From NCBI RefSeq assembly GCF_014195535.1, contig NZ_JACIBY010000017.1, positions 1 through 64,000 on the forward strand: a DNA stretch of 64,000 nt, given 5' to 3'. Below, piece after piece: positions 1-64,000 of the stretch. The notes under the pieces were generated by a model. It made no database searches. It saw nothing but the letters and a program-made list of their open reading frames with translations, and was not told where the DNA came from. Origin of the DNA: Runella defluvii (GTDB taxonomy: Bacteria; Bacteroidota; Bacteroidia; Cytophagales; Spirosomataceae). The first letter of the stretch is position 1; the number at the start of each line of letters is the position of its first letter. A program made the translations under genes and the position numbers.

Positions 1-99
1 TACTAACAAACGGGCATCCCCAAAAAAATGTGTCTTCTTGCGCATTTACAATATTAAAAATAAATTACGTACACTTATGGGGTTAAGGTAGGTTGTGAG

Positions 100-154
100 A
101 AACCCTCAACACAAATGAAAAACCCTCAACACAAGTGAGAAACCCTCAGCACCT
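100..154. repeat. 20-nt tandem repeat, intergenic
   Basis: Three near-identical copies of a 20-nt unit built on AAACCCTCAACACAA follow one another with an exact 20-base period (starts near 100, 120 and 140). The core AAACCCTCAGCAC recurs in the 2541-2660 array, so the two intergenic regions share a repeat family. No coding potential is seen in it. Confidence 0.7.
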
Positions 155-158
155 CCTA

Positions 159-284
159 TTAATCAAAAAACAGATTTGAAATAATGACCAACAGAAAGAA
201 TACCACAATCACGATAAGGTAGTAAAACAAGTCGATAAAAGGATAGTCGTGGCGATTTAATTTATCCAACCATTTATTTAGCAT
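159..284 (-). CDS. Putative 41-residue single-pass membrane protein
   Basis: A short reading frame of 41 codons with a charged N-terminus (MLNKWLDKLNRHDYPFID) followed by one strongly hydrophobic helix (about residues 17-40) and a terminal Asp. The organisation is that of a real small membrane protein rather than a random frame, but no family is recognised and no ribosome-binding site is visible. It lies between the 100-154 repeat and the divergent dehydrogenase gene at 359. Apart from this frame and the repeat, the first 358 bases show nothing I can name. Confidence 0.4.
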   Translation of the reverse strand: MLNKWLDKLNRHDYPFIDLFYYLIVIVVFFLLVIISNLFFD

Positions 285-358
285 AGCATTAATGAGTTAA
301 TTTTGGGGCGAGCAACCAGCAGGTTGTCGAGAAAGAGGATACTTAGCTCACAAATCTA

Positions 359-1294
359 ATGCAAATTTTTGTAAATACGCCCTTCAACGAAGCGCTCCGC
401 CACACCTTGCGCCAAGCGTTTCCTGCGGGGCATCAGTTGCTATTTAAAGTAGAACTCCCTGAGGATGAACACCGTGACGCGTTTCGTCGGGCCGATGTCA
501 TTTTGGGCAACCCACCTGCGGCGTGGTTTACGGAAGCCCCTGCTCAATTAAAATTTTGGCAACTCGAATCGGCGGGATTTGATGGGTACAAGCACCTACA
601 CCTTCCCAACGTGACGATTTGTAACCTTGCCGACTACTTCTCCGTGCCCTGTGCCGAAACCATCGTCGCAGGCATTCTCGCTTTCTATCGAGGGTTAGAA
701 GAGCTTACCTTGTTAAAAACCGAAAAACGCTGGGTTGGCTCGCCCATTCGCTACCGTTTGGGATTACTCACAGGCAAACGAGTGGTGATTTTAGGCGCAG
801 GGAGCATTGGCCAAACCGTCAAAAAAATGCTCTCGGGATTTGACTGTCGCCTTCAAATGGTCGCGCGCTCACACCCCGATGCCACCATTCACACTCCCGA
901 AGCACTCCTAGCCATTCTTCCCCAAATCGACCTAGTAATCAATTGCTTACCAGGAGCGGCCAAAGGCTTTTTTACGGCAGATATGATTAACGCAATGCCT
1001 CCGAATGCTGTATTTGCCAACATTGGCCGTGGTTCTACCGTCGATGAACCAGCGTTGATAAAAGCCTTACAAGAACGGCGTCTTGCGGGAGCGGTACTTG
1101 ACGTGACAGAAGTAGAGCCTTTGCCAAGTAGCCACCCGTTTTGGAGCATATCAAACGTGATTTTAACCCAGCACACGGGCGGCGGACAGGCCAACGAACA
1201 GGAAGGAAAAGTTGTTATTTTTGCCGATAATTTCCGACGCTTTACCGAAGGACAACCGCCACACAATCAAATAAACTTACAAAAAGGATACTAG
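359..1294 (+). CDS. D-2-hydroxyacid dehydrogenase family protein
   Basis: Member of the NAD(P)-dependent D-isomer 2-hydroxyacid dehydrogenase family, which reduces 2-oxoacids to D-2-hydroxyacids in the cytoplasm. The Rossmann fingerprint VVILGAGSIGQ lies near residue 142. The catalytic Arg is in NIGRGSTVDE, the Glu in DVTEVEPLP, and the His in LTQHTGGG. The length of 311 residues is normal for the family. The substrate cannot be told from sequence. It is monocistronic, followed by an inverted repeat. Confidence 0.85.
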   Translation: MQIFVNTPFNEALRHTLRQAFPAGHQLLFKVELPEDEHRDAFRRADVILGNPPAAWFTEAPAQLKFWQLESAGFDGYKHLHLPNVTICNLADYFSVPCAETIVAGILAFYRGLEELTLLKTEKRWVGSPIRYRLGLLTGKRVVILGAGSIGQTVKKMLSGFDCRLQMVARSHPDATIHTPEALLAILPQIDLVINCLPGAAKGFFTADMINAMPPNAVFANIGRGSTVDEPALIKALQERRLAGAVLDVTEVEPLPSSHPFWSISNVILTQHTGGGQANEQEGKVVIFADNFRRFTEGQPPHNQINLQKGY

Positions 1295-1310
1295 GGAGTG
1301 TCGAATGCAA

Positions 1311-1350
1311 AGTGCAGAGTGTTGAATGTTGTCACTCGACACTCTGCACT
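1311..1350. repeat. 15-bp inverted repeat, terminator-like
   Basis: Arms 1311-1325 and 1336-1350 pair over 15 positions (one G-T wobble) around a 10-nt loop. It lies between the dehydrogenase stop and holA. A second partial copy of the arm (TCGACATTCTGCC) follows directly. There is no clear T-tract, so it could be a terminator or a REP-like mobile repeat. Confidence 0.55.
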
Positions 1351-1396
1351 CTCCCCTCGACATTCTGCCATCGACATTTTATAACAACGACAAGAC

Positions 1397-2416
1397 ATGG
1401 TTCTTTCCCCCGAACAAGCGCTCAAAGAAATACGCCAAAAGAAAATTCAACCGCTGTATTTTATTCACGGCGACGAACCTTATTACATTGATTTACTGGC
1501 CGATGCCCTTGAAAAAGCCGTTGTTCCCGAATCAGAAAAAGGATTTAATCAGTTTGTACTTTTTGGGAAAGATGCCGATGTTGGTACGATTCTCAACTAC
1601 GCGCGTCGCTTTCCCTTTATGTCGGAGCGGCAACTGGTGTTGGTCAAAGAAGCCCAACAATCCAACGGCCTTGATACCAAAGACAAATCGGCTCTTTTGG
1701 ACGACTACGCCACTCGTCCGTTGTCATCCACGGTATTGGCTTTGTGTTTTCAGGGGAATTTTGACATGCGAAAAGCCTTGCCCAAAACTTTTGAAAAACA
1801 TGGCGTTTTAGTCCAGTGCAAAAAGATGTACGACAACAAACTTCCCGATTGGGTAGGTGAGCACGTACGAAGTTTAGGAGCAAAAATCAGCATCAAAGCG
1901 ATTCAGATGTTGGTCGAAAATATTGGGAATGACCTCAAACGCATCACCAGCGAAATCGACAAAATCTTGCTCAACCTCACCGCCAGCGAAGAAATAACGG
2001 CGGCTGTGGTGGAAAAATACGTGGGAATTAGCAAAGAATACAATGTGTTTGAATTGCAAAAAGCGCTGATTCAACGCGACGTGATTAAGTCTAACAAAAT
2101 AGCTAATTACCTCGCTGCCAACACAAAAGAAAATCCGTTACCACAGGTACTTATTATTTTGTATAACTTTTTTAGCAAAGTGCTCGTCGTTCACGGAACG
2201 CAAGACAAATCGGAAGGACACCTTGCTTCCGTGTTGGGGGTGAGTCCTTTTTTTGTGAAAGATTACCTATCGGCGGCGCGGCAGTATTCGTTGGGACACG
2301 TGGCCAAAGCCATCAAAGCCTTGCGCCAAGCCGACAATGCTTCGAAGGGGATTGAGTCAGGTTCCAAAGACGAACAAGCCATTATGCAAGAACTTGTGTT
2401 TACGATTTTGCACTAA
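1397..2416 (+). CDS. holA: DNA polymerase III subunit delta (HolA)
   Basis: Clamp-loader delta subunit, which opens the beta sliding clamp during replication. The N-terminus MVLSPEQALKEIRQKK-PLYFIHGDEPYY is typical, with the family's degenerate AAA+ fold (GDEPYYIDLLADAL) and no functional Walker A. The C-terminal collar region (QVLIILYNFFSKVLVVHG) is present. At 339 residues it is full length for the family. It stands alone between repeat-bearing intergenic stretches. Confidence 0.88.
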   Translation: MVLSPEQALKEIRQKKIQPLYFIHGDEPYYIDLLADALEKAVVPESEKGFNQFVLFGKDADVGTILNYARRFPFMSERQLVLVKEAQQSNGLDTKDKSALLDDYATRPLSSTVLALCFQGNFDMRKALPKTFEKHGVLVQCKKMYDNKLPDWVGEHVRSLGAKISIKAIQMLVENIGNDLKRITSEIDKILLNLTASEEITAAVVEKYVGISKEYNVFELQKALIQRDVIKSNKIANYLAANTKENPLPQVLIILYNFFSKVLVVHGTQDKSEGHLASVLGVSPFFVKDYLSAARQYSLGHVAKAIKALRQADNASKGIESGSKDEQAIMQELVFTILH

Positions 2417-2540
2417 ATCAGTTGTGTGGTGTACTCGCAGTGGTGTGATTGCTCGCGATAACGTGCTCGCGGTTGCTCACAACCGCGAAAAGGGTTGCTC
2501 ACAACCCAAAGAATGATAGTGGGTTGTAAGCACGATTACG

Positions 2541-2660
2541 GCGGGTTTTGAGAAACCCTCAGCACACAAAAAGCAGGTTTTGAGAAACCCTCAGCACGAA
2601 AAAGGCGGGTTGTGAGCAACCCGCTACACGAACAAGCAGGTTTTGAGAAACCTGCGGCAC
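2541..2660. repeat. Tandem array of four 32-nt hairpin repeats
   Basis: Four units start at 2541, 2573, 2605 and 2636, a 31-32 nt period. Each unit is built on GCGGGTTTTGAGAAACCC or a close variant and ends in CAGCACGAAAAA-like sequence. Each can fold into a short hairpin (for example GCGGGTT/AACCCGC). Two further GGTTGCTCACAACC palindromes lie just upstream (about 2470-2510). The array fills most of the 245-base gap after holA and abuts the DUF4230 stop codon. Confidence 0.8.
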
Positions 2661-2661
2661 G

Positions 2662-3330
2662 TCAATCTTCGTCTTTGGGCAAAAGCTTAGGTTCGGCGTT
2701 TACTTCGTCATAATTGCTAAACTCCTCTAGCCGTTTTTGATTGGCTTCGGGGAGTTGCATATTTATCTTCCAATTCATAGACGCGGCCAATTGGTACATC
2801 ATAAACTGAATTTGATTATTGGCAATGCGTGGTAAATCTCCCTCCAGTGCCTTTTCGTTCATAGCTTGTTTGGCATCCACCAACAAATTGGTATAATCTT
2901 CGTGGCTAAAGCGGTTCCAGATGCCATTTTCGATGTCATAAAACTTATAATCGGTATCAATGGAAAGTACCTCAGGTTCAGGGAAATACTCTATGACCAT
3001 TTGGTTGGTAGTTTCATCAAGACGAAAGCGCATTTTGGCAAAATCGAAACCAACCAGCACCTTAGCTTTGGCAATCACCAAGGCTTTTTTGGAATTTTTG
3101 AACAAATACAAAAACTTTTTATCGTCCTTATAATCAAATATTTCCGTAAAGTATCCTTCAGCCATGACGACTTTAAACACCTTTTCGATCCGCTCCAGCA
3201 AAATGGTGGACGATTGGGTGGACTGACCCAATTGGGCATTTTTTCGATTGGCCACGTAAAACAAGCCATACCCCACCGCCCCGCCTAAAAGTAGGGTAAT
3301 CACAAAAAACAAAAGCGTAGAAAGTCCCAT
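2662..3330 (-). CDS. DUF4230 domain-containing membrane-anchored protein
   Basis: A 222-residue protein with an N-terminal transmembrane anchor (residues about 3-26, Gly-rich) and a soluble domain matching DUF4230: KKALVIAKAKVLVGFDFAKM, FPEPEVLSIDTDYKFYDI and a helical C-terminus with RIANNQIQFMMYQLAAS. The function of the family is not established. The likely topology is a single N-terminal anchor with an extracytoplasmic domain. It is transcribed towards holA and divergently from the DoxX gene. Confidence 0.7.
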   Translation of the reverse strand: MGLSTLLFFVITLLLGGAVGYGLFYVANRKNAQLGQSTQSSTILLERIEKVFKVVMAEGYFTEIFDYKDDKKFLYLFKNSKKALVIAKAKVLVGFDFAKMRFRLDETTNQMVIEYFPEPEVLSIDTDYKFYDIENGIWNRFSHEDYTNLLVDAKQAMNEKALEGDLPRIANNQIQFMMYQLAASMNWKINMQLPEANQKRLEEFSNYDEVNAEPKLLPKDED

Positions 3331-3397
3331 AAAAAGTTGAATTTTGCGAAAGTTAAAGAAAATTTAAGTATCGTTTTTAGTCAACCAAATTTCAACC

Positions 3398-3811
3398 ATG
3401 TTAGCATTTTTTAAACCATCCTCTCAACAAACTTACACTGATTTAGGGCTGCTTGTACTCCGCATTTTTGTATTTATTATGCTCATTCCCCACGGGTACG
3501 ACAAACTACTTAGCTTCCTCGACGGCGCCAACGACTTCCCTGACCCGTTACACGTGGGGGTACGGTTCTCTCATTTTATGACCGTTTTGGGCGAAGTCTT
3601 CATTCCGTTGCTGCTCATTTTCGGGTTGTTTACGCGACTAGCAGCCGTGATCGAAATCGGACTTTTCTTGGTCATTGCTTTTGTCATTCACGGCAGCGAC
3701 CCATTTGGCGACAAAGAACACGCCCTTTTGTACTTAGTCCCTTCGTTGGCGTTGTTACTCACAGGTGCGGGGAAATATTCGTTGGACGCAGCTTTGTTTA
3801 AAAAGAAATAA
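3398..3811 (+). CDS. DoxX family membrane protein
   Basis: A 137-residue protein with four predicted hydrophobic segments and DoxX hallmarks: LLVLRIFVFIMLIPHGYDKLLSF at the first helix, GEVFIPLLLIFGLFTRLAAV, and HALLYLVPSLALLLTGAGKYSLDA at the end. DoxX-like proteins are small four-helix inner-membrane proteins linked to thiol stress or quinone chemistry in other bacteria; the role here is unknown. It converges on folP with a gap of six bases. Confidence 0.75.
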   Translation: MLAFFKPSSQQTYTDLGLLVLRIFVFIMLIPHGYDKLLSFLDGANDFPDPLHVGVRFSHFMTVLGEVFIPLLLIFGLFTRLAAVIEIGLFLVIAFVIHGSDPFGDKEHALLYLVPSLALLLTGAGKYSLDAALFKKK

Positions 3812-3817
3812 CCCACG

Positions 3818-4654
3818 TCAATTCTTTGAAAGAAGCAATCGAACTAACTTAACTACTTCGATGGCTTCTTTCACGTCATGAACGCGGAGGATATTTGCGC
3901 CGTTCAGAATGGCTACCGTATTGAGGGCAGTGGTGCCATTGAGCGATTGGTCAGGCGTGATGTCGAGTTTTCGCCAAATCATTGATTTCCTAGACACACC
4001 CACCAACAACGGCACTTCCAACGCCTCAAACGCCCGCAGTTCCCGCAGCAAGACGTAGTTTTGATCTGCATTTTTGGCAAACCCAAAACCCATATCCGCC
4101 ACAATGTCTTTCACGCCCAACTGACGAAGTTGGTAAATTTTAGTTTGCAATTCCCGAAGTACATCCGTCACCAAATCGTCGTATTGGTTGAGTTCTTTCA
4201 TCGTTTGAGGTGTGCCACGACTGTGCATAAGAATATACGGTACGTTCAGCTCGGCGACGGCTTCAAACATCAATGGGTCGAGGTTTCCACCCGCAATGTC
4301 GTTGATAATATGCGCGCCTGCTTCAATGGACTTTCGCGCCACCGACGCCCGAAAGGTATCTATGGATATAATGGCCTCAGGGAAACGCTTACGCAGCATT
4401 TCGACCACGGGCAGCACGCGGTTAAGCTCTTCTTCTTCACTGACGGCATCGGCTCCTGGGCGGGTTGAGTGCCCACCAATGTCGAGCATCGAAGCCCCTT
4501 CCGAAAGCATTTTATCGGCTTTTTTATAGGCATCTTCTATTTGCAACACCCGACTCCCTGAGAAAAAGGAATCTGGGGTAACGTTGAGAATCCCCATCAC
4601 CTGCGGAGTTGACAAGTCGAGCAACTTTCCAGCGATATTCAGCGTTTTTTTCAT
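3818..4654 (-). CDS. folP: Dihydropteroate synthase
   Basis: Condenses 6-hydroxymethyl-dihydropterin pyrophosphate with p-aminobenzoate in folate synthesis. Both family signatures are visible: MGILNVTPDSFFSG near the N-terminus and DIGGHSTRPGADAVSEEEE about 35 residues later; later motifs are ISIDTFRA, HIINDIAGG and GVSRKSMI. I prefer the start at 4654 (MKKTLNIAGK, 278 aa); an in-frame Met five codons upstream (4669) is possible. It is divergent from the DUF1599 gene. Confidence 0.92.
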   Translation of the reverse strand: MKKTLNIAGKLLDLSTPQVMGILNVTPDSFFSGSRVLQIEDAYKKADKMLSEGASMLDIGGHSTRPGADAVSEEEELNRVLPVVEMLRKRFPEAIISIDTFRASVARKSIEAGAHIINDIAGGNLDPLMFEAVAELNVPYILMHSRGTPQTMKELNQYDDLVTDVLRELQTKIYQLRQLGVKDIVADMGFGFAKNADQNYVLLRELRAFEALEVPLLVGVSRKSMIWRKLDITPDQSLNGTTALNTVAILNGANILRVHDVKEAIEVVKLVRLLLSKN

Positions 4655-4698
4655 AATTTCGCGGCGCACACTGTGCCTTATTAACTGTTAATTGTTTT

Positions 4699-5241
4699 AT
4701 GCAACAAACTGAGCGCGAATATCGGAGTGTTATCACTCGCTGCAAAGACATTTTTACCAAAAAGAACCAAGATTACGGCCCCTCGTGGCGAATTCTGCGT
4801 CTTCCTTCCATTACGGATCAAATTTTTATCAAAGCCCAACGCATCCGCACCCTTCAAGAAAACGGTTTTTCTAAAGTGGATGAAGGCGAAGTACCTGAAT
4901 TTATCGGTATCATCAACTACTGTGTGATGGCCCTGATTCAGATACAATTAGGTGACAACAAAGGAATGGATTTTACGGCCGCGCAGCTCACCGAATTGTA
5001 CGATACCCAAATGAACGAAGTACATGAATTGTTGTTCAACAAGAACCATGACTACGGCGAAGCATGGCGTGACATGCGGGTCAGTAGCATGACTGATATT
5101 ATTTTGATGAAGCTATTTCGCATCAAACAAATTGAAGATAACGAAGGAAAAACGATTATTTCGGAAGGTGTAAAGTCTGGTTATCAAGACATTATCAACT
5201 ATTCGGTTTTTTGTCTTATTAAACTTGGACAAGCACATTAA
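4699..5241 (+). CDS. DUF1599 domain-containing protein with internal duplication
   Basis: A 180-residue protein of the DUF1599 family, common in Bacteroidota and of unknown function. Two homologous halves are visible: KNQDYGPSWRILRLPSITDQ (about residues 17-36) and KNHDYGEAWRDMRVSSMTD (about 114-132), each followed by a helix with RI-R/K-Q-L/E. The K-N-x-D-Y-G motif repeats suggest a duplicated nucleotide or metal-binding helix-rich unit, which is inference. Its position next to folP is common in this phylum. Confidence 0.75.
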   Translation: MQQTEREYRSVITRCKDIFTKKNQDYGPSWRILRLPSITDQIFIKAQRIRTLQENGFSKVDEGEVPEFIGIINYCVMALIQIQLGDNKGMDFTAAQLTELYDTQMNEVHELLFNKNHDYGEAWRDMRVSSMTDIILMKLFRIKQIEDNEGKTIISEGVKSGYQDIINYSVFCLIKLGQAH

Positions 5242-5352
5242 CCTTTCATTAACAGTTACTTTTGGCTTAATTTTTGAAATTTGTAGTCAATACTGAATAG
5301 CAAACTTCCATTTTTTAGTACAAAGCAACCCAAACGAATCTAACGATAACGA

Positions 5353-6441
5353 ATGAAAATTTTAGCCCACATTGTCCGCTTTTTAGTTGGAGGAATCTTT
5401 ATTTTTTCGGGTCTAGTTAAACTCAACGACCCCGTTGGTACTCAAATCAAGCTGGAAGAATACTTCGAGGTATTTGCCACTGACATGTCATTCATGCACG
5501 ATTTTTGGATGGCCTTGGTTCCGCTTGCGCTTTATTTGTCGGTGCTGATGTGCGCTGCCGAAGTTATCCTTGGCGTAGCACTTCTTGCCTCTTGGCGTTT
5601 GAAGCAAGTCAATTGGATACTGCTTGCGCTCATCGTTTTCTTTACTTTCTTAACGTTCTATTCGGCTTATTTTAACAAAGTGACCGACTGCGGTTGCTTC
5701 GGTGATTTCTTAAAACTCAAGCCTTGGACTTCCTTTACCAAAGACATTGTCTTATTGGTTTTGATTATATTCCTTATCTGGCAAAGCAAGGTATTCCGCA
5801 GCCTTCCTACAGGTTCGTTGGTGGCCTTTTCGGCTATTTTCTCCATTGCTTTGGCCATTTATGCCATTCGTTACCTCCCTCCTGTTGACTTTTTGCCTTA
5901 TAAAATTGGCAACAACATCCCTCAATTAATGCAACCTTCGGAACCTCTCCGTTATAAATACATCATGGAGAAAGATGGCAAAACCGAAGAGTTTGAGAAA
6001 TTCCCGACTGACACCACGTATAAGTACAAAGAAATGGTGCTTATCAACGAAAGCGCCAAACCTAAGATTACCGACTACAAGGTTTGGAACAACGAAGGTG
6101 ATTTTACGCAAGAAACGTTCACGGGTAAAAAGCTCATTATCATCATCAAAAACGGCCCCGACTTGAACGTAGCAAGTTTGGCAGAAATCCGTTCGTTGAT
6201 TAATTCTTTGAAAGGTACGGGGGTTGAATCCTTGATTTTAACTTCAAATAGCGACGCCGAAATTCAAGAGATTCGGAAAGCTTACGCCCTTGATATCCCT
6301 TATTACTCGGCCGATGGTACCGTTTTAAAAACCATTTCGCGTTCAAATCCAGGTATTTGGCTTATGAATAATGGTACCGTCAAAGGCAAATGGCACTACA
6401 ATACCACGCCTGAGAAAGAGGAAGTGTTGGGCAAATTATAA
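5353..6441 (+). CDS. BT_3928-type protein: DoxX/MauE-like membrane domain plus thioredoxin-like domain
   Basis: 362 residues. The N-terminal ~180 residues hold four to five membrane helices with a DoxX/MauE-like pattern (VGGIFIFSGLVKLNDPVGTQIKLEEYFEVF) and a DCGCFGD loop between helices. The C-terminal ~150 residues look like a periplasmic thioredoxin-fold domain without an obvious CxxC (IIIIKNGPDLNVASLAEIRSL). MauE-like proteins act with thiol-disulphide partners; the DCGCFG cysteines may be redox active. It lies directly before the shikimate kinase gene. Confidence 0.72.
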   Translation: MKILAHIVRFLVGGIFIFSGLVKLNDPVGTQIKLEEYFEVFATDMSFMHDFWMALVPLALYLSVLMCAAEVILGVALLASWRLKQVNWILLALIVFFTFLTFYSAYFNKVTDCGCFGDFLKLKPWTSFTKDIVLLVLIIFLIWQSKVFRSLPTGSLVAFSAIFSIALAIYAIRYLPPVDFLPYKIGNNIPQLMQPSEPLRYKYIMEKDGKTEEFEKFPTDTTYKYKEMVLINESAKPKITDYKVWNNEGDFTQETFTGKKLIIIIKNGPDLNVASLAEIRSLINSLKGTGVESLILTSNSDAEIQEIRKAYALDIPYYSADGTVLKTISRSNPGIWLMNNGTVKGKWHYNTTPEKEEVLGKL

Positions 6442-6452
6442 TGGTAGTCTCT

Positions 6453-6507
6453 AACTTCCGCTCAACTTCCCGAAAGTTTTGAACTTTCGGGAAGTTGAGC
6501 GGAAGTT
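6453..6507. terminator. Perfect 26-bp inverted repeat (terminator-like)
   Basis: Arms 6453-6478 and 6482-6507 are perfectly complementary over 26 bp with a 3-nt loop. It sits in the 80-base gap between the BT_3928-type gene and aroK. No U-tract follows, so a bidirectional terminator, a mobile REP-like hairpin or an RNase processing site are all possible. Confidence 0.6.
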
Positions 6508-6521
6508 CCGAAATCTGATAA

Positions 6522-7031
6522 ATGAAAAATATTTTTTTAATAGGCCTCCCCTCTTCGGGCAAAACGACGCTCGGCAAGCAACTTGCCCGCCACGTGCGTT
6601 ATCGTTTTGTGGATACGGATGTACTCATTGTCAAGGAAGAAGGAATGCCTATTCCCGATATTTTTGCCCAAAAAGGCGAAGCCTATTTTCGAGAAGCCGA
6701 AGCCCGCATTTTGCGCGCGATTCGGCCCGATTCCAAATTAGTGATTGCAACAGGCGGTGGAATGCCCTGTTTTCATGACAACATGGACTACATCAAAGCC
6801 AACGGCCTCAGTGTATTTTTGGATGTAAGCCCCGAACAAATCGTCGAACGGATTTTACGCCACTCGACCGACGACCGTCCGTTGTACCAGAAAAACGATG
6901 GTCAGTTGCTCAACAACCTACGTGAAAAATACGAATCACGCCTTGGTTTTTATTCACAGGCCGATTTTACCCTTCATGGCGATAATATTCACATTAGACA
7001 ACTCCTTGACACGATTCAGCAGTATATATGA
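6522..7031 (+). CDS. aroK: Shikimate kinase
   Basis: Phosphorylates shikimate at the 3-hydroxyl in the chorismate pathway. Walker A is GLPSSGKTTLGKQLA (residues 8-22), the shikimate-binding segment is FVDTDVLIVKEEGMPIPDIF with GEAYFREAE, and the ATGGGMPC motif follows. The length of 169 residues is standard. Its stop overlaps the next start (ATGA), so it is co-transcribed with the membrane protein genes downstream. Confidence 0.92.
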   Translation: MKNIFLIGLPSSGKTTLGKQLARHVRYRFVDTDVLIVKEEGMPIPDIFAQKGEAYFREAEARILRAIRPDSKLVIATGGGMPCFHDNMDYIKANGLSVFLDVSPEQIVERILRHSTDDRPLYQKNDGQLLNNLREKYESRLGFYSQADFTLHGDNIHIRQLLDTIQQYI

Positions 7032-8299
7032 TGTCAACTCTCACGGTATTTTATGTCAAATTAGTACTCGTCGTAGTATCCTCAGTCGTTATTTGGTTAG
7101 GAGCTAAAAACGACACTTTTTGGCAAAAAATCCAACAAAAACGCCAAGAGAATCGGGCCATTCTGATTGGTATTTTGGCTTTTCGTCTTCTTCCGTTTGT
7201 CATCATTTACGTATTTCTTGACCAATCGCCGCGTGGCGATGTGCCTTTTTTTTGGGGAAAAGCCACCCAAGCTTATCAGTGGAAGCTGGTTTACCGCGAT
7301 TTTATTTCGTTTCACGCGCCCGTTTTTGCCTACATCATCACCTTGCCTCTTTTCCTTTGGTATAGTTCCAAAGCCATCGTGCTGTTAATGGTACTTATCG
7401 AAGCGCTCATCATTTGGCTAACTTACCTTGCCTACCAACGCCGCTCTCAGCCCGATGCCTTGAAGTCCACCTTGCTTTATATGTTGCTTTCAGGGCCGAT
7501 GATTATGGTACTGCTGGGCGGCCAAGAAGATATTTGGATGTGGGGAGTTGCCGCGTGGATGATGTTGTCCTACTTGCGGAGTCACAACGACGGCTTCGGG
7601 CTAGGCGTGCGCTTTTCGACGGGACTGATTGTCATCAAAGCTACGTTTGTTTTTTGGTTTTTCCCTCTGTGGTTTTTGCTCAAAAAACGTTGGGGTTTTC
7701 TTCTCGGCATGATTGCCGTAGGCGTCCCATCCTTGGCGGTTCTCTATGCCGTTATGCAGCTTGATTTTTTGATGCCCGTACAAATGGGCACCACCAACTT
7801 GCTCACTCCCAATCTATTCACCATCTCCCGGCCGTGGCTAACGTATCTATTTGGAAGCCTCCCTACCCTCACCGTTTTTAGCTGGGCAGGCATGGTCATT
7901 ACGCTATCGGTATCGGTATTGGCGGTATATCGTTTTAGAAACCTTGCCCTCGAAGATACCCTGCCCCTCGCCTATTTGGCAACTTACTTGGCCATGAGTA
8001 TTTTTCAACCTACATCGGTGGGATACTACGCTTTTGCGTACTTACTTCCGTTGATGATGGAGCTGGTGGACTGGAAGAAACAACGCGATGTTGTCGTTTT
8101 GCTATTTTTAAACTTGTTGCTTGTGGTACAACCCTTTATTTTTACCCACATCAATAGTCCAACTTACGACGACTTAACGGTCTTTTCTCAACCACTTTTT
8201 ATCCTCGAATACACCCTTCAAGTGCTCAATGTTGCTTGTTTTGGTTGGTATTTGTGGCAAGTGTATCGTAAAAACGTATCGTCTCCCCAACTCGCCTAA
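7028..8299 (+). CDS. Multi-pass membrane protein, glycosyltransferase (GT87-like)
   Basis: 423 residues with about 10-11 hydrophobic segments. The pattern LVYRDFISFHAPVF after the first helices and LLGGQEDIWMWG in the middle resembles GT-C-fold polyprenyl-phosphate mannosyltransferases (GT87 type), in which the first large periplasmic loop carries acidic catalytic residues. It overlaps aroK by 4 nt and is followed by a paralogue, so the two probably arose by tandem duplication. Donor and acceptor are unknown. Confidence 0.6.
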   Translation: MMSTLTVFYVKLVLVVVSSVVIWLGAKNDTFWQKIQQKRQENRAILIGILAFRLLPFVIIYVFLDQSPRGDVPFFWGKATQAYQWKLVYRDFISFHAPVFAYIITLPLFLWYSSKAIVLLMVLIEALIIWLTYLAYQRRSQPDALKSTLLYMLLSGPMIMVLLGGQEDIWMWGVAAWMMLSYLRSHNDGFGLGVRFSTGLIVIKATFVFWFFPLWFLLKKRWGFLLGMIAVGVPSLAVLYAVMQLDFLMPVQMGTTNLLTPNLFTISRPWLTYLFGSLPTLTVFSWAGMVITLSVSVLAVYRFRNLALEDTLPLAYLATYLAMSIFQPTSVGYYAFAYLLPLMMELVDWKKQRDVVVLLFLNLLLVVQPFIFTHINSPTYDDLTVFSQPLFILEYTLQVLNVACFGWYLWQVYRKNVSSPQLA

Positions 8300-8300
8300 C

Positions 8301-9545
8301 ATGTTTGTCATTGTCGGAAAAACCATCATTTCATTGTTATGCGCAGGACTTGCGGGTGGGCTTATTGCGTTTCGTGCAAAAATAGAAAAGCACCTACAAA
8401 ACTACGACGACCGACTTGTACTACTGCTCGCATGGGTGTTGACACGTCTGGTTCCCTTTGTTCTTATTTTTGTGGTGTTCAATCAAACCCCCTTCTCTGA
8501 CCTCGATGGTTTTTTTGGACAAGCCCGCGAAGCCGTTCAGCTAAAGCTCGTTTACCGCGATTTTTATTGCATGTATTCGCCCTTCTTTCCCTACGTCAAT
8601 GCCCTTGGTTTGTGGTTTTGGCTAGACAAAAAAGCCATTATTTTGGTAATGATTCTCATGGAAGGCGGCGCACTTTGGACAACCAACCGTTTTTACGCCG
8701 ATACCATTTCACCTTCCGAACGGCTTTTCCGAAGCCTTTTGTACCTTTTATTGCCAGGCTCATTGGTTTTATGCGTTTTGGGAGGACAAGAAGACGTCTG
8801 GATGTGGCTCATGTTTATTGGTGCTTACCTCGTTTGGCAACGCACCCAACGTGTCGAATGGTTGGGCGTTGGGCTGGTCGTTGGGTTTTTATTTACCAAA
8901 GCCGTCTTTATTTTGGTAGGGCCTGCGTTGTTATTTCTCGTTCCCAAGCCCATTCGTTGGATTTCAGCAGCGGCAGTGGCAGGGGCTGTTTCGTTGGCCG
9001 TTCTGTACCATACCACCGAGTGGCTTTGGCTCGAACAACCCATGAACGAAGCCGCCACCCTACGCGCCCCCAACTGGCTGTCGGTGGCGAATCCCCTTAC
9101 TTTTGATGTGCTGGGAGCAGGAGCCAAACGCTGGAATTGGGTAGGACTTTTGCTCACCACGGGACTTGGCACAATCCTAGCCTACCGACTCAGGCACCAG
9201 CCGTTTCCCCGTGCTTTCTCGGCGGTCTATATTGTGATTTACGGTACGATGATGATTGCGCAACAGAGTGCCTACAGCAATTACATCTTTCTGTTCCTTT
9301 TACCCTACGTTTTTCAGTGGCTCAACTTCTCTAATCGCAAGGAAGTAGGTTTATTCCTACTTTTTAACTGCCTGTGTGTGATTCACCCTTCGCTGTGGTG
9401 GCGGCTAAAAAGCCCTTATTATCACACTATTTCGGAGGTTTTCGCACAGCCTATCTATATACTCGACTATGCCCTTCAACTAGGAATTGTACTACTTACT
9501 TTCTATTTTCTTCGCCAAGTTTGGCAGAAAGCAACAGATTTTTAA
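8301..9545 (+). CDS. Multi-pass membrane protein, paralogue of the preceding gene
   Basis: 414 residues when started at the ATG one base after the preceding stop codon (MFVIVGKTIIS). It shares with its neighbour NQTPFSDLDGFFGQA, LVYRDFYCMYSPFFPY and LGGQEDVWMW, showing tandem duplication. Predicted GT-C-like integral membrane glycosyltransferase acting on lipid-linked sugar at the outer face of the inner membrane (inference from fold pattern). A frame extending upstream into the preceding gene exists but is not needed. Confidence 0.6.
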   Translation: MFVIVGKTIISLLCAGLAGGLIAFRAKIEKHLQNYDDRLVLLLAWVLTRLVPFVLIFVVFNQTPFSDLDGFFGQAREAVQLKLVYRDFYCMYSPFFPYVNALGLWFWLDKKAIILVMILMEGGALWTTNRFYADTISPSERLFRSLLYLLLPGSLVLCVLGGQEDVWMWLMFIGAYLVWQRTQRVEWLGVGLVVGFLFTKAVFILVGPALLFLVPKPIRWISAAAVAGAVSLAVLYHTTEWLWLEQPMNEAATLRAPNWLSVANPLTFDVLGAGAKRWNWVGLLLTTGLGTILAYRLRHQPFPRAFSAVYIVIYGTMMIAQQSAYSNYIFLFLLPYVFQWLNFSNRKEVGLFLLFNCLCVIHPSLWWRLKSPYYHTISEVFAQPIYILDYALQLGIVLLTFYFLRQVWQKATDF

Positions 9546-9546
9546 G

Positions 9547-9554
9547 TACCTTTG
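9547..9554 (+). promoter_or_regulatory. Bacteroidota-type -7 element upstream of nusB
   Basis: TACCTTTG matches the TAnnTTTG consensus of the Bacteroidota primary sigma factor. It lies directly after the preceding stop codon and 62 bases before the nusB start, and likely drives the nusB to coaE run. Confidence 0.55.
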
Positions 9555-9616
9555 CGGCTGGAAACACAAGCAAGTTCTTTTCCTTGCTGCTTATTTGCAC
9601 AAACTCTCAGGACTGA

Positions 9617-10786
9617 ATGTTAAGTCGAAGACATCTACGCATTAAGGTTTTGCAAAGCCTCTATGCTCTTCAGGCTGCCCGCGAGGCAGACTACCAATTG
9701 GCCATAGATTTCATCACGGAGTCGTTTAAGCCTGATCTCAACTCCATGACCCCTCAAGACCCCGTCAAACTAGAGGGAATGCGAAAAATAACCACGCTCT
9801 TACTCGAAGAAAATTACCGCAAAGGCACCATCCCTGACGACGACGACACGCCCGCAACGGCTGTTGTAACGGCGCGGAATGCCCTCAAGTATTACGAGGA
9901 TTTGTACAAAAAAGACAAACAACGCCTTTCTCGCCAACTTACGCCCGAAGTTGAGGCCATTTATTCGGCCTATTTACTTCTGTTACAGCTATTTGTTGAG
10001 TTAAGTTTTCTTTCACAAAGCGAGCGTGAGCGTCAATACGATGACCCAGATAGCAATCCGATTGCAAAATTATCAGGGTTTGATACCAACCAAGTGGTGA
10101 TTGCGTTGTCGGAAAGTAAAAAACTCGAAAGCGAATTCATCCGTCACGGTATTTCATGGGGAGAAGAAGTAACGGGGCTGATTCGTAAGATGTTCCGTGA
10201 AGTTTTTCGTCAAGACGAAACCTACCGTGCTTATTGCGCCCAAAAAACTCACACACCCGAAGAAGATCAACAATTGGTACTGTATGCGTTGAAAGAGGTG
10301 ATTCTCAAAAACGAAGACGTCATCAATTTCTTTGAATTGAGAGACCTTTATTGGGGTGAAAACGGTGATTTGGCCCGTAAAATGACCAATAAAACCCTCA
10401 AGTCGGCGACAGAAGGTGGTGTGCAGATTGTCCCCCTAACCGACGACTGGGAAGAAGACCGCTCTTTTATGCAAGAATTGTTTGACGAAACCGTTAACCG
10501 TAATGATGAGTTTGAAGCGATTATCGCCGAACCACTCAAAAATTGGGACTTAGAACGTCTTTCGGCCATGGATTACTTGATTCTGAAAATGAGCGTGTCC
10601 GAAATGATTACCTTCCCTGGCATTCCAGTGAAAGTATCCATCAACGAGGCCATTGAGATTGCAAAAGATTATAGTACGCCAAAAAGTGGTAAATTTGTCA
10701 ATGGAATTTTAGATACCCTCTCAAAAAACCTCATCAAAGAAGGTAAAATCCGTAAGAGCGGAAGAGGACTTTTAGACAACAAGTAA
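9617..10786 (+). CDS. nusB: Transcription antitermination factor NusB
   Basis: 389 residues. The C-terminal ~130 residues hold the canonical NusB core: NWDLERLSAMDYLILKMSVSEM, PVKVSINEAIEIAKDYSTPK and KFVNGILDTL. The N-terminus MLSRRHLRIKVLQSLYA is also typical. The protein is more than twice the length of proteobacterial NusB because of a central helical extension, a feature of the phylum. NusB binds boxA RNA with NusE in ribosomal RNA transcription. It heads a run with ytxH, DUF1573, yajC, ybbR and coaE genes. Confidence 0.88.
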   Translation: MLSRRHLRIKVLQSLYALQAAREADYQLAIDFITESFKPDLNSMTPQDPVKLEGMRKITTLLLEENYRKGTIPDDDDTPATAVVTARNALKYYEDLYKKDKQRLSRQLTPEVEAIYSAYLLLLQLFVELSFLSQSERERQYDDPDSNPIAKLSGFDTNQVVIALSESKKLESEFIRHGISWGEEVTGLIRKMFREVFRQDETYRAYCAQKTHTPEEDQQLVLYALKEVILKNEDVINFFELRDLYWGENGDLARKMTNKTLKSATEGGVQIVPLTDDWEEDRSFMQELFDETVNRNDEFEAIIAEPLKNWDLERLSAMDYLILKMSVSEMITFPGIPVKVSINEAIEIAKDYSTPKSGKFVNGILDTLSKNLIKEGKIRKSGRGLLDNK

Positions 10787-10797
10787 GTACAACTACC

Positions 10798-11100
10798 ATG
10801 AATAATTCAACAAAAACATTAATTGCTTTCTTAGCGGGAGTAGCTACTGGAGCAACCATCGGAATCTTATACGCACCTGCTGAAGGACAAGTAACCCGCG
10901 ACAAACTTTCGTTCCGTCTTTCAAAATACCGTGAGCAGCTTCAAGGACTTATTACTGACTTGCTCGAAGGCAAAGACTTACCCGAAAGTTTGGCCAAAGC
11001 AGAAGGTCAAAAAGTAGTGGCAGACACCCGCGAAAAAGCAGAACGCCTACTCGAAGATGTCGATCGTTTGATGGCACAAATCAAAGGACAAGCGTCTTAA
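10798..11100 (+). CDS. YtxH domain-containing protein
   Basis: 100 residues with an N-terminal hydrophobic Gly-rich helix (LIAFLAGVATGATIGILYAPAEG) followed by charged amphipathic helix, the YtxH pattern. These small membrane-anchored proteins are common in Gram-positives and Bacteroidota and have a general-stress association but no defined activity. It follows nusB by 11 bases. Confidence 0.75.
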   Translation: MNNSTKTLIAFLAGVATGATIGILYAPAEGQVTRDKLSFRLSKYREQLQGLITDLLEGKDLPESLAKAEGQKVVADTREKAERLLEDVDRLMAQIKGQAS

Positions 11101-11124
11101 ATTTATCCCATTATTCACAAATCC

Positions 11125-11568
11125 ATGAGACGTTCACTTTTTATTGTTTTGACGCTTTGGGGTTTATGGAGCTGCGGCAGTACCCAAGACCAATCGGCCT
11201 CAAGTAGCCTCGACGATAAACTCCCGAAAATTGAATTTGCCGACGATATTAAAAACGTTGATTTTGGTACCATTGCCGAAGGACAGCAAGTAGAGCGTAA
11301 ATTCAAGTTTAAAAACACAGGCGATTTTCCTTTGATTATCAACAACGTGAGTGCTTCTTGTGGTTGTACCATTCCCGAATGGCCCCGCGACCCCATCGGC
11401 CCCGACGAAGAAGGAACAATCTTGGTACGTTTTAATAGCAAAGGGAAGCAAGGTCCTCAGTTTAAAACGGTGACTATTTTTGCCAATACCAATCCTGCTA
11501 CCAACGATATTCAGTTTAAAGCAGACGTAACTCCCGCCCCAACGGCGGACTCAACGGCCGCCAAGTAA
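11125..11568 (+). CDS. DUF1573 domain-containing lipoprotein
   Basis: 147 residues. Signal peptide with lipobox ending at Cys in LWGLWSCGS, then a DUF1573 immunoglobulin-like domain: [39 protein letters not shown] and [20 protein letters not shown]. The NVSASCGCT motif is the family hallmark. Likely surface or periplasmic; function unknown. Located in the nusB to coaE run. Confidence 0.78.
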
Positions 11569-11614
11569 GACGAAAAACTTCTTAGACTTAACTTCTAACA
11601 TATCACCTACGAGA

Positions 11615-11920
11615 ATGAACAGTATTTTTTTACAAGCCGCATCTGGCCAAACTAGCATGATTTATCAGCTTGTGATGTGGGCAGGTATCATTGGAGTATT
11701 TTATTTCTTCATGATTCGTCCGCAACAAAAAAAGCAAAAAGATCAAAAGAAATTTTTGGAAGAGCTTAAAAAAGGCGACGAAGTAGTTACCATTGGTGGT
11801 TTGCACGCAACGGTTATTTCAGTATATGAAACAACCGTTACCCTTGACGTGGACGGCAAAGGCACTAAAATGAAATTCGAGAAATCTTCTATTTCGCGCA
11901 AAGCTGGAACAACTGCTTAA
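11615..11920 (+). CDS. yajC: Preprotein translocase subunit YajC
   Basis: 101 residues with a single N-terminal membrane helix followed by [21 protein letters not shown] and [17 protein letters not shown], both YajC signatures. YajC associates with SecDF in the Sec translocon at the inner membrane. It is immediately followed by the YbbR-like gene. Confidence 0.9.
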
Positions 11921-11922
11921 TC

Positions 11923-12693
11923 GTGGCACAATTACCTGTCTCTTCAAAGCCTGCTCGTAGCCGCACCCTGATTCTTAGTCTGGTTGCGGCTACGATTATT
12001 TGGCTTTTCAACGAACTCAACAAAGACGGCTATACGCTGCGGGTTCCGTATCCTGTTAAAATTTCTTACAACGACTCGTTGTATATTCCCATTCACCCAC
12101 TTCCCCAAAGTGCTAACGCCATCATTAAAGGCAGTGGCTGGACACTTCTGCGTAAATCAATCGCCTTTACCGTTCCGCCTGTTACGTACGTCATCGAAAA
12201 CCCCTTGGCTACCAACTCAATCAATACCAGCGCATTAGCTGCTGCTATGAATGAGCAAGTAAAGGATGTGGACATTACACACGTAGAACTCGACAAAAAT
12301 CGAATTGATTTTGAAGAACGCGTCGTCAAAACATCTATCCTTAAAGTAGATAGCTTGGGGCTCAATCTGTTTCCCAAATTTGTCGTGTCAAGTCTCATCA
12401 ACCTTCGCCCCAATAAGGTGACGTTCGAGGGACCTGCGTCGTTGGTGAACGATATTGCAGATACGTTGATTGTGAAAGTTCCTGCCCAAAAAATCAGGGG
12501 GAATTACGACGAAGAACTTCCCATTCGCTATCCACAATCGCCCCTGCTAAAAACCAGCGCGGAGCGCGTTTTTGTCAGCTTTGAAGTTGCCGAATTTTTG
12601 GGAACGCCTCCTCCCGCACCCCAACCCAAAGAGCAAGAACCCGTCAAAAAGGCCACAACAAAAAAAGCCAACAAAGGGAAGAAAAAGAAATAA
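11923..12693 (+). CDS. YbbR-like (CdaR-type) domain-containing protein
   Basis: 256 residues from a GTG start two bases after the yajC stop. One N-terminal membrane helix (LILSLVAATIIWLFNELNK) is followed by YbbR-like repeats (LRVPYPVKISYNDSL, LRPNKVTFEGPASLVND) and a Lys/Pro-rich tail (KKATTKKANKGKKKK). YbbR/CdaR proteins are extracytoplasmic and in Firmicutes regulate a diadenylate cyclase; no cyclase gene is in this window. Position between yajC and coaE is conserved in many Bacteroidota. Confidence 0.75.
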   Translation: MAQLPVSSKPARSRTLILSLVAATIIWLFNELNKDGYTLRVPYPVKISYNDSLYIPIHPLPQSANAIIKGSGWTLLRKSIAFTVPPVTYVIENPLATNSINTSALAAAMNEQVKDVDITHVELDKNRIDFEERVVKTSILKVDSLGLNLFPKFVVSSLINLRPNKVTFEGPASLVNDIADTLIVKVPAQKIRGNYDEELPIRYPQSPLLKTSAERVFVSFEVAEFLGTPPPAPQPKEQEPVKKATTKKANKGKKKK

Positions 12694-12730
12694 TTGCAAA
12701 ATTGTCGTCATTTGTACTTCGGCATTCATC

Positions 12731-13327
12731 ATGGCTTTACAAATCGGAATAACAGGAGGAATAGGTTCGGGAAAAAGTATGGTATGCCGTATTTTTAAAG
12801 CACTTGGTGCGCCTTTTTACTCGGCCGATGAACGTGCCAAGTGGCTCCTCAATAACGACGAAAAGCTCAAAAAAACGGTAGAAGCGCTGTTGGGGAAAGA
12901 CGCCTACCTAGCCGACGGAAGTTACAACCGCAGGTGGGTAGCGCAAGAAGTTTTTTCAAAACCCGCCCTGCTTCAGCAACTCAATGCCATTGTGCATCCA
13001 AGGGTAGGAGAAGATACCGAAGCTTGGGTAAAAAGGCATAAAAAAGCACCCTATTTGGTCAAAGAAGCTGCCATTATGGCCCGCGCAGGCCAACGCAATT
13101 CACTCGACAAAATCATCGTTGTTGAAGCCCCTGTTGCGCTTCGCGTCGCTCGGGTTTTGCAGCGAGACGCCCAACGTTCCGAAGCCGAAATCAGGGATAT
13201 TATTTCGAGGCAAATATCTGATGATGAGCGACTTCAACTAGCTGATTTTGTAATCAAAAACGATGAAAGTCAACTTCTGACTCCGCAAGTGTGGGAACTC
13301 CACCAGCTATTTTGCAAAAAGCGCTAA
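12731..13327 (+). CDS. coaE: Dephospho-CoA kinase
   Basis: Final step of coenzyme A synthesis. Starting at ATG 12731 gives MALQIGITGGIGSGKSMVCRIF with the P-loop GGIGSGKS, followed by GAPFYSADERAKWL, LQQLNAIVHPRVGED and DKIIVVEAPVALRVARVLQRD. 198 residues, normal for CoaE. A longer in-frame version would overlap the ybbR gene and is unlikely. Confidence 0.9.
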   Translation: MALQIGITGGIGSGKSMVCRIFKALGAPFYSADERAKWLLNNDEKLKKTVEALLGKDAYLADGSYNRRWVAQEVFSKPALLQQLNAIVHPRVGEDTEAWVKRHKKAPYLVKEAAIMARAGQRNSLDKIIVVEAPVALRVARVLQRDAQRSEAEIRDIISRQISDDERLQLADFVIKNDESQLLTPQVWELHQLFCKKR

Positions 13328-13341
13328 AGGACCCATTTTTT

Positions 13342-13752
13342 TCAACAATTTTTGTCTCGAACTAAGCTTCTCAAAAACAAGATTTCGTCTTGCATTGATT
13401 GAATCTTACGTTCGTACAGTTCGCGCTCGCGATCCGATATCCCCAATTGCACCATCACATTACTTACTTCTTTGGCAGTAGTAGATGCCGTCTCTTTATT
13501 GGCGATAAACGAACTCCCGTCGAAGGTCAATAATTGCATAACGTCAATTTCCAGAATCTCAGCAATACGAGTGAGGTTCGAAAACGATACATCGACTTCG
13601 CCTCGTTCCAGTTTGCTGTAAGCCGTCTGTGATTTACCTAATTGAGAGGCCATGAATTCCTGTGTAAAATCACGTAATTCGCGAACTTTACGAATTTTTG
13701 TACCCACAAGTTTCATGTGAGGTACCGTTGGATGGTTTTTTAACGATATCAT
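13342..13752 (-). CDS. XRE-family helix-turn-helix regulator
   Basis: 136 residues. A HTH_3 domain spans about residues 17-70: KIRKVRELRDFTQEFMASQLGKSQTAYSKLERGEVDVSFSNLTRIAEILE, shown here in pieces KVRELRDFTQEFMASQLGKS and AYSKLERGEVDVSFSNLTRI. The C-terminal part is a short coiled helix (ERELYERKIQSMQDEILFLR), likely for dimerisation. An internal Met at 13716 is an alternative start. It is divergent from the bacteriocin-like cassette and could regulate it, which is inference. Confidence 0.78.
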   Translation of the reverse strand: MISLKNHPTVPHMKLVGTKIRKVRELRDFTQEFMASQLGKSQTAYSKLERGEVDVSFSNLTRIAEILEIDVMQLLTFDGSSFIANKETASTTAKEVSNVMVQLGISDRERELYERKIQSMQDEILFLRSLVRDKNC

Positions 13753-14146
13753 TTTTGGATTAGGATAGAGATTTCCTTGGTTATATACGGTTGTGTCAAT
13801 TAAAAAGATTTACATGCTTAAAAAAAATTTTGGTACGTAAAAAAGTTTTCATTGGTATATAATTTGTCTAATTGAACATTATTTAGCATTCTTTATTTTC
13901 TTGGTATAATACAACAAGTACCTCCAACATTTTTCTATATTTTCTACAAATAACCCAAAAGAATGGTATGTACTTATTGGGCGTATTCGTAAAATAGTCG
14001 CTAAACGACTAAAGTAAAACCTGCGAAATTTGAATTGACACCCAAAGGCAACCATATTTGCCTTACCAATCTTCCTCTGAATATCGGCCGAATTCGCAAG
14101 GGCGTTGGTGTTTAAATCAAATAACAACCCATAAATTCAATTCAAA
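13753..14146. other. 394-base intergenic region between the XRE regulator and the peptide cassette
   Basis: AT-rich stretch with no convincing gene. It must hold the divergent promoters of the regulator and the peptide operon. A TATAATTTG-like element at about 13858 and a small TAGTCG/CGACTA palindrome at 13995-14011 are visible, neither strong enough to call. A reverse-strand frame inside it has no recognisable features. Confidence 0.4.
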
Positions 14147-14383
14147 ATGAAAACGTTAGACTTAAACTCGTACGGTGTATCTGAAATGAACAATTTCGAA
14201 ATGGTAAACACGGACGGACAAACTTGCATCCCTGTTCCTACATGCGTAAACCCTGGCGCAACAGTTGGTGTGGCCATTGGCGTAGCAGTAGGTGTTACAG
14301 CTACTGTAACTGGCATCGTTGGTGGTGTAAAAGGCTCTCTTCTTGGCAAAGTGGGCAATCTCCTCGGTGGTTGCGGCTGCTAA
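14147..14383 (+). CDS. Bacteriocin-like leader peptide precursor (Gly/Val-rich)
   Basis: 78 residues. The first ~24 (MKTLDLNSYGVSEMNNFEMV then NTDG) have the L-x-L-x-x-x-x-V-x-E-M pattern of leader peptides of C39-processed exported peptides. A classical GG is absent; cleavage after the NTDG segment is a guess. The mature part is rich in Gly, Val, Ala and Thr (VGVAIGVAVGVTATVTGIVG), ends in GNLLGGCGC, and has four Cys (two near QTCIPVPTC, two at the end), allowing disulphides. It precedes the HlyD and C39 ABC genes. Confidence 0.75.
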   Translation: MKTLDLNSYGVSEMNNFEMVNTDGQTCIPVPTCVNPGATVGVAIGVAVGVTATVTGIVGGVKGSLLGKVGNLLGGCGC

Positions 14384-14399
14384 TATTTAACTTCTAAGC

Positions 14400-14449
14400 G
14401 AATTCCTCTTTGACTTACCCTTGGTTTGCTGAAGAGGAATTCCTCTTTT
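14400..14449 (+). terminator. Hairpin between peptide gene and transporter genes
   Basis: Arms 14400-14410 and 14432-14442 (GAATTCCTCTT / AAGAGGAATTC) form an 11-bp stem followed by CCTCTTTTA. It lies just after the peptide gene and just before the HlyD start, a position suited to partial termination that keeps peptide expression above transporter expression (inference). Confidence 0.5.
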
Positions 14450-14455
14450 ATACCC

Positions 14456-15625
14456 ATGGCCCAGCTCCTACCCGATAGCTTTATTGACAACACAACGCAC
14501 TTGTATTTACCCAAAGTAAAAGCAAGGTCGATGGTGCTGTATGCCCTTGTACTTGGCGCAGTTATAGTCCTCGGTGTTGCCGCGTTTTTTATTAAAATCG
14601 ACGTTTCGTTTACATCCAGCGGTACCATTCGGTCGGTAGCCGAAAAGACGGAAGTGCGCTCGCTCGTCAGTGGTCGCGTATTGACAGCCCATGTTCGAGA
14701 AAATCAATTGGTGAAAGTCGGTGATGTCTTGCTGACCCTTGCACCCGACGCCCTTGAAGAAAAACTACGACTCAGTCACTTTCAACAATCTGAGCAACAA
14801 CAACTTATCAATGACTTACACTTCCTCACCAGTCCGAAGTACGACCTAACGGACGCCTTGGGCAATCGAATGTTTAAAACATCGCTGTATGCCCAGCAGT
14901 ACAATCAGCTTCAAGCCCAATTGAAGGAAAACGAAGTGCGGCGCAACAAAGTAGAAAAAGAACTCAAAGCCGATAAATATTTACACAGCGAAAAAGTGCT
15001 TGCCACCCGCGATTTAGATGCAAAACAGGCTGAATATGACCAACTTTACGAAGAATACCGTCTTTTGATTGAACGCCAAGTAAGCCAATGGGAAGCCGAG
15101 CTGAACACCGCCAAACTACTATCGGCCCAACTTAAATCCGAAGAAGGTCAGCTGGCCAAAGAGCGCCAGTTATATACCATTAAAGCGGCGGTGGCAGGCA
15201 CTGTTCAACAATGGGCGGGCAAGTACGAAGGTAGCGTCGTTCAGTCGGGCGAAACGTTGGGCATCATCTCTCCCGACTCAAGCCTGCTGGTTGAATGTTA
15301 CGTCAAACCATCTGACATGGGACTTTTAAAGCTCAAGCAGACCGTGCTTCTTCAGTTGGACGCCCTCAACTACCGCGAATGGGGTCTTGCCCGTGGTAGC
15401 GTGATTGACATTGCACGCGATTTTACTATGATCAACAACCAACCCGTTTTCAAAGTAAAATGCCGTCTCGATACTCCCTCCTTAAAATTACAAAATGGCT
15501 ACGAAGCTCGCCTCCAAAAGGGAATGACGCTCCAAGCCCGCTTTGTGATTGTACAACGTACACTCGCGCAATTGGTCTTTGATAAAATGGAAGATTGGCT
15601 AAATCCGAATGCGAAAAGGGATTGA
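14456..15625 (+). CDS. HlyD-family periplasmic adaptor (peptide export)
   Basis: 389 residues. One membrane helix (MVLYALVLGAVIVLGVAAFF, about residues 26-45) is followed by a biotinyl-lipoyl-like half (VRSLVSGRVLTAHVRENQLV, VGDVLLTLAPDALEE), a long coiled-coil hairpin (about residues 95-225) and the second lipoyl half (YTIKAAVAGTVQQWAG). It would link the inner-membrane ABC exporter to an outer-membrane channel. ATG 14456 is preferred over an upstream TTG at 14426. Its 3' end overlaps the ABC gene by 17 bases. Confidence 0.85.
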   Translation: MAQLLPDSFIDNTTHLYLPKVKARSMVLYALVLGAVIVLGVAAFFIKIDVSFTSSGTIRSVAEKTEVRSLVSGRVLTAHVRENQLVKVGDVLLTLAPDALEEKLRLSHFQQSEQQQLINDLHFLTSPKYDLTDALGNRMFKTSLYAQQYNQLQAQLKENEVRRNKVEKELKADKYLHSEKVLATRDLDAKQAEYDQLYEEYRLLIERQVSQWEAELNTAKLLSAQLKSEEGQLAKERQLYTIKAAVAGTVQQWAGKYEGSVVQSGETLGIISPDSSLLVECYVKPSDMGLLKLKQTVLLQLDALNYREWGLARGSVIDIARDFTMINNQPVFKVKCRLDTPSLKLQNGYEARLQKGMTLQARFVIVQRTLAQLVFDKMEDWLNPNAKRD

Positions 15626-17837
15626 AATAAAACAGCACGATACCACCGACTGCGGCGCGGCTTGCCTTGCCTCAGCGGCAGCGTATTATAAATTACGAAT
15701 GCCGATTGCGCGCATCCGTCAGTTTGCCCATACCGATACCCGTGGCACCAATGTAGTGGGTATGATTGAAGCCGCTAACCGCCTTGGTTTTCAGGCCAAA
15801 GGAGTCAAAGGTACGCCCGAAAGCCTCTCCAAAATCCCCAAGCCGTCGATTGCCCACGTGAGCGTTCCGTTAGTTTCTGACAGCGACGCTGGTCGTGAGG
15901 AAGAACGGGGATTGCATTACGTGGTCATTTACGAAGTGACCGACAAAAAAGTCACCTACATGGATCCTGCGGTGGGGAAAATGGTCAAAAAACCACTGAA
16001 CGAATTTGTGTCGATGTGGACGGGCGTCTTGGTTCTTTTGTTGCCCAACGAGCAGTTTCAACAAGGCAACGAATCGGTGACCATCACGACTCGCTTTTGG
16101 CAACTGATTCGCCCGCACCGAACCGTGATGATTGAAGCGCTTTTTGGCGCCATTATTTATACCATTTTAGGGTTAGGCACGTCGATTTACGTCCAAAAAA
16201 TCGTGGATAACGTGCTCGTTGAAGGCAACCGCAACTTGCTCAACTTGATGAGCATCGGAATGCTTTTACTCATGGTGCTCCAACTTTTTATTGGTTCAAC
16301 CAAAACAATTTTCGCCCTAAAAACAGGCCAACAGATTGACGCCCAGTTGATTTTGGGCTATTATAAACACCTGCTAAAACTTCCTCAAACGTTTTTTGAT
16401 ACAATGCGGGTGGGCGAAATCATTTCACGCGTCAACGATGCCGTCAAAATCCGAGCCTTTATCAATGATGTTGCTCTCAATCTGATTGTCGATATTTTCA
16501 TCGTCTTTTTTTCCTTTGGGTTAATGTTTACTTACGACGCCAAATTGGCATTGATGATGGCGGGTATCATTCCATTGTACGCTCTTACGTACTGGATTGC
16601 CAACCGAATCAACCGAACTACCCAGCGAAAACTCATGGAAAACAGTGCCGATTTGGAAGCACAGCTTGTCGAATCGCTCAACAACGTGGCCACTATCAAG
16701 CGTTTTGGGCTGGAAGAATACGCCAATCTAAAGACCGAAAACCGATTTGTGACGTTGCTCCGCTCGGTATATCATACTTCTACCCGCACGCTCTACCTTG
16801 GCAATGCGGCGGCGTTGATTACCAACATTTTTACCATTTTGCTCTTGTGGGTCGGGTCGGGACTTGTGCTCGACCGCCAACTTACGCCTGGTGAATTGCT
16901 CTCATTTTATGCCCTCGTTGGTTATTTTACGGGTCCCGCCGCAGGGCTTATTGGGATGAACAAAACGCTCCAAGAAGCCCTCATCGCCGCCGACCGACTG
17001 TTTGAAATCATGGATTTGGAACGAGAAACCACCGAAAATAAAGTTCCGTTGACGATTGACATGCTCGGCGACATTCGTTTTAAAGAAGTGACTTTTCGGT
17101 ATGGTTCGAGAACAACGATTTTTGAGAAATTAAACCTACTTATTCCCAAAGGGAAAATTACGGCCGTCGTGGGTGAAAGTGGCAGTGGCAAATCGACGCT
17201 GTTGTCGCTTCTACAAAACTTGTATCCACTGCAAGCTGGCAATATTTACATTGGGAATTATGACATCAAGCACCTCGACAACAACAGTTTGCGCCAAATG
17301 GTAAGCGTCGTGCCCCAACAAATTGATTTGTTTGCAGGTACAGTTGTCGAAAATATTGCCGTTGGCGAATTTGAGCCCGACATGAAAAAGCTCATTTTTT
17401 ACTGTAATCTCTTAGGAATCACTGATTTTATTGAGCGGCTTCCCAATGGTTTTCAGACGACATTAGGCGAACGCGGGGCCAATTTGTCGGGTGGGCAGCG
17501 GCAACGGTTGGCCATCGCCCGTGCGCTATACCGAAACCCGCATATCCTGATTTTGGACGAAGCGACCTCTGCCTTGGATTCGGTTTCAGAACAGTATGTT
17601 CAGCGTACCATTCAGCTCTTGCGTCAAGAAGGAATCACGGTTATTTTGATTGCTCACCGCATGAGCACCATCAAAAATGCCGATAAAATTGTGGTATTAC
17701 ACGAAGGGACGTTGGTAGAAGAAGGCACCCATCAAACGCTATTGCAAAGCCCAGTCGGCACTTATCGTCGCCTGTGGGAACAGCAAAATGGTGCTGTAAT
17801 GGCCACTCACCTCAACGGCGTTGGCCATTACAGCTAA
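15609..17837 (+). CDS. C39 peptidase-containing ABC transporter (bacteriocin exporter)
   Basis: 742 residues with three domains. The N-terminal C39 peptidase has catalytic Cys15 in HDTTDCGAACL, His103 in GLHYVVIYE and Asp119 in TYMDP. A six-helix ABC transmembrane domain spans about residues 160-440. The nucleotide-binding domain has Walker A GESGSGKSTLL, signature LSGGQRQRLAIARAL and Walker B ILILDEATSALD. Such transporters cut the leader and export the peptide in one step; the substrate is probably the product of the 14147 gene. Confidence 0.9.
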   Translation: MRKGIEIKQHDTTDCGAACLASAAAYYKLRMPIARIRQFAHTDTRGTNVVGMIEAANRLGFQAKGVKGTPESLSKIPKPSIAHVSVPLVSDSDAGREEERGLHYVVIYEVTDKKVTYMDPAVGKMVKKPLNEFVSMWTGVLVLLLPNEQFQQGNESVTITTRFWQLIRPHRTVMIEALFGAIIYTILGLGTSIYVQKIVDNVLVEGNRNLLNLMSIGMLLLMVLQLFIGSTKTIFALKTGQQIDAQLILGYYKHLLKLPQTFFDTMRVGEIISRVNDAVKIRAFINDVALNLIVDIFIVFFSFGLMFTYDAKLALMMAGIIPLYALTYWIANRINRTTQRKLMENSADLEAQLVESLNNVATIKRFGLEEYANLKTENRFVTLLRSVYHTSTRTLYLGNAAALITNIFTILLLWVGSGLVLDRQLTPGELLSFYALVGYFTGPAAGLIGMNKTLQEALIAADRLFEIMDLERETTENKVPLTIDMLGDIRFKEVTFRYGSRTTIFEKLNLLIPKGKITAVVGESGSGKSTLLSLLQNLYPLQAGNIYIGNYDIKHLDNNSLRQMVSVVPQQIDLFAGTVVENIAVGEFEPDMKKLIFYCNLLGITDFIERLPNGFQTTLGERGANLSGGQRQRLAIARALYRNPHILILDEATSALDSVSEQYVQRTIQLLRQEGITVILIAHRMSTIKNADKIVVLHEGTLVEEGTHQTLLQSPVGTYRRLWEQQNGAVMATHLNGVGHYS

Positions 17838-17847
17838 CCAAAATGGC

Positions 17848-19503
17848 TTACCAGAAAATCCAGTAAATCAAGCTAAAAGTCACAATAACGGCAATGGCAC
17901 CCATGCGGAACGATGGCGTTACGCGGAACCATTCGGTGCGTACTTCAAACGCATTTTCTTGGTTTTGGCCTTTCGATTGGGCAAGGCTAATCGCTACGTG
18001 AACCGCCGAACAAATCCAGAATACAACCCCCATACGGTTGAGGAACGGGAAGGCTGGATAAAGATTTTCAATAACCGCCGACAACGCAATACTCAACACC
18101 GCTGCGGCCAAAGCGCCATTGGCAGTGGCTTTTTTCCAGAAAAATCCGAGCAAGAAAATACTCAAAATACCTGGTGAAATATAGCCCGTATAAACCTGAA
18201 TGTATTCAAAAGCTTGACCGAAATTAGCCAACAACGGACTGACAATCAAGGCAATGATAAAGGCAATCACAATTGCCACTCGCCCCGTCCATACGGTTTG
18301 TTTTTCAGTTAAGTTTTTGTTGAAAAACTTCTGGTGAATGTCTAACACGTAAATGGTTGAAATACTGTTTGCTTTCCCCGCCAAACTTGCCACAATCGCC
18401 GCCGTCAAAGCTGCAAAAGCGAGTCCTTTCAAGCCTACTGGCAATAAATTGAGCAACACAGGGTATGCATTATCGGGCTTAACGATACCGTTTTGGGTAA
18501 TTCCGTTTACAATCGACGTATCGGCATTTTCTTGGAATAATACATACGCTGCAAGTCCTGGCAATACCACGATGAAAGGCATCATCATTTTCAAAAAAGC
18601 CGCAAATAACACGCCGCTACGTGCCGTATTGAGGTCGGCCCCGAGGGCGCGCTGCGTCATGTATTGATTGCAGCCAAAATAATTAAGGTTGTTTACCCAT
18701 TGACCACCAATGATAAACATCATAATACCTGGAAGCTGGTTGTAGGCATCGATAAATCCACCACGCCCGTCGTGAACTTGGTATTGGCCTGGGGTAAAAA
18801 TCATGTGCAAGTGGCTATCTGCTTTTTCACGAATGAGGCCAAGCCCTTCCATAATACCCGCGCCCGTTCCCACCTTGACAGAAAGCAAATCTAACGCCAA
18901 GTAGGTCGTAGCCAATCCACCAAAAATCAAACAAACGACCTGAATCACGTCGGTGTAACCAATCACTTTCATCCCTCCCAAGGTGATAATCACGGCGAAA
19001 GTGGTCAAGAAAATTGCGCAAGGCATGAATGAAAAGCCCGTCATTTTTTCCAAGCTCAATGCCCCCAAATAAATAATAGACGTGAGGTTCACAAAAATGT
19101 AAAGGAACAACCAAAATACCGCCATAATGGTAGCCAAGCGCTCATTGTAGCGCTTCGACAAAAACTGCGGCATGGTGTAAATTTTGTTGTTGAGATACAT
19201 AGGCAAGAAATAAACCGCCACAATTATGAGCGCTACTCCCCCCAACAACTCATAGACAGAAATCGCAATCCCAAGCTGGAAAGCCTGTCCGCTCATTCCG
19301 ATAAACTGCTCCGCCGAAATGTTGGAAGCAATAATTGAAGCCCCAATCGCCCACCACGTAAGCGAACCTTCCGCCAAGAAAAAGTCCTTGGAATCAGCGG
19401 TTTGCTTGCCTTTGTGTTTATATACCCAATAGCCGTAGCTGGATACAATGACGAAATAAATGAGGAAAATTACGTAGTCAAGGGTTTCTAGTCCTAGCGT
19501 CAT
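17848..19503 (-). CDS. Sodium:solute symporter (SSS family, SGLT-like)
   Basis: 551 residues with about 14 hydrophobic segments. Family hallmarks include FFLAEGSLTWWAIGASIIASNISAEQFIGMSG (seen as SLTWWAIGASIIASNISAEQ), NQYMTQRALGA and AALTAAIVASLAGKANSIST. Closest in pattern to SGLT-type sodium/sugar cotransporters of Bacteroidota. The substrate (sugar, inositol or sialic acid) cannot be told. It converges on the C39 ABC gene. Confidence 0.85.
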   Translation of the reverse strand: MTLGLETLDYVIFLIYFVIVSSYGYWVYKHKGKQTADSKDFFLAEGSLTWWAIGASIIASNISAEQFIGMSGQAFQLGIAISVYELLGGVALIIVAVYFLPMYLNNKIYTMPQFLSKRYNERLATIMAVFWLFLYIFVNLTSIIYLGALSLEKMTGFSFMPCAIFLTTFAVIITLGGMKVIGYTDVIQVVCLIFGGLATTYLALDLLSVKVGTGAGIMEGLGLIREKADSHLHMIFTPGQYQVHDGRGGFIDAYNQLPGIMMFIIGGQWVNNLNYFGCNQYMTQRALGADLNTARSGVLFAAFLKMMMPFIVVLPGLAAYVLFQENADTSIVNGITQNGIVKPDNAYPVLLNLLPVGLKGLAFAALTAAIVASLAGKANSISTIYVLDIHQKFFNKNLTEKQTVWTGRVAIVIAFIIALIVSPLLANFGQAFEYIQVYTGYISPGILSIFLLGFFWKKATANGALAAAVLSIALSAVIENLYPAFPFLNRMGVVFWICSAVHVAISLAQSKGQNQENAFEVRTEWFRVTPSFRMGAIAVIVTFSLIYWIFW

Positions 19504-19760
19504 AAAAAGTCAGATTGTAAGAACGGGTTCTTGATAAATGATAGGTTTACTTTTTGATTTATGTCAAAAAGACACAATTCGTTTTTTCGTACTCATTTTT
19601 CTTAAAATCATTTCAATCAGCTTTTATACTATTGTGCTTTCACACATTTCTCGGCAAACTTCGGCAATATTTTTGCATGACAAAATCCATAAACCGACCT
19701 GTGTCTTATTATTCCCAAAAATAAAAGCATTAACTTTGACCATTCTTAACTTTTTTGGCT

Positions 19761-20216
19761 ATGAAACTTGTTCGTTTGTGGATATTTTTAGCGATGACCG
19801 TGTTGGGACTCAGTCAATGCAACGTTACTAGCACTGGCGGCGGTGATCCAACTCCCGACCCTAACATTACCAAAACGGAGCTTTTGGCAGGCAAATCCTC
19901 AAAAGCCTGGGTGTTGACAGTTTCTAAAATCAACGGAAATGATGTCTTCAATCAGACTGTTGCCTGTGTGCGTGACAACAACATGGTGTTTCGTACCGAC
20001 AAAAACTATGAGTGGAACGAAGGCGCAACCAAGTGCCGTACGCAAGACGACCAAGTCTTTGAAAAAGGAACGTGGGCCTTTAACACCGCCGAAACCGAGC
20101 TTGTGCTAAACAACGAGACGAACTATAAAATCGTCAAACTCACCGAAAATACTCTCCAAGTTTCCTATACAAACGTGTTTGGAGAAACGTTGGAAATGAC
20201 CTTTAAGCCTAATTAA
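19761..20216 (+). CDS. Lipoprotein with lipocalin-like domain
   Basis: 151 residues from the ATG at 19761. Signal peptide MKLVRLWIFLAMTVLGLSQC with a lipobox Cys at residue 20, a short Pro/Gly-rich linker, then a small beta-rich domain (KSSKAWVLTVSKINGNDV, WEKGTW-like FEKGTWAFNTAETELVL) resembling the lipocalin-like domains common in Bacteroidota lipoproteins. No ligand is known. It is separated from miaA by three bases. Confidence 0.6.
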   Translation: MKLVRLWIFLAMTVLGLSQCNVTSTGGGDPTPDPNITKTELLAGKSSKAWVLTVSKINGNDVFNQTVACVRDNNMVFRTDKNYEWNEGATKCRTQDDQVFEKGTWAFNTAETELVLNNETNYKIVKLTENTLQVSYTNVFGETLEMTFKPN

Positions 20217-20219
20217 TTC

Positions 20220-21134
20220 TTGCAAAAACTTCTTATCGTCATTGCTGGCCCCACGGCAGTGGGAAAGACTGACTTATGCGTTCGACTAGCCCAAACGCTC
20301 GAAACAGAAGTCATTTCGGCCGATTCTCGGCAATTTTACCGCGAACTTTCCATTGGTACTGCCAAACCTTCACTGGAAGAATTGAAGGGTATTCCGCATC
20401 ATTTTATCGACTCTCACTCCATTGAAACCTTGTACAGCGCGGGTTCGTTTGAACGCGATGCGCTGGCACTTTTGGAACAATTGTTTCAAACCAAAGACGT
20501 GGTGCTCCTCACGGGCGGGTCGGGTTTGTACATCAAAGCAGTGTGTGAAGGACTGGATAATTTGCCAGAAACGCCTCCCGAACTGCGCACCCAACTCATG
20601 TCCCGCCTCGAAACCGAAGGCTTGGCCGTGCTGCAAGCGGAACTCCAACAACTTGACCCCGTTTACTGCGCTACCAACGACCTTCAAAATACCCAACGGG
20701 TGGTTCGGGCGCTGGAAGTGTGTTTGCTGACGGGGAAACCTTATTCGTCGTTTCGGGAAAAACAGGTGGTTCAACGCCCTTTCCGAATCATCCAGATTGC
20801 CTTAGAACGCGACCGCGACGAATTGTATCACCGCATCGACGCCCGCATGGACCAAATGCTCGCCGCTGGCTTGGTCGAAGAAGCCCGCTCAGTCATCGCT
20901 TTTCGTGAGCACAATGCCCTGCAAACCGTTGGCTATAAAGAGATTTACGATTATTTTGACGAAGCCTACGACTACGCCGAAATGGTACGATTGCTCAAAC
21001 GCAATACCCGACGCTACGCCAAACGCCAACTGACGTGGTTTAAGCACCAAGGCGATTTTCGGTGGTTTCATGCCTCCGATTTTGAAGACATTTTGTCGTA
21101 TATTAGCGAGCAGCGAAATGCAGATAACGGTTAA
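20220..21134 (+). CDS. miaA: tRNA dimethylallyltransferase
   Basis: 304 residues from a TTG start; no ATG lies upstream of the essential P-loop. Motifs: VIAGPTAVGKTDLCVRLA, ISADSRQFYRELSIGTAKP, LTGGSGLYIKAV and TRRYAKRQLTWFK. MiaA transfers a dimethylallyl group to N6 of A37 in tRNAs reading UNN codons. The TTG start is supported by the short gap after the lipoprotein stop and by family alignment. Confidence 0.9.
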   Translation: MQKLLIVIAGPTAVGKTDLCVRLAQTLETEVISADSRQFYRELSIGTAKPSLEELKGIPHHFIDSHSIETLYSAGSFERDALALLEQLFQTKDVVLLTGGSGLYIKAVCEGLDNLPETPPELRTQLMSRLETEGLAVLQAELQQLDPVYCATNDLQNTQRVVRALEVCLLTGKPYSSFREKQVVQRPFRIIQIALERDRDELYHRIDARMDQMLAAGLVEEARSVIAFREHNALQTVGYKEIYDYFDEAYDYAEMVRLLKRNTRRYAKRQLTWFKHQGDFRWFHASDFEDILSYISEQRNADNG

Positions 21135-21179
21135 CAGATAACAATTACACGGATAACAAATCAAAGAACAAACCCTGCC

Positions 21180-22949
21180 ATGTCAAACGAAGAAATTGTT
21201 GAAGTACTTGAACTTACCGTCAAATTAATGGAACTTCACAATGCCGATGCGTTCAAAACGCGGGCATTTGGTTCTGCCGCCTTTAACCTCGACCGCTTCA
21301 AAGACGCCGAGCTTGCCAGTCTTTCGGCCGATGAACTCACAAAAATTCAGGGAGTTAGTAAAAACATGGCGGGGAAACTCGTGCAGCTTATTGCCACGGG
21401 TCACTTGGCCGAACTCGACGAATTGTTGGCCCAAACTCCCGTCGGCGTCTTGGAAATGTTCAAAATCAAAGGCATTGGCCCCAAGAAAATTGGTACCATT
21501 TGGCGTGACTTGGGCATCGAAACCCTCGAAGGCTTGCAAGCAGCTTGCGAAAGTGGTCAAATTGCCAAATTAAAAGGCTTTGGGGAAGGTACGCAACAAA
21601 AGATTTTGGACTCGATGGCCTTCTTACGGAGTCAGGCGGGGAAACTTCGCATGGACAAAGGAGAAGCTCTTGCCACCCTTATTTTGGAAGAATTGCAGCC
21701 TCATTTTACCCAAGTGGCCATTACGGGTGAAGTAGCTCGTAAGTGCGAAATTGTGGAAACAATTCAGCTAGTAGTAGGTACCGAATCGCCCGTAGCTGCG
21801 GCCCGAATCATCGGTTCGGTGGGCTGGTTGGTACAAAATCCCAAAGAATCGTCGCCGTTTGTATGGCGTGGCAAAATCCAAGACCGCAGCCAAGCCACCG
21901 ACCTTCCGCCCCAAGGCGAAGAAGTGGAAGTAAAAAAGACGCTAGAAGTAAACGTTGAAATCCAATTTGTTCAACCCGAACGCTTTGAGAACGAGCGTTT
22001 TATTTCGGACAGCGCCCCCGCTCACCTTTTTGCCAAAACCCCGTCGGGACATACATTATTATCGTTGGCCAACACCGCCCAAGCGTTTGTGTCGGCCGAA
22101 GAAATCTACCAAAGTGCAGGGCTTCCATACATCGTTCCCGAAATGCGCGAAGGCTTGGGAGAATTTGACTGGCGCAGCACCCACGCCAACGAAGACTTGG
22201 TAGAATGGTCGCACTTGCGCGGAATTTTGCACAACCACAGTACCTATTCGGACGGAAAACATAGCCTCGAACAAATGGCGCGTTTTAGTCAAGAACTTGG
22301 TTTTGAATACCTTGGCATTGCCGACCACTCCCAAACTGCGACCTATGCCCAAGGACTCAACGAAGAACGCGTAGAACAACAACACGCCGAAATCGACCGC
22401 CTCAACCAAACTTTTGCCCAAGAATTTTCGACTCCTTTTAAAATTTTGAAAGGCATCGAATCCGATATTTTGGGCGATGGCTCGCTCGACTACCCCGAAA
22501 GTATTTTGAAAACGTTCGATTTTGTGGTAGCATCTGTTCACAGCAATCTCAACATGAACCTCGAAAAAGCCACAACGCGCCTACTTCGGGCCATCGAAAA
22601 CCCTTATACCACTATTTTGGGACACCCAACAGGGCGTTTGTTGTTGGCACGGGCAGGCTATCCCATTGACTACAAATTGATTATCGACGCTTGCGCCCAA
22701 AACGGAGTCGTTATCGAAATCAATGCGAGTCCGTGGCGGTTGGATTTGGATTGGCGCTGGATTCGGTACTGCATGGAAAAAGGTGTAATGCTTTCCATCA
22801 ACCCCGATGCCCACGAAAAAAATGGGTATTATGACATGCACTACGGCGTGGCCGTGGGACGGAAGGGTGGTTTGACCAAAGACATGACCTTCAATGCCTT
22901 GTCATTGACCGACCTTGAAGCCCATTTAGCCAAACGTAAGAGCCGCTAA
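21180..22949 (+). CDS. PolX-like protein: HhH, degenerate nucleotidyltransferase and PHP domain
   Basis: 589 residues, the size of bacterial PolX. The N-terminal helix-hairpin-helix region holds KIQGVSKNMAGKLVQLI and FKIKGIGPKKIGTIW. The PHP domain (from about residue 345) has HNHSTYSDGKHSLEQM, LGIADHSQ, KGIESDI, VASVHSN, ILGHPTGRLL, INASPWRLDLDW and SINPDAHE, so the metal-binding nuclease site looks intact. The palm motif, usually G-S-x-R-R followed by D-x-D, reads TGEVARKCEIVETIQLVV (about residues 182-199) and lacks the Asp pair, suggesting loss of polymerase activity. Confidence 0.8.
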   Translation: MSNEEIVEVLELTVKLMELHNADAFKTRAFGSAAFNLDRFKDAELASLSADELTKIQGVSKNMAGKLVQLIATGHLAELDELLAQTPVGVLEMFKIKGIGPKKIGTIWRDLGIETLEGLQAACESGQIAKLKGFGEGTQQKILDSMAFLRSQAGKLRMDKGEALATLILEELQPHFTQVAITGEVARKCEIVETIQLVVGTESPVAAARIIGSVGWLVQNPKESSPFVWRGKIQDRSQATDLPPQGEEVEVKKTLEVNVEIQFVQPERFENERFISDSAPAHLFAKTPSGHTLLSLANTAQAFVSAEEIYQSAGLPYIVPEMREGLGEFDWRSTHANEDLVEWSHLRGILHNHSTYSDGKHSLEQMARFSQELGFEYLGIADHSQTATYAQGLNEERVEQQHAEIDRLNQTFAQEFSTPFKILKGIESDILGDGSLDYPESILKTFDFVVASVHSNLNMNLEKATTRLLRAIENPYTTILGHPTGRLLLARAGYPIDYKLIIDACAQNGVVIEINASPWRLDLDWRWIRYCMEKGVMLSINPDAHEKNGYYDMHYGVAVGRKGGLTKDMTFNALSLTDLEAHLAKRKSR

Positions 22950-22966
22950 GTACTTTACTTTGATAC

Positions 22967-23083
22967 TTTTAAAACACATAGAGCAGAATTAGAATAAACA
23001 CATAGTAAACAAAGAAAGCCACAACATCGACCTTTAGATTTGTTTTCTATGTGAAAATTCTATGTGGCCTATGTGTTTTAAAA
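22967..23083. repeat. 15-bp inverted repeat in intergenic region
   Basis: Arms 22967-22981 and 23069-23083 (TTTTAAAACACATAG and its complement) are perfect over 15 bp, separated by 87 bases that hold further CTATGTG copies. It lies between the PolX-like gene and the first MbnP-like gene, at the border between core genes and the copper region. Confidence 0.5.
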
Positions 23084-23197
23084 TGGATGCGTAACACCTT
23101 CCCCACAACAATTTTATTTTTCTCGCATCATTTTCGCCCGATAACGCGTTACTACTAAAAGAAAACTATCTTTACGTAAACGTAAACTCCTGGCACA

Positions 23198-23998
23198 ATG
23201 AAAAAGCTATTCTTCGGGCTTTTGATTTTCGCAACTGCGCTACAGTCTTGCAAAACCGACCCAGACCCCAACGAAAAAAATACGCTTACCCTGTCTTTTG
23301 CCAATAAAGTAGGCACGCAAGACGTGGTGTTGGGCAAAGAGTCGTACCAAAATGCCGTGGGCGAAACGTTCGGCGTAACTACCTACAATTATTTTATCAG
23401 CAACATTTCCCTCAAAAAATCGGACGGAACGCTCTATACTGTTCCGCAAGATTCGAGTTATTTTCTTATCAAAGAGTCTAATCCTGCCTCCAAAAAAGTA
23501 ACCCTGCGAGGCGTTCCAGCGGGCGACTATACCGAACTTCGCTTTATGATTGGGGTCGATAGCCTTCGCAACACCATGGACATCAGCCGCCGCACGGGCG
23601 TGCTTGACCCTGGCGACGCTACCCACGATGGCGACGGGATGTATTGGTCGTGGAACTCGGGCTATATTTTCCTCAAAATGGAAGGAACTTCACCTCAAGT
23701 GGTCGCCGATGCCGCAGGAAACCGCAAATACCGCTACCACATTGGAGGATTTGGAGGTTATAATGCCAAAACATTCAACAACCTACGTACCGTAACGCTG
23801 CCGTTGGGAAGCGTAGCCGCAACCGTTGGCCCCAACCAACAACCCGTGATTGAGGTAGTGAGCGATATTTCTAAAATTTTTAACGGTACGCAAAAAGTAA
23901 GCCTCGCCCAGTACCCCACGGTGATGTTTGCCGATTATTCCAGTACAGTTGCCAACAACTACGCCAGCATGTTTAGCATCGGCAGTGTAAAAGATTAA
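23198..23998 (+). CDS. MbnP-like copper-binding lipoprotein (copy 1)
   Basis: 266 residues. Lipobox Cys18 (ALQSC), then the MbnP fold: LTLSFANKVGTQDVVLGKES, NYFISNISLKKSDGT, VPQDSSYFLI, GVPAGDYTELRFMIGVDSLR and GMYWSWNSGYIFLKMEG with Trp150 and Trp152. A later HIGGFGG supplies His. In the studied methanotroph pair, MbnP is a periplasmic protein whose Trp is oxidised to kynurenine by MbnH to form a copper site. The cognate MbnH-like gene starts 7 bases after this stop. Lipid anchor on the periplasmic or outer-membrane face is inferred. Confidence 0.82.
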   Translation: MKKLFFGLLIFATALQSCKTDPDPNEKNTLTLSFANKVGTQDVVLGKESYQNAVGETFGVTTYNYFISNISLKKSDGTLYTVPQDSSYFLIKESNPASKKVTLRGVPAGDYTELRFMIGVDSLRNTMDISRRTGVLDPGDATHDGDGMYWSWNSGYIFLKMEGTSPQVVADAAGNRKYRYHIGGFGGYNAKTFNNLRTVTLPLGSVAATVGPNQQPVIEVVSDISKIFNGTQKVSLAQYPTVMFADYSSTVANNYASMFSIGSVKD

Positions 23999-24004
23999 CC
24001 ACGC

Positions 24005-25084
24005 ATGAACAAGTCGTTTCTCGTTGTCGGTGCTATGGCTTTGTTTGGATGGGCGGCGTGTCGGCAATCGTCGTCACCCACGCCCGACCCCACTACGCCC
24101 ACGACCGAGACGCTGGAACTGACTCAGCCGAGTTACTTCCCACCGCTGGTGTATGACCTCAAGGCCAACCCGCTTACCTACGACGGGTTTCAGCTAGGTC
24201 GCTCGTTGTTTTACGATGGACTTTTATCAAGAAATGGCACGATTGCCTGCGGAACCTGTCACCAACAAGCCGTGGCTTTTACCCACCACGGGCACGATTT
24301 GAGCCACGGCATTGACGATAAAATTGGCATGAGAAACGCCCCGCCCATTCAAAACATGGCGTGGGCTAAAGAGTTTTTCTGGGACGGAGGCGTGCATCAG
24401 TTGGATTTGTTTCCGATTGCCCCCATTGAAAACCCCGTTGAAATGGACGAAAAGCTACCGAATGTCCTCCAAAAACTCCGCGATAGTAAAAACCCCAACT
24501 ACCCCGAACTGTTCAAAAAAGCCTTTGGCAGCACCGAAATTACCACCGAGCGGTTTACCAAAGCCTTGTCACAATTTATGGTCTTTTTGGTGTCCAACAA
24601 TTCCCGTTACGACCTTTACCTGCGCGGTACAACCAACGCCCTCACGGCGACCGAAAAAGAAGGATTGGCCTTGTTTAAACAAAAATGCGCGACTTGCCAC
24701 GCGGGTGAATTGTTTACCGACCAATCGTTTCGTAACAATGGCCTCGACAACAGCCGCAGCAGCGACCAAGGGCGGTTCCGCATCACTCAAAACCCCGACG
24801 ACCTCTTTAAATTTAAAGTTCCTAGCCTACGCAATGTCGGCTACACCTCCCCTTACATGCACGACGGCCGTTTTAGTACTCTCGAACAAGTACTAAACCA
24901 CTACACCACCAACGTCCAAAAAACCGCTACCTTAGACCCAACGCTGCAAGCCAACGGCCAACTCGGCATTGCGATGACCGACGACGAAAAGGCCAAAATC
25001 ATTGCCTTCTTAAAAACCCTCTCCGACGAACAATTTGTAAAAGACTACCGCTTTGCCGACCCAGGTTTTGGAAAGGCTTTTTAG
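24005..25084 (+). CDS. MbnH-like di-heme enzyme, MauG/cytochrome c peroxidase family (copy 1)
   Basis: 359 residues with lipobox Cys19 (GWAAC). First c-type heme site CGTCH at residues 82-86 followed by the His-rich AFTHHGHDLSHGID, second site CATCH at 228-232 followed by AGELFTDQSFRNNG. FKVPSLRNVGYTSPYMHDGRF near the C-terminus is typical of the family. By homology to MbnH it would oxidise a Trp of its MbnP partner; a peroxidase role is the alternative. Operon with the preceding MbnP-like gene. Confidence 0.85.
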   Translation: MNKSFLVVGAMALFGWAACRQSSSPTPDPTTPTTETLELTQPSYFPPLVYDLKANPLTYDGFQLGRSLFYDGLLSRNGTIACGTCHQQAVAFTHHGHDLSHGIDDKIGMRNAPPIQNMAWAKEFFWDGGVHQLDLFPIAPIENPVEMDEKLPNVLQKLRDSKNPNYPELFKKAFGSTEITTERFTKALSQFMVFLVSNNSRYDLYLRGTTNALTATEKEGLALFKQKCATCHAGELFTDQSFRNNGLDNSRSSDQGRFRITQNPDDLFKFKVPSLRNVGYTSPYMHDGRFSTLEQVLNHYTTNVQKTATLDPTLQANGQLGIAMTDDEKAKIIAFLKTLSDEQFVKDYRFADPGFGKAF

Positions 25085-25134
25085 CTATAATCAGCTATAT
25101 GTAGGTGTTTTGTACACGATTTAGCTGATTATAG
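25085..25134. repeat. 13-bp inverted repeat after MbnH copy 1
   Basis: Perfect arms 25085-25097 and 25122-25134 (CTATAATCAGCTA / TAGCTGATTATAG) directly after the stop codon. A further TTTAGCT copy follows. Terminator-like in position but without a T-tract. Confidence 0.45.
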
Positions 25135-25191
25135 AGTTATACTGAGCTAAATCCTATTAATTTTGCCTACTTATAGCTCCGTATAACTACT

Positions 25192-26613
25192 ATGAAAACA
25201 CTTATTGGTCGAGAAGTTGAACAAACTATCTTAAAGAAAGTGAGCGAAAGCCCTCATTCTGAGTTTGTAGCGGTCTATGGGCGCCGACGCGTTGGTAAGA
25301 CGTTTTTGGTGAAACAGTTTTTTGACCAAAAATTTGTTTTTTACTTGACGGGTACGGCCAATGTTGGCATGACGTATCAATTGGCCAACTTTTATACCGC
25401 CTACAACCAATACACCAAGGTTCCCCTTTCTCATGCCCCCAATAACTGGTTTGAAGCCTTTGAGGCTCTACGACATTTAATTGAGCAATCAGCTGCTCCA
25501 CAAAAAGTGGTTTTTTTGGACGAATTACCTTGGCTAGACACTCCCAAAAGTAATTTTATTGCCGCCTTAGAGTATTTCTGGAACAGTTTTGGAGCCTCTC
25601 ACGCCCCTTTAAAACTCATAGTTTGTGGCTCAGCTGCTTCGTGGATGCTCAACGAATTAATCAAAAACAAAGGAGGCTTACATAACCGTGTCACCAAACG
25701 CATTTCGTTAAAACCGTTTACGCTCAAAGAAACTGAAGCGTTTTTAGCGGCTAAAAACGTTGTTCTCGAACGTTACCAAATCGTACAGATTTACGCCGTT
25801 ATGGGCGGAATTCCCTACTACTTAAATGAAATTGATACAGGACAAAGTGCTGCCCAAGTAATTGATAATGTTTGCTTTAGTGAAAACGGGCTACTCCGCG
25901 AAGAGTATCATCAATTGTACCATTCACTCTTTCAAAAAGCCGAAAGGCATACAGCGATTGTGGAAGCCCTCAGCAGCAAAGCCCAAGGTTTGACGCGGGA
26001 GGAATTAGTCAGTAAAACCAAAATTGCCAACGGAGGGACTTTTACTAAACTTCTTGACGAGCTGGAAATAAGTGGTTTTATCAAAAAATATACGCCTTTT
26101 CAGAAAAAATCAAAAAACAGCCTCTACCAGCTTACCGACCCTTATTCATTATTTTACCACAAATTCATCAAAAACTCAAAAGCAACTGGCTCCAACAGTT
26201 GGCTCAACCTCCTAGACAGTTCGACCTACCGCGCGTGGAGTGGCTATGCGTTTGAGTCGGTTTGCCTAAGTCACATCGACTCAATCAAAAAGGCGCTGGG
26301 CATTTCGGGAATTTACACCGAAGAGTCGTCTTGGCGAAGCCAAACCAGTGACAATGGTACTCAAATCGACCTGTTGATTGACCGAAAAGACGGTATTATC
26401 ACCATTTGCGAGATGAAATTTAGCAACCAAGAATACGAAATCACCAAAGAATATGCAGCTAAATTGAGAAATAAAATGAATACCTTCAAAACCGAATCTA
26501 ATACCCGCAAAACCTTGTTTTTAGCCATGGTAACTACGTTTGGCGTAAAACCCAACCAATACGCCTTGGGCCTAGTACAACACCAACTTGTACTTGATGA
26601 TTTGTTCGCCTAA
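25192..26613 (+). CDS. ATP-binding protein with DUF234 and nuclease-like C-terminus
   Basis: 473 residues. AAA/archaeal-type ATPase module: MKTLIGREVEQTILKK, Walker A YGRRRVGKTFLVKQFF, Walker B VVFLDELPWLDTP, sensor LIVCGSAASWM. The middle holds a winged-helix-like segment (GLTREELVSKTKIANGGTFT), and the C-terminal DUF234 region has QIDLLIDRKDGIITICEMKF, the D-x(n)-E-x-K pattern of a PD-(D/E)XK nuclease fold. These proteins are widespread in Bacteroidota and archaea with no settled function. It interrupts the copper modules and looks unrelated to them. Confidence 0.8.
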   Translation: MKTLIGREVEQTILKKVSESPHSEFVAVYGRRRVGKTFLVKQFFDQKFVFYLTGTANVGMTYQLANFYTAYNQYTKVPLSHAPNNWFEAFEALRHLIEQSAAPQKVVFLDELPWLDTPKSNFIAALEYFWNSFGASHAPLKLIVCGSAASWMLNELIKNKGGLHNRVTKRISLKPFTLKETEAFLAAKNVVLERYQIVQIYAVMGGIPYYLNEIDTGQSAAQVIDNVCFSENGLLREEYHQLYHSLFQKAERHTAIVEALSSKAQGLTREELVSKTKIANGGTFTKLLDELEISGFIKKYTPFQKKSKNSLYQLTDPYSLFYHKFIKNSKATGSNSWLNLLDSSTYRAWSGYAFESVCLSHIDSIKKALGISGIYTEESSWRSQTSDNGTQIDLLIDRKDGIITICEMKFSNQEYEITKEYAAKLRNKMNTFKTESNTRKTLFLAMVTTFGVKPNQYALGLVQHQLVLDDLFA

Positions 26614-26634
26614 AAAAACCAACTCATTCGCTTT

Positions 26635-27258
26635 TTAAAGCGTGTACTGTCCTTTCAACCGAATGGTGACCACGATGTCTTTGGCACTCTTATTCTTAAA
26701 ATACCAACCGTGTCGGCCTTCGTAGGGTGCACAAAAAGTACCAATAATATTGTTGGAATATGCTTCGGTGTAGCTCTCAAAAAACTCGTCCTTTTTAGGG
26801 TCAGGATGCTCCTCTTTTACTTCCCCGTGAAAATCCGAAAACAATACGCCATGGTCGGTCACCCATTCGTATTTTACCTTTCCATATTTTAACACATTCA
26901 TCTTAAACTCAATGCCTTTACCTGCCAATACCCGTACAGTCACGCTGTCTTCGCGTTCGTTGTATTGTTTTTCGGGGGCAGGGTTATTGGCTTCTTTCGG
27001 CATCGGAATAGATGGGTCAGAGCCCGCATCCGCCATTGTCAATATTGGGTACGTAGGCGCACTTTCTACCGTATGAACGTGGTGATGATGCCCCTCAGGT
27101 TGATAAAGACTACTGAGCCCTAGCAACTTTCCCGTTCCCAACGGGTCTTTGCCGTATTCGGCGGGCAGTACTGCTCCAGTAAATACAATTGCCCCTAACA
27201 CAAGGGCGGCGAGGACTGCTTTACCAATTTGTGGTGCTTCTAAGCGAGGTGGATTCAT
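26635..27258 (-). CDS. HupE-associated transmembrane anchor protein, His-rich
   Basis: 207 residues starting at MNPPRLEAPQIGK (27258); a longer frame would overlap the HupE gene. One N-terminal helix (VLAALVLGAIVFTGAVLPAEYGKDP) matches proteins annotated as transmembrane anchor proteins next to HupE/UreJ permeases. A GHHHHVHTVES His cluster follows in the periplasmic part, then a beta-rich domain (VRVLAGKGIEFKMNVLKYGK, GRHGWYFKNKSAKDIVVTI). The His cluster suggests metal binding. It lies 22 bases downstream of the HupE stop, same strand. Confidence 0.65.
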   Translation of the reverse strand: MNPPRLEAPQIGKAVLAALVLGAIVFTGAVLPAEYGKDPLGTGKLLGLSSLYQPEGHHHHVHTVESAPTYPILTMADAGSDPSIPMPKEANNPAPEKQYNEREDSVTVRVLAGKGIEFKMNVLKYGKVKYEWVTDHGVLFSDFHGEVKEEHPDPKKDEFFESYTEAYSNNIIGTFCAPYEGRHGWYFKNKSAKDIVVTIRLKGQYTL

Positions 27259-27280
27259 AGCGATGATGTTTGAAAATCGT

Positions 27281-27970
27281 TTATTGTAAAAAATAACCAG
27301 TAAGTTGATACGCCAGCAACACAAAACCTGCGGCCATTAAAAGGGTGTTTGTTAGCGTAGAAAAACGCTGAAAGCTCGCGTAGTTTCTCCAAATACGCAG
27401 AAGCAGAAGAACAAAAATGAGCGCCAAAAACTGACCAATTTCTACCCCTAAGTTAAAGCCAATCAAGTTGGCAAATAGCCCTTCTTTGCCCATTTCAAAC
27501 TCTTGAAGTTTGGTTGCCAACCCAAATCCGTGAAACAATCCAAAAACCAACACCGCGATTTTGGTGTCGGGCTGAACGCCAAATAGGGCTTTAAATCCTC
27601 CCAGATTGTCAAACCCTTTATAGACAATAGAAAAAGCAATGATGGCATCAATCAAATAGGCATTGATTGAAATTTTGGCTAAAACCCCCAGCAAAAGGGT
27701 AAGGCTGTGCCCAACGGTAAAAAGGCTGACGTAAATCAAGATGTCTTTGGGACGATAAAGGAAAAAAATGACCCCGAGTAGGAAGAGAATGTGATCGTAG
27801 CCTGTCAGCATGTGTTTGGCTCCGATGTAAAGGAAAGGGACAAAAGCAACGCCTTCGTTGGCCAACAAAAACGACTTGGTTTTATCGTCCACCCCGTGGG
27901 CGCAAACGACCAAACTTGTCATGCACAGCAGCAACATCAGCCCTATGTTGGCTCGTTTTTTATACTTCAT
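27281..27970 (-). CDS. HupE/UreJ-family metal permease
   Basis: 229 residues: signal peptide (LLLCMTSLVVCAHG), then about six membrane helices with the family motif GAKHMLTGYDHILFLLG, GHSLTLLLGVLA, and VFGLFHGFGLATKL. HupE/UreJ members move nickel or cobalt; the subtype with an H-x-L-T-G-x-D-H motif is also found near copper genes, so the metal here is open. Its start faces the promoter of the small Cys-motif gene at 28131 and the CRP-like site at 28045, so it may be co-regulated. Confidence 0.75.
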   Translation of the reverse strand: MKYKKRANIGLMLLLCMTSLVVCAHGVDDKTKSFLLANEGVAFVPFLYIGAKHMLTGYDHILFLLGVIFFLYRPKDILIYVSLFTVGHSLTLLLGVLAKISINAYLIDAIIAFSIVYKGFDNLGGFKALFGVQPDTKIAVLVFGLFHGFGLATKLQEFEMGKEGLFANLIGFNLGVEIGQFLALIFVLLLLRIWRNYASFQRFSTLTNTLLMAAGFVLLAYQLTGYFLQ

Positions 27971-28044
27971 AGAAAAGTGGGATTTAATGGGCTACCAAAT
28001 TACGACTTTGATTGGGATATTCATCGAAATTTTTCCAAACCCTG

Positions 28045-28060
28045 TGTGACTTTTATCACA
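28045..28060. promoter_or_regulatory. CRP/FNR-type operator
   Basis: TGTGACTTTTATCACA is a perfect TGTGA-N6-TCACA palindrome. It sits in the divergent gap between the HupE gene and the small Cys-motif gene. Its centre is 48.5 bases before the -7 element at 28101, placing it near -61 from the probable transcription start, a classical activator position. A Crp/Fnr regulator is encoded at 57313. Confidence 0.7.
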
Positions 28061-28100
28061 TAAATTTTAATTCATTTTACGGGCGAAATAGATTTCCCCC

Positions 28101-28108
28101 TATCTTTG
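28101..28108 (+). promoter_or_regulatory. Bacteroidota -7 element for module B
   Basis: TATCTTTG matches TAnnTTTG, 23 bases before the start of the small Cys-motif gene. No TTG is seen at the -33 position, consistent with an activator-dependent promoter. Confidence 0.6.
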
Positions 28109-28130
28109 CGTTCGATTAGTTATTCCACCC

Positions 28131-28529
28131 ATGAACGGCAAAAGAGTCATAGCGTACTTTTTATTGACACTTATCAGCTTTAAAATGCTGGCTAGTCCGT
28201 TTGTGTATCTTGACTTTGAGCTGCGTAAAGAGTTCATTATCAAAAACCTTTGCGAAAACCGCTTCAAACCGCAGCTTCATTGCGATGGCAAGTGTTACCT
28301 CGCCAAACAACTTCATAAAGTAGCAGAAGACAACGCAGCTAACGAAGCTCAAAAACAAGGAGAAAACATTAAAAAAGTGCTTGAGGAAGTTTTTGAAGAC
28401 TCCACAGGACAACAAACAAGCCCTTTTTCTCCAAAACGCATTACTTTTTCTGTCTGCGTTTTTAAGCCCAATTTTTACATTTCGGACTTCAGTTTAGTGC
28501 TGCTACAGCCTCCCGCCTTTACGGCTTAA
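28131..28529 (+). CDS. Small Cys-motif protein, C-x9-C-x3-CYL family (copy 1)
   Basis: 132 residues. An N-terminal hydrophobic helix (IAYFLLTLISFKML) is followed by FVYLDFELRKEFIIKNL and the motif LCENRFKPQLHCDGKCYL with Cys41, Cys51 and Cys55. Then comes a Lys/Glu-rich helix (KVAEDNAANEAQKQGENIKK) and a hydrophobic Pro-ending tail (LLQPPAFTA). I do not recognise a named family. Four relatives lie in this window, mostly as first gene of a copper module, here before an MbnP-MbnH pair. A periplasmic metal-binding or thiol role is inferred from the Cys triad and context. Confidence 0.72.
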   Translation: MNGKRVIAYFLLTLISFKMLASPFVYLDFELRKEFIIKNLCENRFKPQLHCDGKCYLAKQLHKVAEDNAANEAQKQGENIKKVLEEVFEDSTGQQTSPFSPKRITFSVCVFKPNFYISDFSLVLLQPPAFTA

Positions 28530-28635
28530 TCCCTTTTTCTCGATGCTGTACTGATACAGATGGGTGAATTGCGCCTGTCTTACTCTGCCGTATCCCATAC
28601 TCCTTTTACTTTCTTATTTTCCAACCATTTGTCCA

Positions 28636-29445
28636 ATGAAAAAGACGTACGTTTTCGCATGTCTGGTATCACTGGGTTTGACAAGTGCATTGCTTTCTTG
28701 TCATAATCATCATGAAATCGATCCCAATGATACCAATGATCTTTTACTCGAATTTGATAACCGAGTCGGTTCTCAAGAATTGGAGTTAAAAAATAAAACC
28801 TACAAAAACGCGCTTGGCGAAGAGTTTACCGTCACGAAGCTGAATTATTTTGTGAGTAACATCAAACTCAAAAAGACCGACGGTACAGAGGTCAAATTCT
28901 CTGAACAGTATTTTCTGACCCGCGAAGAAGACCCAAAAACGTTGTTGGTTTCGCTCAAAGATGTTCCTGCGGCCGATTACACAGCCCTGAGTTTCACCAT
29001 TGGCGTCGATAGTTTACGTTCTACGGCGGATATTTCACAGCGGAAGGGTGTTTTGGATGTTGCCTCTTATGGCGACGACGCCATGTACTGGTCGTGGAAC
29101 TCGGGTTATATTTTTCTCAAATTTGAAGGACTTTCGCCAGTGGCTCCACTCCGAACCAGCGGTGAAAAAAAAGTAGAAGTTCATATCGGTGGGTACGGAG
29201 GCTACACGGGGCGTACGGTTAATAATTTACGAACCATAACACTACCGCTCCCTACAACAGCGGAAGTACGCAAAAAACATACGGCCACCATTCATTTGTT
29301 TGCCGATGTCCTCAAGCTCTTTGAGGGAAAAAACGCCATCAGTTTTGTCACTACAAATTCTGTCCATAGCCCAGGAGCTGGCGTTGCGGCGGCCGATAAT
29401 TCTGTGAATATGTTCACGGTTGACCATGTCCACAATGGCCATTAA
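28636..29445 (+). CDS. MbnP-like copper-binding lipoprotein (copy 2)
   Basis: 269 residues from ATG 28636 (MKKTYVFACL), chosen because it starts a proper lipoprotein signal ending at Cys22 (ALLSC). HNHHE follows directly and may bind metal. MbnP hallmarks: LLLEFDNRVGSQELEL, LNYFVSNIKLKKTDGTE, TIGVDSLRSTADISQRKGVL and MYWSWNSGYIFLKFEG with Trp152 and Trp154, plus HIGGYGGYTGR. The C-terminus ends in VDHVHNGH, another His cluster. Partner MbnH-like gene follows with the stop and start regions almost touching. Confidence 0.82.
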   Translation: MKKTYVFACLVSLGLTSALLSCHNHHEIDPNDTNDLLLEFDNRVGSQELELKNKTYKNALGEEFTVTKLNYFVSNIKLKKTDGTEVKFSEQYFLTREEDPKTLLVSLKDVPAADYTALSFTIGVDSLRSTADISQRKGVLDVASYGDDAMYWSWNSGYIFLKFEGLSPVAPLRTSGEKKVEVHIGGYGGYTGRTVNNLRTITLPLPTTAEVRKKHTATIHLFADVLKLFEGKNAISFVTTNSVHSPGAGVAAADNSVNMFTVDHVHNGH

Positions 29446-29467
29446 ATTTTTGAGTAACTGTTTACGA

Positions 29468-30562
29468 ATGAGGAGGATGAAAAAAGTAATTTATACCCTG
29501 TTGTTGTTCTGTGCCGCTTGTCATTCTACTGCAACAAAAGAAGAGCCAGCCCCAACAAACCCAACAGACAAGAAGCTATTTAACGTACCTACCAACTTCC
29601 CTGCACCTGTTTACGAGGAAGATAAATCGCCCGTGACCGAAGCTGGCTTTCTTTTGGGACGTACGTTGTTTTATGATGGCCGGCTTTCGCGCGATGGCAC
29701 CATTTCTTGTGGCGAATGCCACCGTCAGGAATATGCCTTTACCCACCACCAGCACGACGTAAGCCACGGGATTGATAATCAGTTGGGGGAACGCAATGCG
29801 CCGTCTGTTCAGAACATGGCATGGCGGAAGGAGTTTTTTTGGGATGGAAGCATTCAAAGCCTTGACTTAGTACCAATTACGGCCATCGAAAGCCCCGTTG
29901 AAATGGGTGAAACGATGGATAATGTCCTCGAAAAATTACGAAAAATCGAAAAATATCCGCCTCTCTTTGAGAAAGCCTACGGCAGCAAAGAAATCAACCA
30001 AGAGCGGTTTTTGAATGCCCTTTCTCAGTTTGTACTTACCCTTACTTCGAGCAACTCAAAGTACGACAAAGTGATGCGGAACGAAGGCGCAACATTTACG
30101 ACCGACGAAGGCGCTGGTTTTGAACTATTTAAGCAAAAATGCCAAAGTTGCCACGCTGGAGAGCTCTTTACTGACCAAAGTTACCGCAACAATGGGTTGG
30201 CACTGGATGTGACTCGTCAGGTAGTTGTCAATGGCAAAATTGAAACAAAACGCTTCTTCGACGAAGGCCGATACCGCGTCACAAAGCAAGAAAAAGACCG
30301 CTTCAAATTTAAAGTACCCAGCTTACGCAATGTAGGCGTGACCCGACCTTACATGCACGACGGGCGCTTTTGGATACTGGAAGATGTGCTCGACCACTAT
30401 GCCGAACGCATGACTGACAACGGAATTGTAGATGAAGTGCTGAAAACCGACGGAAAGGCAGGGCTGAAATTATCTCACGAAGAAAAAATGAAAATCATTG
30501 CCTTTCTGCACACCCTCACCGACCGCAATCTTTTGTTAGACCCCAAATTTTCTGAACAATGA
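29468..30562 (+). CDS. MbnH-like di-heme enzyme (copy 2)
   Basis: 364 residues from ATG 29468 (MRRMKKVIYTLLLFCAAC, lipobox-like Cys18); ATG 29477 is an equal alternative, preceded by AGGAGG. Heme sites are SCGECH followed by AFTHHQHDVSHGID, and CQSCH followed by AGELFTDQSYRNNG. FKVPSLRNVGVTRPYMHDGRF is conserved. A short insertion (VTRQVVVNGKIETKRFFDEG) before that segment is absent from copy 1. Overlaps the following outer-membrane gene by 4 nt, so translation is coupled. Confidence 0.83.
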   Translation: MRRMKKVIYTLLLFCAACHSTATKEEPAPTNPTDKKLFNVPTNFPAPVYEEDKSPVTEAGFLLGRTLFYDGRLSRDGTISCGECHRQEYAFTHHQHDVSHGIDNQLGERNAPSVQNMAWRKEFFWDGSIQSLDLVPITAIESPVEMGETMDNVLEKLRKIEKYPPLFEKAYGSKEINQERFLNALSQFVLTLTSSNSKYDKVMRNEGATFTTDEGAGFELFKQKCQSCHAGELFTDQSYRNNGLALDVTRQVVVNGKIETKRFFDEGRYRVTKQEKDRFKFKVPSLRNVGVTRPYMHDGRFWILEDVLDHYAERMTDNGIVDEVLKTDGKAGLKLSHEEKMKIIAFLHTLTDRNLLLDPKFSEQ

Positions 30563-31482
30563 GCGTTTCCACCATTCGTCTTTTCGTTACTAGTTTTTTG
30601 ATTTTCACCGCCTTGTCGGCTTCGGCCTGTGAGGTGTGTGGCTGTGCCAATGCAGGCTCCTATTTTGGTATCATGCCCCAAGTAGGCCGTTCATTTGTTG
30701 GACTGCGCTACCGAACGGCTTCCTTTGATTCCCATTTGAGTAATCCAATGCTCCAAACGCGTGAGCAGTTTCAGAGTGTGGAGCTATGGGGGCGTTTTTA
30801 TCCTTTGAAGCGCATTCAACTCATGGCTTTTGTGCCTTATTTCTTCAACCATCAAGCCGAAGTAAAAACGGGTGTAAACCGTCGTTTGAATACCTTAGGC
30901 GACGCTTCTGTCGTAGCCAATTACAACCTTTTTAACACATTTTGGGATAGTACTTACCACGGAAATATTCAACATAGTCTTTTGGTAGGCGGTGGGGTAA
31001 AACTCCCTACTGGGCGTTACGAATACGATATTGCGGGCCTAACCGACGTCGCCAACCCCAATTTTCAGCCTGGCACGGGCAGTACCGACTGGTTTGTCAC
31101 GGCCCTTTATTCCATGCGTTTTGGCCCGTGGGGCTGGAATACCGACCTTACCTATCGGCACAACGGCCTCAACCCCAACCGTTATCGCTTTGGAAACCGT
31201 GTCACGGCCAATACCCTTTTATTTTATAACAAAGAACTAAAAAACCTTACCCTCATGCCTCATGCGGGACTCTATACTGAAATCGCCGAAAAAGACTTCA
31301 ACCGCCGAGAACGAGTTGAACGAACTGGCGGCTATATCAGCACTGCTAACCTTGGAATGGATGTTTTCCTACAACGCTTTACCGTAGGAGCAACCTACCA
31401 ACAACCCATCGCACAAAATTTGGCCGTTGGTGAAATTCGCGCCAGCGCCCGCCTCACGACTCACATCACTTTTATGTTTTAA
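30559..31482 (+). CDS. Outer-membrane barrel protein with N-terminal CxxCGC motif (copy 1)
   Basis: 307 residues. After the signal peptide, ACEVCGCANAGSYFGIMPQ places Cys24, Cys27 and Cys29 at the mature N-terminus. The rest is amphipathic beta strands ending in Phe (TTHITFMF), the pattern of a transporter-type outer-membrane beta-barrel (MetA-pathway-like fold family). The protein has no assigned function. It is translationally coupled to MbnH copy 2 and has a paralogue at 37313 in the same relative place, so a role with MbnP/MbnH at the outer membrane, perhaps metal uptake or docking, is inferred. Confidence 0.7.
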   Translation: MSVSTIRLFVTSFLIFTALSASACEVCGCANAGSYFGIMPQVGRSFVGLRYRTASFDSHLSNPMLQTREQFQSVELWGRFYPLKRIQLMAFVPYFFNHQAEVKTGVNRRLNTLGDASVVANYNLFNTFWDSTYHGNIQHSLLVGGGVKLPTGRYEYDIAGLTDVANPNFQPGTGSTDWFVTALYSMRFGPWGWNTDLTYRHNGLNPNRYRFGNRVTANTLLFYNKELKNLTLMPHAGLYTEIAEKDFNRRERVERTGGYISTANLGMDVFLQRFTVGATYQQPIAQNLAVGEIRASARLTTHITFMF

Positions 31483-31485
31483 GCA

Positions 31486-32289
31486 ATGAAAAAAATCATC
31501 ATCGTAAGCATCGCATTCTGTCTTGTCGCGCTTTTTTCTTGTCAGACGACAACGGAAGCGCCCGTTCAACCCGAAGAAACAAAAACGACGGGCACTTTGG
31601 CCATCAAATTCGACAATGTAGTTGGCAATCAAGACCTCAAACGCAACTCGCCCTACATTAATCCCGTAACCAACGAGGATTTTCAGGTCTATACCTGCAA
31701 CTATTTTATCAGCAACATTAAACTTAAAACTTCCGAAGGCAAAGAGTACGTAGTGCCGCAAGAAGAAAGCTATTTTTTGGTGAGTGAAGGGTCGGAAGAG
31801 TCCCAAACCATTAAAATCAACAATGTACCTTTTGGAACCTATTCTGAAGTTACGTTTACCATTGGCGTCGATAGTACGCGCAGCGCCGCAGGTCTATCCA
31901 ACCCAACGAAGGGGCTACTTTCGGGAATCAACCAAGGGATGTATTGGAGCTGGAACACGGGTTATATCTTCTTTATGTTTGAAGGTACGTCGTCGTTGCT
32001 CAAAGGCAATCACCAAGACGGCGAAGATTTTATGTACCACATTGGCGGTTACAGCGGAAGCATCAACAACATCCGCAAAAAAACCTTTGCGCTGGGTTCG
32101 TCAACTGCCCTTGTTTCGGCCACAAAAACACCTGAGATTTTGTTCAAAACCGATTTACTGAAAGTCTTTAATGGTAAAAACCAGTTGCGGATTGCCAAAA
32201 ATTCGGTGGTGATGTTTGACCCCTACTCGGTCGAAATCATGGCCAATATCGAACAAGCTATTTCATTGGAAAACGTCAAAAACCCTTAA
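31486..32289 (+). CDS. MbnP-like copper-binding lipoprotein (copy 3)
   Basis: 267 residues, lipobox Cys19 (ALFSC). MbnP pattern: LAIKFDNVVGNQDLKRNSPY, CNYFISNIKLKTSEGKEYVV, PQEESYFLV, FTIGVDSTRS and GMYWSWNTGYIFFMFEG with Trp154 and Trp156, then MYHIGGYSGS. It has no MbnH of its own directly after it; the nearest are copy 2 (two genes upstream) and copy 3 (three genes downstream). Spaced 3 bases after the outer-membrane gene. Confidence 0.8.
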   Translation: MKKIIIVSIAFCLVALFSCQTTTEAPVQPEETKTTGTLAIKFDNVVGNQDLKRNSPYINPVTNEDFQVYTCNYFISNIKLKTSEGKEYVVPQEESYFLVSEGSEESQTIKINNVPFGTYSEVTFTIGVDSTRSAAGLSNPTKGLLSGINQGMYWSWNTGYIFFMFEGTSSLLKGNHQDGEDFMYHIGGYSGSINNIRKKTFALGSSTALVSATKTPEILFKTDLLKVFNGKNQLRIAKNSVVMFDPYSVEIMANIEQAISLENVKNP

Positions 32290-32304
32290 TTCCTCGTCCA
32301 TCGT

Positions 32305-32688
32305 TTGAAGAAATTTGTTTCCATAGGGCTCATTTTGGCAGTTTTGCTACAACCATTCTATCGGTTGTGGATTGTCGTGACGTTCCAAATCAACCAAGAT
32401 TTCATCGCAGCGACATTGTGCGAGGAGCGAAATACGCCTGAAAACGATTGCCAAGGCCATTGCTATTTATGCAAGCGCCTCCACCAAGCCGACGAGCGCG
32501 AGAAGCAAATTCCTATACTGGTCAAACTGGCCGAGGCAGTTCTTTATGTTCAAGAAAATCATACTGAATGGCTTCCTAGCCCCATTTGGCATTGGCTATT
32601 CCCTATTCCTCTTCAAACCCTTTTCCTTCACTACAATTTTCTAGGTGTTTATGATTTTTTAGACCCACCCGAAGCCACCGTCTGCTAA
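32305..32688 (+). CDS. Divergent small Cys-motif protein (copy 2)
   Basis: 127 residues from a TTG start (MKKFVSIGLILAVLLQPFYR). The motif LCEERNTPENDCQGHCYLCK keeps the C-x9-C-x3-C-Y-L spacing of its relatives (Cys39, Cys49, Cys53) and adds Cys56, giving a CxxC. The rest has diverged: the N-terminal helix is followed by IVVTFQINQDFIAATL instead of FVYLDFELRKEF. It lies between MbnP copies 3 and 4. Function unknown; a separate specialised member of the same family. Confidence 0.62.
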   Translation: MKKFVSIGLILAVLLQPFYRLWIVVTFQINQDFIAATLCEERNTPENDCQGHCYLCKRLHQADEREKQIPILVKLAEAVLYVQENHTEWLPSPIWHWLFPIPLQTLFLHYNFLGVYDFLDPPEATVC

Positions 32689-32757
32689 TCCAATCGGGCC
32701 TAAAGCCCTAACAAATCATTTCACCAAAATTTACATTTATTTTTTTAAAACATTAAC

Positions 32758-33669
32758 ATGAAAAAAGTTTCATCACTCGTAGTTGCTGCCTCGGCGGCAT
32801 TGGCATTCACTTTGGCAAGTTGTACCAAAGAAGTTGAGAAAATCGTTGAAAAAACAGTTTTTGTCAACCAAGACTTTGATGCAACAAAAGGCGTTGTAAA
32901 GCTTGACATTAAACATACGTTCAACGGTCAGCCTTTTGAAATCCGCAAAAATTTTACGGATGTGGCAGGAAATACGTTTCGTTTCGACGAAGTTCGTTAT
33001 TGGTTGAGCAACGTTGAGTTTGTAAAAGCCAACGGCGAATCGGCTAAAATTCCGAACAGCTACTATTTAGTCGAAGACCGTGATACCTTGTTTTACTACG
33101 GAACCACTGCCGCAAGTACTACGCGCAACTTCTCTGCCCCTAAAAAACGTACCGAAGTATTGGTAGGAAATGTGCCTGCTGGCGAATACACCAAAGTGCG
33201 TTTTGCCATTGGTGTTGACCCAACTTACAACAACAACTTTGCATTAAGTGCGGGCGAATTGGACATCAACCAAATGGCACAAGTAGCGTCTTGGGCGTGG
33301 CAAACTAGCTATATTTTCCTTCGTACCAAAGGGATTTTCTTGGCCAAAGGCGCAGATGCGCTCTCAGGAAGTGTACGTTTTGTGGCCGAAACTGGCGGAA
33401 ACGATAGCTACCGCACCGTTGAGTTCACACTCTCTACGCCTGTTATTTCTAAAGCAGGCCAAGTATCTAACTTGGCCCTGTCTTCTGAGCTTGCCAACTT
33501 GTTTAGTAACCTAAACGTGGCAGCTTTCAAAGGAACAAAGCCTGCGGGATGGGCAGCTGACCCGAACTTGACAAAATATGATAAGTTCTTGAATGCTGGT
33601 TCATTAGACGACATGGTGAAGTTGGCTGACAACTCTAAAACTGCTTTCGTAAAAGCAGCTGCTAACTAA
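32758..33669 (+). CDS. Divergent MbnP-like lipoprotein (copy 4)
   Basis: 303 residues, lipobox Cys22 (TLASC), then a short coiled stretch (TKEVEKIVEKTVFVNQDF). The MbnP core is recognisable but diverged: VVKLDIKHTFNGQPFEI, VRYWLSNVEFVKANGES, GEYTKVRFAIGVDPTYN and VASWAWQTSYIFLRTKG with Trp179 and Trp181. The HIGG segment is missing and the C-terminal ~60 residues are Ala/Leu-rich helices instead. It pairs with the equally divergent MbnH copy 3 downstream, suggesting a subfamily with its own specificity. A strong terminator follows. Confidence 0.7.
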   Translation: MKKVSSLVVAASAALAFTLASCTKEVEKIVEKTVFVNQDFDATKGVVKLDIKHTFNGQPFEIRKNFTDVAGNTFRFDEVRYWLSNVEFVKANGESAKIPNSYYLVEDRDTLFYYGTTAASTTRNFSAPKKRTEVLVGNVPAGEYTKVRFAIGVDPTYNNNFALSAGELDINQMAQVASWAWQTSYIFLRTKGIFLAKGADALSGSVRFVAETGGNDSYRTVEFTLSTPVISKAGQVSNLALSSELANLFSNLNVAAFKGTKPAGWAADPNLTKYDKFLNAGSLDDMVKLADNSKTAFVKAAAN

Positions 33670-33682
33670 GCAATATTCTTAC

Positions 33683-33720
33683 GCTGGTGGCCCCAAAAAG
33701 CCACCAGCTTTTTTCTTTTT
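33683..33720 (+). terminator. Rho-independent terminator
   Basis: Stem 33683-33691 / 33700-33708 (GCTGGTGGC / GCCACCAGC) with an 8-nt loop followed by a T-rich tract to 33720. It follows MbnP copy 4 and precedes MbnH copy 3 by only 20 bases, so it may reduce read-through into the heme enzyme gene rather than end the operon. Confidence 0.8.
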
Positions 33721-33739
33721 ATCCCTAATTTTTATCAAA

Positions 33740-34837
33740 ATGTCATTCGCAATCAACACCTTTCGCATCAACTATCTAAAAATCGCGCCCTCACTTTTGC
33801 TGGGCTTGACATTGGGTATGGGAGCTTGTCAACCAACGGAAGATATTGACCCTACCGCCAACGATGGCGTGAGCGAATTGATGAAAACACCTACTCATTT
33901 TCCCGTGTTACCCGATGTGCCTTACAATCGACAAACGGTAGAAGGCGTGCGTTTAGGGCGTAAACTATTTTTTGAAACGAGCCTATCGGGAAATAATCAA
34001 ATAAGTTGTGCCACTTGTCATTTGCAAGAAAAAGCATTTACCGACGGAGTTGCACTTACCACAAAGGGACAATCGGGCGCTGCATTATCCCGCAATACGC
34101 CTGGACTCACCAACTTGGCTTGGGCGACCAATGGTTTGTTTTGGGACGGTGGAGCTACCAATTTGGAATCGCTATCTATTGGCCCTATCACGCATTTGGA
34201 CGAAATGGCGCAAAATATTTTGGAATTACCCTCCGAACTTGGGGCAAAAGAAAACTATATCCAACTCTTTGAGGCGGCTTTCCCCGACGAAAAAGCGACA
34301 GGCATTACTACTCCCAAAGTGTTGAAAGCATTGGCTCAATACATGCGAACGCTTAATTCGGGTGATGCCCAATACGACCGATTTGTGCAAAAAAACGTTC
34401 AGCTTACGGAGGTAGAACAACGCGGAATGAACATTTTTGATGCCAAATGTGCGACTTGCCATCAACGCACCCAACATTTGTTTACCGACAACGTCTTTCA
34501 CAACAACGGGCTTGATAGTGAGTTTACGGACATAGCGCACGAACGCGCGGCTCAGGGAAGGTTTCGTATTACGTTCAAAACCGAAGACTTAGGAAAGTAC
34601 AAAACACCGACTTTACGCAATCTGTCATTTACGGCGCCTTATATGCACGATGGTCGTTTTAAAACACTTGAGGAGGTATTGGAACACTACAGCTCAGGTA
34701 TCAAAAACTCTCCTTCACTTGACAATAACCTACGTAATTTCACCTTGAGTAATCAAGAGAAAAGTGACCTTTTGTCGTTCCTGAAAACACTTGATGATGA
34801 GAATTTTACTAAAAACAAAAACTTCAAACCCCTCTAA
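33740..34837 (+). CDS. Divergent MbnH-like di-heme enzyme (copy 3)
   Basis: 365 residues with a signal ending at GMGAC (Cys30). Heme sites are CATCHLQEKAFTDG and CATCHQRTQHLFTDN. The THHxHDxSHGID segment seen after the first heme in copies 1, 2 and 4 is replaced by TDGVALTTKGQSGAAL, more like ordinary bacterial cytochrome c peroxidases. The end keeps YKTPTLRNLSFTAPYMHDGRF. It pairs with divergent MbnP copy 4. Peroxidase or Trp-oxidising activity are both possible. Confidence 0.8.
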   Translation: MSFAINTFRINYLKIAPSLLLGLTLGMGACQPTEDIDPTANDGVSELMKTPTHFPVLPDVPYNRQTVEGVRLGRKLFFETSLSGNNQISCATCHLQEKAFTDGVALTTKGQSGAALSRNTPGLTNLAWATNGLFWDGGATNLESLSIGPITHLDEMAQNILELPSELGAKENYIQLFEAAFPDEKATGITTPKVLKALAQYMRTLNSGDAQYDRFVQKNVQLTEVEQRGMNIFDAKCATCHQRTQHLFTDNVFHNNGLDSEFTDIAHERAAQGRFRITFKTEDLGKYKTPTLRNLSFTAPYMHDGRFKTLEEVLEHYSSGIKNSPSLDNNLRNFTLSNQEKSDLLSFLKTLDDENFTKNKNFKPL

Positions 34838-34908
34838 AATTACCTTCCTTTTTGACCCAATTTTCGGATCTTCTTCCATCAGTATTTCGTTCGCGTTTTT
34901 AATTTTAA

Positions 34909-34924
34909 TGTGACTTTTGTCATA
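34909..34924. promoter_or_regulatory. CRP/FNR-type operator
   Basis: TGTGACTTTTGTCATA differs from the 28045 site at two positions (TGTGA-N6-TCATA). Its centre is 29.5 bases before the -7 element at 34946, so about -41 from the probable start, the class II activator position. It serves the second small Cys-MbnP-MbnH module. Confidence 0.65.
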
Positions 34925-34945
34925 CAACTTACATAATCTTGTCTT

Positions 34946-34953
34946 TACCTTTG
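34946..34953 (+). promoter_or_regulatory. Bacteroidota -7 element for module C
   Basis: TACCTTTG matches TAnnTTTG, 22 bases before the start of the small Cys-motif gene at 34975; no TTG box at -33. Confidence 0.6.
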
Positions 34954-34974
34954 TGGCGTTTTCAATAACAATCC

Positions 34975-35370
34975 ATGAACGGTAAGAGGATAATCGCCTA
35001 CTTTTTATTCGCTCTCCTCAGCATCAAAATGCTGTTGGTGCCGTTTGTGTATCTGGATTTTGAGCTGCGTAAAGAGTTCATTATCAAAAACCTCTGCGAA
35101 AATCGCTTCAAACCTGAGCTGCATTGCGACGGGAAATGTTACCTCGCCAAACAGCTCACCAAAGTAGCCGAAGGCCACGCCCGCGAAGAAGCCCAAAAAC
35201 AACAAGATACCTTCAAAAAAATCACCCAAGAGGTGTTTGATGAGCTTACGTTTGTGTTTTTACCCGTTCAGATGACAAATGCTGAACGTGTGCTCAATAC
35301 GCACTACTTACCCCCTATCACTTCTGAATTTACCACTACATTGCTCCGCCCCCCTGCGGCACTGTCGTAA
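34975..35370 (+). CDS. Small Cys-motif protein (copy 3)
   Basis: 131 residues, nearly identical in its first 70 residues to the 28131 protein: MNGKRIIAYFLFALLSIKML, FVYLDFELRKEFIIKNL and LCENRFKPELHCDGKCYL (Cys41, Cys51, Cys55). The C-terminal half diverges (VFLPVQMTNAERVLNTHYLP) and ends in LLRPPAALS. It heads a module of MbnP copy 5, MbnH copy 4 and the second CxxCGC outer-membrane protein. Function unknown. Confidence 0.72.
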   Translation: MNGKRIIAYFLFALLSIKMLLVPFVYLDFELRKEFIIKNLCENRFKPELHCDGKCYLAKQLTKVAEGHAREEAQKQQDTFKKITQEVFDELTFVFLPVQMTNAERVLNTHYLPPITSEFTTTLLRPPAALS

Positions 35371-35467
35371 TTCTTCCTTTCCTAAGACGTTCAAACGTCT
35401 CTAAGCGACTTATTATTTTCCATTAACCGCTCGGGCAGTCCCGTTGCGCTTTAACACATACTTTCCA

Positions 35468-36268
35468 ATGAAAAAGTCTTTCTTATTTTCAGCGCTTATG
35501 GCGTTGACCGTGTCTTTTATTTTTGTTTCATGTACCAAAGAAGAAGAAATCGGACCTAATGATAAAAATTCCCTCAGCATCGAGTTTGACAACTACGTAG
35601 GGGGTGAAAAACTGGTTTTAGGCAGCAAGTCTTATAAAAATTCGTTGGGCGAAGACTTTACCGTATCAACCCTCAACTATTTTGTCAGCAACTTTTCGCT
35701 CAAAAAAGCCGACGGAACTGAAGTTAAATTCCCCAATCAATACTTTTTGATTCGCCAAGCCGATACCAAAACCTTGACAGTGACTTTGCCTGATGTGCCT
35801 GCGGGAGATTACACGTCGATGAGCTACATGATTGGCGTCGATAGCCTAAAAAGCATCTCGGACGTAGCGCAACGCACGGGCGTGCTTGACCCTGCTTCGT
35901 ACGGCACCGACAACATGTACTGGTCGTGGAACTCTGGTTATATTTTCTTCAAAATGGAAGGAATTTCTTCGGCGGCTACGACAGCTACGAAGTTGTTTCA
36001 ATTCCACATTGGAGGCTTTGGCGGGCGCACGTCGGTGACGGCCAACAACCTCCGCACCGTAACGACTTCGTTTGGCACAACCACTGCGCAGGTTCGCAAA
36101 AACATTGCTCCTACTGTACACGTAGTGACGGACGTGCTGCAAACGTTCAGCCAAGGAACGAGTATTGCCAAAACAAGCGTGATGATGAACCCTGCGGCGT
36201 CTAAACCTTTTGCCGACGGGTACGCTAAAATGTTCAAGGTAGAGCATATTCACAACGACAAAATGTAA
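35468..36268 (+). CDS. MbnP-like copper-binding lipoprotein (copy 5)
   Basis: 266 residues from ATG 35468; lipobox Cys22 (IFVSC). Core motifs: LSIEFDNYVGGEKLVLGSKS, LNYFVSNFSLKKADGTEVKF, YMIGVDSLKSISDVAQRTGV and MYWSWNSGYIFFKMEG with Trp152 and Trp154, then FHIGGFGGRTSV. The end VEHIHNDKM carries His like copy 2. Very close to copy 2 in sequence and in gene order, consistent with duplication of the module. Confidence 0.83.
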   Translation: MKKSFLFSALMALTVSFIFVSCTKEEEIGPNDKNSLSIEFDNYVGGEKLVLGSKSYKNSLGEDFTVSTLNYFVSNFSLKKADGTEVKFPNQYFLIRQADTKTLTVTLPDVPAGDYTSMSYMIGVDSLKSISDVAQRTGVLDPASYGTDNMYWSWNSGYIFFKMEGISSAATTATKLFQFHIGGFGGRTSVTANNLRTVTTSFGTTTAQVRKNIAPTVHVVTDVLQTFSQGTSIAKTSVMMNPAASKPFADGYAKMFKVEHIHNDKM

Positions 36269-36272
36269 TCGA

Positions 36273-37316
36273 ATGAACAGCACACGCTGGCGGCTTTTGG
36301 CCGTATCGTTGAGTTTTATGGGTTGGCTTGCTTCTTGTTCCCTTTTGGGAGGGGAAGCAAGCCCCGAACCCCTTTTTTCGGTGCCCGCTACTTTTCCGCA
36401 ACCGACTTACGACCTGAGTAAAAACCCCATCACCAGCGACGGCGTTGCGTTGGGAAAACAGTTGTTTTTTGACGGTATCCTGTCGCGCGATGGCAGCATT
36501 TCTTGCGGCGAATGTCATAACCAAAGTCACGCTTTTACCCACCACGGTCACGGGTTTAGCCACGGCATCGACAACCAAGAAGGCACCCGCAACGCCCCTC
36601 CGCTGATTAACTTAGCTTGGCAAGATTCGTTCTTTTGGGATGGCGGAGTATTCGATTTGGATTTATTTTCGATTGCCCCCATTGAAAATCCGCTCGAAAT
36701 GGATGACAAAATCGGCAACGTTCTCCAAAAATTACGGACGTCGAAAGAGTATCCCAAACTCTTCAAAAAAGCCTACGGCACCGAAGAAATTACGACTGAA
36801 CGCTTTTTGAAGGCATTGTCTCAGTTTATGTTGACCTTGGTTTCGGCCAATTCCAAATACGACCAGTTTTTGGCAGGGAAAGCCCAACTTACCGCCGACG
36901 AAACGGCTGGCTTGCAACTATTTAAGGACAAGGGTTGCGCCAAATGCCACAGCGGCGCGCTTTTTACCGACCATAGTTTCCGTAGCAATGGCCTGCTTCC
37001 CGAATACACGGGCGATTTGGGCCGTTACCGCATTACCGAAAACGACGCCGACAAAAACAAATTCAAAGTACCGACCCTCCGCAACATCGAAGTGACCTAC
37101 CCGTACATGCACGATGCGCGTTTTTTTAACCTTGAGGCCGTACTCAAATTTTATGCCGAAGGAGTCAAAGAAACGGGCAGCCTCGACCCGCTGTTGAAAC
37201 AAAACGGCCGTTTGGGCATCCCGATGACCGCCGATGAACAACAAAAAATCATCGCTTTTCTCAAAACACTCACCGACCAAGAGTTTTTGACCAACCCCCG
37301 ATTTGCAGCACCATGA
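36273..37316 (+). CDS. MbnH-like di-heme enzyme (copy 4)
   Basis: 347 residues, lipobox Cys22 (WLASC). Heme sites: SCGECHNQSHAFTHHGHGFS with HGID, and GCAKCHSGALFTDHSFRSNG. The conserved late segment reads KVPTLRNIEVTYPYMHDARF, with Ala in place of the usual Gly. It starts 4 bases after MbnP copy 5 and overlaps the next outer-membrane gene by 4 nt. Confidence 0.83.
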   Translation: MNSTRWRLLAVSLSFMGWLASCSLLGGEASPEPLFSVPATFPQPTYDLSKNPITSDGVALGKQLFFDGILSRDGSISCGECHNQSHAFTHHGHGFSHGIDNQEGTRNAPPLINLAWQDSFFWDGGVFDLDLFSIAPIENPLEMDDKIGNVLQKLRTSKEYPKLFKKAYGTEEITTERFLKALSQFMLTLVSANSKYDQFLAGKAQLTADETAGLQLFKDKGCAKCHSGALFTDHSFRSNGLLPEYTGDLGRYRITENDADKNKFKVPTLRNIEVTYPYMHDARFFNLEAVLKFYAEGVKETGSLDPLLKQNGRLGIPMTADEQQKIIAFLKTLTDQEFLTNPRFAAP

Positions 37317-38320
37317 AAAAGTCATTTTACGCATTTTTACTGCTAAGTGCTGAAGCACAAGTTAACCGTTATTTGTTAACTGTTAACCGTTCAAAATCAA
37401 CGAACTACATCAAAGCAACTACCCTAAAGCTTTTACTTTACTACTTACTAGCTACTTCCCCAAGTCACGCTTGCGATATTTGTGGCTGTGGCAATGGTGG
37501 CTCATTTTTTGGCATTTTGCCACAGTCACATTTACGTTTTGCAGGGGTTCGTTACCGCGTTAAAAATTACGAATCGCACCTCAATAGCACGTTTTTTCGC
37601 GCCCGAGAAAACTTCCAAACGGCCGAACTTTGGGCGCGTTTTTATCCCTTGAAACGCACGCAGCTCATGGTATTCGTCCCGTACAACTGGAATACCCAAA
37701 CGCTTTATCGCACCGAAACGCCCCAGAAAATCAGCGGATTGGGCGACGTATCGGCTCTTTTCCATTACAATATTGTGAATACCTTTTGGGATTCAACCAC
37801 GCACAAAATTGACCAAACACTGCTCATAGGAGGCGGCATTAAAGCCCCAACGGGCAAGTTTCGGTACGTGGAAGATGGCACCGAAGTAGCCAATGCCAAC
37901 TTTCAACTCGGAACGGGTAGTGTTGACTTTGTGTTGAACGCTATTTATAACCTGCGTTACCAAAAATGGGGTTCCAACGTGGACGTTTCCTACAAAATCA
38001 ACACAACCAACCCCACTCATTATCGGTTTGCCAACCGCCTCAGTGGTTCGGTTTCGGTATTTCGGACGTTGTCGCTTTCCTCCCTTACCGTTATGCCCAA
38101 CGCGGGCGTGTATGTAGAGCATTTTGGGTACGATACCAAAAACGGCCAAAAGAACACGTTCACGGGTGGAACGCTAAGCACGGCAAACGCGGGACTTGAA
38201 GTCTATTTTAAACGAATTTCGGGAGGAATCACCTACCAATCCCCTCTTTATCAGCGCCTTTCGGGCGGAGATTTAAAACTCAGAAATACCCTTTCAACGC
38301 ATTTAACCCTTTTATTTTAG
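37313..38320 (+). CDS. Outer-membrane barrel protein with N-terminal CxxCGC motif (copy 2)
   Basis: 335 residues, paralogue of the 30559 protein: HACDICGCGNGGSFFGILPQ (Cys54, Cys57, Cys59), SHLNSTFFRARENFQTAELW, ARFYPLKRTQLMVFVPY and a C-terminal THLTLLF. The N-terminus is odd: a signal-like MKKSFYAFLLLSA is followed by about 27 extra residues encoded by a GTTAACCGTT-repeat stretch, then a second hydrophobic run (LKLLLYYLLATSPSHA). The insertion may still work as a long signal peptide. Confidence 0.7.
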   Translation: MKKSFYAFLLLSAEAQVNRYLLTVNRSKSTNYIKATTLKLLLYYLLATSPSHACDICGCGNGGSFFGILPQSHLRFAGVRYRVKNYESHLNSTFFRARENFQTAELWARFYPLKRTQLMVFVPYNWNTQTLYRTETPQKISGLGDVSALFHYNIVNTFWDSTTHKIDQTLLIGGGIKAPTGKFRYVEDGTEVANANFQLGTGSVDFVLNAIYNLRYQKWGSNVDVSYKINTTNPTHYRFANRLSGSVSVFRTLSLSSLTVMPNAGVYVEHFGYDTKNGQKNTFTGGTLSTANAGLEVYFKRISGGITYQSPLYQRLSGGDLKLRNTLSTHLTLLF

Positions 38321-38321
38321 T

Positions 38322-38843
38322 ATGAAACGTTACCTATTTTTAGTCCTTTTGTGCGCGTCGGTAGTAGCAAATGCTCAAAACCGTACGGCCGAACTTCGCC
38401 AAGAACTCATCGACGCGTTTGACATGTCGGAAAAGTACAGCCTTAAAATTTGCGACCAAATGCCTGCTGAATTTTATCAATTTAAGGCCACGGATTCTGT
38501 AATGACCTTTGCCGAACAGTGGCGTCACTGTGTCATTTTTTCAATCAACCAACTTGCGGGGCGTACGGGCGTGGTGAACCCACTCAAAGAGCGAAAGTTG
38601 CCTAAAGTCATGAACAAAGAGCAGGTGGTCAGCGAAGTAAAAGCCATGTATGCGTTTATCCGAAAAACCGTTCGAGAACTTCCTGAGGCGAAACTGTACG
38701 AAAAAACGGGCTTCACCAACGGCGAAATCCCGATGTGGCGCCTGATTTATGCCGTTGAAAACCACATCATTCACCACCGTGGACAAGTCATTGTGTATTT
38801 ACGCTTAAAAAATATCGTTCCCGAAGGTTATGTAGGCTGGTAA
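38322..38843 (+). CDS. Exported DinB-family protein
   Basis: 173 residues with a cleavable signal peptide (YLFLVLLCASVVANAQ). DinB four-helix fold with probable metal ligands: His in AEQWRHCVIFS and the pair in ENHIIHHRGQVIVYLR, the classic H-x3-H end motif. DinB-like proteins are metal-dependent thiol transferases or of unknown activity; export is less common. It follows the outer-membrane gene by one base, so it belongs to module C. Confidence 0.75.
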   Translation: MKRYLFLVLLCASVVANAQNRTAELRQELIDAFDMSEKYSLKICDQMPAEFYQFKATDSVMTFAEQWRHCVIFSINQLAGRTGVVNPLKERKLPKVMNKEQVVSEVKAMYAFIRKTVRELPEAKLYEKTGFTNGEIPMWRLIYAVENHIIHHRGQVIVYLRLKNIVPEGYVGW

Positions 38844-38847
38844 TTTG

Positions 38848-38855
38848 TACTTTTG
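38848..38855 (+). promoter_or_regulatory. Bacteroidota -7 element
   Basis: TACTTTTG fits TAnnTTTG, immediately after the DinB stop codon and 24 bases before the next start. Confidence 0.5.
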
Positions 38856-38878
38856 TTACAACCTTTCCGCAATCCCCC

Positions 38879-39310
38879 ATGCTGTTCCGTTTGCGAATAG
38901 ATATTTCCAAATTAACCCGTCGTCAGATTCTTCGTCTGCGGGGGTGGTTGCTTGTCGCCATTGTGGGGGTCATGTTCATGCAAAGTGTTCTCACCGCTTT
39001 GCTCGTGTTTTCCATTGACAATCCGCTTACGTTTCAGGAATCTTACGCCCAATCGGAACAAACAGTTAGCCAATCCCACGAACTCGCCAAACAACAGCTC
39101 TTGTCGTTGTTGGATTTTGGACAAGAACCCACCAAGAAAAAACAGGCTTCGCTGAACCTCTACGTTTTTAATCTTTTTGTAGAAGAAGTTGCCATCGAAG
39201 TCCCCCCCTGCCTTCCAACGGACGTTGCTTCCAACGCCGATTTTGCCTATTTGGCAGGAAAAGGGCTGTTGTTTCACCAAAAAATTCCGCACCCTCCACG
39301 TACCGTTTAA
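38879..39310 (+). CDS. Hypothetical membrane-anchored protein
   Basis: 143 residues, no recognised family. Basic N-terminus (MLFRLRIDISKLTRRQILRL), one membrane helix (WLLVAIVGVMFMQSVLTALL), then a periplasmic-type region with a Gln/Ser-rich helix (YAQSEQTVSQSHELAKQQLL) and a Pro-rich tail (HQKIPHPPRTV). Architecture resembles the small Cys-motif proteins (N-terminal helix, charged middle, Pro tail) but the Cys motif is absent; only one Cys remains in EVPPCLP. It has its own promoter and lies before the bd-like operon. Confidence 0.55.
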   Translation: MLFRLRIDISKLTRRQILRLRGWLLVAIVGVMFMQSVLTALLVFSIDNPLTFQESYAQSEQTVSQSHELAKQQLLSLLDFGQEPTKKKQASLNLYVFNLFVEEVAIEVPPCLPTDVASNADFAYLAGKGLLFHQKIPHPPRTV

Positions 39311-39426
39311 TGTCCATTTGATACGCTGCTCCGTCGTTCGGGGTAGCGCTTCATTGTTTCGCTCTGCCGCATTTCAGCAGGGCAGAAGCCCCGTATCTCT
39401 ATGGTTTCATTAAACACTTTATTCTC

Positions 39427-40863
39427 GTGGATTTTCCAATCTTTCACCTCGATTTTATTGGCAATCGGGCTTTGATTGCCATTATTGCCGTCCTCCATGC
39501 CGTCATCAATCATGCCTTGGCGGTTGGACTTATGCCCGTTGTGGCTATGCTCGAAATCAAAGGGTTTAGGCTTCTAAAAACCAACCCCGAGCTAGCCGAA
39601 AAGTGGGACGCACTCGCGTACCGAATTTTGTTTGTTGCCTTTCTCATCACGACCACCATTGGTGCCATGACGGGCGTTGGTATTTGGTTTTCGGCCTCGT
39701 TGGTCAACCCCGCCTCCATTGCCAGTCTCATCCGCGTTTTCTTTGGCGCATGGTTTGTCGAATGGCTCGTTTTTGTGACCGAAGTCGTGCTTATATTGTT
39801 TTATTTCTTAACGTGGAAAAAACTAAAAGCCAACCTGTTACAAAAATTCAAACACGTCAAATACGGGCTATTTCTGAGTTTTTTCTCGTGGATTACGATG
39901 GCGATTATCGTGTCCATTTTGTCGTTTATGATGGATACGGGCAACTGGAACAACGACCGCACCTTTTTGTACGGTTTCTTAAATCCCGTGTATTTGCCTC
40001 AATTGTTTTTCCGCACACCCCTCGCCATGACGATGGGCGGTATGATTGCGATGTTTTTAACGCTGATTTACACCCGCAAAGACCTCGAATTTCGTAAAGT
40101 AGCCCTCCGTTCCATCAGCAAATGGGTATTGATTTGGGGGCCGTTGGCGGCCGCAGGAGCCATGTTGTACTACTACATGATTCCCAAAAGCTTGGTCGGC
40201 AACTTGCCCGTGGCGATGGGAACGCTTGAGTTTCAGAATTGGTACAGCCAAATCGTGGTCATTGTCATCGTCGCCATCGGATTGGTGATTGGCATGGCCA
40301 ATTGGTCGTATTTTCGTCCACAAACTGCTCCTGCTTGGTTGGCTGGAGTGAGTATTTTGCTCGTTGTGGGCTTGATGGGTCACTTTGAACGCCTGCGCGA
40401 GTTTATCCGCAAGCCTTACGTCATCGGCGAATACATGTATTCCAATGGCTTACGGGTCGAAGACTATCCCCTTCTACAGCGCGACGGCGTACTGAAACAC
40501 GCCAATTTTGTGGCAAGCAAAGAAGTGACCGATGACAATATGTTAGAGGCAGGTCGAGATGTATTTATCCTGACTTGTAGCCGTTGCCACACCACCAATG
40601 GCGCTGTGAACCCTATGACGGGAAAATTTACGGATATGTTTGGCACCAAACCTTGGGAAACGGCGCAGTTGAAAGGGTACATCAAAAACATGCACTCTGC
40701 GCGGTATTTTATGCCGCCTTTCCCAGGCAACGACCGCGAGTTGGACGCCCTTTGCGCCTACATCAAAGAGCTACAAACCAACCCGCAGCCCGTTTCGGGG
40801 GCGCAAGATGGCCTTGGTTTTAACAAACCCAAGCCTTCGCAACCCGTAGCTGCTGTCCGTTAA
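39427..40863 (+). CDS. Cytochrome bd-like subunit I with fused C-terminal cytochrome c
   Basis: 478 residues from a GTG start. About nine membrane helices resemble the CydA fold of the cytochrome bd superfamily (FIGNRALIAIIAVLHAVINH, TGVGIWFSASLVNP, FFRTPLAMTMGGMIAMF). A C-terminal c-type heme domain has CSRCH at 384-388 and an axial Met in RYFMPPFPG. The quinol-binding Q-loop and oxygen-channel motifs of true CydA are not evident, so it is more likely an electron-transfer member of the superfamily than an oxidase. Operon with the next two genes. Confidence 0.72.
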   Translation: MDFPIFHLDFIGNRALIAIIAVLHAVINHALAVGLMPVVAMLEIKGFRLLKTNPELAEKWDALAYRILFVAFLITTTIGAMTGVGIWFSASLVNPASIASLIRVFFGAWFVEWLVFVTEVVLILFYFLTWKKLKANLLQKFKHVKYGLFLSFFSWITMAIIVSILSFMMDTGNWNNDRTFLYGFLNPVYLPQLFFRTPLAMTMGGMIAMFLTLIYTRKDLEFRKVALRSISKWVLIWGPLAAAGAMLYYYMIPKSLVGNLPVAMGTLEFQNWYSQIVVIVIVAIGLVIGMANWSYFRPQTAPAWLAGVSILLVVGLMGHFERLREFIRKPYVIGEYMYSNGLRVEDYPLLQRDGVLKHANFVASKEVTDDNMLEAGRDVFILTCSRCHTTNGAVNPMTGKFTDMFGTKPWETAQLKGYIKNMHSARYFMPPFPGNDRELDALCAYIKELQTNPQPVSGAQDGLGFNKPKPSQPVAAVR

Positions 40864-40891
40864 TCAACCTTCCATTCTAACGATATTCATC

Positions 40892-42223
40892 ATGTTTTTG
40901 AACATTCTTTTGCAAACCCAAACCATTGTCCAAAAGGACATTCCGCTTCCCTTGCCCGTGCCCGAGTGGGTGTTGGTTGTGGTGTTGGTATCTATGTTTT
41001 TGGTACATATTTTATTTATCAACTTCATGGTTGGTGGTTCTATTCTGACGTTGGTGTATCAATTGCTCGGTCTTCGCAAGCCCGATTACGATAAACTTGC
41101 CTACGAAGTGGCCCAAACCATTACGGTCAATAAATCCATGGCCGTTGTAATGGGAATCGCGCCGTTATTGGCCATCAATACGGTCTATACCACGTACTTC
41201 TACACGGCCAATGCCCTCACGGGTTTGATGTGGATTTTGATAATTCCGCTGGTGACGATTGCCTTTTTGTTGCTCTACGCTCACAAGTTTTTGTGGCACA
41301 AGCTCGACAACAACAAGTTTTTGCACATCAGCATTTTGGCAACGGCCGTGGCCATTTTCTTGTTTGTCCCCCTCATTTTTTTGACCAACGTCAATTTGAT
41401 GATGTTCCCCGACAAATGGTCGGTAGTAGAAGGGTTTTTGTCGGCGTTGGTGTTGCCCAACGTTTTTCCCCGTTACCTCCATTTTCTGAATGCCTGCATG
41501 GCCGCGTCGGGGTTGTTGTTGGTTTGGTATTTTGGTCGAAAAGACTTCGATTTTGAAGAAAAATTCCCCATGTTAAGCCGCTACAATGTCCGCAAAAACC
41601 TCTACACCGTCACGTTTTATGGGTCGGTTGTGCAGTTTTTGGTGGGTCCGATTGTCCTCGTTACCCTTCCCAGTCAAGGCTTGGGCTGGAATGTCTTGCT
41701 GGTTATTTTCACGGGAGCGTCCATTGCCATTGTGGCGATGGTTTGGTTGTGGAAAGAAATCACGGGTCCAGCGGCTCAGTTTGGGCGTCATTTCACCAAA
41801 ATTGCCCTGACGATGGGTGTGGTTGTACTTTTCATGGGCTCGGGGCGGCAATTGTACCGTTCCAACGTCATTGACCCACACCGTAAGTTGGTAGCCAAAA
41901 AAACGGCTGAATACGAAAAACTGGTCAAAGAAGCCCAAGCGGAGGCGCTCAAGCCCAAAACCACCGAAACCGCCGCCGCTACCCACCCTGGAGAAGCCAT
42001 TTTTCAGATGAACTGCGTGGCTTGTCATCAGGTAAACGACAAGCTCGTTGGGCCAAGCATGGTAGAAGCCGCAGGGATTTACAAAGGCAACCTCGACGGG
42101 TTGATGGGTTGGATTCGTCAGCCTGGCAAAAAACGAGAAGGCCCCGCTATGCCTGCCCAAGCGCATCTGGGCGACGACAAAATCAAACAAGTGGCAGAGT
42201 GGGTTTTGACGCTGAATAAATAG
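40892..42223 (+). CDS. Membrane protein with fused C-terminal cytochrome c, partner of bd-like subunit
   Basis: 443 residues. Eight to nine helices (VPEWVLVVVLVSMFLVHILF, INFMVGGSILTLVYQLLGLR) also resemble bd-superfamily subunits, followed by a Lys/Glu-rich linker and a cytochrome c domain with CVACH at 375-379 and axial Met in EGPAMPAQ. Two adjacent membrane subunits each bearing a c-type heme suggest transfer of electrons from quinol to periplasmic carriers, perhaps to the small cytochrome downstream and to NosZ or MbnH (inference). Confidence 0.7.
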   Translation: MFLNILLQTQTIVQKDIPLPLPVPEWVLVVVLVSMFLVHILFINFMVGGSILTLVYQLLGLRKPDYDKLAYEVAQTITVNKSMAVVMGIAPLLAINTVYTTYFYTANALTGLMWILIIPLVTIAFLLLYAHKFLWHKLDNNKFLHISILATAVAIFLFVPLIFLTNVNLMMFPDKWSVVEGFLSALVLPNVFPRYLHFLNACMAASGLLLVWYFGRKDFDFEEKFPMLSRYNVRKNLYTVTFYGSVVQFLVGPIVLVTLPSQGLGWNVLLVIFTGASIAIVAMVWLWKEITGPAAQFGRHFTKIALTMGVVVLFMGSGRQLYRSNVIDPHRKLVAKKTAEYEKLVKEAQAEALKPKTTETAAATHPGEAIFQMNCVACHQVNDKLVGPSMVEAAGIYKGNLDGLMGWIRQPGKKREGPAMPAQAHLGDDKIKQVAEWVLTLNK

Positions 42224-42249
42224 TAGTTTCATTTTAATCAATTATACCA

Positions 42250-42570
42250 ATGAAAAAGTACGTGTTAATCTTAGGTTTGTTGAGCTATGGAATAGCCAAT
42301 GCCCAAACCAAAATTCCCGCTGACGTGGAGAAACTTTTGCAGAAAAATACCTGCTTGGCCTGCCACAATGCCGACAAAAAAGTGGTAGGTCCTGCTTACA
42401 AAGAAGTGGCCAAACGCAACTATACAAAAGACCAAATTGTAGAGTTGATTTATAAACCCAAACCTTCCAATTGGCCTGGGTATCCTCCAATGGCAGCCCT
42501 CCCTAACGTACCTCGTAGCGAAGCACTCAAAATAGCTACTTGGATTACTTCTTTAAACAAGAAAAAGTAA
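42250..42570 (+). CDS. Small periplasmic cytochrome c (c-551/c-552 type)
   Basis: 106 residues: signal peptide (MKKYVLILGLLSYGIANAQ), heme site CLACH at 35-39, GPAYKEVAKR, and axial Met81 in WPGYPPMAALP. Mono-heme soluble carrier of class I. Directly downstream of the bd-like pair, it is the natural electron acceptor of that complex and a candidate donor to MbnH enzymes or NosZ. Confidence 0.85.
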   Translation: MKKYVLILGLLSYGIANAQTKIPADVEKLLQKNTCLACHNADKKVVGPAYKEVAKRNYTKDQIVELIYKPKPSNWPGYPPMAALPNVPRSEALKIATWITSLNKKK

Positions 42571-42623
42571 AAATCAACTTCTGCGAGGGTGGGTTCCATC
42601 CTCGCAGTTTACAAACGCAACCC

Positions 42624-42950
42624 ATGCAAACTACCACAAAAACCACTTGGACAACGCGCCTTCAACACAAATGGGGGCTTGAGAATACCTTGCAAGTTAT
42701 CGCCGTTTTGATGACGTTTACGTTGGCAGGCACTTCGGTCGTATGGCTTCGGAAGGGGCTTTTTTGGCTACTTGGCTACGATGCGAACACCCCATTTTGG
42801 CTCAAAGCCATTACCTATTTGCTCTTTATTTTCCCAACGTACCAAACTTTGTTGTTGCTGTACGGGGGGCTGTTAGGTCAGTTTTCATTTTTTTGGGAAA
42901 AAGAAAAAAAGATGTGGTTATGGCTAAAAAGCAAGTTAAACCGAAGATAA
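42624..42950 (+). CDS. DUF6787-type membrane protein
   Basis: 108 residues from ATG 42624. Two to three hydrophobic segments with RLQHKWGLENTLQVIAVLMT, LAGTSVVWLRKGLFWLLG and LLGQFSFFWEKEKKMW, the pattern of DUF6787 proteins of Bacteroidota (LQxKWxL start and GQFxFFWxxEKKM end). Function unknown. The longer frame starting inside the cytochrome gene is not needed. Confidence 0.65.
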   Translation: MQTTTKTTWTTRLQHKWGLENTLQVIAVLMTFTLAGTSVVWLRKGLFWLLGYDANTPFWLKAITYLLFIFPTYQTLLLLYGGLLGQFSFFWEKEKKMWLWLKSKLNRR

Positions 42951-43045
42951 GTCGCAGCAAAGCACCTCGCTGGAAACAGTGGAGTACCATGTTGCTTTTG
43001 CTGTTGCTTTTGCTAAGTATGATTCTTGTCTTGAATCGCTTATAG
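42920..43045 (+). CDS. Putative 41-residue single-pass membrane protein
   Basis: A short frame starting ATGGCTAAAAAGCAA, overlapping the end of the DUF6787 gene by 31 bases in another frame. The product is a basic N-terminus (MAKKQVKPKISRSKAPRWKQ) followed by one Leu-rich helix (MLLLLLLLLSMILVLNRL). Plausible as a translationally coupled small membrane protein, but only the composition supports it. Confidence 0.45.
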   Translation: MAKKQVKPKISRSKAPRWKQWSTMLLLLLLLLSMILVLNRL

Positions 43046-43101
43046 TAAGCTCATTTTCAAGCATTCATGTCTAGTTTTATCATCATTTGACACGATTTAT
43101 C

Positions 43102-43109
43102 TACCTTTG
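43102..43109 (+). promoter_or_regulatory. Bacteroidota -7 element for module D
   Basis: TACCTTTG matches TAnnTTTG, 17 bases before the ATG at 43127. No clear CRP-like palindrome is found at the matching distance upstream, unlike modules B and C. Confidence 0.55.
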
Positions 43110-43126
43110 TGTCGGCCGTTATCAAT

Positions 43127-43516
43127 ATGTTCAAAAAACAACACATAGCACTTTTGTTATTTGCCCTTGTAAGCATCAAGACCTTACTTGTGCCTGTGGT
43201 GTATTTGGATTTTGAACTACGTAAAGAATACATTATCAAGAACCTTTGCGAAAACCGTTTCAAGCCTCAGCTTCACTGCGACGGGAAGTGTTACTTAGCC
43301 AAACGACTGCAAAAAATTGCCGAAGACAACGCCACCAAAGAAACCCAAAAACACGCTTCTCACCTCAAAAAAATGGTGGAAGATTCGTTTGAAGAATTGT
43401 CTATTTCCTTCAATATTCCTTACCAAACTACCTTTATTACGGTCATTGTGAGTGCTTGTGCGCACTTCCTTCTTCCAAAGCACACCCAAGTACCTATCAA
43501 ACCTCCCATCGGTTAA
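43127..43516 (+). CDS. Small Cys-motif protein (copy 4)
   Basis: 129 residues from ATG 43127: MFKKQHIALLLFALVSIKTL, VVYLDFELRKEYIIKNL and LCENRFKPQLHCDGKCYL (Cys41, Cys51, Cys55), a charged helix (IAEDNATKETQKHASHLKKM), then FLLPKHTQVPIKPPIG. The C-terminal end is shared with the 48816 copy but not with the 28131 and 34975 copies, so two subgroups exist. This copy precedes a TonB receptor and SCO gene instead of an MbnP gene. Confidence 0.72.
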   Translation: MFKKQHIALLLFALVSIKTLLVPVVYLDFELRKEYIIKNLCENRFKPQLHCDGKCYLAKRLQKIAEDNATKETQKHASHLKKMVEDSFEELSISFNIPYQTTFITVIVSACAHFLLPKHTQVPIKPPIG

Positions 43517-43607
43517 GCCCTTTTTTGCAGTTGTGATTGCCTTCCCTCTCCTCCTGAGTGGAAGTAAGCACTTATTTTCCAAGTTTTCATTCTTGACACA
43601 TTTTTCT

Positions 43608-43766
43608 ATGTTGACCGACGATCAACTTGGCGAATTGTTGCGCGGTACTGGCGTAACACGAGCAAACCATTCACCCTTTGAATTTTCCCCTCAAAGCCGA
43701 TTTTACGTGGCACTTGGTATCATTTTTATCCCATCCCTCGTACTCATATCTCTCTTAACTTTTTGA
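43608..43766 (+). CDS. Putative 52-residue membrane protein
   Basis: Starts MLTDDQLGELLRGTGVTRAN and ends in one hydrophobic helix (FYVALGIIFIPSLVLISLLTF, read as a 21-residue segment from about residue 32). No family recognised. Supported by its position in a tight array and by a decayed relative in the equivalent place at 49294 after small Cys-motif copy 5. Confidence 0.5.
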   Translation: MLTDDQLGELLRGTGVTRANHSPFEFSPQSRFYVALGIIFIPSLVLISLLTF

Positions 43767-43768
43767 TT

Positions 43769-43915
43769 ATGAACGACAATAGTAAATTTTCAAACATTCC
43801 GCCAAAGCAACTCAATCGGGTGGTTCAGTTGGTGGCTTACAGCATTATTGCCGCATTAGTAGGAGTTATTTTCACGGCAATAGTCCTCCTGATAGGTCTT
43901 GTTCTACATGCCTAG
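43769..43915 (+). CDS. Putative 48-residue membrane protein
   Basis: Starts two bases after the preceding small frame: MNDNSKFSNIPPKQLNRVVQ, then one helix (AYSIIAALVGVIFTAIVLLI) and GLVLHA. A remnant with the same reading frame (I-A-A-L-V-x-V-x-F-T-A-I-V-L-L) survives at 49320-49364, which supports it having been a real gene. Function unknown. Confidence 0.5.
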   Translation: MNDNSKFSNIPPKQLNRVVQLVAYSIIAALVGVIFTAIVLLIGLVLHA

Positions 43916-43951
43916 CGGGAGTTTATTAATCAAGATGAACTAATACTAACA

Positions 43952-43974
43952 GCCTCGCTTCTTTGAGGCGAGGC
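43952..43974 (+). terminator. Weak terminator-like hairpin
   Basis: GCCTCGC (43952-43958) and GCGAGGC (43968-43974) form a 7-bp GC-rich stem followed by ATTGTTT. It separates the small genes from the TonB receptor. Confidence 0.5.
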
Positions 43975-44126
43975 ATTGTTTAAAATCTTGGGTTTTCAGT
44001 CTATTCAAATTTGGACTGATTTGGATTGTACTTGTTTTTATTTTCTTTTTTGCCGTAGTGGCCATCTCGACACAAAAATAATACAACTCCCTAATTTTCA
44101 ATTATTTACAAATAAAAATCCAACAC

Positions 44127-46511
44127 ATGTACCCAATAAAAGTAACCATACAAGTCCTTCTGTTTTGCATTTTAGGTAGTTATGCTATCGCTCAAACCCT
44201 CAAAGGAACTGTCAAAAGTACCACAGGTGAAAACGTTGCCTTTGCTACAATAACACTGCTCAATAGCCCCAAAGGCACCGTAGCCGACAAAAACGGCAGC
44301 TACCAACTCACCCTAACCCGTAGGAAATATGAAGTATCCGTCAGTGCTGTAGGCTACGCTACTCAAATTCAGCAGGTAACGATGACCGATAAAAATACCG
44401 AACTAAATTTCAGCCTTAACCCAAGTACACAAGATTTGGGAGAAGTCGTTGTAACGGCCGATAAAACCGAGCAAAATCTGTTAACTATTCCCATTGCAGT
44501 TTCATCGCTGTCGGCTAAGAAAGTAGAAGACGCTCGTATATGGGAGTTGGCCAACCTGACCGCGATTGTCCCCAATTATCTCTACTCCGAATTGGGCGTG
44601 GCGTTTCAACAAATCCAGTCCATCAGAGGCGTGCAGGTGTTCAGCGAAAACCCTGCTGTAGCTACTTACATTGACGACGTAAACGCCTTAGATATCATCG
44701 GCGGGGGCTTTCAAATGGCTGACATCGAACGCGTTGAGGTACTTCGTGGGCCACAAGGAACGCTTTTCGGTCGCAATGCCATGGGAGGTGTGGTCAATAT
44801 CATCACCAAAAAACCTACCAACCGCACCAATGGTTTTGCTGAACTAAGCCTCGGCAACTTGGGGTTACAACGCTACAATGCAGGTTTTAAAACCCCGATT
44901 GTGAAAGACAAATTGTTCTTTGGTATCAATGGAGTATATAGCAAACGCAATGGATTCTTAAAAAATGATACGACTGGACTCGGAAAAACCGACAAAAACA
45001 TTCAGGGCGCACGGGTAGGCGATGAAGAAAGCCTCTACGGCAACGCCTATTTGCGCTGGTTTCCGAGCAGTAAATTCAGTGCGACCCTCAACGTAAAAGC
45101 ACAAATGGATAAGTCGGACGCCACGGGTTTTATGCTGAGTGTGGGCAATGAAAAATTAGCGTTTGCCAACCCTGATAAGATTTACCTGACGCGTATCGGC
45201 ACTCACCAACGCAACATCGTCAATACGTCTTTGAACCTAAAATACTACGGTTCGGGCTATACGCTCACGTCGGTTTCGGCTACCCAAGCCATTGGCATGG
45301 CTTACAAAGACGTTGATTTTCCTGGCTATTATCACACGTTCAGAGAAAAAGAAATTGGCGAAATGTTACCTCCACAAAAGGTATTTACCCAAGAGTTCCG
45401 AATCAACTCCAACGCAGTTGACTCCAAACTGAGCTATTCGGCAGGAGTTTTCTATTTTAACCAAACGGGCTACGAACCCACCACCAATTTAGCCTACGAA
45501 CTAGCGCCAGGGATGTACGCGGCTTTCCGCAACAAAACAGTCAACAACGGTTTGGCGGTATTTGGACAAATAGGTTACAAAATCACGCCATCGCTCGAAC
45601 TCACCGCAGGGTTGCGTTACGACAACGAAAACCGCAAAGCTATCTTTAACGGTTTCGGCGATGCAGTTTTCACGAATAATGTGCTGACATTCGTTCGGCC
45701 CGACTCAACCGTCACGGGCAAATATACTGCCGTTTCACCAAAGGTCGCCATCAACTACATTATCAACTCAAAATCAAGTATTTACGTAAGCTATACGCGT
45801 GGCTTTAGAGCGGGTGGTGTCAATTCACAACGTTTGCCCAAAGGCATCTCTCAAACGTTCCAACCTGAGTTTTCGGATAACTTCGAAGCGGGCTTGAAGG
45901 CCACGGGCATGGAAAACAAACTACGAGTAGGGCTTACGGCCTTCTTAATCAATTGGAAAGACTTGCAGTTTTACAATTTGGTCGCTCCTTTCACTTACGC
46001 CCGCGAGAACTTAGGCGATGTCCAAACCCGAGGACTTGAGTTTGATGCCACCATGATTCCAGTTAAGAACCTTGAGTTGGACGCAAGCCTTGGCCTCAAC
46101 AGCGGCAAATACCAAGATTTCAAACTGACACGGGTGGATTTTGCCACAATGGCCGAAACCAAAATTGACGTGACGGGTAAAAAATTAGCCAACGCCCCAA
46201 ATCATACCTTTTATTTGGCGGCTCAATACGGTATCCCATTAGCCAAAACGGCTAAATTGAGTTTACGCGGCGAATACCGTTCGGTAGGGCAATTTTATAC
46301 CGACTTGCAGAATACCCTAAAACAACCCACTTACAGCCTCATCAATACCCGAATAAACCTCCAAGTAGGCAAATTAAATGCGGCTTTCTGGGTGCAAAAC
46401 TTGGCTAACACTCGCTATCTGATTTATGGTTCGGGCGATACCAGCTTTGGCCGCAGCGTTCGGATGGCTTCCCCTCGCACGTTGGGCATTACCCTTAATT
46501 ATGGTTTTTAA
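44127..46511 (+). CDS. TonB-dependent outer-membrane receptor (copy 1)
   Basis: 794 residues. Signal peptide, then a CarboxypepD_reg-like domain (LKGTVKSTTGENVAFATITL, YEVSVSAVGYATQIQQV), plug domain (EVVVTADKTEQNLLTIPIAV, VEVLRGPQGTLFGRNAMGGV) and a 22-strand-type barrel ending GITLNYGF. It is not a SusC-type receptor with a SusD partner; no SusD gene is present. Its stop overlaps the SCO-family gene start by one base, so import of a copper complex is a reasonable inference. It is a paralogue of the 49414 receptor. Confidence 0.85.
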   Translation: MYPIKVTIQVLLFCILGSYAIAQTLKGTVKSTTGENVAFATITLLNSPKGTVADKNGSYQLTLTRRKYEVSVSAVGYATQIQQVTMTDKNTELNFSLNPSTQDLGEVVVTADKTEQNLLTIPIAVSSLSAKKVEDARIWELANLTAIVPNYLYSELGVAFQQIQSIRGVQVFSENPAVATYIDDVNALDIIGGGFQMADIERVEVLRGPQGTLFGRNAMGGVVNIITKKPTNRTNGFAELSLGNLGLQRYNAGFKTPIVKDKLFFGINGVYSKRNGFLKNDTTGLGKTDKNIQGARVGDEESLYGNAYLRWFPSSKFSATLNVKAQMDKSDATGFMLSVGNEKLAFANPDKIYLTRIGTHQRNIVNTSLNLKYYGSGYTLTSVSATQAIGMAYKDVDFPGYYHTFREKEIGEMLPPQKVFTQEFRINSNAVDSKLSYSAGVFYFNQTGYEPTTNLAYELAPGMYAAFRNKTVNNGLAVFGQIGYKITPSLELTAGLRYDNENRKAIFNGFGDAVFTNNVLTFVRPDSTVTGKYTAVSPKVAINYIINSKSSIYVSYTRGFRAGGVNSQRLPKGISQTFQPEFSDNFEAGLKATGMENKLRVGLTAFLINWKDLQFYNLVAPFTYARENLGDVQTRGLEFDATMIPVKNLELDASLGLNSGKYQDFKLTRVDFATMAETKIDVTGKKLANAPNHTFYLAAQYGIPLAKTAKLSLRGEYRSVGQFYTDLQNTLKQPTYSLINTRINLQVGKLNAAFWVQNLANTRYLIYGSGDTSFGRSVRMASPRTLGITLNYGF

Positions 46512-47170
46512 TGATGTCTATTATGTCCTCGAAACTAATCACCAAGTCCATAACAGCGATGCTGTTATGGACTTGCCTCAGTTGTAACTTCAACTCCAAA
46601 CCGCTGCCCATCTTGGGCGAACCTGAGATTGTTCAAAAAGTAGTCGATGGTAAAACCATTGAAGAGAAAGTCTATCCGACCATTCCTGAGTTTGCGTTTA
46701 GGAGTCAATACGGCGATACCATTACCTCCAAAAACTTCAAAGACAAAATCTACGTGGCTGATTTTTTCTTTGTGACTTGCCCCAGGATTTGCCCCGTGAT
46801 GAAGAAAAATATGCTTAAAGTCTATGAGGCTTTCAAAGACGACCCGCGCGTCGGCATTCTCTCCCACACCATTGACCCCGACCACGATAGCGTGCAGGTC
46901 TTGAAAACCTACGCCGATGATTTGGGTTTAAAAGGTCGAACGTGGTTATTTGTGACGGGCAATCGCGAAAAAATCTATGAAATTGGAGAAAAGCATTATC
47001 TGGTAACAGCCCAAGCCGACGACCAAGCGCCTGGCGGCTATATCCACAGTGGGGCTTTTGTGCTGATTGATAAAAACAAACACATTCGCGGCATGTACGA
47101 CGGAACTGAAGAAAAAGAAGTGCAGCTGATGATACGCGACATGAAGACGTTGCTGGAGGAAAGCAAGTAA
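46511..47170 (+). CDS. SCO1/SenC-family copper chaperone
   Basis: 219 residues with an N-terminal lipobox-like signal (LLWTCLSC). Thioredoxin fold with the copper site: TCPRICPVMKK gives Cys90 and Cys94 (CxxxC), and His179 lies in GGYIHSGAF. SCO proteins deliver copper to CuA centres, classically of cytochrome oxidase; NosZ also has a CuA site and is encoded in this window. Translationally coupled to the TonB receptor. Confidence 0.88.
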   Translation: MMSIMSSKLITKSITAMLLWTCLSCNFNSKPLPILGEPEIVQKVVDGKTIEEKVYPTIPEFAFRSQYGDTITSKNFKDKIYVADFFFVTCPRICPVMKKNMLKVYEAFKDDPRVGILSHTIDPDHDSVQVLKTYADDLGLKGRTWLFVTGNREKIYEIGEKHYLVTAQADDQAPGGYIHSGAFVLIDKNKHIRGMYDGTEEKEVQLMIRDMKTLLEESK

Positions 47171-47220
47171 TTTTGCTATTTCTTAACCTAGCATAGTTCT
47201 ATTGAATTCTTTCGACGTAT

Positions 47221-47228
47221 TACCTTTG
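47221..47228 (+). promoter_or_regulatory. Bacteroidota promoter of alkaline phosphatase gene
   Basis: TACCTTTG with a TTG at 47202-47204, 16 bases upstream, forms a complete Bacteroidota -33/-7 promoter 28 bases before the start codon at 47256. Confidence 0.6.
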
Positions 47229-47255
47229 GTATAATCAATCAACAATACACCAACC

Positions 47256-48644
47256 ATGCGAAGAAGAGATTTTTTCAAGAATGGCTCATTGGCCGCTATC
47301 GGAACCCAACTTTTCAACCCATTTACCCCTGCGGATACCATCAAGAAAAAACGGGGCAAAGTAAAAAATATCATCTTTATGGTGAGCGATGGCATGAGTA
47401 CGGGCACGCTCAACATGGCCGACCTCATGCTGCAACGCCAACAAGGCCGCCATAGCCTTTGGATTCAATTGATGCACGAAAACCGCATCAAACGGTCTTT
47501 TATGGATACAGCTTCGGCCAGTTCGCTCGTCACCGATTCGGCAGCGGCAAGCTCGTCGTGGGGAGGGGGAGTTCGGGTTAAAAATGGCGTTCTCAACATT
47601 GGCCCCAACGGCGAAAAGTACAAACCCATTTTGCACAAATTTAAAGACGCCCGCAAAGCCGTCGGGTGCGTCACTACGGTGCCGATTACCCACGCTACTC
47701 CCGCTGGATTTTGTGTCAACTCCGATAGCCGAAGCATGGAACCCATTGCGGTTCAGTATTTGGACCTAAAGTTTGACGTTTTGATGGGCGGTGGTACCAA
47801 TACTTTTTCCAAAGAAGGCCGCAGCGACAAACGCGATTTGTTGCAGGATTTCAGAACGGCAGGTTATCAAGTGGCGCTTAACCGCACTGAAATGGCTGCT
47901 TTGACCGCTGAAAAACCCATTTTAGGGGTATTTCACGACGATGGGCTTCCCTACGCCGTTGACCGCGCGCAGAGCGAAACGCTCAAAGCTACGACGCCGA
48001 CGTTGGCCGAAATGACCCAAAAAGCAATTGAGATTATGCAAAAAAATCCGAACGGTTTTGTTTTACAAATCGAGTCGGGGAAAGTGGACTGGGCCGCCCA
48101 CGCCAACGATGTAAGCGCGCTCATTGGCGAGCAAATTCAGTTTGACGACGCCTTAAAAGTAGCCATTGATTTTGCCGAAAAAGACAAAAACACCCTCGTT
48201 ATCTTTACGACCGACCACGGCAATGCTGCTCCTGCCCTGCTGTCGGGGTCAAAAGCCAACGCTAATTTTGATAAAATAGCGACATACAAACAGTCTAACG
48301 AGTGGATTTTGAACGGTATTACCAAAGATTTTACGCCCGCCCAAATCATCGAGCGCATTGAGGCAGCCCAAGGAATTGTTATCAAACCCGAGGAAGCATT
48401 AACGATTTTGAGTAATTATTATTTGTTGGGAGAAGGCGGCATTTACAACGCCCGCAAGTTACCTTTCCAAAAATTAGCCCAAATCCAAACGCCTTTTTCT
48501 TCCGTAGGATGGGCAGGAACAGACCACACGGCAGAGTTTGTAGAATTATCGATGTTTGGCCCAGGCAGTGAGTTGCTCAATCCGTTTGTAAAAAACACCG
48601 ACCTCCATAATTTTATGCTGGATGTAACCGAAGTAAAAGCCTAA
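47256..48644 (+). CDS. Alkaline phosphatase (Tat-exported)
   Basis: 462 residues. Tat-type signal (MRRRDFFKNGSLAAIGTQLF). Metal and nucleophile motifs of the PhoA family: IIFMVSDGMSTGTLN, SLVTDSAAASSSWGGG with the catalytic Ser in TDSAAA, QIESGKVDWAAHAND and VIFTTDHGNAAP; a late His lies in WAGTDHTAEFV. Hydrolyses phosphate monoesters in the periplasm using zinc and magnesium. It has its own promoter and terminator and no clear link to the copper modules around it. Confidence 0.88.
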   Translation: MRRRDFFKNGSLAAIGTQLFNPFTPADTIKKKRGKVKNIIFMVSDGMSTGTLNMADLMLQRQQGRHSLWIQLMHENRIKRSFMDTASASSLVTDSAAASSSWGGGVRVKNGVLNIGPNGEKYKPILHKFKDARKAVGCVTTVPITHATPAGFCVNSDSRSMEPIAVQYLDLKFDVLMGGGTNTFSKEGRSDKRDLLQDFRTAGYQVALNRTEMAALTAEKPILGVFHDDGLPYAVDRAQSETLKATTPTLAEMTQKAIEIMQKNPNGFVLQIESGKVDWAAHANDVSALIGEQIQFDDALKVAIDFAEKDKNTLVIFTTDHGNAAPALLSGSKANANFDKIATYKQSNEWILNGITKDFTPAQIIERIEAAQGIVIKPEEALTILSNYYLLGEGGIYNARKLPFQKLAQIQTPFSSVGWAGTDHTAEFVELSMFGPGSELLNPFVKNTDLHNFMLDVTEVKA

Positions 48645-48717
48645 TTTACAAGCACTTATTTACAAAGCACGGTATCGTTTAGCATCAAACAGAGTTCATC
48701 GATGCGATTGGCATTCA

Positions 48718-48783
48718 GCCGTATGCGTTATAGCTCCCGTAAAACAACGTTTTTCAGCGATACGCATACGGCTTGCTTTTTTT
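48718..48783 (+). terminator. Rho-independent terminator after alkaline phosphatase
   Basis: Arms 48718-48728 and 48762-48772 (GCCGTATGCGT / ACGCATACGGC) form an 11-bp stem followed by TTGCTTTTTTT. It lies directly upstream of the promoter of small Cys-motif copy 5. Confidence 0.65.
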
Positions 48784-48786
48784 CCT

Positions 48787-48794
48787 TACTTTTG
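48787..48794 (+). promoter_or_regulatory. Bacteroidota -7 element for module E
   Basis: TACTTTTG fits TAnnTTTG, 21 bases before the ATG at 48816, immediately after the terminator. Confidence 0.55.
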
Positions 48795-48815
48795 CGCCGT
48801 CATTTTACTGATTCT

Positions 48816-49205
48816 ATGATTTTTAAACGGTACATAGCGCTATTTTTATTGGTTTTGGTCAGCATCAAAACCTTGCTAGTGCCATTTGTTTATTTGGATT
48901 TTGAGCTGCGCAAAGACTACATCGTTCAGCAACTTTGCGAAAACCGCTTCAAGCCTGAGCTTCATTGCGACGGAAAATGTTATTTAGCCAAACAACTCCA
49001 CAAAGTAGCCGAAAATAACGCCTCCAAAGAAGCCCAAAAACACGCTTCTTTTCTCAAAAAAATCGTAGAAGATACCTTTGAAGAACTCACCTTTACGGTT
49101 GAGTTTCCTCCTCATTTTATTGGTATCAATGTGCCCCAAAGTGCCACTTCGCACTTTCTTCTTCCTGAGCACGACCAAGTGCCCATTAAGCCCCCTATTG
49201 GGTAA
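48816..49205 (+). CDS. Small Cys-motif protein (copy 5)
   Basis: 129 residues from ATG 48816; a longer in-frame version would include the terminator and promoter and is rejected. MIFKRYIALFLLVLVSIKTL, FVYLDFELRKDYIVQQL and LCENRFKPELHCDGKCYL (Cys41, Cys51, Cys55), then FLLPEHDQVPIKPPIG. Closest to the 43127 copy, with which it shares the C-terminus and the downstream layout (small frames, then a TonB receptor). Confidence 0.72.
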   Translation: MIFKRYIALFLLVLVSIKTLLVPFVYLDFELRKDYIVQQLCENRFKPELHCDGKCYLAKQLHKVAENNASKEAQKHASFLKKIVEDTFEELTFTVEFPPHFIGINVPQSATSHFLLPEHDQVPIKPPIG

Positions 49206-49293
49206 TTTCTTCTTGTTGCGGATACTCTTTACCAATCCCTCTTTCTGAGCGATTGGATGCCTTTTTTATCCATTTTTTCCTGACACATTCCCT

Positions 49294-49379
49294 ATGTTGA
49301 CCAGCAAACAACGTAGCGAATTGCCGCACTTGTAAGAGTTGTTTTCACCGCGATAGTCCTCCTTCACCATTTCAGCTGA
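49294..49379 (+). pseudogene. Deletion remnant of the two small membrane-protein genes
   Basis: ATGTTGACC and about 30 following bases match the start of the 43608 gene, then at GAATTG the match jumps to the middle of the 43769 gene (GCCGCA..GTA.GAGTT.TTTTCAC, ATAGTCCTCCT). The first frame stops after 13 codons. This is best explained by an internal deletion after duplication of the small Cys protein-receptor segment. Confidence 0.65.
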
Positions 49380-49413
49380 ATCACAACATAAAGTCTCAAA
49401 CAATCTTTTTAAG

Positions 49414-51732
49414 ATGAACAAATACACCTTATTATTTTTAAGTCTTTTCATGGCGAGTCATCTATTGGCTCAAAACCTCAAAGGAACCGTCAAAAACCAA
49501 GCAGGAGTAGGTCTTAGTGGTGCTAGTATCCTGTTGTTAAATAGCAGTCAAGGAAGTACTGCCGATAAGGATGGCACTTTCTCCCTCAACTTAAAAGCAG
49601 GAAAATATCAAGTACAGTTTAGTGCCGTTGGGTACGCTACTAAAATTCAGCAAGTAGAAATAACCAACACAACCATCGCCTTAGAGGTAACTTTATTGGA
49701 TAATACGCAAACACTGGGCGAGGTAGTCATTACAGCCGACAAGGTCGAGGCAAATTTACAAAAAACGCCTTTGGCCGTTACCTCCTTAAATGCCAAACAA
49801 TTAGAAGAATATAGAGTCTGGACAATCAATGACCTGACTGCATTAGCACCAAGTACCTTCACGGTAGAGCATGGCAATAGTACAGGTTCTAGCTTTTTGA
49901 ACATCAGGGGCTCGATGGGTTTTTCAAATGACCAAGCGGTGGCTACGTATGTCGATGGCGTTTATCAATTTGACTACTTCTCGGCACCGCTCAATTTCAG
50001 TAATATCGAACGAGTTGAAATTTTGAGGGGACCTCAAGGCACGCTCTACGGCCGAAATGCCTTTGGTGGTGTACTCAATGTGATTACCAAAAGACCCAAC
50101 AACAAGACCAGCGGGTTTGCCGAAATAGACCTGGGAAATTATGGACAACAGCGTTATAGCGCGGGTTTCAATACACCTTTGATAAAAGATAAGCTATTTA
50201 TCAATGCAGGTTTCCAATCAAACGGTCGCGGAGCGATTTATGACAATCCGACTTTGAATACGAAAGATTTTGACAAGCACAACGCTTACATCGGCAATGT
50301 AAACCTAAAGTACATTGTATCAGACAAATGGACTATCGACTTGAATACAAGATACGAAAACGACAAAGACAAAGGCGCCTATCCTTGGTCGGCGACAGAT
50401 AGTATCGCCAGAGCCAATCCTTATACTGTTTACGGGAATTGGGATAACACCGAGCGAAGAACTAATTTCAACACTTCTGCCGCCGTAAAATATTTTGGCA
50501 ACAACTTCAATTTTACCTCCATTACGTCTTTTGTAGATTACCACATTTGGCTTCCAGGACGATTTGATTTTGATTTTAGCCCTGCGGAGCTTATTAGCTT
50601 TACGACTTGGTCGAAGCAAAACCAATGGACGCAAGAATTGCGCTTTTCTTCTCCCGCCAATACCAGTGCATTAAAATGGACGGTGGGTTCCTTTTTGTTT
50701 GGCGAAAAAAGCAAGAATAGTAGTACGACTTACTTCGACAAAGATTACGCCTTGTTTGACCCGAATGCACCTTATGCTTCTATTGGTAACGGAAAAAGAA
50801 ATGCGTACGGCGTGGCTTTTTTTGGACAAGCTACGTATGCCATTACGCCCAAATTTGATATAACTGTCGGAGCAAGGTATGACATTGAACACCGCGAGCT
50901 TACCCAAAATTCAGCGTTTGAAACAGGAGGAGTTGTAATGCCTCTAACAACAGACAGTACTGCCAAGAAAACGTTCAATGCCTTTACTCCTAAAGTGATT
51001 TTAAGTCAAAAGTTGACAGAAAATTCGATAATTTATGGTTCTTATGCCAAAGGATTCAGGGTCGGAGGTTTCAATTTTGGAAATGCAGCAAACCCTACTT
51101 ACAATCCTGAAAAATCAGATAATTATGAGGTGGGCGTTAAAAATACCTTCCTAAACAACCGACTTAAAATCAACCTTACGGCTTTCTATTTTCAACAAAA
51201 AGACCAGCAAGTTTCGACCTCACAAGACGGCATAAACTACGCTACGCTCAATGTAGGTGACATGGATAATTATGGATTGGAATTGGAGGCTTCGGCACTT
51301 CCTGTCAAAAACCTACAGATTGATTGGACGGCCAGCACGTCGCATAGTGAGTATAAAAAATTAGAACTTTTTGATGCGGCATCCAATACTGTCATCAACT
51401 ACAAGGGCAACAAAGCGATTAATAATCCCGCTTTGCAATCTATGCTGGCGGTTCAGTATGGTTTGCCTTTATCAAAATCCGCCCAAAACCTCAAAGCTTT
51501 CGTCAGAGGAGAATTGAGATACATCGGAGAGTATCAATTGGATTTTGTGAATGCTTATCATCAGGATGCTTACAGTATGATAAACGCCAGAGCAGGTGTA
51601 ACCAGCAATCATTTTGATGTGGCTATTTGGGCACGCAACCTCAGTGACGTACGCTATATGGCTTTCGGATATGGCTCCTACATGATGGGTACACCAAGAA
51701 TGTGGGGAATAACATTAACTGGTAAATTATAG
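49414..51732 (+). CDS. TonB-dependent outer-membrane receptor (copy 2)
   Basis: 772 residues. Same architecture as the 44127 receptor: LKGTVKNQAGVGLSGASILL, YQVQFSAVGYATKIQQVEI, EVVITADKVEANLQKTPLAV, plug VEILRGPQGTLYGRNAFGGV and a barrel ending GITLTGKL. The gene looks more AT-rich in codon use than its neighbours by eye, which may mean later arrival; not calculated. It begins a long run that continues through DJ-1, DUF4198, PepSY, MbnP and MbnH genes. A metal-complex ligand is inferred. Confidence 0.85.
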   Translation: MNKYTLLFLSLFMASHLLAQNLKGTVKNQAGVGLSGASILLLNSSQGSTADKDGTFSLNLKAGKYQVQFSAVGYATKIQQVEITNTTIALEVTLLDNTQTLGEVVITADKVEANLQKTPLAVTSLNAKQLEEYRVWTINDLTALAPSTFTVEHGNSTGSSFLNIRGSMGFSNDQAVATYVDGVYQFDYFSAPLNFSNIERVEILRGPQGTLYGRNAFGGVLNVITKRPNNKTSGFAEIDLGNYGQQRYSAGFNTPLIKDKLFINAGFQSNGRGAIYDNPTLNTKDFDKHNAYIGNVNLKYIVSDKWTIDLNTRYENDKDKGAYPWSATDSIARANPYTVYGNWDNTERRTNFNTSAAVKYFGNNFNFTSITSFVDYHIWLPGRFDFDFSPAELISFTTWSKQNQWTQELRFSSPANTSALKWTVGSFLFGEKSKNSSTTYFDKDYALFDPNAPYASIGNGKRNAYGVAFFGQATYAITPKFDITVGARYDIEHRELTQNSAFETGGVVMPLTTDSTAKKTFNAFTPKVILSQKLTENSIIYGSYAKGFRVGGFNFGNAANPTYNPEKSDNYEVGVKNTFLNNRLKINLTAFYFQQKDQQVSTSQDGINYATLNVGDMDNYGLELEASALPVKNLQIDWTASTSHSEYKKLELFDAASNTVINYKGNKAINNPALQSMLAVQYGLPLSKSAQNLKAFVRGELRYIGEYQLDFVNAYHQDAYSMINARAGVTSNHFDVAIWARNLSDVRYMAFGYGSYMMGTPRMWGITLTGKL

Positions 51733-51789
51733 GTCAGACGATAGTCAGACCGAGTCGCGCATTTTTGGGGTCTGACTGTCGTCTGACCT
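51731..51789. repeat. Inverted repeat AGGTCAGACGATAGT family (copy 1)
   Basis: 20-bp arms 51731-51750 and 51770-51789 pair with one G-T wobble around a 19-nt loop, directly after the receptor stop. The arm sequence AGGTCAGACGATAGTCAGAC recurs at 58546-58565. Confidence 0.75.
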
Positions 51790-51827
51790 TGTGCACGGCT
51801 CTATTACATTTCAACAAATCTGTCACA

Positions 51828-52976
51828 ATGAAACACTTAACAATTATTCTTATACTGATGTATGCTGCTTGCATCAGTGCAATTGCTCAAACCTCCGAAG
51901 CCGATTCAACTGCCAAACGTCACGATGAACTCATGCAAATCATTATGACCAAGCCTAAAGTCCCCATCAAAACCATTGGGGTCTATGTGTATGACGGCTA
52001 CAATACCCTCGATGCCATAGGGCCGTATCAGGTGCTGTCGGAGCTGATGAGCGTCAACATTTTTTTTGTAGCCAAAAACAAAGGCTTCGTCAAAAATCAA
52101 CGTGGGCTCGAAGTGAAGGTAGATAAGTCAATCGCCGAGGTGGAGCAATTAGACATTCTCATTATTCCAGGGGGTGCCAAAGAGACATTTTTCCAAACCC
52201 AAGACCAAGAAGTACTAGATTGGATTCGGAAGATAGACCAGAAGTCTGTTTATACGGCTAGCGTCTGTACTGGGGCGTGGATTTTGGGGGCAACGGGGCT
52301 GCTCGAAGGCAAAAACGTTTCATCCAACTGGTACCGAGCCAGTGAAATCATGGGTATGTACGGTGCCAAATACCAACCCGAACGCTTCGTGCGAGACGGC
52401 AAGTATTGGACTTCGGCAGGCGTAACGGCAGGTATGGACATGGCGCTGGGGATGATTAACGAGCTCATGGGCGACAAGTACACCAAAGCCGCTCTGCTTG
52501 ACCTCGAATACGACCCCAAGCCTATCTATCCTGATGGCAACGCCACCAAAACCGAACCCATCGTCAAAGAAATGTTGATGCAAATGTATGACATGGGTCT
52601 GAAACCGTTGATTGATGGCGAGAAAAGCAAAAAAGAAGAATTGGCCTTAGAGAAGAAAAAACAGGAAAGTTGGCCAGAACTCGACGACTATCATGCTGTC
52701 ATGGCCCAGACCTTCCACCCTGCCGAAGAAGGCAATTTGAAGCCACTTTACGCCAACGCCGAACAATTAGCGGCCAAAGCGAGCATCCTAAAAAAATCGG
52801 TTGTTCCTGCCAAATACCAAAAACCTGGCGTCAAAGAAAGCGTAGAAGCGCTTGAGAAAGAATCGGTTGCTTTGGCTAAAATGGTCAAGAAAAAGAAATC
52901 GGAAGATGAACTTAAAAAGGCGATATTTGCCTTACACGACCGTTTCCACGAGGTCATGGAAAAGTGCCATCACTAA
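51828..52976 (+). CDS. Exported DJ-1/PfpI-family protein with helical His/Cys C-terminal domain
   Basis: 382 residues with a signal peptide (LTIILILMYAACISAIAQ). The DJ-1/PfpI domain spans about residues 46-235: GVYVYDGYNTLDAIGPYQVL, LDILIIPGGAKETF and the nucleophile Cys147 in ASVCTGAWILG. The final ~125 residues form a predicted helical bundle (YHAVMAQTFHPAEEGNLKPL, ESVEALEKESVALAKMVKKK) ending LHDRFHEVMEKCHH, reminiscent of cytochrome b562/c' bundles without a CxxCH. Periplasmic location is unusual for DJ-1 proteins. First gene after the receptor in module E. Confidence 0.75.
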   Translation: MKHLTIILILMYAACISAIAQTSEADSTAKRHDELMQIIMTKPKVPIKTIGVYVYDGYNTLDAIGPYQVLSELMSVNIFFVAKNKGFVKNQRGLEVKVDKSIAEVEQLDILIIPGGAKETFFQTQDQEVLDWIRKIDQKSVYTASVCTGAWILGATGLLEGKNVSSNWYRASEIMGMYGAKYQPERFVRDGKYWTSAGVTAGMDMALGMINELMGDKYTKAALLDLEYDPKPIYPDGNATKTEPIVKEMLMQMYDMGLKPLIDGEKSKKEELALEKKKQESWPELDDYHAVMAQTFHPAEEGNLKPLYANAEQLAAKASILKKSVVPAKYQKPGVKESVEALEKESVALAKMVKKKKSEDELKKAIFALHDRFHEVMEKCHH

Positions 52977-52990
52977 CAAACTATACCAAA

Positions 52991-53788
52991 ATGAAAAAAC
53001 TGTTTTCCTTGCTCTTACTTTTTGTCGCTTCCAGTTTGTTTGCCCATGAGTTTTGGCTCATGCCAAGTAAGTTCAAATTAAAAATTGGCGAACTTTTTGA
53101 TTTGCAGCTATTTGTAGGCGAAGATTTTATGGGAGACATTTGGGCAAATCGTAAAAAACGGTTGTTAAAACTGACTCATTTAACAGAGCAAAATAGGCAA
53201 GATTTAACTTCCATTGCCCTCAAAAGCGATTCGTTGCCAATTCCGTTAAAATTCAATTCCGAAGGCACTCACTTATTGACCATGGAGTCTAAAAACTCCT
53301 TCATTGCCCTCGAAGCCGACAAATTCAACGATTATTTGAAGGAAGATGGCATTGAAAACATCTATGAATTGCGCAAAAAGCAGGGGCAGCTTACCCAACC
53401 TTCCAAGGAGTTGTACCGTCGTTGTGCCAAAACGTTGATTCAAGTGGGGAACAAATACAGCGATACATTTAAGAAAAACACCCAAATGCCGCTGGAAATT
53501 ATTCCCCTCAACAACCCTTATCAAATGAAGGCTGGGGAAGCAATAACAGTCAAGGTTTTGTTTAAAAATCAACCACTTAGCAACAAAATGGTGGTGGCTT
53601 GGCACAAAACAGCCACCCAAAAAACGACCCACCGTAAGCTTACCACCAACGCCGATGGTTCGTTGAAAATCCCCCTTGACAAAGCGGGCTATTGGATGAT
53701 TAGTACCGTTCACATGGTGGAAGTCAAAAATAACCCTGAGGCCAATTACCAAAGTTACTGGGGCAATCTAACCTTTCAATTGCCATGA
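52991..53788 (+). CDS. DUF4198 periplasmic protein
   Basis: 265 residues from ATG 52991. Signal peptide (LFSLLLLFVASSLFA) is followed directly by HEFWLMPSKFKLKIGELFDL, so the mature N-terminus begins with His, a feature of metal-binding DUF4198 proteins. The C-terminal Ig-like region reads AGEAITVKVLFKNQPL, TTNADGSLKIPLDKAGYWMI and STVHMVEV. Relatives accompany nickel, cobalt or copper uptake systems. Overlaps the PepSY gene by 4 nt. Confidence 0.75.
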   Translation: MKKLFSLLLLFVASSLFAHEFWLMPSKFKLKIGELFDLQLFVGEDFMGDIWANRKKRLLKLTHLTEQNRQDLTSIALKSDSLPIPLKFNSEGTHLLTMESKNSFIALEADKFNDYLKEDGIENIYELRKKQGQLTQPSKELYRRCAKTLIQVGNKYSDTFKKNTQMPLEIIPLNNPYQMKAGEAITVKVLFKNQPLSNKMVVAWHKTATQKTTHRKLTTNADGSLKIPLDKAGYWMISTVHMVEVKNNPEANYQSYWGNLTFQLP

Positions 53789-54918
53789 TAAAAAACGTGA
53801 GTCGCGTTCTTTTTCGCCTCCATAGTTGGTTTGGCCTCATTACGGGAGTATTTCTACTTTTGCTAGGACTGAGCGGGTCTATTTTGGTATTTATGGAAGA
53901 ACTTGACCCCATTATTTACCGCCACTCCCTGACCGTCAAACCTACGGGTGCGCCTTTGCCGATCGATAGTTTGTACCGAATCATCACGGCCGAATACCCC
54001 AACCTCGACGGAATCGCTTGGCTTAACCCCGAAGCCACTCCCGAGCAATCGTACCATTTTCGGCTGTACATGAACGATACTCGCCTGATTTCGTACGATT
54101 TGGGTGCCATCAATCTCAACCAATACACGGGTCAAATTCTTCGCAAAGGCCGCAGCGACGACCTCGAAGTGGGCTGGATTGAATGGATTTTTCAATTCCA
54201 TTTTTCGTTTCACCTCGGGATGCCTGGCGCGGCACTTACCGCCATTTTTGGCCTAACCATGCTCGTTTCTATTCTTACGGGCTTGGTGGTGTACCGTAAG
54301 TTTATTTGGAAAGTGCTGGCCTTTAAGGTGAAAATCAACCGTAAAAACTGGCGAACCATTTCCTCTGATCTACACCGCATCGTGGGGGTTTGGTCGCTGG
54401 CGCTCAATGTCATTGTCTTCTTCACGGGCTTTTGGATGAATCTTTTTGCCTTTGAGAAGAAAACGTGGGACAACGAAATCGTACCGACTCCCGCCAATAC
54501 ATTGGCCAACGTATCGCTCCAAAGCTTGTACCAACAAGCCCTTGAAAAAGCGCCAAATTTTACGCCCAACTACGTTTATTTGCCCACCCAACCCCATCGT
54601 AAGTTCAACGTAAGGGGGTATTATAAGGATGAAAACAGGCTGTTTTCGAGTCGAAATGCCATTGTTTTTGATGCTTATACGGGGCAATTTGTGGGAATAA
54701 CCCGTTATGCCGACTTATCGACTTGGGAAAAAATCGAAGCAACTTTTCATCCCCTCCACGTCGGGAATTTTGGAGGAATTTTTGTCAAAATCTTGTACGT
54801 CATCCTTGGGCTTACCCCTGGCGTTTTGTCAGTGACGGGCTTTTTGCTCTGGTGGCGTCGAAATCGTAAAAAAACTAACATTCACAAACAGACCAATCAA
54901 ACGACTTTTGCACAATGA
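53785..54918 (+). CDS. PepSY-associated transmembrane protein
   Basis: 377 residues with four membrane helices. First helix LFRLHSWFGLITGVFLLLLG, then LSGSILVFMEELDPI, middle WIFQFHFSFHLGMPGAAL, and last helix VLSVTGFLLWWRRNRK, all typical of the PepSY_TM family, which is linked to siderophore or metal-chelate systems as inner-membrane reductases. Conserved His residues (RLHSWFG, DLHRIVGVWS, FHPLHVGNFGG) could bind heme b. Sits between DUF4198 and MbnP genes, overlapping both by 4 nt. Confidence 0.83.
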   Translation: MIKNVSRVLFRLHSWFGLITGVFLLLLGLSGSILVFMEELDPIIYRHSLTVKPTGAPLPIDSLYRIITAEYPNLDGIAWLNPEATPEQSYHFRLYMNDTRLISYDLGAINLNQYTGQILRKGRSDDLEVGWIEWIFQFHFSFHLGMPGAALTAIFGLTMLVSILTGLVVYRKFIWKVLAFKVKINRKNWRTISSDLHRIVGVWSLALNVIVFFTGFWMNLFAFEKKTWDNEIVPTPANTLANVSLQSLYQQALEKAPNFTPNYVYLPTQPHRKFNVRGYYKDENRLFSSRNAIVFDAYTGQFVGITRYADLSTWEKIEATFHPLHVGNFGGIFVKILYVILGLTPGVLSVTGFLLWWRRNRKKTNIHKQTNQTTFAQ

Positions 54919-55694
54919 AAAATCTTCTTTTCGTGGTAGGACTTCTAATGTGTTCGCCACTCTTTGCCCAAAAAACAGGCTCGCTTACCCTCCAATTTCA
55001 CAATAAAGTGGGTACGGAAGAGGTCGTTCTGAAAGACAAACAATACACCAATGCCTTGGGTGAGTCGTTCAACATCACCTTTTTGCAATACTATGTTAGC
55101 AACCTTCGCTTGCTTCGCAAAGACGGCAGCGAATACGTGGTTCCCCAAGACGAAAGTTACTTTTTGATTCGCCAACAACATCCAGAATCACAGAAAATTA
55201 CCCTCAACAACGTCCCAAAAGGTGACTACGTTGGGCTGAGCTTTGTGATTGGCGTTGACAGTCTTCGCAGTGCTTCCGAAGTAAGCAAACGCAAAGGTTG
55301 CTTAGACGTGGGCGGCGATGGCAAAGACATGTACTGGGCGTGGAATTCGGGCTATATTTTTGTTAAAATGGAAGGAACTTCACCCCAAATTCCACTCACG
55401 GGCAACCGCAAAGAGCCTATTTTCTTGTACCATATTGGTCTTTTTGGTGGAATGGGCGACAAGAAAACGTTGAACAATATCAAAGTAGCATCGTTGAATT
55501 TTGGCAAAGAAAAAGTAAAAATCAAAGCCGATAAAAACGTGGCGCTTGGCATTACTACCGACGTTTCTAAGCTATTTACGGGTACTACGAACGTAAGCTT
55601 TGCGGTGAATTCGACGGTGATGGCGGGGCCTTATTCGGCCAAAATTGCGGACAATTATGCTTCCATGTTTTCGTACGAAGGCATTCAAAAATAA
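54915..55694 (+). CDS. MbnP-like periplasmic copper-binding protein (copy 6)
   Basis: 259 residues with a plain cleavable signal (VVGLLMCSPLFAQ), so unlike the other copies it is not a lipoprotein. Core: LTLQFHNKVGTEEVVLKDKQ, LQYYVSNLRLLRKDGSEYVV, PQDESYFLIRQ, FVIGVDSLRSASEVSKRKG and MYWAWNSGYIFVKMEG with Trp141 and Trp143, then YHIGLFGGMGD. Translationally coupled to the PepSY gene and one base before MbnH copy 5. Confidence 0.82.
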   Translation: MKNLLFVVGLLMCSPLFAQKTGSLTLQFHNKVGTEEVVLKDKQYTNALGESFNITFLQYYVSNLRLLRKDGSEYVVPQDESYFLIRQQHPESQKITLNNVPKGDYVGLSFVIGVDSLRSASEVSKRKGCLDVGGDGKDMYWAWNSGYIFVKMEGTSPQIPLTGNRKEPIFLYHIGLFGGMGDKKTLNNIKVASLNFGKEKVKIKADKNVALGITTDVSKLFTGTTNVSFAVNSTVMAGPYSAKIADNYASMFSYEGIQK

Positions 55695-55695
55695 G

Positions 55696-57240
55696 ATGAA
55701 TACGCGTATTACCCTTGTTTTCTCTGCCTTTGGCTTTTTGTTGTTGTCGTTTTGCCGCAACCGCCAGGACGAGCTTTTTACCAAACCGAGCCACTTTCCC
55801 GAACCCGTCTATAAGTTTCAGGAAAACCCGCTCACGCCAGCGGGAGTTGCGTTGGGAAAAACGCTTTTTTACGACGCTTTACTCTCCAAAGACAACACCG
55901 TCAGTTGCGGCAGTTGCCACCAACAATCGGCAGGTTTTACCCAACATGGACATCCATTGAGCCACGGCATCAACGATTTATTGACCAAACGAAATTCGAT
56001 GCCGTTGTTCAACTTGGCGTGGTCAACCGACTTTGGCTGGGACGGCGGCGTACATCATTTGGATTTATTCGCCATTTCTCCCTTGCAAAACCCCGCCGAA
56101 ATGGACGAGTCGTTACCCAATGTGTTGGAAAAACTCAGGTATTCAAAAACCTACCCCGCCCTGTTTGAAAAAGCCTTTGGTACCGACGAAATCAACACCG
56201 AACGTTTCCTCAAAGCCTTATCTCAATTTATGTTGACGATGGTTTCGGCCAATTCACGCTACGATAAATGGATGCGAAACGAAGGCGGTGCGCTGACCGA
56301 AACCGAGCAAGAAGGGCTTGCGCTGGTAGAACAAAAGTGCGCCCCTTGTCATTCGGGGGTGCTATTTTCGGATTTTAAGTATCGAAACAATGGCCTTCCT
56401 ACGGCCGTCAACACCGACGAAGGGCGCTACGACATTACGCTTCACGACGAAGACCGTTTTAAGTTTAAAGTACCGAGTTTACGGAATTTAGCCTTTACGG
56501 CTCCTTACATGCACGACGGGCGATTGGGCACCCTCGAACAAGTGCTTGAACATTACAGTTCGGGCATCGAAAAAAGTGCGACGGTGGACCCGCTTTTGGT
56601 AAAAAATGGGCAAAAAGGAATTGCGTTGACGGCAGAGGAGAAACAAAAAATCATTGCTTTTCTCCAAACCCTCAACGACGAATCGTTCGCAAAAGACCCC
56701 CGCTTTTCGGAGTCAGACGCGGCACCCGCTCCTGAACTCGCCGAATTTGCCAATACCGATTGGGAAAAAGTTGACTTACGAACTGACAATCCCGTCATCA
56801 AATCAACCCTCGCCAAAGCCCTGAGTTACTACTGGGGAATCAAACAAGGGCTGTTGACAGACAATGGAAAAGAATCGTCGCGCTCGGCCAAGTTGTTACT
56901 CAATTTGCTCGAGAACATCGACCTTTCCACCGCTGCTCCCATCCAAAAAGCATTTTACCTAAAAGTATATCAAGACCTTGGGTTTGATACCGAACACGTG
57001 GCTGAAACCGAGTCGGTGGCCCACCAACGCGACCACTTTGGTGACCTAAGCAAGAACTTATTCCGACTTATCAAATCGTTCAAAACCAACGACAAACCAT
57101 TGTACTATTACACCTGCCCCAAGGCCGCCAACGGCATCGGCGGGTTTTGGCTATCAGAAATCAACGACGAAAAGGGAAATCCGTTTTTTGGAAAAAATGA
57201 CAAAAAATGCGGCCAAATTGTAATGACGGCGTTGGAGTAA
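55696..57240 (+). CDS. MbnH-like di-heme enzyme fused to a DUF3347 domain (copy 5)
   Basis: 514 residues, about 155 longer than its relatives. Signal with FLLLSFC (Cys20). Heme sites: CGSCHQQSAGFTQHGHPLSH at 71 onward and CAPCHSGVLFSDFKYRNNG. FKVPSLRNLAFTAPYMHDGR is conserved. The C-terminal extension (about 355-514) is a DUF3347-type helical domain found in copper-efflux and heavy-metal proteins, with its end motif YYTCPKAANGIGGFWLSE, NPFFGKND and KKCGQIV. Covalent joining of a putative Trp-oxidising enzyme to a metal-binding domain supports a copper function. Confidence 0.8.
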   Translation: MNTRITLVFSAFGFLLLSFCRNRQDELFTKPSHFPEPVYKFQENPLTPAGVALGKTLFYDALLSKDNTVSCGSCHQQSAGFTQHGHPLSHGINDLLTKRNSMPLFNLAWSTDFGWDGGVHHLDLFAISPLQNPAEMDESLPNVLEKLRYSKTYPALFEKAFGTDEINTERFLKALSQFMLTMVSANSRYDKWMRNEGGALTETEQEGLALVEQKCAPCHSGVLFSDFKYRNNGLPTAVNTDEGRYDITLHDEDRFKFKVPSLRNLAFTAPYMHDGRLGTLEQVLEHYSSGIEKSATVDPLLVKNGQKGIALTAEEKQKIIAFLQTLNDESFAKDPRFSESDAAPAPELAEFANTDWEKVDLRTDNPVIKSTLAKALSYYWGIKQGLLTDNGKESSRSAKLLLNLLENIDLSTAAPIQKAFYLKVYQDLGFDTEHVAETESVAHQRDHFGDLSKNLFRLIKSFKTNDKPLYYYTCPKAANGIGGFWLSEINDEKGNPFFGKNDKKCGQIVMTALE

Positions 57241-57312
57241 GCCTGACATTTATCATAAAATTACTCAGAAATACTACTCAATTTGTTTGTTGTTTTCAAA
57301 AACGATAGACAA

Positions 57313-57912
57313 ATGGCAGGAATTCCGTCGGCATTATTACAACAATACGGAGCATCGCTCAACCGCTTTGTTAAAGGTGAATATATCTTTTACGAAGGTT
57401 GGCCTGCACATTTTTACTTTCAGGTAGAGGAAGGAACTATCAAGATGCTGAATGGAGGTGAAAATAATGATTATATCCAAGGTGTTTTTTCACAAGGAGA
57501 AAGTTTCGGCGAGCCGCCCTTAATTGGAGACTTTCCCTATCCTGCCGATGCCCGAGCGATTTCCAATGCAAAGGTGTGGGTCTTAAAAAAGGTCGAATAC
57601 CTGCGTTTGCTACGCGAAAACCCAGATGTTCACTTTGAGCTTATGAAGGTATTGGCCAAACGACTCTGCCACAAAACCAAGCTGCTCAACGCCATGAATA
57701 CGCAAAGCCCCGAACAGCGAATTTTAACCATTATTGATTTTTTCAAACAGAAATCGCACCGCTCTGGAGATTGCTTTGAAGTCCCCATCACCCGACAAGC
57801 CATCGCCGACATGACAGGACTCAGGGTAGAAACGGTCATCAAAAAAGTGATTCAACTCGCAGATATAGGAGAGTTAAGAATTGCTAATCACAAAATTATG
57901 CGACCTTGGTAG
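57313..57912 (+). CDS. Crp/Fnr-family transcriptional regulator
   Basis: 199 residues from ATG 57313. N-terminal cyclic-nucleotide-binding-type beta-barrel (GEYIFYEGWPAHFYFQVEEG, QGVFSQGESFGEPPLIGDFP) and C-terminal winged helix (VPITRQAIADMTGLRVETVI, KKVIQLADIGELRIANHKIM). No Cys cluster for an iron-sulphur site is present, so it is not a classical Fnr oxygen sensor; the effector is unknown. Located between the copper modules and the nos operon, and CRP-like sites occur before both. Followed by a terminator. Confidence 0.85.
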   Translation: MAGIPSALLQQYGASLNRFVKGEYIFYEGWPAHFYFQVEEGTIKMLNGGENNDYIQGVFSQGESFGEPPLIGDFPYPADARAISNAKVWVLKKVEYLRLLRENPDVHFELMKVLAKRLCHKTKLLNAMNTQSPEQRILTIIDFFKQKSHRSGDCFEVPITRQAIADMTGLRVETVIKKVIQLADIGELRIANHKIMRPW

Positions 57913-57931
57913 GTATATTTGTTACCATTTA

Positions 57932-57955
57932 AAGCCCCAAACAGGGGCTTTTTTT
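57932..57955 (+). terminator. Rho-independent terminator
   Basis: AAGCCCC (57932-57938) pairs with GGGGCTT (57944-57950), followed by a run of seven T. Ends the Crp/Fnr transcript and separates it from the nos operon. Confidence 0.85.
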
Positions 57956-57999
57956 ATGCCTTATCTATTTAACAATCCTGCCAAAGATTAGGGAAGTGT

Positions 58000-58015
58000 T
58001 ATGATTCAAACCATA
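58000..58015. promoter_or_regulatory. Possible weak CRP/FNR-type operator before nos operon
   Basis: TATGATTCAAACCATA fits TATGA-N6-CCATA, a weaker form of the 28045 and 34909 sites (the latter also uses the TATGA half-site). Its centre is 30.5 bases before the -7 element at 58038, near -42, matching the spacing of the 34909 site. Confidence 0.4.
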
Positions 58016-58037
58016 AGTTTTTGGTTCTCAACGGCTG

Positions 58038-58045
58038 TACGTTTG
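58038..58045 (+). promoter_or_regulatory. Bacteroidota -7 element for nos operon
   Basis: TACGTTTG matches TAnnTTTG, 31 bases before the cytochrome c start at 58076. Confidence 0.55.
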
Positions 58046-58075
58046 CACAGTTGTTAACCAAAAACAAATTCCCTA

Positions 58076-58540
58076 ATGAAACGTGTACTCATCTATTTGC
58101 TCGCACTCACCCCCTTTCTTTGGTACGGGTGTTCTGGAAAAGGAGCCGAGCAACGAGCCGAATCTCCAGAAACAGATCCAAAAGAGATTTTGGAACAGCC
58201 CGAATCCCACGGAACGGAAGTAAAAGAGGTAGCTCTTACCACTCCACTCGACCCCGCTTTGGTCAAAAAAGGAAATGACATTTACGACCTAAAATGTATG
58301 TCGTGCCACAAACTCACCGACGAAAAACTGGTTGGGCCAGGGTGGAAAGGCGTTACTACAAAACGTAAACCCACTTGGGTTATCAACATGATTACTAACG
58401 TGGACATGATGCTCGCCGAAGATGCCGAAGCTCAAAAACTGTTGGAACAATGCCTAGTTCGAATGCCGAATCAGAACATTACTGCCGAAGAAGCCCGCAG
58501 CGTGTTAGAATTTATGCGTAAAAACGACGGTGAAAAATAA
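58076..58540 (+). CDS. Lipoprotein cytochrome c of the nos operon
   Basis: 154 residues, lipobox Cys19 (LWYGC), a Glu/Pro-rich linker of about 40 residues, then a class I cytochrome c domain: GNDIYDLKCMSCHKLTDEKL (heme site CMSCH, 74-78), VGPGWKGVTTKRKPTWVINM and axial Met in LVRMPNQNITAEEARSVLEF. Such anchored cytochromes precede nosZ in clade II clusters and are the presumed electron donors to N2O reductase. Confidence 0.82.
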   Translation: MKRVLIYLLALTPFLWYGCSGKGAEQRAESPETDPKEILEQPESHGTEVKEVALTTPLDPALVKKGNDIYDLKCMSCHKLTDEKLVGPGWKGVTTKRKPTWVINMITNVDMMLAEDAEAQKLLEQCLVRMPNQNITAEEARSVLEFMRKNDGEK

Positions 58541-58543
58541 CGG

Positions 58544-58610
58544 CTAGGTCAGACGATAGTCAGACCGACAAAAAGGCCATCAACCCTATTCTAACTATCG
58601 TCTGACCTAG
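58544..58610. repeat. Inverted repeat AGGTCAGACGATAGT family (copy 2)
   Basis: Perfect 17-bp arms 58544-58560 and 58594-58610 around a 33-nt loop, between the cytochrome c gene and nosZ. It shares AGGTCAGACGATAGTCAGAC with the 51731 repeat, so the same mobile or regulatory hairpin occurs twice within 7 kb. Confidence 0.75.
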
Positions 58611-58648
58611 GGGAAGAATAAACACAAATCACTTTAAACCATATTTCA

Positions 58649-60688
58649 ATGAAAACCAATATCATCAAAGGCATCGCGGTCGCGGTGCTTGCTGGGGGCT
58701 TTTTTGCCTGCAAACCCGACAACGCTGGTAAAAACGGCGGTTCGGAAATCGCAGGCGACGCTGCCCAAAAAGTATATGTTGCCCCAGGAAAACATGACGA
58801 GTTTTACAACATTGTTTCGGGAGGGTTCAATGGCCAACTTTCGGTCGTGGGCTTGCCTTCTGGAAGGGTGTTTAGGATTATTCCCGTCTTTTCTCAATTT
58901 GCCGAAAACGGCTGGGGCTACAGCGAAGAAACCAAACCAATGCTCAACACCTCGCACGGGTTTGTACCTTGGGATGACTCTCACCACGTAGCGCTCTCGA
59001 CTACCAACGGCGAGCACGATGGGCGCTGGGCGTTCATCAATGGCAACAACACCCCACGTATTGCCCGCGTCAGCCTTTCGACGTTCCGCACCGATGAAAT
59101 TATCGAATTGCCTAATTCTGGTGGAAACCACTCTTCGCCATTTATCACTGCCAACACTGAATATGCCGTGGCAGGAACCCGTTTTTCGGTACCACCCGAT
59201 GCCAACGCCGATGTTCCCATCAGTAGTTTTAAACAAAACTTCAAAGGGTATATCAGTTTTGTAAGCATCGACAAAACCACTGGCCACATGGGAGTTAAGT
59301 TTCAATTGAAAACCCCTGGGGTAAGTTTTGACTTAGCACGGGCTGGAAAAGGTAAGTCGGATGGATGGTTCTTTTTCTCATGCTACAACACCGAACAAGC
59401 GGCTTCTTTGTTAGAAGTAAATGCTTCTCAAAAAGACAAAGACTTTATTTTGGCCGTCAATTGGAAAAAGGCAGAGGAGTATTTAGCCCAAGGCAAAGGC
59501 AAAAAAGAAGCCGCCAAGTATGCCCACAATGTGTACGATGAAAAAACACATTCGGCCAACTCAACCATCTTGACGGAGGTGATGACCCTCGACCCCAAAG
59601 AGTGCCCAGGGATGTTGTACTTTATGCCTTGTCCCAAATCACCCCACGGCTGCGACGTTGACCCCACAGGAAGTTACATTGTGGGTTCGGGCAAATTGGC
59701 GGCGGTTATTCCTGTGTTTTCGTTTGACAAAATGCAAAAAGCGATTGCTTCCAAAACCTTTGATGGAGATTTTGACGGCATTCCTGTGTTGAAATATGAT
59801 GCGGTATTGCATGGAGAAGTGAAAAAACCAGGCTTAGGCCCGCTCCACACTGAATTTGACGGACAAGGAAATGCCATTACTTCGTTTTTTGTATCCTCAG
59901 AATTGGTCAAATGGAACATCGAAAAATTGGAAGTTCTTGACCGCGTTCCTACTTACTATTCGGTAGGTCACTTGTGTATCCCAGGCGGCCCTACAGCCAA
60001 GCCTCACGGCAAATACGTAATTGCGTACAACAAAATCACCAAAGACCGCTATTTACCAACAGGTCCAGAATTGACTCAATCGGCACAGTTGTACGACATA
60101 TCGGGCGATAAAATGAAGCTCTTACTTGATTTCCCAACCATAGGAGAACCCCACTATGCCGAAGCTATTCCAGCATCGTTGGTAGAGAAAAATACCAAGA
60201 AAATATTCAAACTAGAAGAAAACAATCACCCTTACGTTGCTAAAGGCGAGAAAGAAACCAAAGTAGTACGCAAAGGCAATGAGGTCCACGTCTATATGAC
60301 GTCGATTCGTTCACACTTTACCCCTGACAATATTGAAGGGGTGAAAATGGGCGATGAAGTATTCTTCCACGTCACCAACCTTGAACAAGACTGGGACGTT
60401 CCGCACGGATTTGCGGTACGTGGCGCTCAAAATGCCGAAATTCTCATCATGCCTGGCGAAACTTCGACGCTTCGTTGGAAGCCTACGAAGGTCGGCGTAA
60501 CTCCAATGTACTGTACTGATTTTTGTTCGGCACTTCACCAAGAAATGCAAGGCTACGTACGGGTATCTTCAGCGGGTAGTAACGTTCCGTTGACGTGGGG
60601 AACGGGCAAAACGCCAACCGCCGAAGCTGAAAAGAAAACAGCAAGTGCAAAACCCAAACTGAATACACCTAAAGTAGCAATGAAATAA
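58649..60688 (+). CDS. nosZ: Nitrous-oxide reductase, clade II type
   Basis: Reduces N2O to N2 in the periplasm. 679 residues. The signal (GIAVAVLAGGFFAC) is Sec-type with a lipobox-like Cys and no twin Arg, a mark of clade II NosZ. The beta-propeller CuZ region has DDSHHVALSTTNGEHDGR, GGNHSSPF and HLCIPGGPTAKPHGKY. The CuA site is near the end: CTDFCSALHQEM gives Cys622, Cys626, His630 and Met633, with another His in WDVPHGFAV. A Lys/Ala/Pro tail follows. Operon with the cytochrome c upstream and NosL, D, F, Y downstream. Confidence 0.95.
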   Translation: MKTNIIKGIAVAVLAGGFFACKPDNAGKNGGSEIAGDAAQKVYVAPGKHDEFYNIVSGGFNGQLSVVGLPSGRVFRIIPVFSQFAENGWGYSEETKPMLNTSHGFVPWDDSHHVALSTTNGEHDGRWAFINGNNTPRIARVSLSTFRTDEIIELPNSGGNHSSPFITANTEYAVAGTRFSVPPDANADVPISSFKQNFKGYISFVSIDKTTGHMGVKFQLKTPGVSFDLARAGKGKSDGWFFFSCYNTEQAASLLEVNASQKDKDFILAVNWKKAEEYLAQGKGKKEAAKYAHNVYDEKTHSANSTILTEVMTLDPKECPGMLYFMPCPKSPHGCDVDPTGSYIVGSGKLAAVIPVFSFDKMQKAIASKTFDGDFDGIPVLKYDAVLHGEVKKPGLGPLHTEFDGQGNAITSFFVSSELVKWNIEKLEVLDRVPTYYSVGHLCIPGGPTAKPHGKYVIAYNKITKDRYLPTGPELTQSAQLYDISGDKMKLLLDFPTIGEPHYAEAIPASLVEKNTKKIFKLEENNHPYVAKGEKETKVVRKGNEVHVYMTSIRSHFTPDNIEGVKMGDEVFFHVTNLEQDWDVPHGFAVRGAQNAEILIMPGETSTLRWKPTKVGVTPMYCTDFCSALHQEMQGYVRVSSAGSNVPLTWGTGKTPTAEAEKKTASAKPKLNTPKVAMK

Positions 60689-60758
60689 GGTTTCCACTAC
60701 TGACAAGGGGGCAAGCACCTCGTTTGCTCCCCTCTGTCGGTTTTCAAAAACTATTTTT

Positions 60759-61799
60759 ATGAAACCCCTCCGTCCGTTTACCATTGGTAGTTTGTATGTG
60801 GCGTCATTGTCGCTCATTGCTACCTATTTTCTCCCACTTTGGCGCATCGACCTGTGGGCACCACAGTACCCCGAAGGACTTTCGATGCAAATCTGGCTCA
60901 ACAAACTTTCGGGGCAAGTCGAAATTATCAACGGCCTCAATCACTACATTGGCATGGCGCACATCAAGGAAGAAATGTTTCCTGAATTTAAGTTTCTTTC
61001 TTATATCGTTGCTTTTTACATTGCTTTCGGAGTGTTAACTGCTTTTTTGAAAAGCCGTAAAATGCTCATCAGTTATTTGGTACTGCTCATTGTAGCGGGA
61101 GTTGCTGCCCTATACGATTTTTGGAGCTGGGGCTACGAATACGGTCATAATTTAAGTCCCGATGCGGCTATTAAAGTACCAGGTATGTCGTACCAGCCCC
61201 CATTGATAGGCTACAAAGAACTTCTCAACTTTGGAGCATATTCCATTCCTGATGCAGGAGGCTGGGTATTTGTAATTGTGGGCGTCATCGTCATTCTTTT
61301 GGTCGCCTGCGAAACCTATTTTTGTCAGCCAAAATCCAGTTTAACGCCTAAAAGCAGCGTTTCACCCACTTTGATAGTGCTTTTGTTGGGAACATTTGTA
61401 ACTCTCCAAAGCTGTGCTCAACAGCCCGAGCCTATTCGCTACGGACAAGAAGCCTGTGTGTTTTGTAAAATGACGATTATGGACAAAAAATTTGCGGCTG
61501 AAATTGTGACTGACAAAGGAAAAGTATTCAAGTTCGACGACCTGAGTTGCCTATCAAAATACCTGAAAACCAACAAATTACCAGAAACCTCTCTGTCGTT
61601 TATCGTTGTCAATGATTACAATAATCCAGGGGAGTTAATTGATGCACGCACGGCCATTTTTGTCAGTAGCCACGATTTGAGTAGTCCGATGCGAGGCGAT
61701 GTAGCCGCTTTCTCCAACAAAGCCGCTGCCGAAGCATTAAAAGCAAAATTTTCAGAAGCAAAATTACTTACGTGGAAAGAGGTTTTTGACAATTTTTAA
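60759..61799 (+). CDS. nosL: Membrane protein-NosL fusion
   Basis: 346 residues in two parts. Residues 1-190 hold four to five membrane helices with a periplasmic loop (IATYFLPLWRIDLWAPQYPE, YEYGHNLSPDAAIKVPGMSY), like the clade II NosB-type membrane protein. Residues about 203-346 are NosL: a lipobox-like segment (LIVLLLGTFVTLQSCAQQ, Cys219) then EACVFCKMTIMDKKFAAEIV with Cys233, Cys236 and Met238 as copper ligands and FDDLSCLSKYL. NosL is the copper chaperone of the CuZ centre. The internal lipobox suggests joining of two ancestral genes. Confidence 0.85.
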   Translation: MKPLRPFTIGSLYVASLSLIATYFLPLWRIDLWAPQYPEGLSMQIWLNKLSGQVEIINGLNHYIGMAHIKEEMFPEFKFLSYIVAFYIAFGVLTAFLKSRKMLISYLVLLIVAGVAALYDFWSWGYEYGHNLSPDAAIKVPGMSYQPPLIGYKELLNFGAYSIPDAGGWVFVIVGVIVILLVACETYFCQPKSSLTPKSSVSPTLIVLLLGTFVTLQSCAQQPEPIRYGQEACVFCKMTIMDKKFAAEIVTDKGKVFKFDDLSCLSKYLKTNKLPETSLSFIVVNDYNNPGELIDARTAIFVSSHDLSSPMRGDVAAFSNKAAAEALKAKFSEAKLLTWKEVFDNF

Positions 61800-61800
61800 G

Positions 61801-63105
61801 ATGAACAATTTCGCTAATTATAGAACACGGATTGGACGGATGAAACAGATAATCACAGATTTAATCCCTTTTAATCTGTTCAATCCGTTACATCTGTGGG
61901 CCATTTTTTTCGTCTTTTCTTTGCCTATACAGGCTAAAACGTGGGAAATCAGCCCAAAAAACTCGCTCAAACAAGTCATTATTCAAGCCAATGCGTACGA
62001 TACACTTCTGATTAAGAAAGGATTATACCGAACTGGAAACATCATCATTGACAAGCCCTTAACCCTGATTGGACAACATTATCCTGTTTTAGACATTCAG
62101 TTTAAAAATGAAATTTTCACCGTAACATCGAGTGACGTTATCATCAAAGGCATCGAATTTAGGAACGTGGGAATGACCAGTATGATTGACTGGGCAGCCA
62201 TCAAAGTACTAGAAGCGAGCAACGTTCAAATTATAAACAATCGCATTCGGAACTGTTATTTCGGCATTTATTTATCGGCCTCCGACCATTGTTTGGTACA
62301 AGGGAATGACATCGAAGGCAACCCCAAAGAAGAACAAAATACTGGCAACGGTATCCACGCGTGGAAATGTGATAGCATACTTATCCAACGCAATCACACC
62401 CAAGGGCACCGCGACGGTATTTATTTTGAGTTTGTGACCAATTCTACCATCCAACACAATGATAGTCAAGGCAATATTCGTTATGGATTGCATTTTATGT
62501 TTTCGCATAACAACGGTTATTTCTACAATCATTTTCACAAAAACGGCGCAGGAGTAGCCGTGATGTACACCAAATTTGTGACTATGAAACACAACGTTTT
62601 TGAGCAAAATTGGGGAGGGGCAGCCTACGGACTTTTGCTTAAAGACATTTCAGATAGCCACATCGAACAAAATATGTTCAAAACCAATACCGTCGGCGTA
62701 TATATGGAAGGGTGTAGTAGATCGGTATTTACTAAAAATCAGTTTATCGAAAACGGTTATGCTCTCCGCGTCCAGGCCAACTGCGACGATAACTCACTTA
62801 CTTACAACAACTTTCGCGGAAATACTTTTGATGTAGCCACCAACGGAGAAGTTGTTTTAAACCGTGTTTCGCACAACTATTGGGATAAATACGAAGGCTA
62901 CGACCTCAACCGCGACGGCATTGGCGATGTGCCTTTTCGCCCAGTAAGCCTCTACGCCACTGTTATAGAGCGTATTCCTCAGGCCATGATGTTGCTCAGG
63001 AGTTTTACCGTTTCACTTCTCGATCGCATCGAAAAAATTATACCAACCCTTACTCCTGAAGGAATGAAAGATGAAAAACCATTGCTGAAACCCCTAAAAT
63101 TATAA
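61801..63105 (+). CDS. nosD: Nitrous-oxide reductase maturation protein NosD
   Basis: 434 residues from ATG 61801 one base after the nosL stop; ATG 61840 (MKQIITDLIPF) is an equally good alternative and begins a cleaner signal peptide. Right-handed parallel beta-helix with CASH-type repeats: ASNVQIINNRIRNCYFGIYL, NDIEGN, RDGIYFEFVTNSTIQHNDSQ, GVYMEGCSRSVFTKNQF and NYWDKYEGYDLNRDGIGDVP. NosD acts with NosF and NosY in CuZ assembly, supplying sulphur or copper. The bases coding the N-terminus contain repeat-like ACGGAT/ACAGAT sequence, so this part may be inserted. Confidence 0.9.
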   Translation: MNNFANYRTRIGRMKQIITDLIPFNLFNPLHLWAIFFVFSLPIQAKTWEISPKNSLKQVIIQANAYDTLLIKKGLYRTGNIIIDKPLTLIGQHYPVLDIQFKNEIFTVTSSDVIIKGIEFRNVGMTSMIDWAAIKVLEASNVQIINNRIRNCYFGIYLSASDHCLVQGNDIEGNPKEEQNTGNGIHAWKCDSILIQRNHTQGHRDGIYFEFVTNSTIQHNDSQGNIRYGLHFMFSHNNGYFYNHFHKNGAGVAVMYTKFVTMKHNVFEQNWGGAAYGLLLKDISDSHIEQNMFKTNTVGVYMEGCSRSVFTKNQFIENGYALRVQANCDDNSLTYNNFRGNTFDVATNGEVVLNRVSHNYWDKYEGYDLNRDGIGDVPFRPVSLYATVIERIPQAMMLLRSFTVSLLDRIEKIIPTLTPEGMKDEKPLLKPLKL

Positions 63106-63109
63106 ACCC

Positions 63110-63829
63110 ATGATTCGCGCAGAAGCAATTTCAAAATCCTTTGGTAAACTCAACGTCCTCCGTGAAATCAGCGTGCAGCTTGAGGCAGGGCGGGTAGTAG
63201 CGGTCATAGGGCCCAATGGTTCGGGTAAAACCACCTTTATCAAAACACTGCTCGGAATGGTTGTTCCTGACCGAGGAAGGGTGTTATTTACGAATCAGGC
63301 CATTACAAAACAACATACTTATCGCTCACAGATTGGCTATATGCCCCAAATTGGTCATTATCCAGCCAACCTGAAAATCAAGCAGTTGTTTGAAATGATG
63401 ATTGATATACGCAATGATGCCACTATGCAGTTAGACGAGGATTTGGTAGCAGCTTTTCAGTTAAAAGCATTATTTGAAAAACCATTAGGAACATTGTCAG
63501 GGGGAACCAAACAAAAAGTAAGTGCGGCTTTGGCATTTCTATTTAATCCTTCTGTATTGATTTTGGACGAACCTACGGCTGGTTTAGACCCGCTATCAAG
63601 TGAAGTCTTGAAGGATAAAATTCAGAAAGAATCCCAAAAAGGGAAACTCATTTTGATTACTTCTCATGTGATGTCAGACTTAGACGAACTCGCCACCGAT
63701 GTACTGTATCTGCAAGATGGAAGCGTACAATTTTATAAAACTATCGCCGAACTCAAACTTGAAACGGGCGAGAGTAAACTTGGTCGCGTGATTGCCCAAC
63801 TAATGTCAAAAATCCCCCAAATGTCATGA
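63110..63829 (+). CDS. nosF: NosF ABC transporter ATP-binding protein
   Basis: 239 residues. Walker A VIGPNGSGKTTFIKTLLGM, Q-loop QIGYMPQIGHYPANLK, signature LSGGTKQKVSAALAF, Walker B VLILDEPTAGLDP and H-loop ITSHVMSDL. Energises the NosDFY complex for CuZ maturation. It follows nosD by four bases and overlaps nosY by 4 nt (ATGA). Confidence 0.92.
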   Translation: MIRAEAISKSFGKLNVLREISVQLEAGRVVAVIGPNGSGKTTFIKTLLGMVVPDRGRVLFTNQAITKQHTYRSQIGYMPQIGHYPANLKIKQLFEMMIDIRNDATMQLDEDLVAAFQLKALFEKPLGTLSGGTKQKVSAALAFLFNPSVLILDEPTAGLDPLSSEVLKDKIQKESQKGKLILITSHVMSDLDELATDVLYLQDGSVQFYKTIAELKLETGESKLGRVIAQLMSKIPQMS

Positions 63830-64000
63830 ATAAAATCACCAAATACGTCCTATACGACATCATCCGAAACCGTTTCGTGATGGGTTATACCCTACTGCTA
63901 TTGGCCATAAGCATGAGCTTTTTTAGCTTCGAGTCCGACCCCAACAAAGGGCTTTTGAGTTTACTAAACATCATTTTAATGGTCGTGCCGTTGGTTAGTA
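63826..64000 (+). CDS. nosY: NosY-like ABC permease, 5' part only
   Basis: The first 58 codons are in the window; the gene continues past its end. Reads MNKITKYVLYDIIRNRFVMG, then a hydrophobic helix (YTLLLLAISMSFFSF), an ESDPNKGLLSLLNIILMVVP segment and PLVS. This layout (basic N-terminus, helix, short loop, helix) and the place after nosF identify the NosY permease of the NosDFY transporter. Confidence 0.85.
   Translation, partial: MNKITKYVLYDIIRNRFVMGYTLLLLAISMSFFSFESDPNKGLLSLLNIILMVVPLVS

Follow-up and report, generated by a model that had tools for sequence, protein, structure and literature searches.

Profile searches place six copies of the MbnP family (PF20243), five of them with an MbnH-like partner, in a single stretch of the Runella defluvii genome. 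We consider it rather probable that this stretch is a copper-acquisition island made up of several operons, in which a small protein, S, would be read on the ribosome as a copper sensor and each MbnH-like enzyme (H) would oxidize its own MbnP-like protein (P), building a copper site. When copper is scarce, a ribosome translating the leading S gene would pause at the C-terminal Pro-Pro; the pause would keep transcription of the operon running, as others have modelled for CruR. Binding of copper to the three cysteines of S would release the pause and shut the operon off. The operons would supply TonB-dependent receptors and channel proteins (O) to the outer membrane, as well as an SCO protein and MbnP, with a PepSY_TM protein as a possible copper reductase.

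The window analysed (64,000 nucleotides) had been credited in a preliminary description with six MbnP-like proteins sharing the motif W-[SA]-W-[NQ]-x-x-Y-I-F and five MbnH-like proteins in adjacent pairs. Both counts stand. All six P proteins carry the motif and pass the PF20243 cut-off of 27 (124.7-194.8 bits); all lie in the window, with none elsewhere in the genome. Each of the five H proteins adjoins a P and matches TIGR04039. With the NCBIfam models, all copies stay well below the cut-offs: the P proteins reach 35.5-49.3 bits with the MbnP equivalog TIGR04052 (cut-off 140) and the H proteins 225.8-235.4 bits with TIGR04039 (cut-off 362.85). All features described here are on the plus strand except the gene for a HupE/UreJ_2 membrane protein. 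In order, the copies are P1 (23198..23998; PF20243 189 bits; with a lipobox and common across the genus) with H1 (24005..25084; TIGR04039 225.8 bits); P2 (28636..29445; 184 bits; we chose the ATG at 28636, the listed frame beginning at 28564) with H2 (29420..30562; 232 bits; real start probably more internal); the unpaired P3 (31486..32289; 164 bits); P4 (32758..33669; 124.7 bits) with H4 (33740..34837; 235 bits); P5 (35468..36268) with H5 (36273..37316; 231 bits); and P6 (54915..55694; 169 bits; no lipobox by our rule) with H6 (55645..57240; 228 bits), which ends in a DUF3347 domain (PF11827, residues 394-483).

Comparison of the predicted structure of P5 with solved structures gives this copy the fold of solved MbnP; neither CorA nor MopE is among the matches listed. 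The alignment of 120 family members has one conserved His, present in 108 rows and replaced by Glu in P4 and its entire clade of six proteins. Whole-protein Cys counts, signal part included, are one or two in 105 of the 120 rows, and the family does not show the four-Cys motif that 7l6g carries in its title. The island copies P1 to P6 have 1, 5, 3, 1, 1 and 2 Cys, respectively; in P2 none of the five is located beyond the lipobox. A simple lipobox criterion marks 105/120 P and 95/120 H proteins as likely lipoproteins.

All five H proteins have two CxxCH sites. They also share an invariant Tyr at the MbnH/MauG-type second-haem position; it aligns with a Tyr of 6e1c, whereas the four peroxidases shown carry Met. 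The H proteins could still be ordinary di-heme peroxidases, with a ligand other than copper for the P proteins, in which case the MbnP name would mislead. In a single-sequence search, H5 alone is matched better by nine PDB peroxidase sequences than by MbnH, and the subthreshold NCBIfam scores and the loss of the His in the P4 clade point the same way. However, a profile built from the five H rows has MbnH as its best solved relative, and the signal of co-evolution between P and H follows the cognate pairing. With the Tyr, these results make the peroxidase explanation very improbable. In our proposal, each MbnH-like di-heme enzyme would act on its own adjacent MbnP, the likely target being one Trp of the WxW motif, whose oxidation to kynurenine would give rise to the copper site.

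Expansion by module duplication, as suggested previously, does not agree with the trees of the six P and five H copies. The copies fall into different clades, most of them common to other genera, and we reject duplication as the main route because in no case do two of the five pairs group as each other's closest relatives in the P tree and the H tree alike. The pairs, as these phylogenies indicate, are of different origins. P2 and P5 share one loosely resolved 20-row clade, whereas H2 and H5 are not paired in their tree; for P2 and P5 alone, an old duplication is conceivable. The sister of H2 is a protein from a Cytophagia MAG and H4 sits in a six-row clade; P3 and P4 are long branches, of unsure exact position. 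A sister genome lacks a block of about 7 kb at the corresponding place; we infer that the block was gained, and it may alternatively have been lost from the sister. The 13 genomes of the genus hold 6 (Runella defluvii), 1, 1, 1, 1, 3, 1, 1, 0, 1, 1, 2 and 2 MbnP copies, 12 of them having a match, and a P1 ortholog occurs in 12 of the 13, R. defluvii included, G008 being the one without. In a sample of the class, 218 of 295 genomes have MbnP; six copies are found in two (R. defluvii and G013) and five in four.

The island lies beside a gene for a Sec-type nitrous-oxide reductase, nosZ (58649..60688; TIGR04246 917 bits against 625), as described before, and one could envision that the expansion serves this neighbor. 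Among 80 named loci, five have nosZ within the fetched flanks, three of these in Lacihabitans; among 40 S-centred loci two have it, versus none of 20 controls. In addition, Crp/Fnr-type palindromes lie 5' of S1 (28045..28060, a perfect TGTGA-N6-TCACA), 5' of S3 (34909..34924) and directly 5' of the Crp/Fnr-family regulator gene adjoining the nosZ unit (57244..57255; gene at 57283..57912, PF00027 above its cut-off and PF13545 just below, 25.8 bits against 27). Against this, genomes of the genus with nosZ have 6, 1, 1, 1, 1, 1, 1, 0, 1 and 2 MbnP copies versus 3, 1 and 2 in those without, and the P1, P5 and P6 modules are found in a sister genome that lacks a nosZ match. On the genus counts we dropped nosZ as the driver of expansion, the comparison being a weak test because it covers 13 genomes, one of them 83% complete. 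A service to the reductase appears quite unlikely. Canonical CRP sites as a window-wide excess were likewise discarded: TGTGA-N6-TCACA with up to two mismatches occurs 20 times in the window against 25.4 expected from shuffles. The sequence TGAYNNNNRTCA is enriched upstream of S genes (28/110 versus 42/1068 unlabelled genes), a comparison in which the motif was picked after the first sites had been inspected and related loci are not independent. Ten such sites lie in the window, three of them at the starts of S1, S3 and the regulator gene; S2, S4 and S5 have none upstream. No FNR box (TTGAT-N4-ATCAA) precedes any of the 110 S genes.

Five small Cys/Pro-Pro proteins (starting at 28131, 32305, 34975, 43127 and 48816) and two outer-membrane proteins (30559 and 37313) were missing from the earlier account. 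The former are S1 (28131..28529), with C-x9-C-x-G-x-C and a C-terminal PP, a candidate copper-sensing upstream reading frame; the divergent S2 (32305..32688); S3 (34975..35370); S4 (43127..43516), 610 bases before TonB-dependent receptor 1 (44127..46511; PF00593, PF07715); and S5 (48816..49205), ahead of TonB-dependent receptor 2 (49414..51732; PF00593, PF07715). S2 starts 15 bases after P3, and the P1-H1 pair has no S. O1 (30559..31482) belongs to an outer-membrane channel family frequently found 3' of MbnH; it has an N-terminal Cys cluster and no Pfam or NCBIfam match. O2 (37313..38320; start uncertain), with an N-terminal CDICGC, is a predicted outer-membrane beta-barrel, FapF/COG4313-like (AF2 model, pLDDT 86.2). 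In related loci, S-P-H-O is a recurrent unit.

Across the family, PP stands at the very C-terminus of 158 of 159 S proteins, and C-x9-C-x-G-x-C is present in 156 (one spacing in 155), its three Cys nearly invariant. The ending is [FL][HRQK]PP (FHPP in 75, FRPP in 17, FQPP in 16 and LRPP in 12 of 156) and not the RAPP of CruR; the DUF2946 profile has no match in the genome and is not among 25 of the 27 families listed for 51 S proteins. Of 154 next genes, P-centred loci included, 150 share the strand of S. In the S-centred sample the next gene encodes O in 13, P in 10 and a TonB receptor in 6 of 42 cases, 10 of 40 loci having no P, H, O or TonB gene in reach. S could instead be a small copper chaperone of the usual kind, exported and feeding MbnP or the receptors. 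Its N-terminus is hydrophobic on inspection, a candidate export signal. Of 145 S genes, 82 have an upstream neighbor on the opposite strand or more than 100 bases off, and in the other 63 S does not clearly lead its unit (gene starts as we set them may be too early). Median omega is 0.025 for the Cys motif and 0.19 for the linker, with 0.07 for P and 0.06 for H over the whole protein, rough values because many dS are near 1; the motif, and in part the linker, is under purifying selection. Since the linker does not evolve neutrally, S may have a protein function as well. A chaperone would not readily account for the PP at the extreme C-terminus, for a weakly conserved linker (about 67 residues) of narrow length, for the shared strand of the next gene, or for a place ahead of TonB, O and MbnP genes alike, and we regard it as unlikely to be the whole function of S. 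The linker length is not unusually fixed, its standard deviation (2.5) being no tighter than between anchors in P or O (1.7-3.3), and draws attention only in combination with the low identity. In the spacer that follows S, C exceeds G by a small margin (0.15 versus 0.11, p 0.012).

Returning to S as a sensor, we tentatively propose that the S proteins are copper-sensing arrest peptides of one family spread across Bacteroidota, at most very remotely akin to DUF2946, and that this family would control a copper-uptake regulon of MbnP/MbnH, O and TonB genes. Six S copies were found in the R. defluvii genome, all within about 38 kb; if S is read correctly, one organism would therefore run a bank of ribosome-read sensors, each ahead of a different, divergent MbnP-MbnH pair or receptor and possibly differing in copper set point.

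The other genes named in the preliminary description are borne out by Pfam: SCO1/SenC (46511..47170; PF02630), DUF4198 (52964..53788; PF10670), PepSY_TM (53785..54918; PF03929), HupE/UreJ_2 (27281..27970, minus strand; PF13795), DUF3347, both TonB receptors and cytochromes c. A DJ-1/PfpI protein (51765..52976; PF01965) follows receptor 2. The OprC/NosA model TIGR01778 is not among the 24 families of receptor 2, nor among 25 of the 31 listed for receptor 1. An MbnB-family enzyme is missing as reported, PF05114 having no match in the genome, and the idea of a copper system without methanobactin finds partial backing, in gene context and fold. Tolerance to copper or another metal, or its sequestration, would be a different use of the same genes: MbnP might store metal, and DUF3347 and DUF4198 are found near metal-export genes. 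Yet no export pump is seen among the island genes scanned with Pfam and NCBIfam, and the TonB receptor and PepSY_TM recall the Bordetella copper-uptake operon, related operons having SCO-type genes (PMC12914433, PMC13038864). Tolerance is accordingly improbable in our estimation.

In the literature searched, with subscription papers outside its scope, the term 'metallo-mystery pair' was not found, and little concerns MbnP and MbnH themselves. These proteins have been studied in methanotrophs; here they belong to a compact unit that recurs in Bacteroidota and also encodes an outer-membrane channel and a candidate for a copper sensor read during translation. Runella, Dyadobacter, Emticicia and Spirosoma would offer non-methanotroph genera for testing pair function, partner specificity and arrest-peptide control by copper. 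In a published search for RAPP/RGPP peptides, Bacteroidota are counted among the exceptions lacking copper-related ones (PMC12992588), a gap that the HPP-type S family would fill.

The island differs from the MbnP/MbnH system of Methylosinus trichosporium (PDB 7l6g and 6e1c; TIGR04052 and TIGR04039) in lacking the four-Cys set and a methanobactin enzyme, in its likely lipoproteins and in its divergent pairs, below the NCBIfam cut-offs. MopE/SACCP and CorA/CorB of methanotrophs likewise join a copper protein with kynurenine to a di-heme partner, the CorA site having two His (PMC3912023) rather than the single well conserved one of P. CutF-like proteins (5,334 in the set described, 40% from Bacteroidota when normalised and 19% otherwise) share with S a small size, a Cys motif, PP near the C-terminus and a same-strand metal gene downstream; the main text of that paper names neither MbnP nor MauG (PMC9973294). 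The S motif differs from both CXXC and CxxxC. Also close to our proposal is cruR-crtA-crpH of Bordetella pertussis, in which a small gene with Cys and a C-terminal PP comes first, followed by genes for a TonB receptor and a PepSY_TM protein, CruR operons of other bacteria including SCO-type and MbnPH-like genes (PMC9426467, PMC12914433, PMC13038864). CruR, as described there, has CXXC, about 45 linker residues and RAPP, whereas S has a motif and ending of its own, a longer linker and no DUF2946 match; the likeness of the island to the Bordetella operon lies in S, the TonB receptor and PepSY_TM.

Profile searches bear out the six MbnP-like proteins and five adjacent MbnH-like proteins that the preliminary description had placed in this island, and family scans do the same for the neighbouring genes it named. 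In the Runella defluvii genome (assembly of 8.0 Mb in 50 contigs, the window being bases 1-64000 of contig C17), the MbnP profile (PF20243) found six proteins, P1 to P6, spanning 23198-55694, and no others. Each of the five MbnH-like di-heme proteins in the window (H1, H2, H4, H5 and H6) adjoins one MbnP; other parts of the genome contain three more MbnH-like matches that are long and a further one split in two. Family membership itself stands by one standard and falls short by another: Pfam's threshold is cleared by each of the six P, but these and all five H score well below the NCBIfam cut-offs. The island is real and unusually rich; the protein pair it carries is already known, and is seen here in a divergent form from Bacteroidota.

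Several individual genes deserve mention. Outside the window, MbnH-like di-heme proteins are encoded at C5:310985, C6:127780 and C19:84809, with the genome's MbnP matches confined to the window. An MbnH-DUF3347 fusion (55645-57240) has a counterpart of 95% identity in the sister genome, G005. Between H1 and the HupE pair lies a gene read from its sequence as ATPase-like (25192-26613), absent there in G005; adjoining HupE is a His-rich protein of 229 residues (26635-27324, minus strand) with no Pfam match. A six-protein MbnP clade (32758-33669 in the window; loci L073, L096, L117, L121 and L123) carries Glu at the conserved His and keeps the WxW.

The pair recurs as part of a larger unit. Among 80 named loci fetched with P, their genes called in this analysis, H occurs in 79, P in 77, and the small Cys/PP protein S and the outer-membrane protein O in 65 each; the order S-P-H is present in 41, extends uninterrupted to S-P-H-O in 30, and 11 loci have two or three P. 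Structure prediction gives O as an outer-membrane beta-barrel (pLDDT 86.2, with low values at the N-terminus) that comes closest to FapF and to a channel of COG4313. Over 85 rows, the N-terminus of O shows a C-D-x-C-G-C pattern and a Cys that never varies; three of 50 O proteins match Phenol_MetA_deg. Variant arrangements also occur. A Dyadobacter MbnP (L096:5870-6778) no longer has the His or either Trp of WxW, though it still lies in an S-P-H-O array; a Cytophagales MAG has three consecutive MbnP genes and one MbnH (L073:7367-10317). In seven loci (L087, L099, L101, L105, L106, L111, L116) an extra MbnH-like gene precedes MbnP, giving S-H-P-H, then O; these leading H genes form a separate clade.

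Expansion by module duplication, as first proposed, was not supported by phylogeny: in trees built by a quick method (124 P rows, 118 H rows) the copies fall apart. P1/H1 cluster with the copy that other Runella genomes carry alone or in first place. P4/H4 fall among modules that stand last in multi-module loci, those of Dyadobacter included, and P6/H6 beside a Saprospiraceae MAG and a second module from Emticicia agri; H5 neighbours Lacihabitans and H2 a Cytophagia MAG. P1/H1, P5/H5 and P6/H6 are present in G005 at 95-97% identity; in the stretches read there, neither the S1-to-H4 block nor TonB receptor 1 with SCO1/SenC (44127 and 46511) was found. Over 82 pairs (H at most three genes downstream of P; most single-copy Runella loci left out), the correlation between P and H distances is 0.83, a value reached by none of 2000 shuffles of partners inside eight multi-pair genomes (mean 0.48, maximum 0.81). 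Of 120 pairings for the window by itself, the real one comes out first, by a narrow margin (0.728 vs 0.713). Divergent cognate pairs were most likely gained, and the island was probably assembled in this way rather than by copying.

A search of 295 class genomes recovered S in 157. R. defluvii has six copies, five of them in the window; the sixth, just beyond it (C17:65574-65957; L166:1574-1957), is followed by a small lipoprotein-like gene and a third TonB receptor. We also sampled loci from S rather than from P, taking 40 of 41 consecutive S-list entries (one of two adjacent matches in G301 dropped) with 6-kb flanks, some contigs ending within them; fresh gene calling picked up S in 38. P, H or O is present in 24 of the 40, and P, H, O or a TonB receptor in 30, against 0 of 20 controls placed 30 kb off in 20 of the same genomes. 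Ten of the 27 unlabelled genes after S were scanned: five are YtkA-like, one matches Phenol_MetA_deg, and the rest are two AraC-type regulators and two proteins with a secretion tail. Among 110 S genes, 28 have the motif TGAYNNNNRTCA upstream, compared with 42 of 1068 unlabelled genes (p 6e-13, with no correction for kinship and with the motif picked after inspection). In the window the motif precedes S1, S3 and, immediately, the Crp/Fnr-type regulator gene beside nosZ, and has seven other sites. As a lead only, this suggests a second regulatory input, perhaps oxygen or nitrogen oxides.

The S proteins (159, mean 133 residues) have a C-x9-C-x-G-x-C type motif in 156, with a single spacing in 155, and PP within the final nine residues in 158, compared with 18 of 490 other small ORFs; the last Cys stands 67.5 +/- 2.5 residues before PP. 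Identity is highest in the tail (0.59) and the motif (0.56), lower in the N-terminus (0.24) and lowest in the linker (0.13). Judged by median omega (linker 0.19, motif 0.025, whole P 0.07, whole H 0.06), the linker evolves faster than the motif and whole P or H, yet under some constraint. The next gene follows at a median of 100 bases, compared with 42 for other neighbours. A strict leader-gene reading is disfavoured by the upstream side, where the neighbour is on the opposite strand or more than 100 bases away for only 82 of 145 S genes. Several units of the island are headed by S, a candidate copper sensor that would act through translation.

Published reports show that the copper uORF concept is already known. 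Many CutF-like proteins are from Bacteroidota (PMC9973294), and that list may already include S, unnamed; a RAPP/RGPP scan describes copper-related uORFs across various lineages, with Bacteroidota among the exceptions (PMC12992588). An HPP-type Bacteroidota family tied to MbnP/MbnH, O and TonB units was not found in the literature searched, mostly outside subscription journals. Another parallel is CruR of Bordetella, which controls a TBDT-PepSY_TM operon, sensing copper via CXXC and arresting on RAPP at its C-terminus; MbnPH-like genes occur in related operons (PMC9426467, PMC12914433, PMC13038864). On its coding strand the S linker has an excess of C over G (0.12, compared with 0.02 for the N-part; 120 genes, p 1e-11), similar to the 'C>G bubble' published for CruR (PMC9426467).
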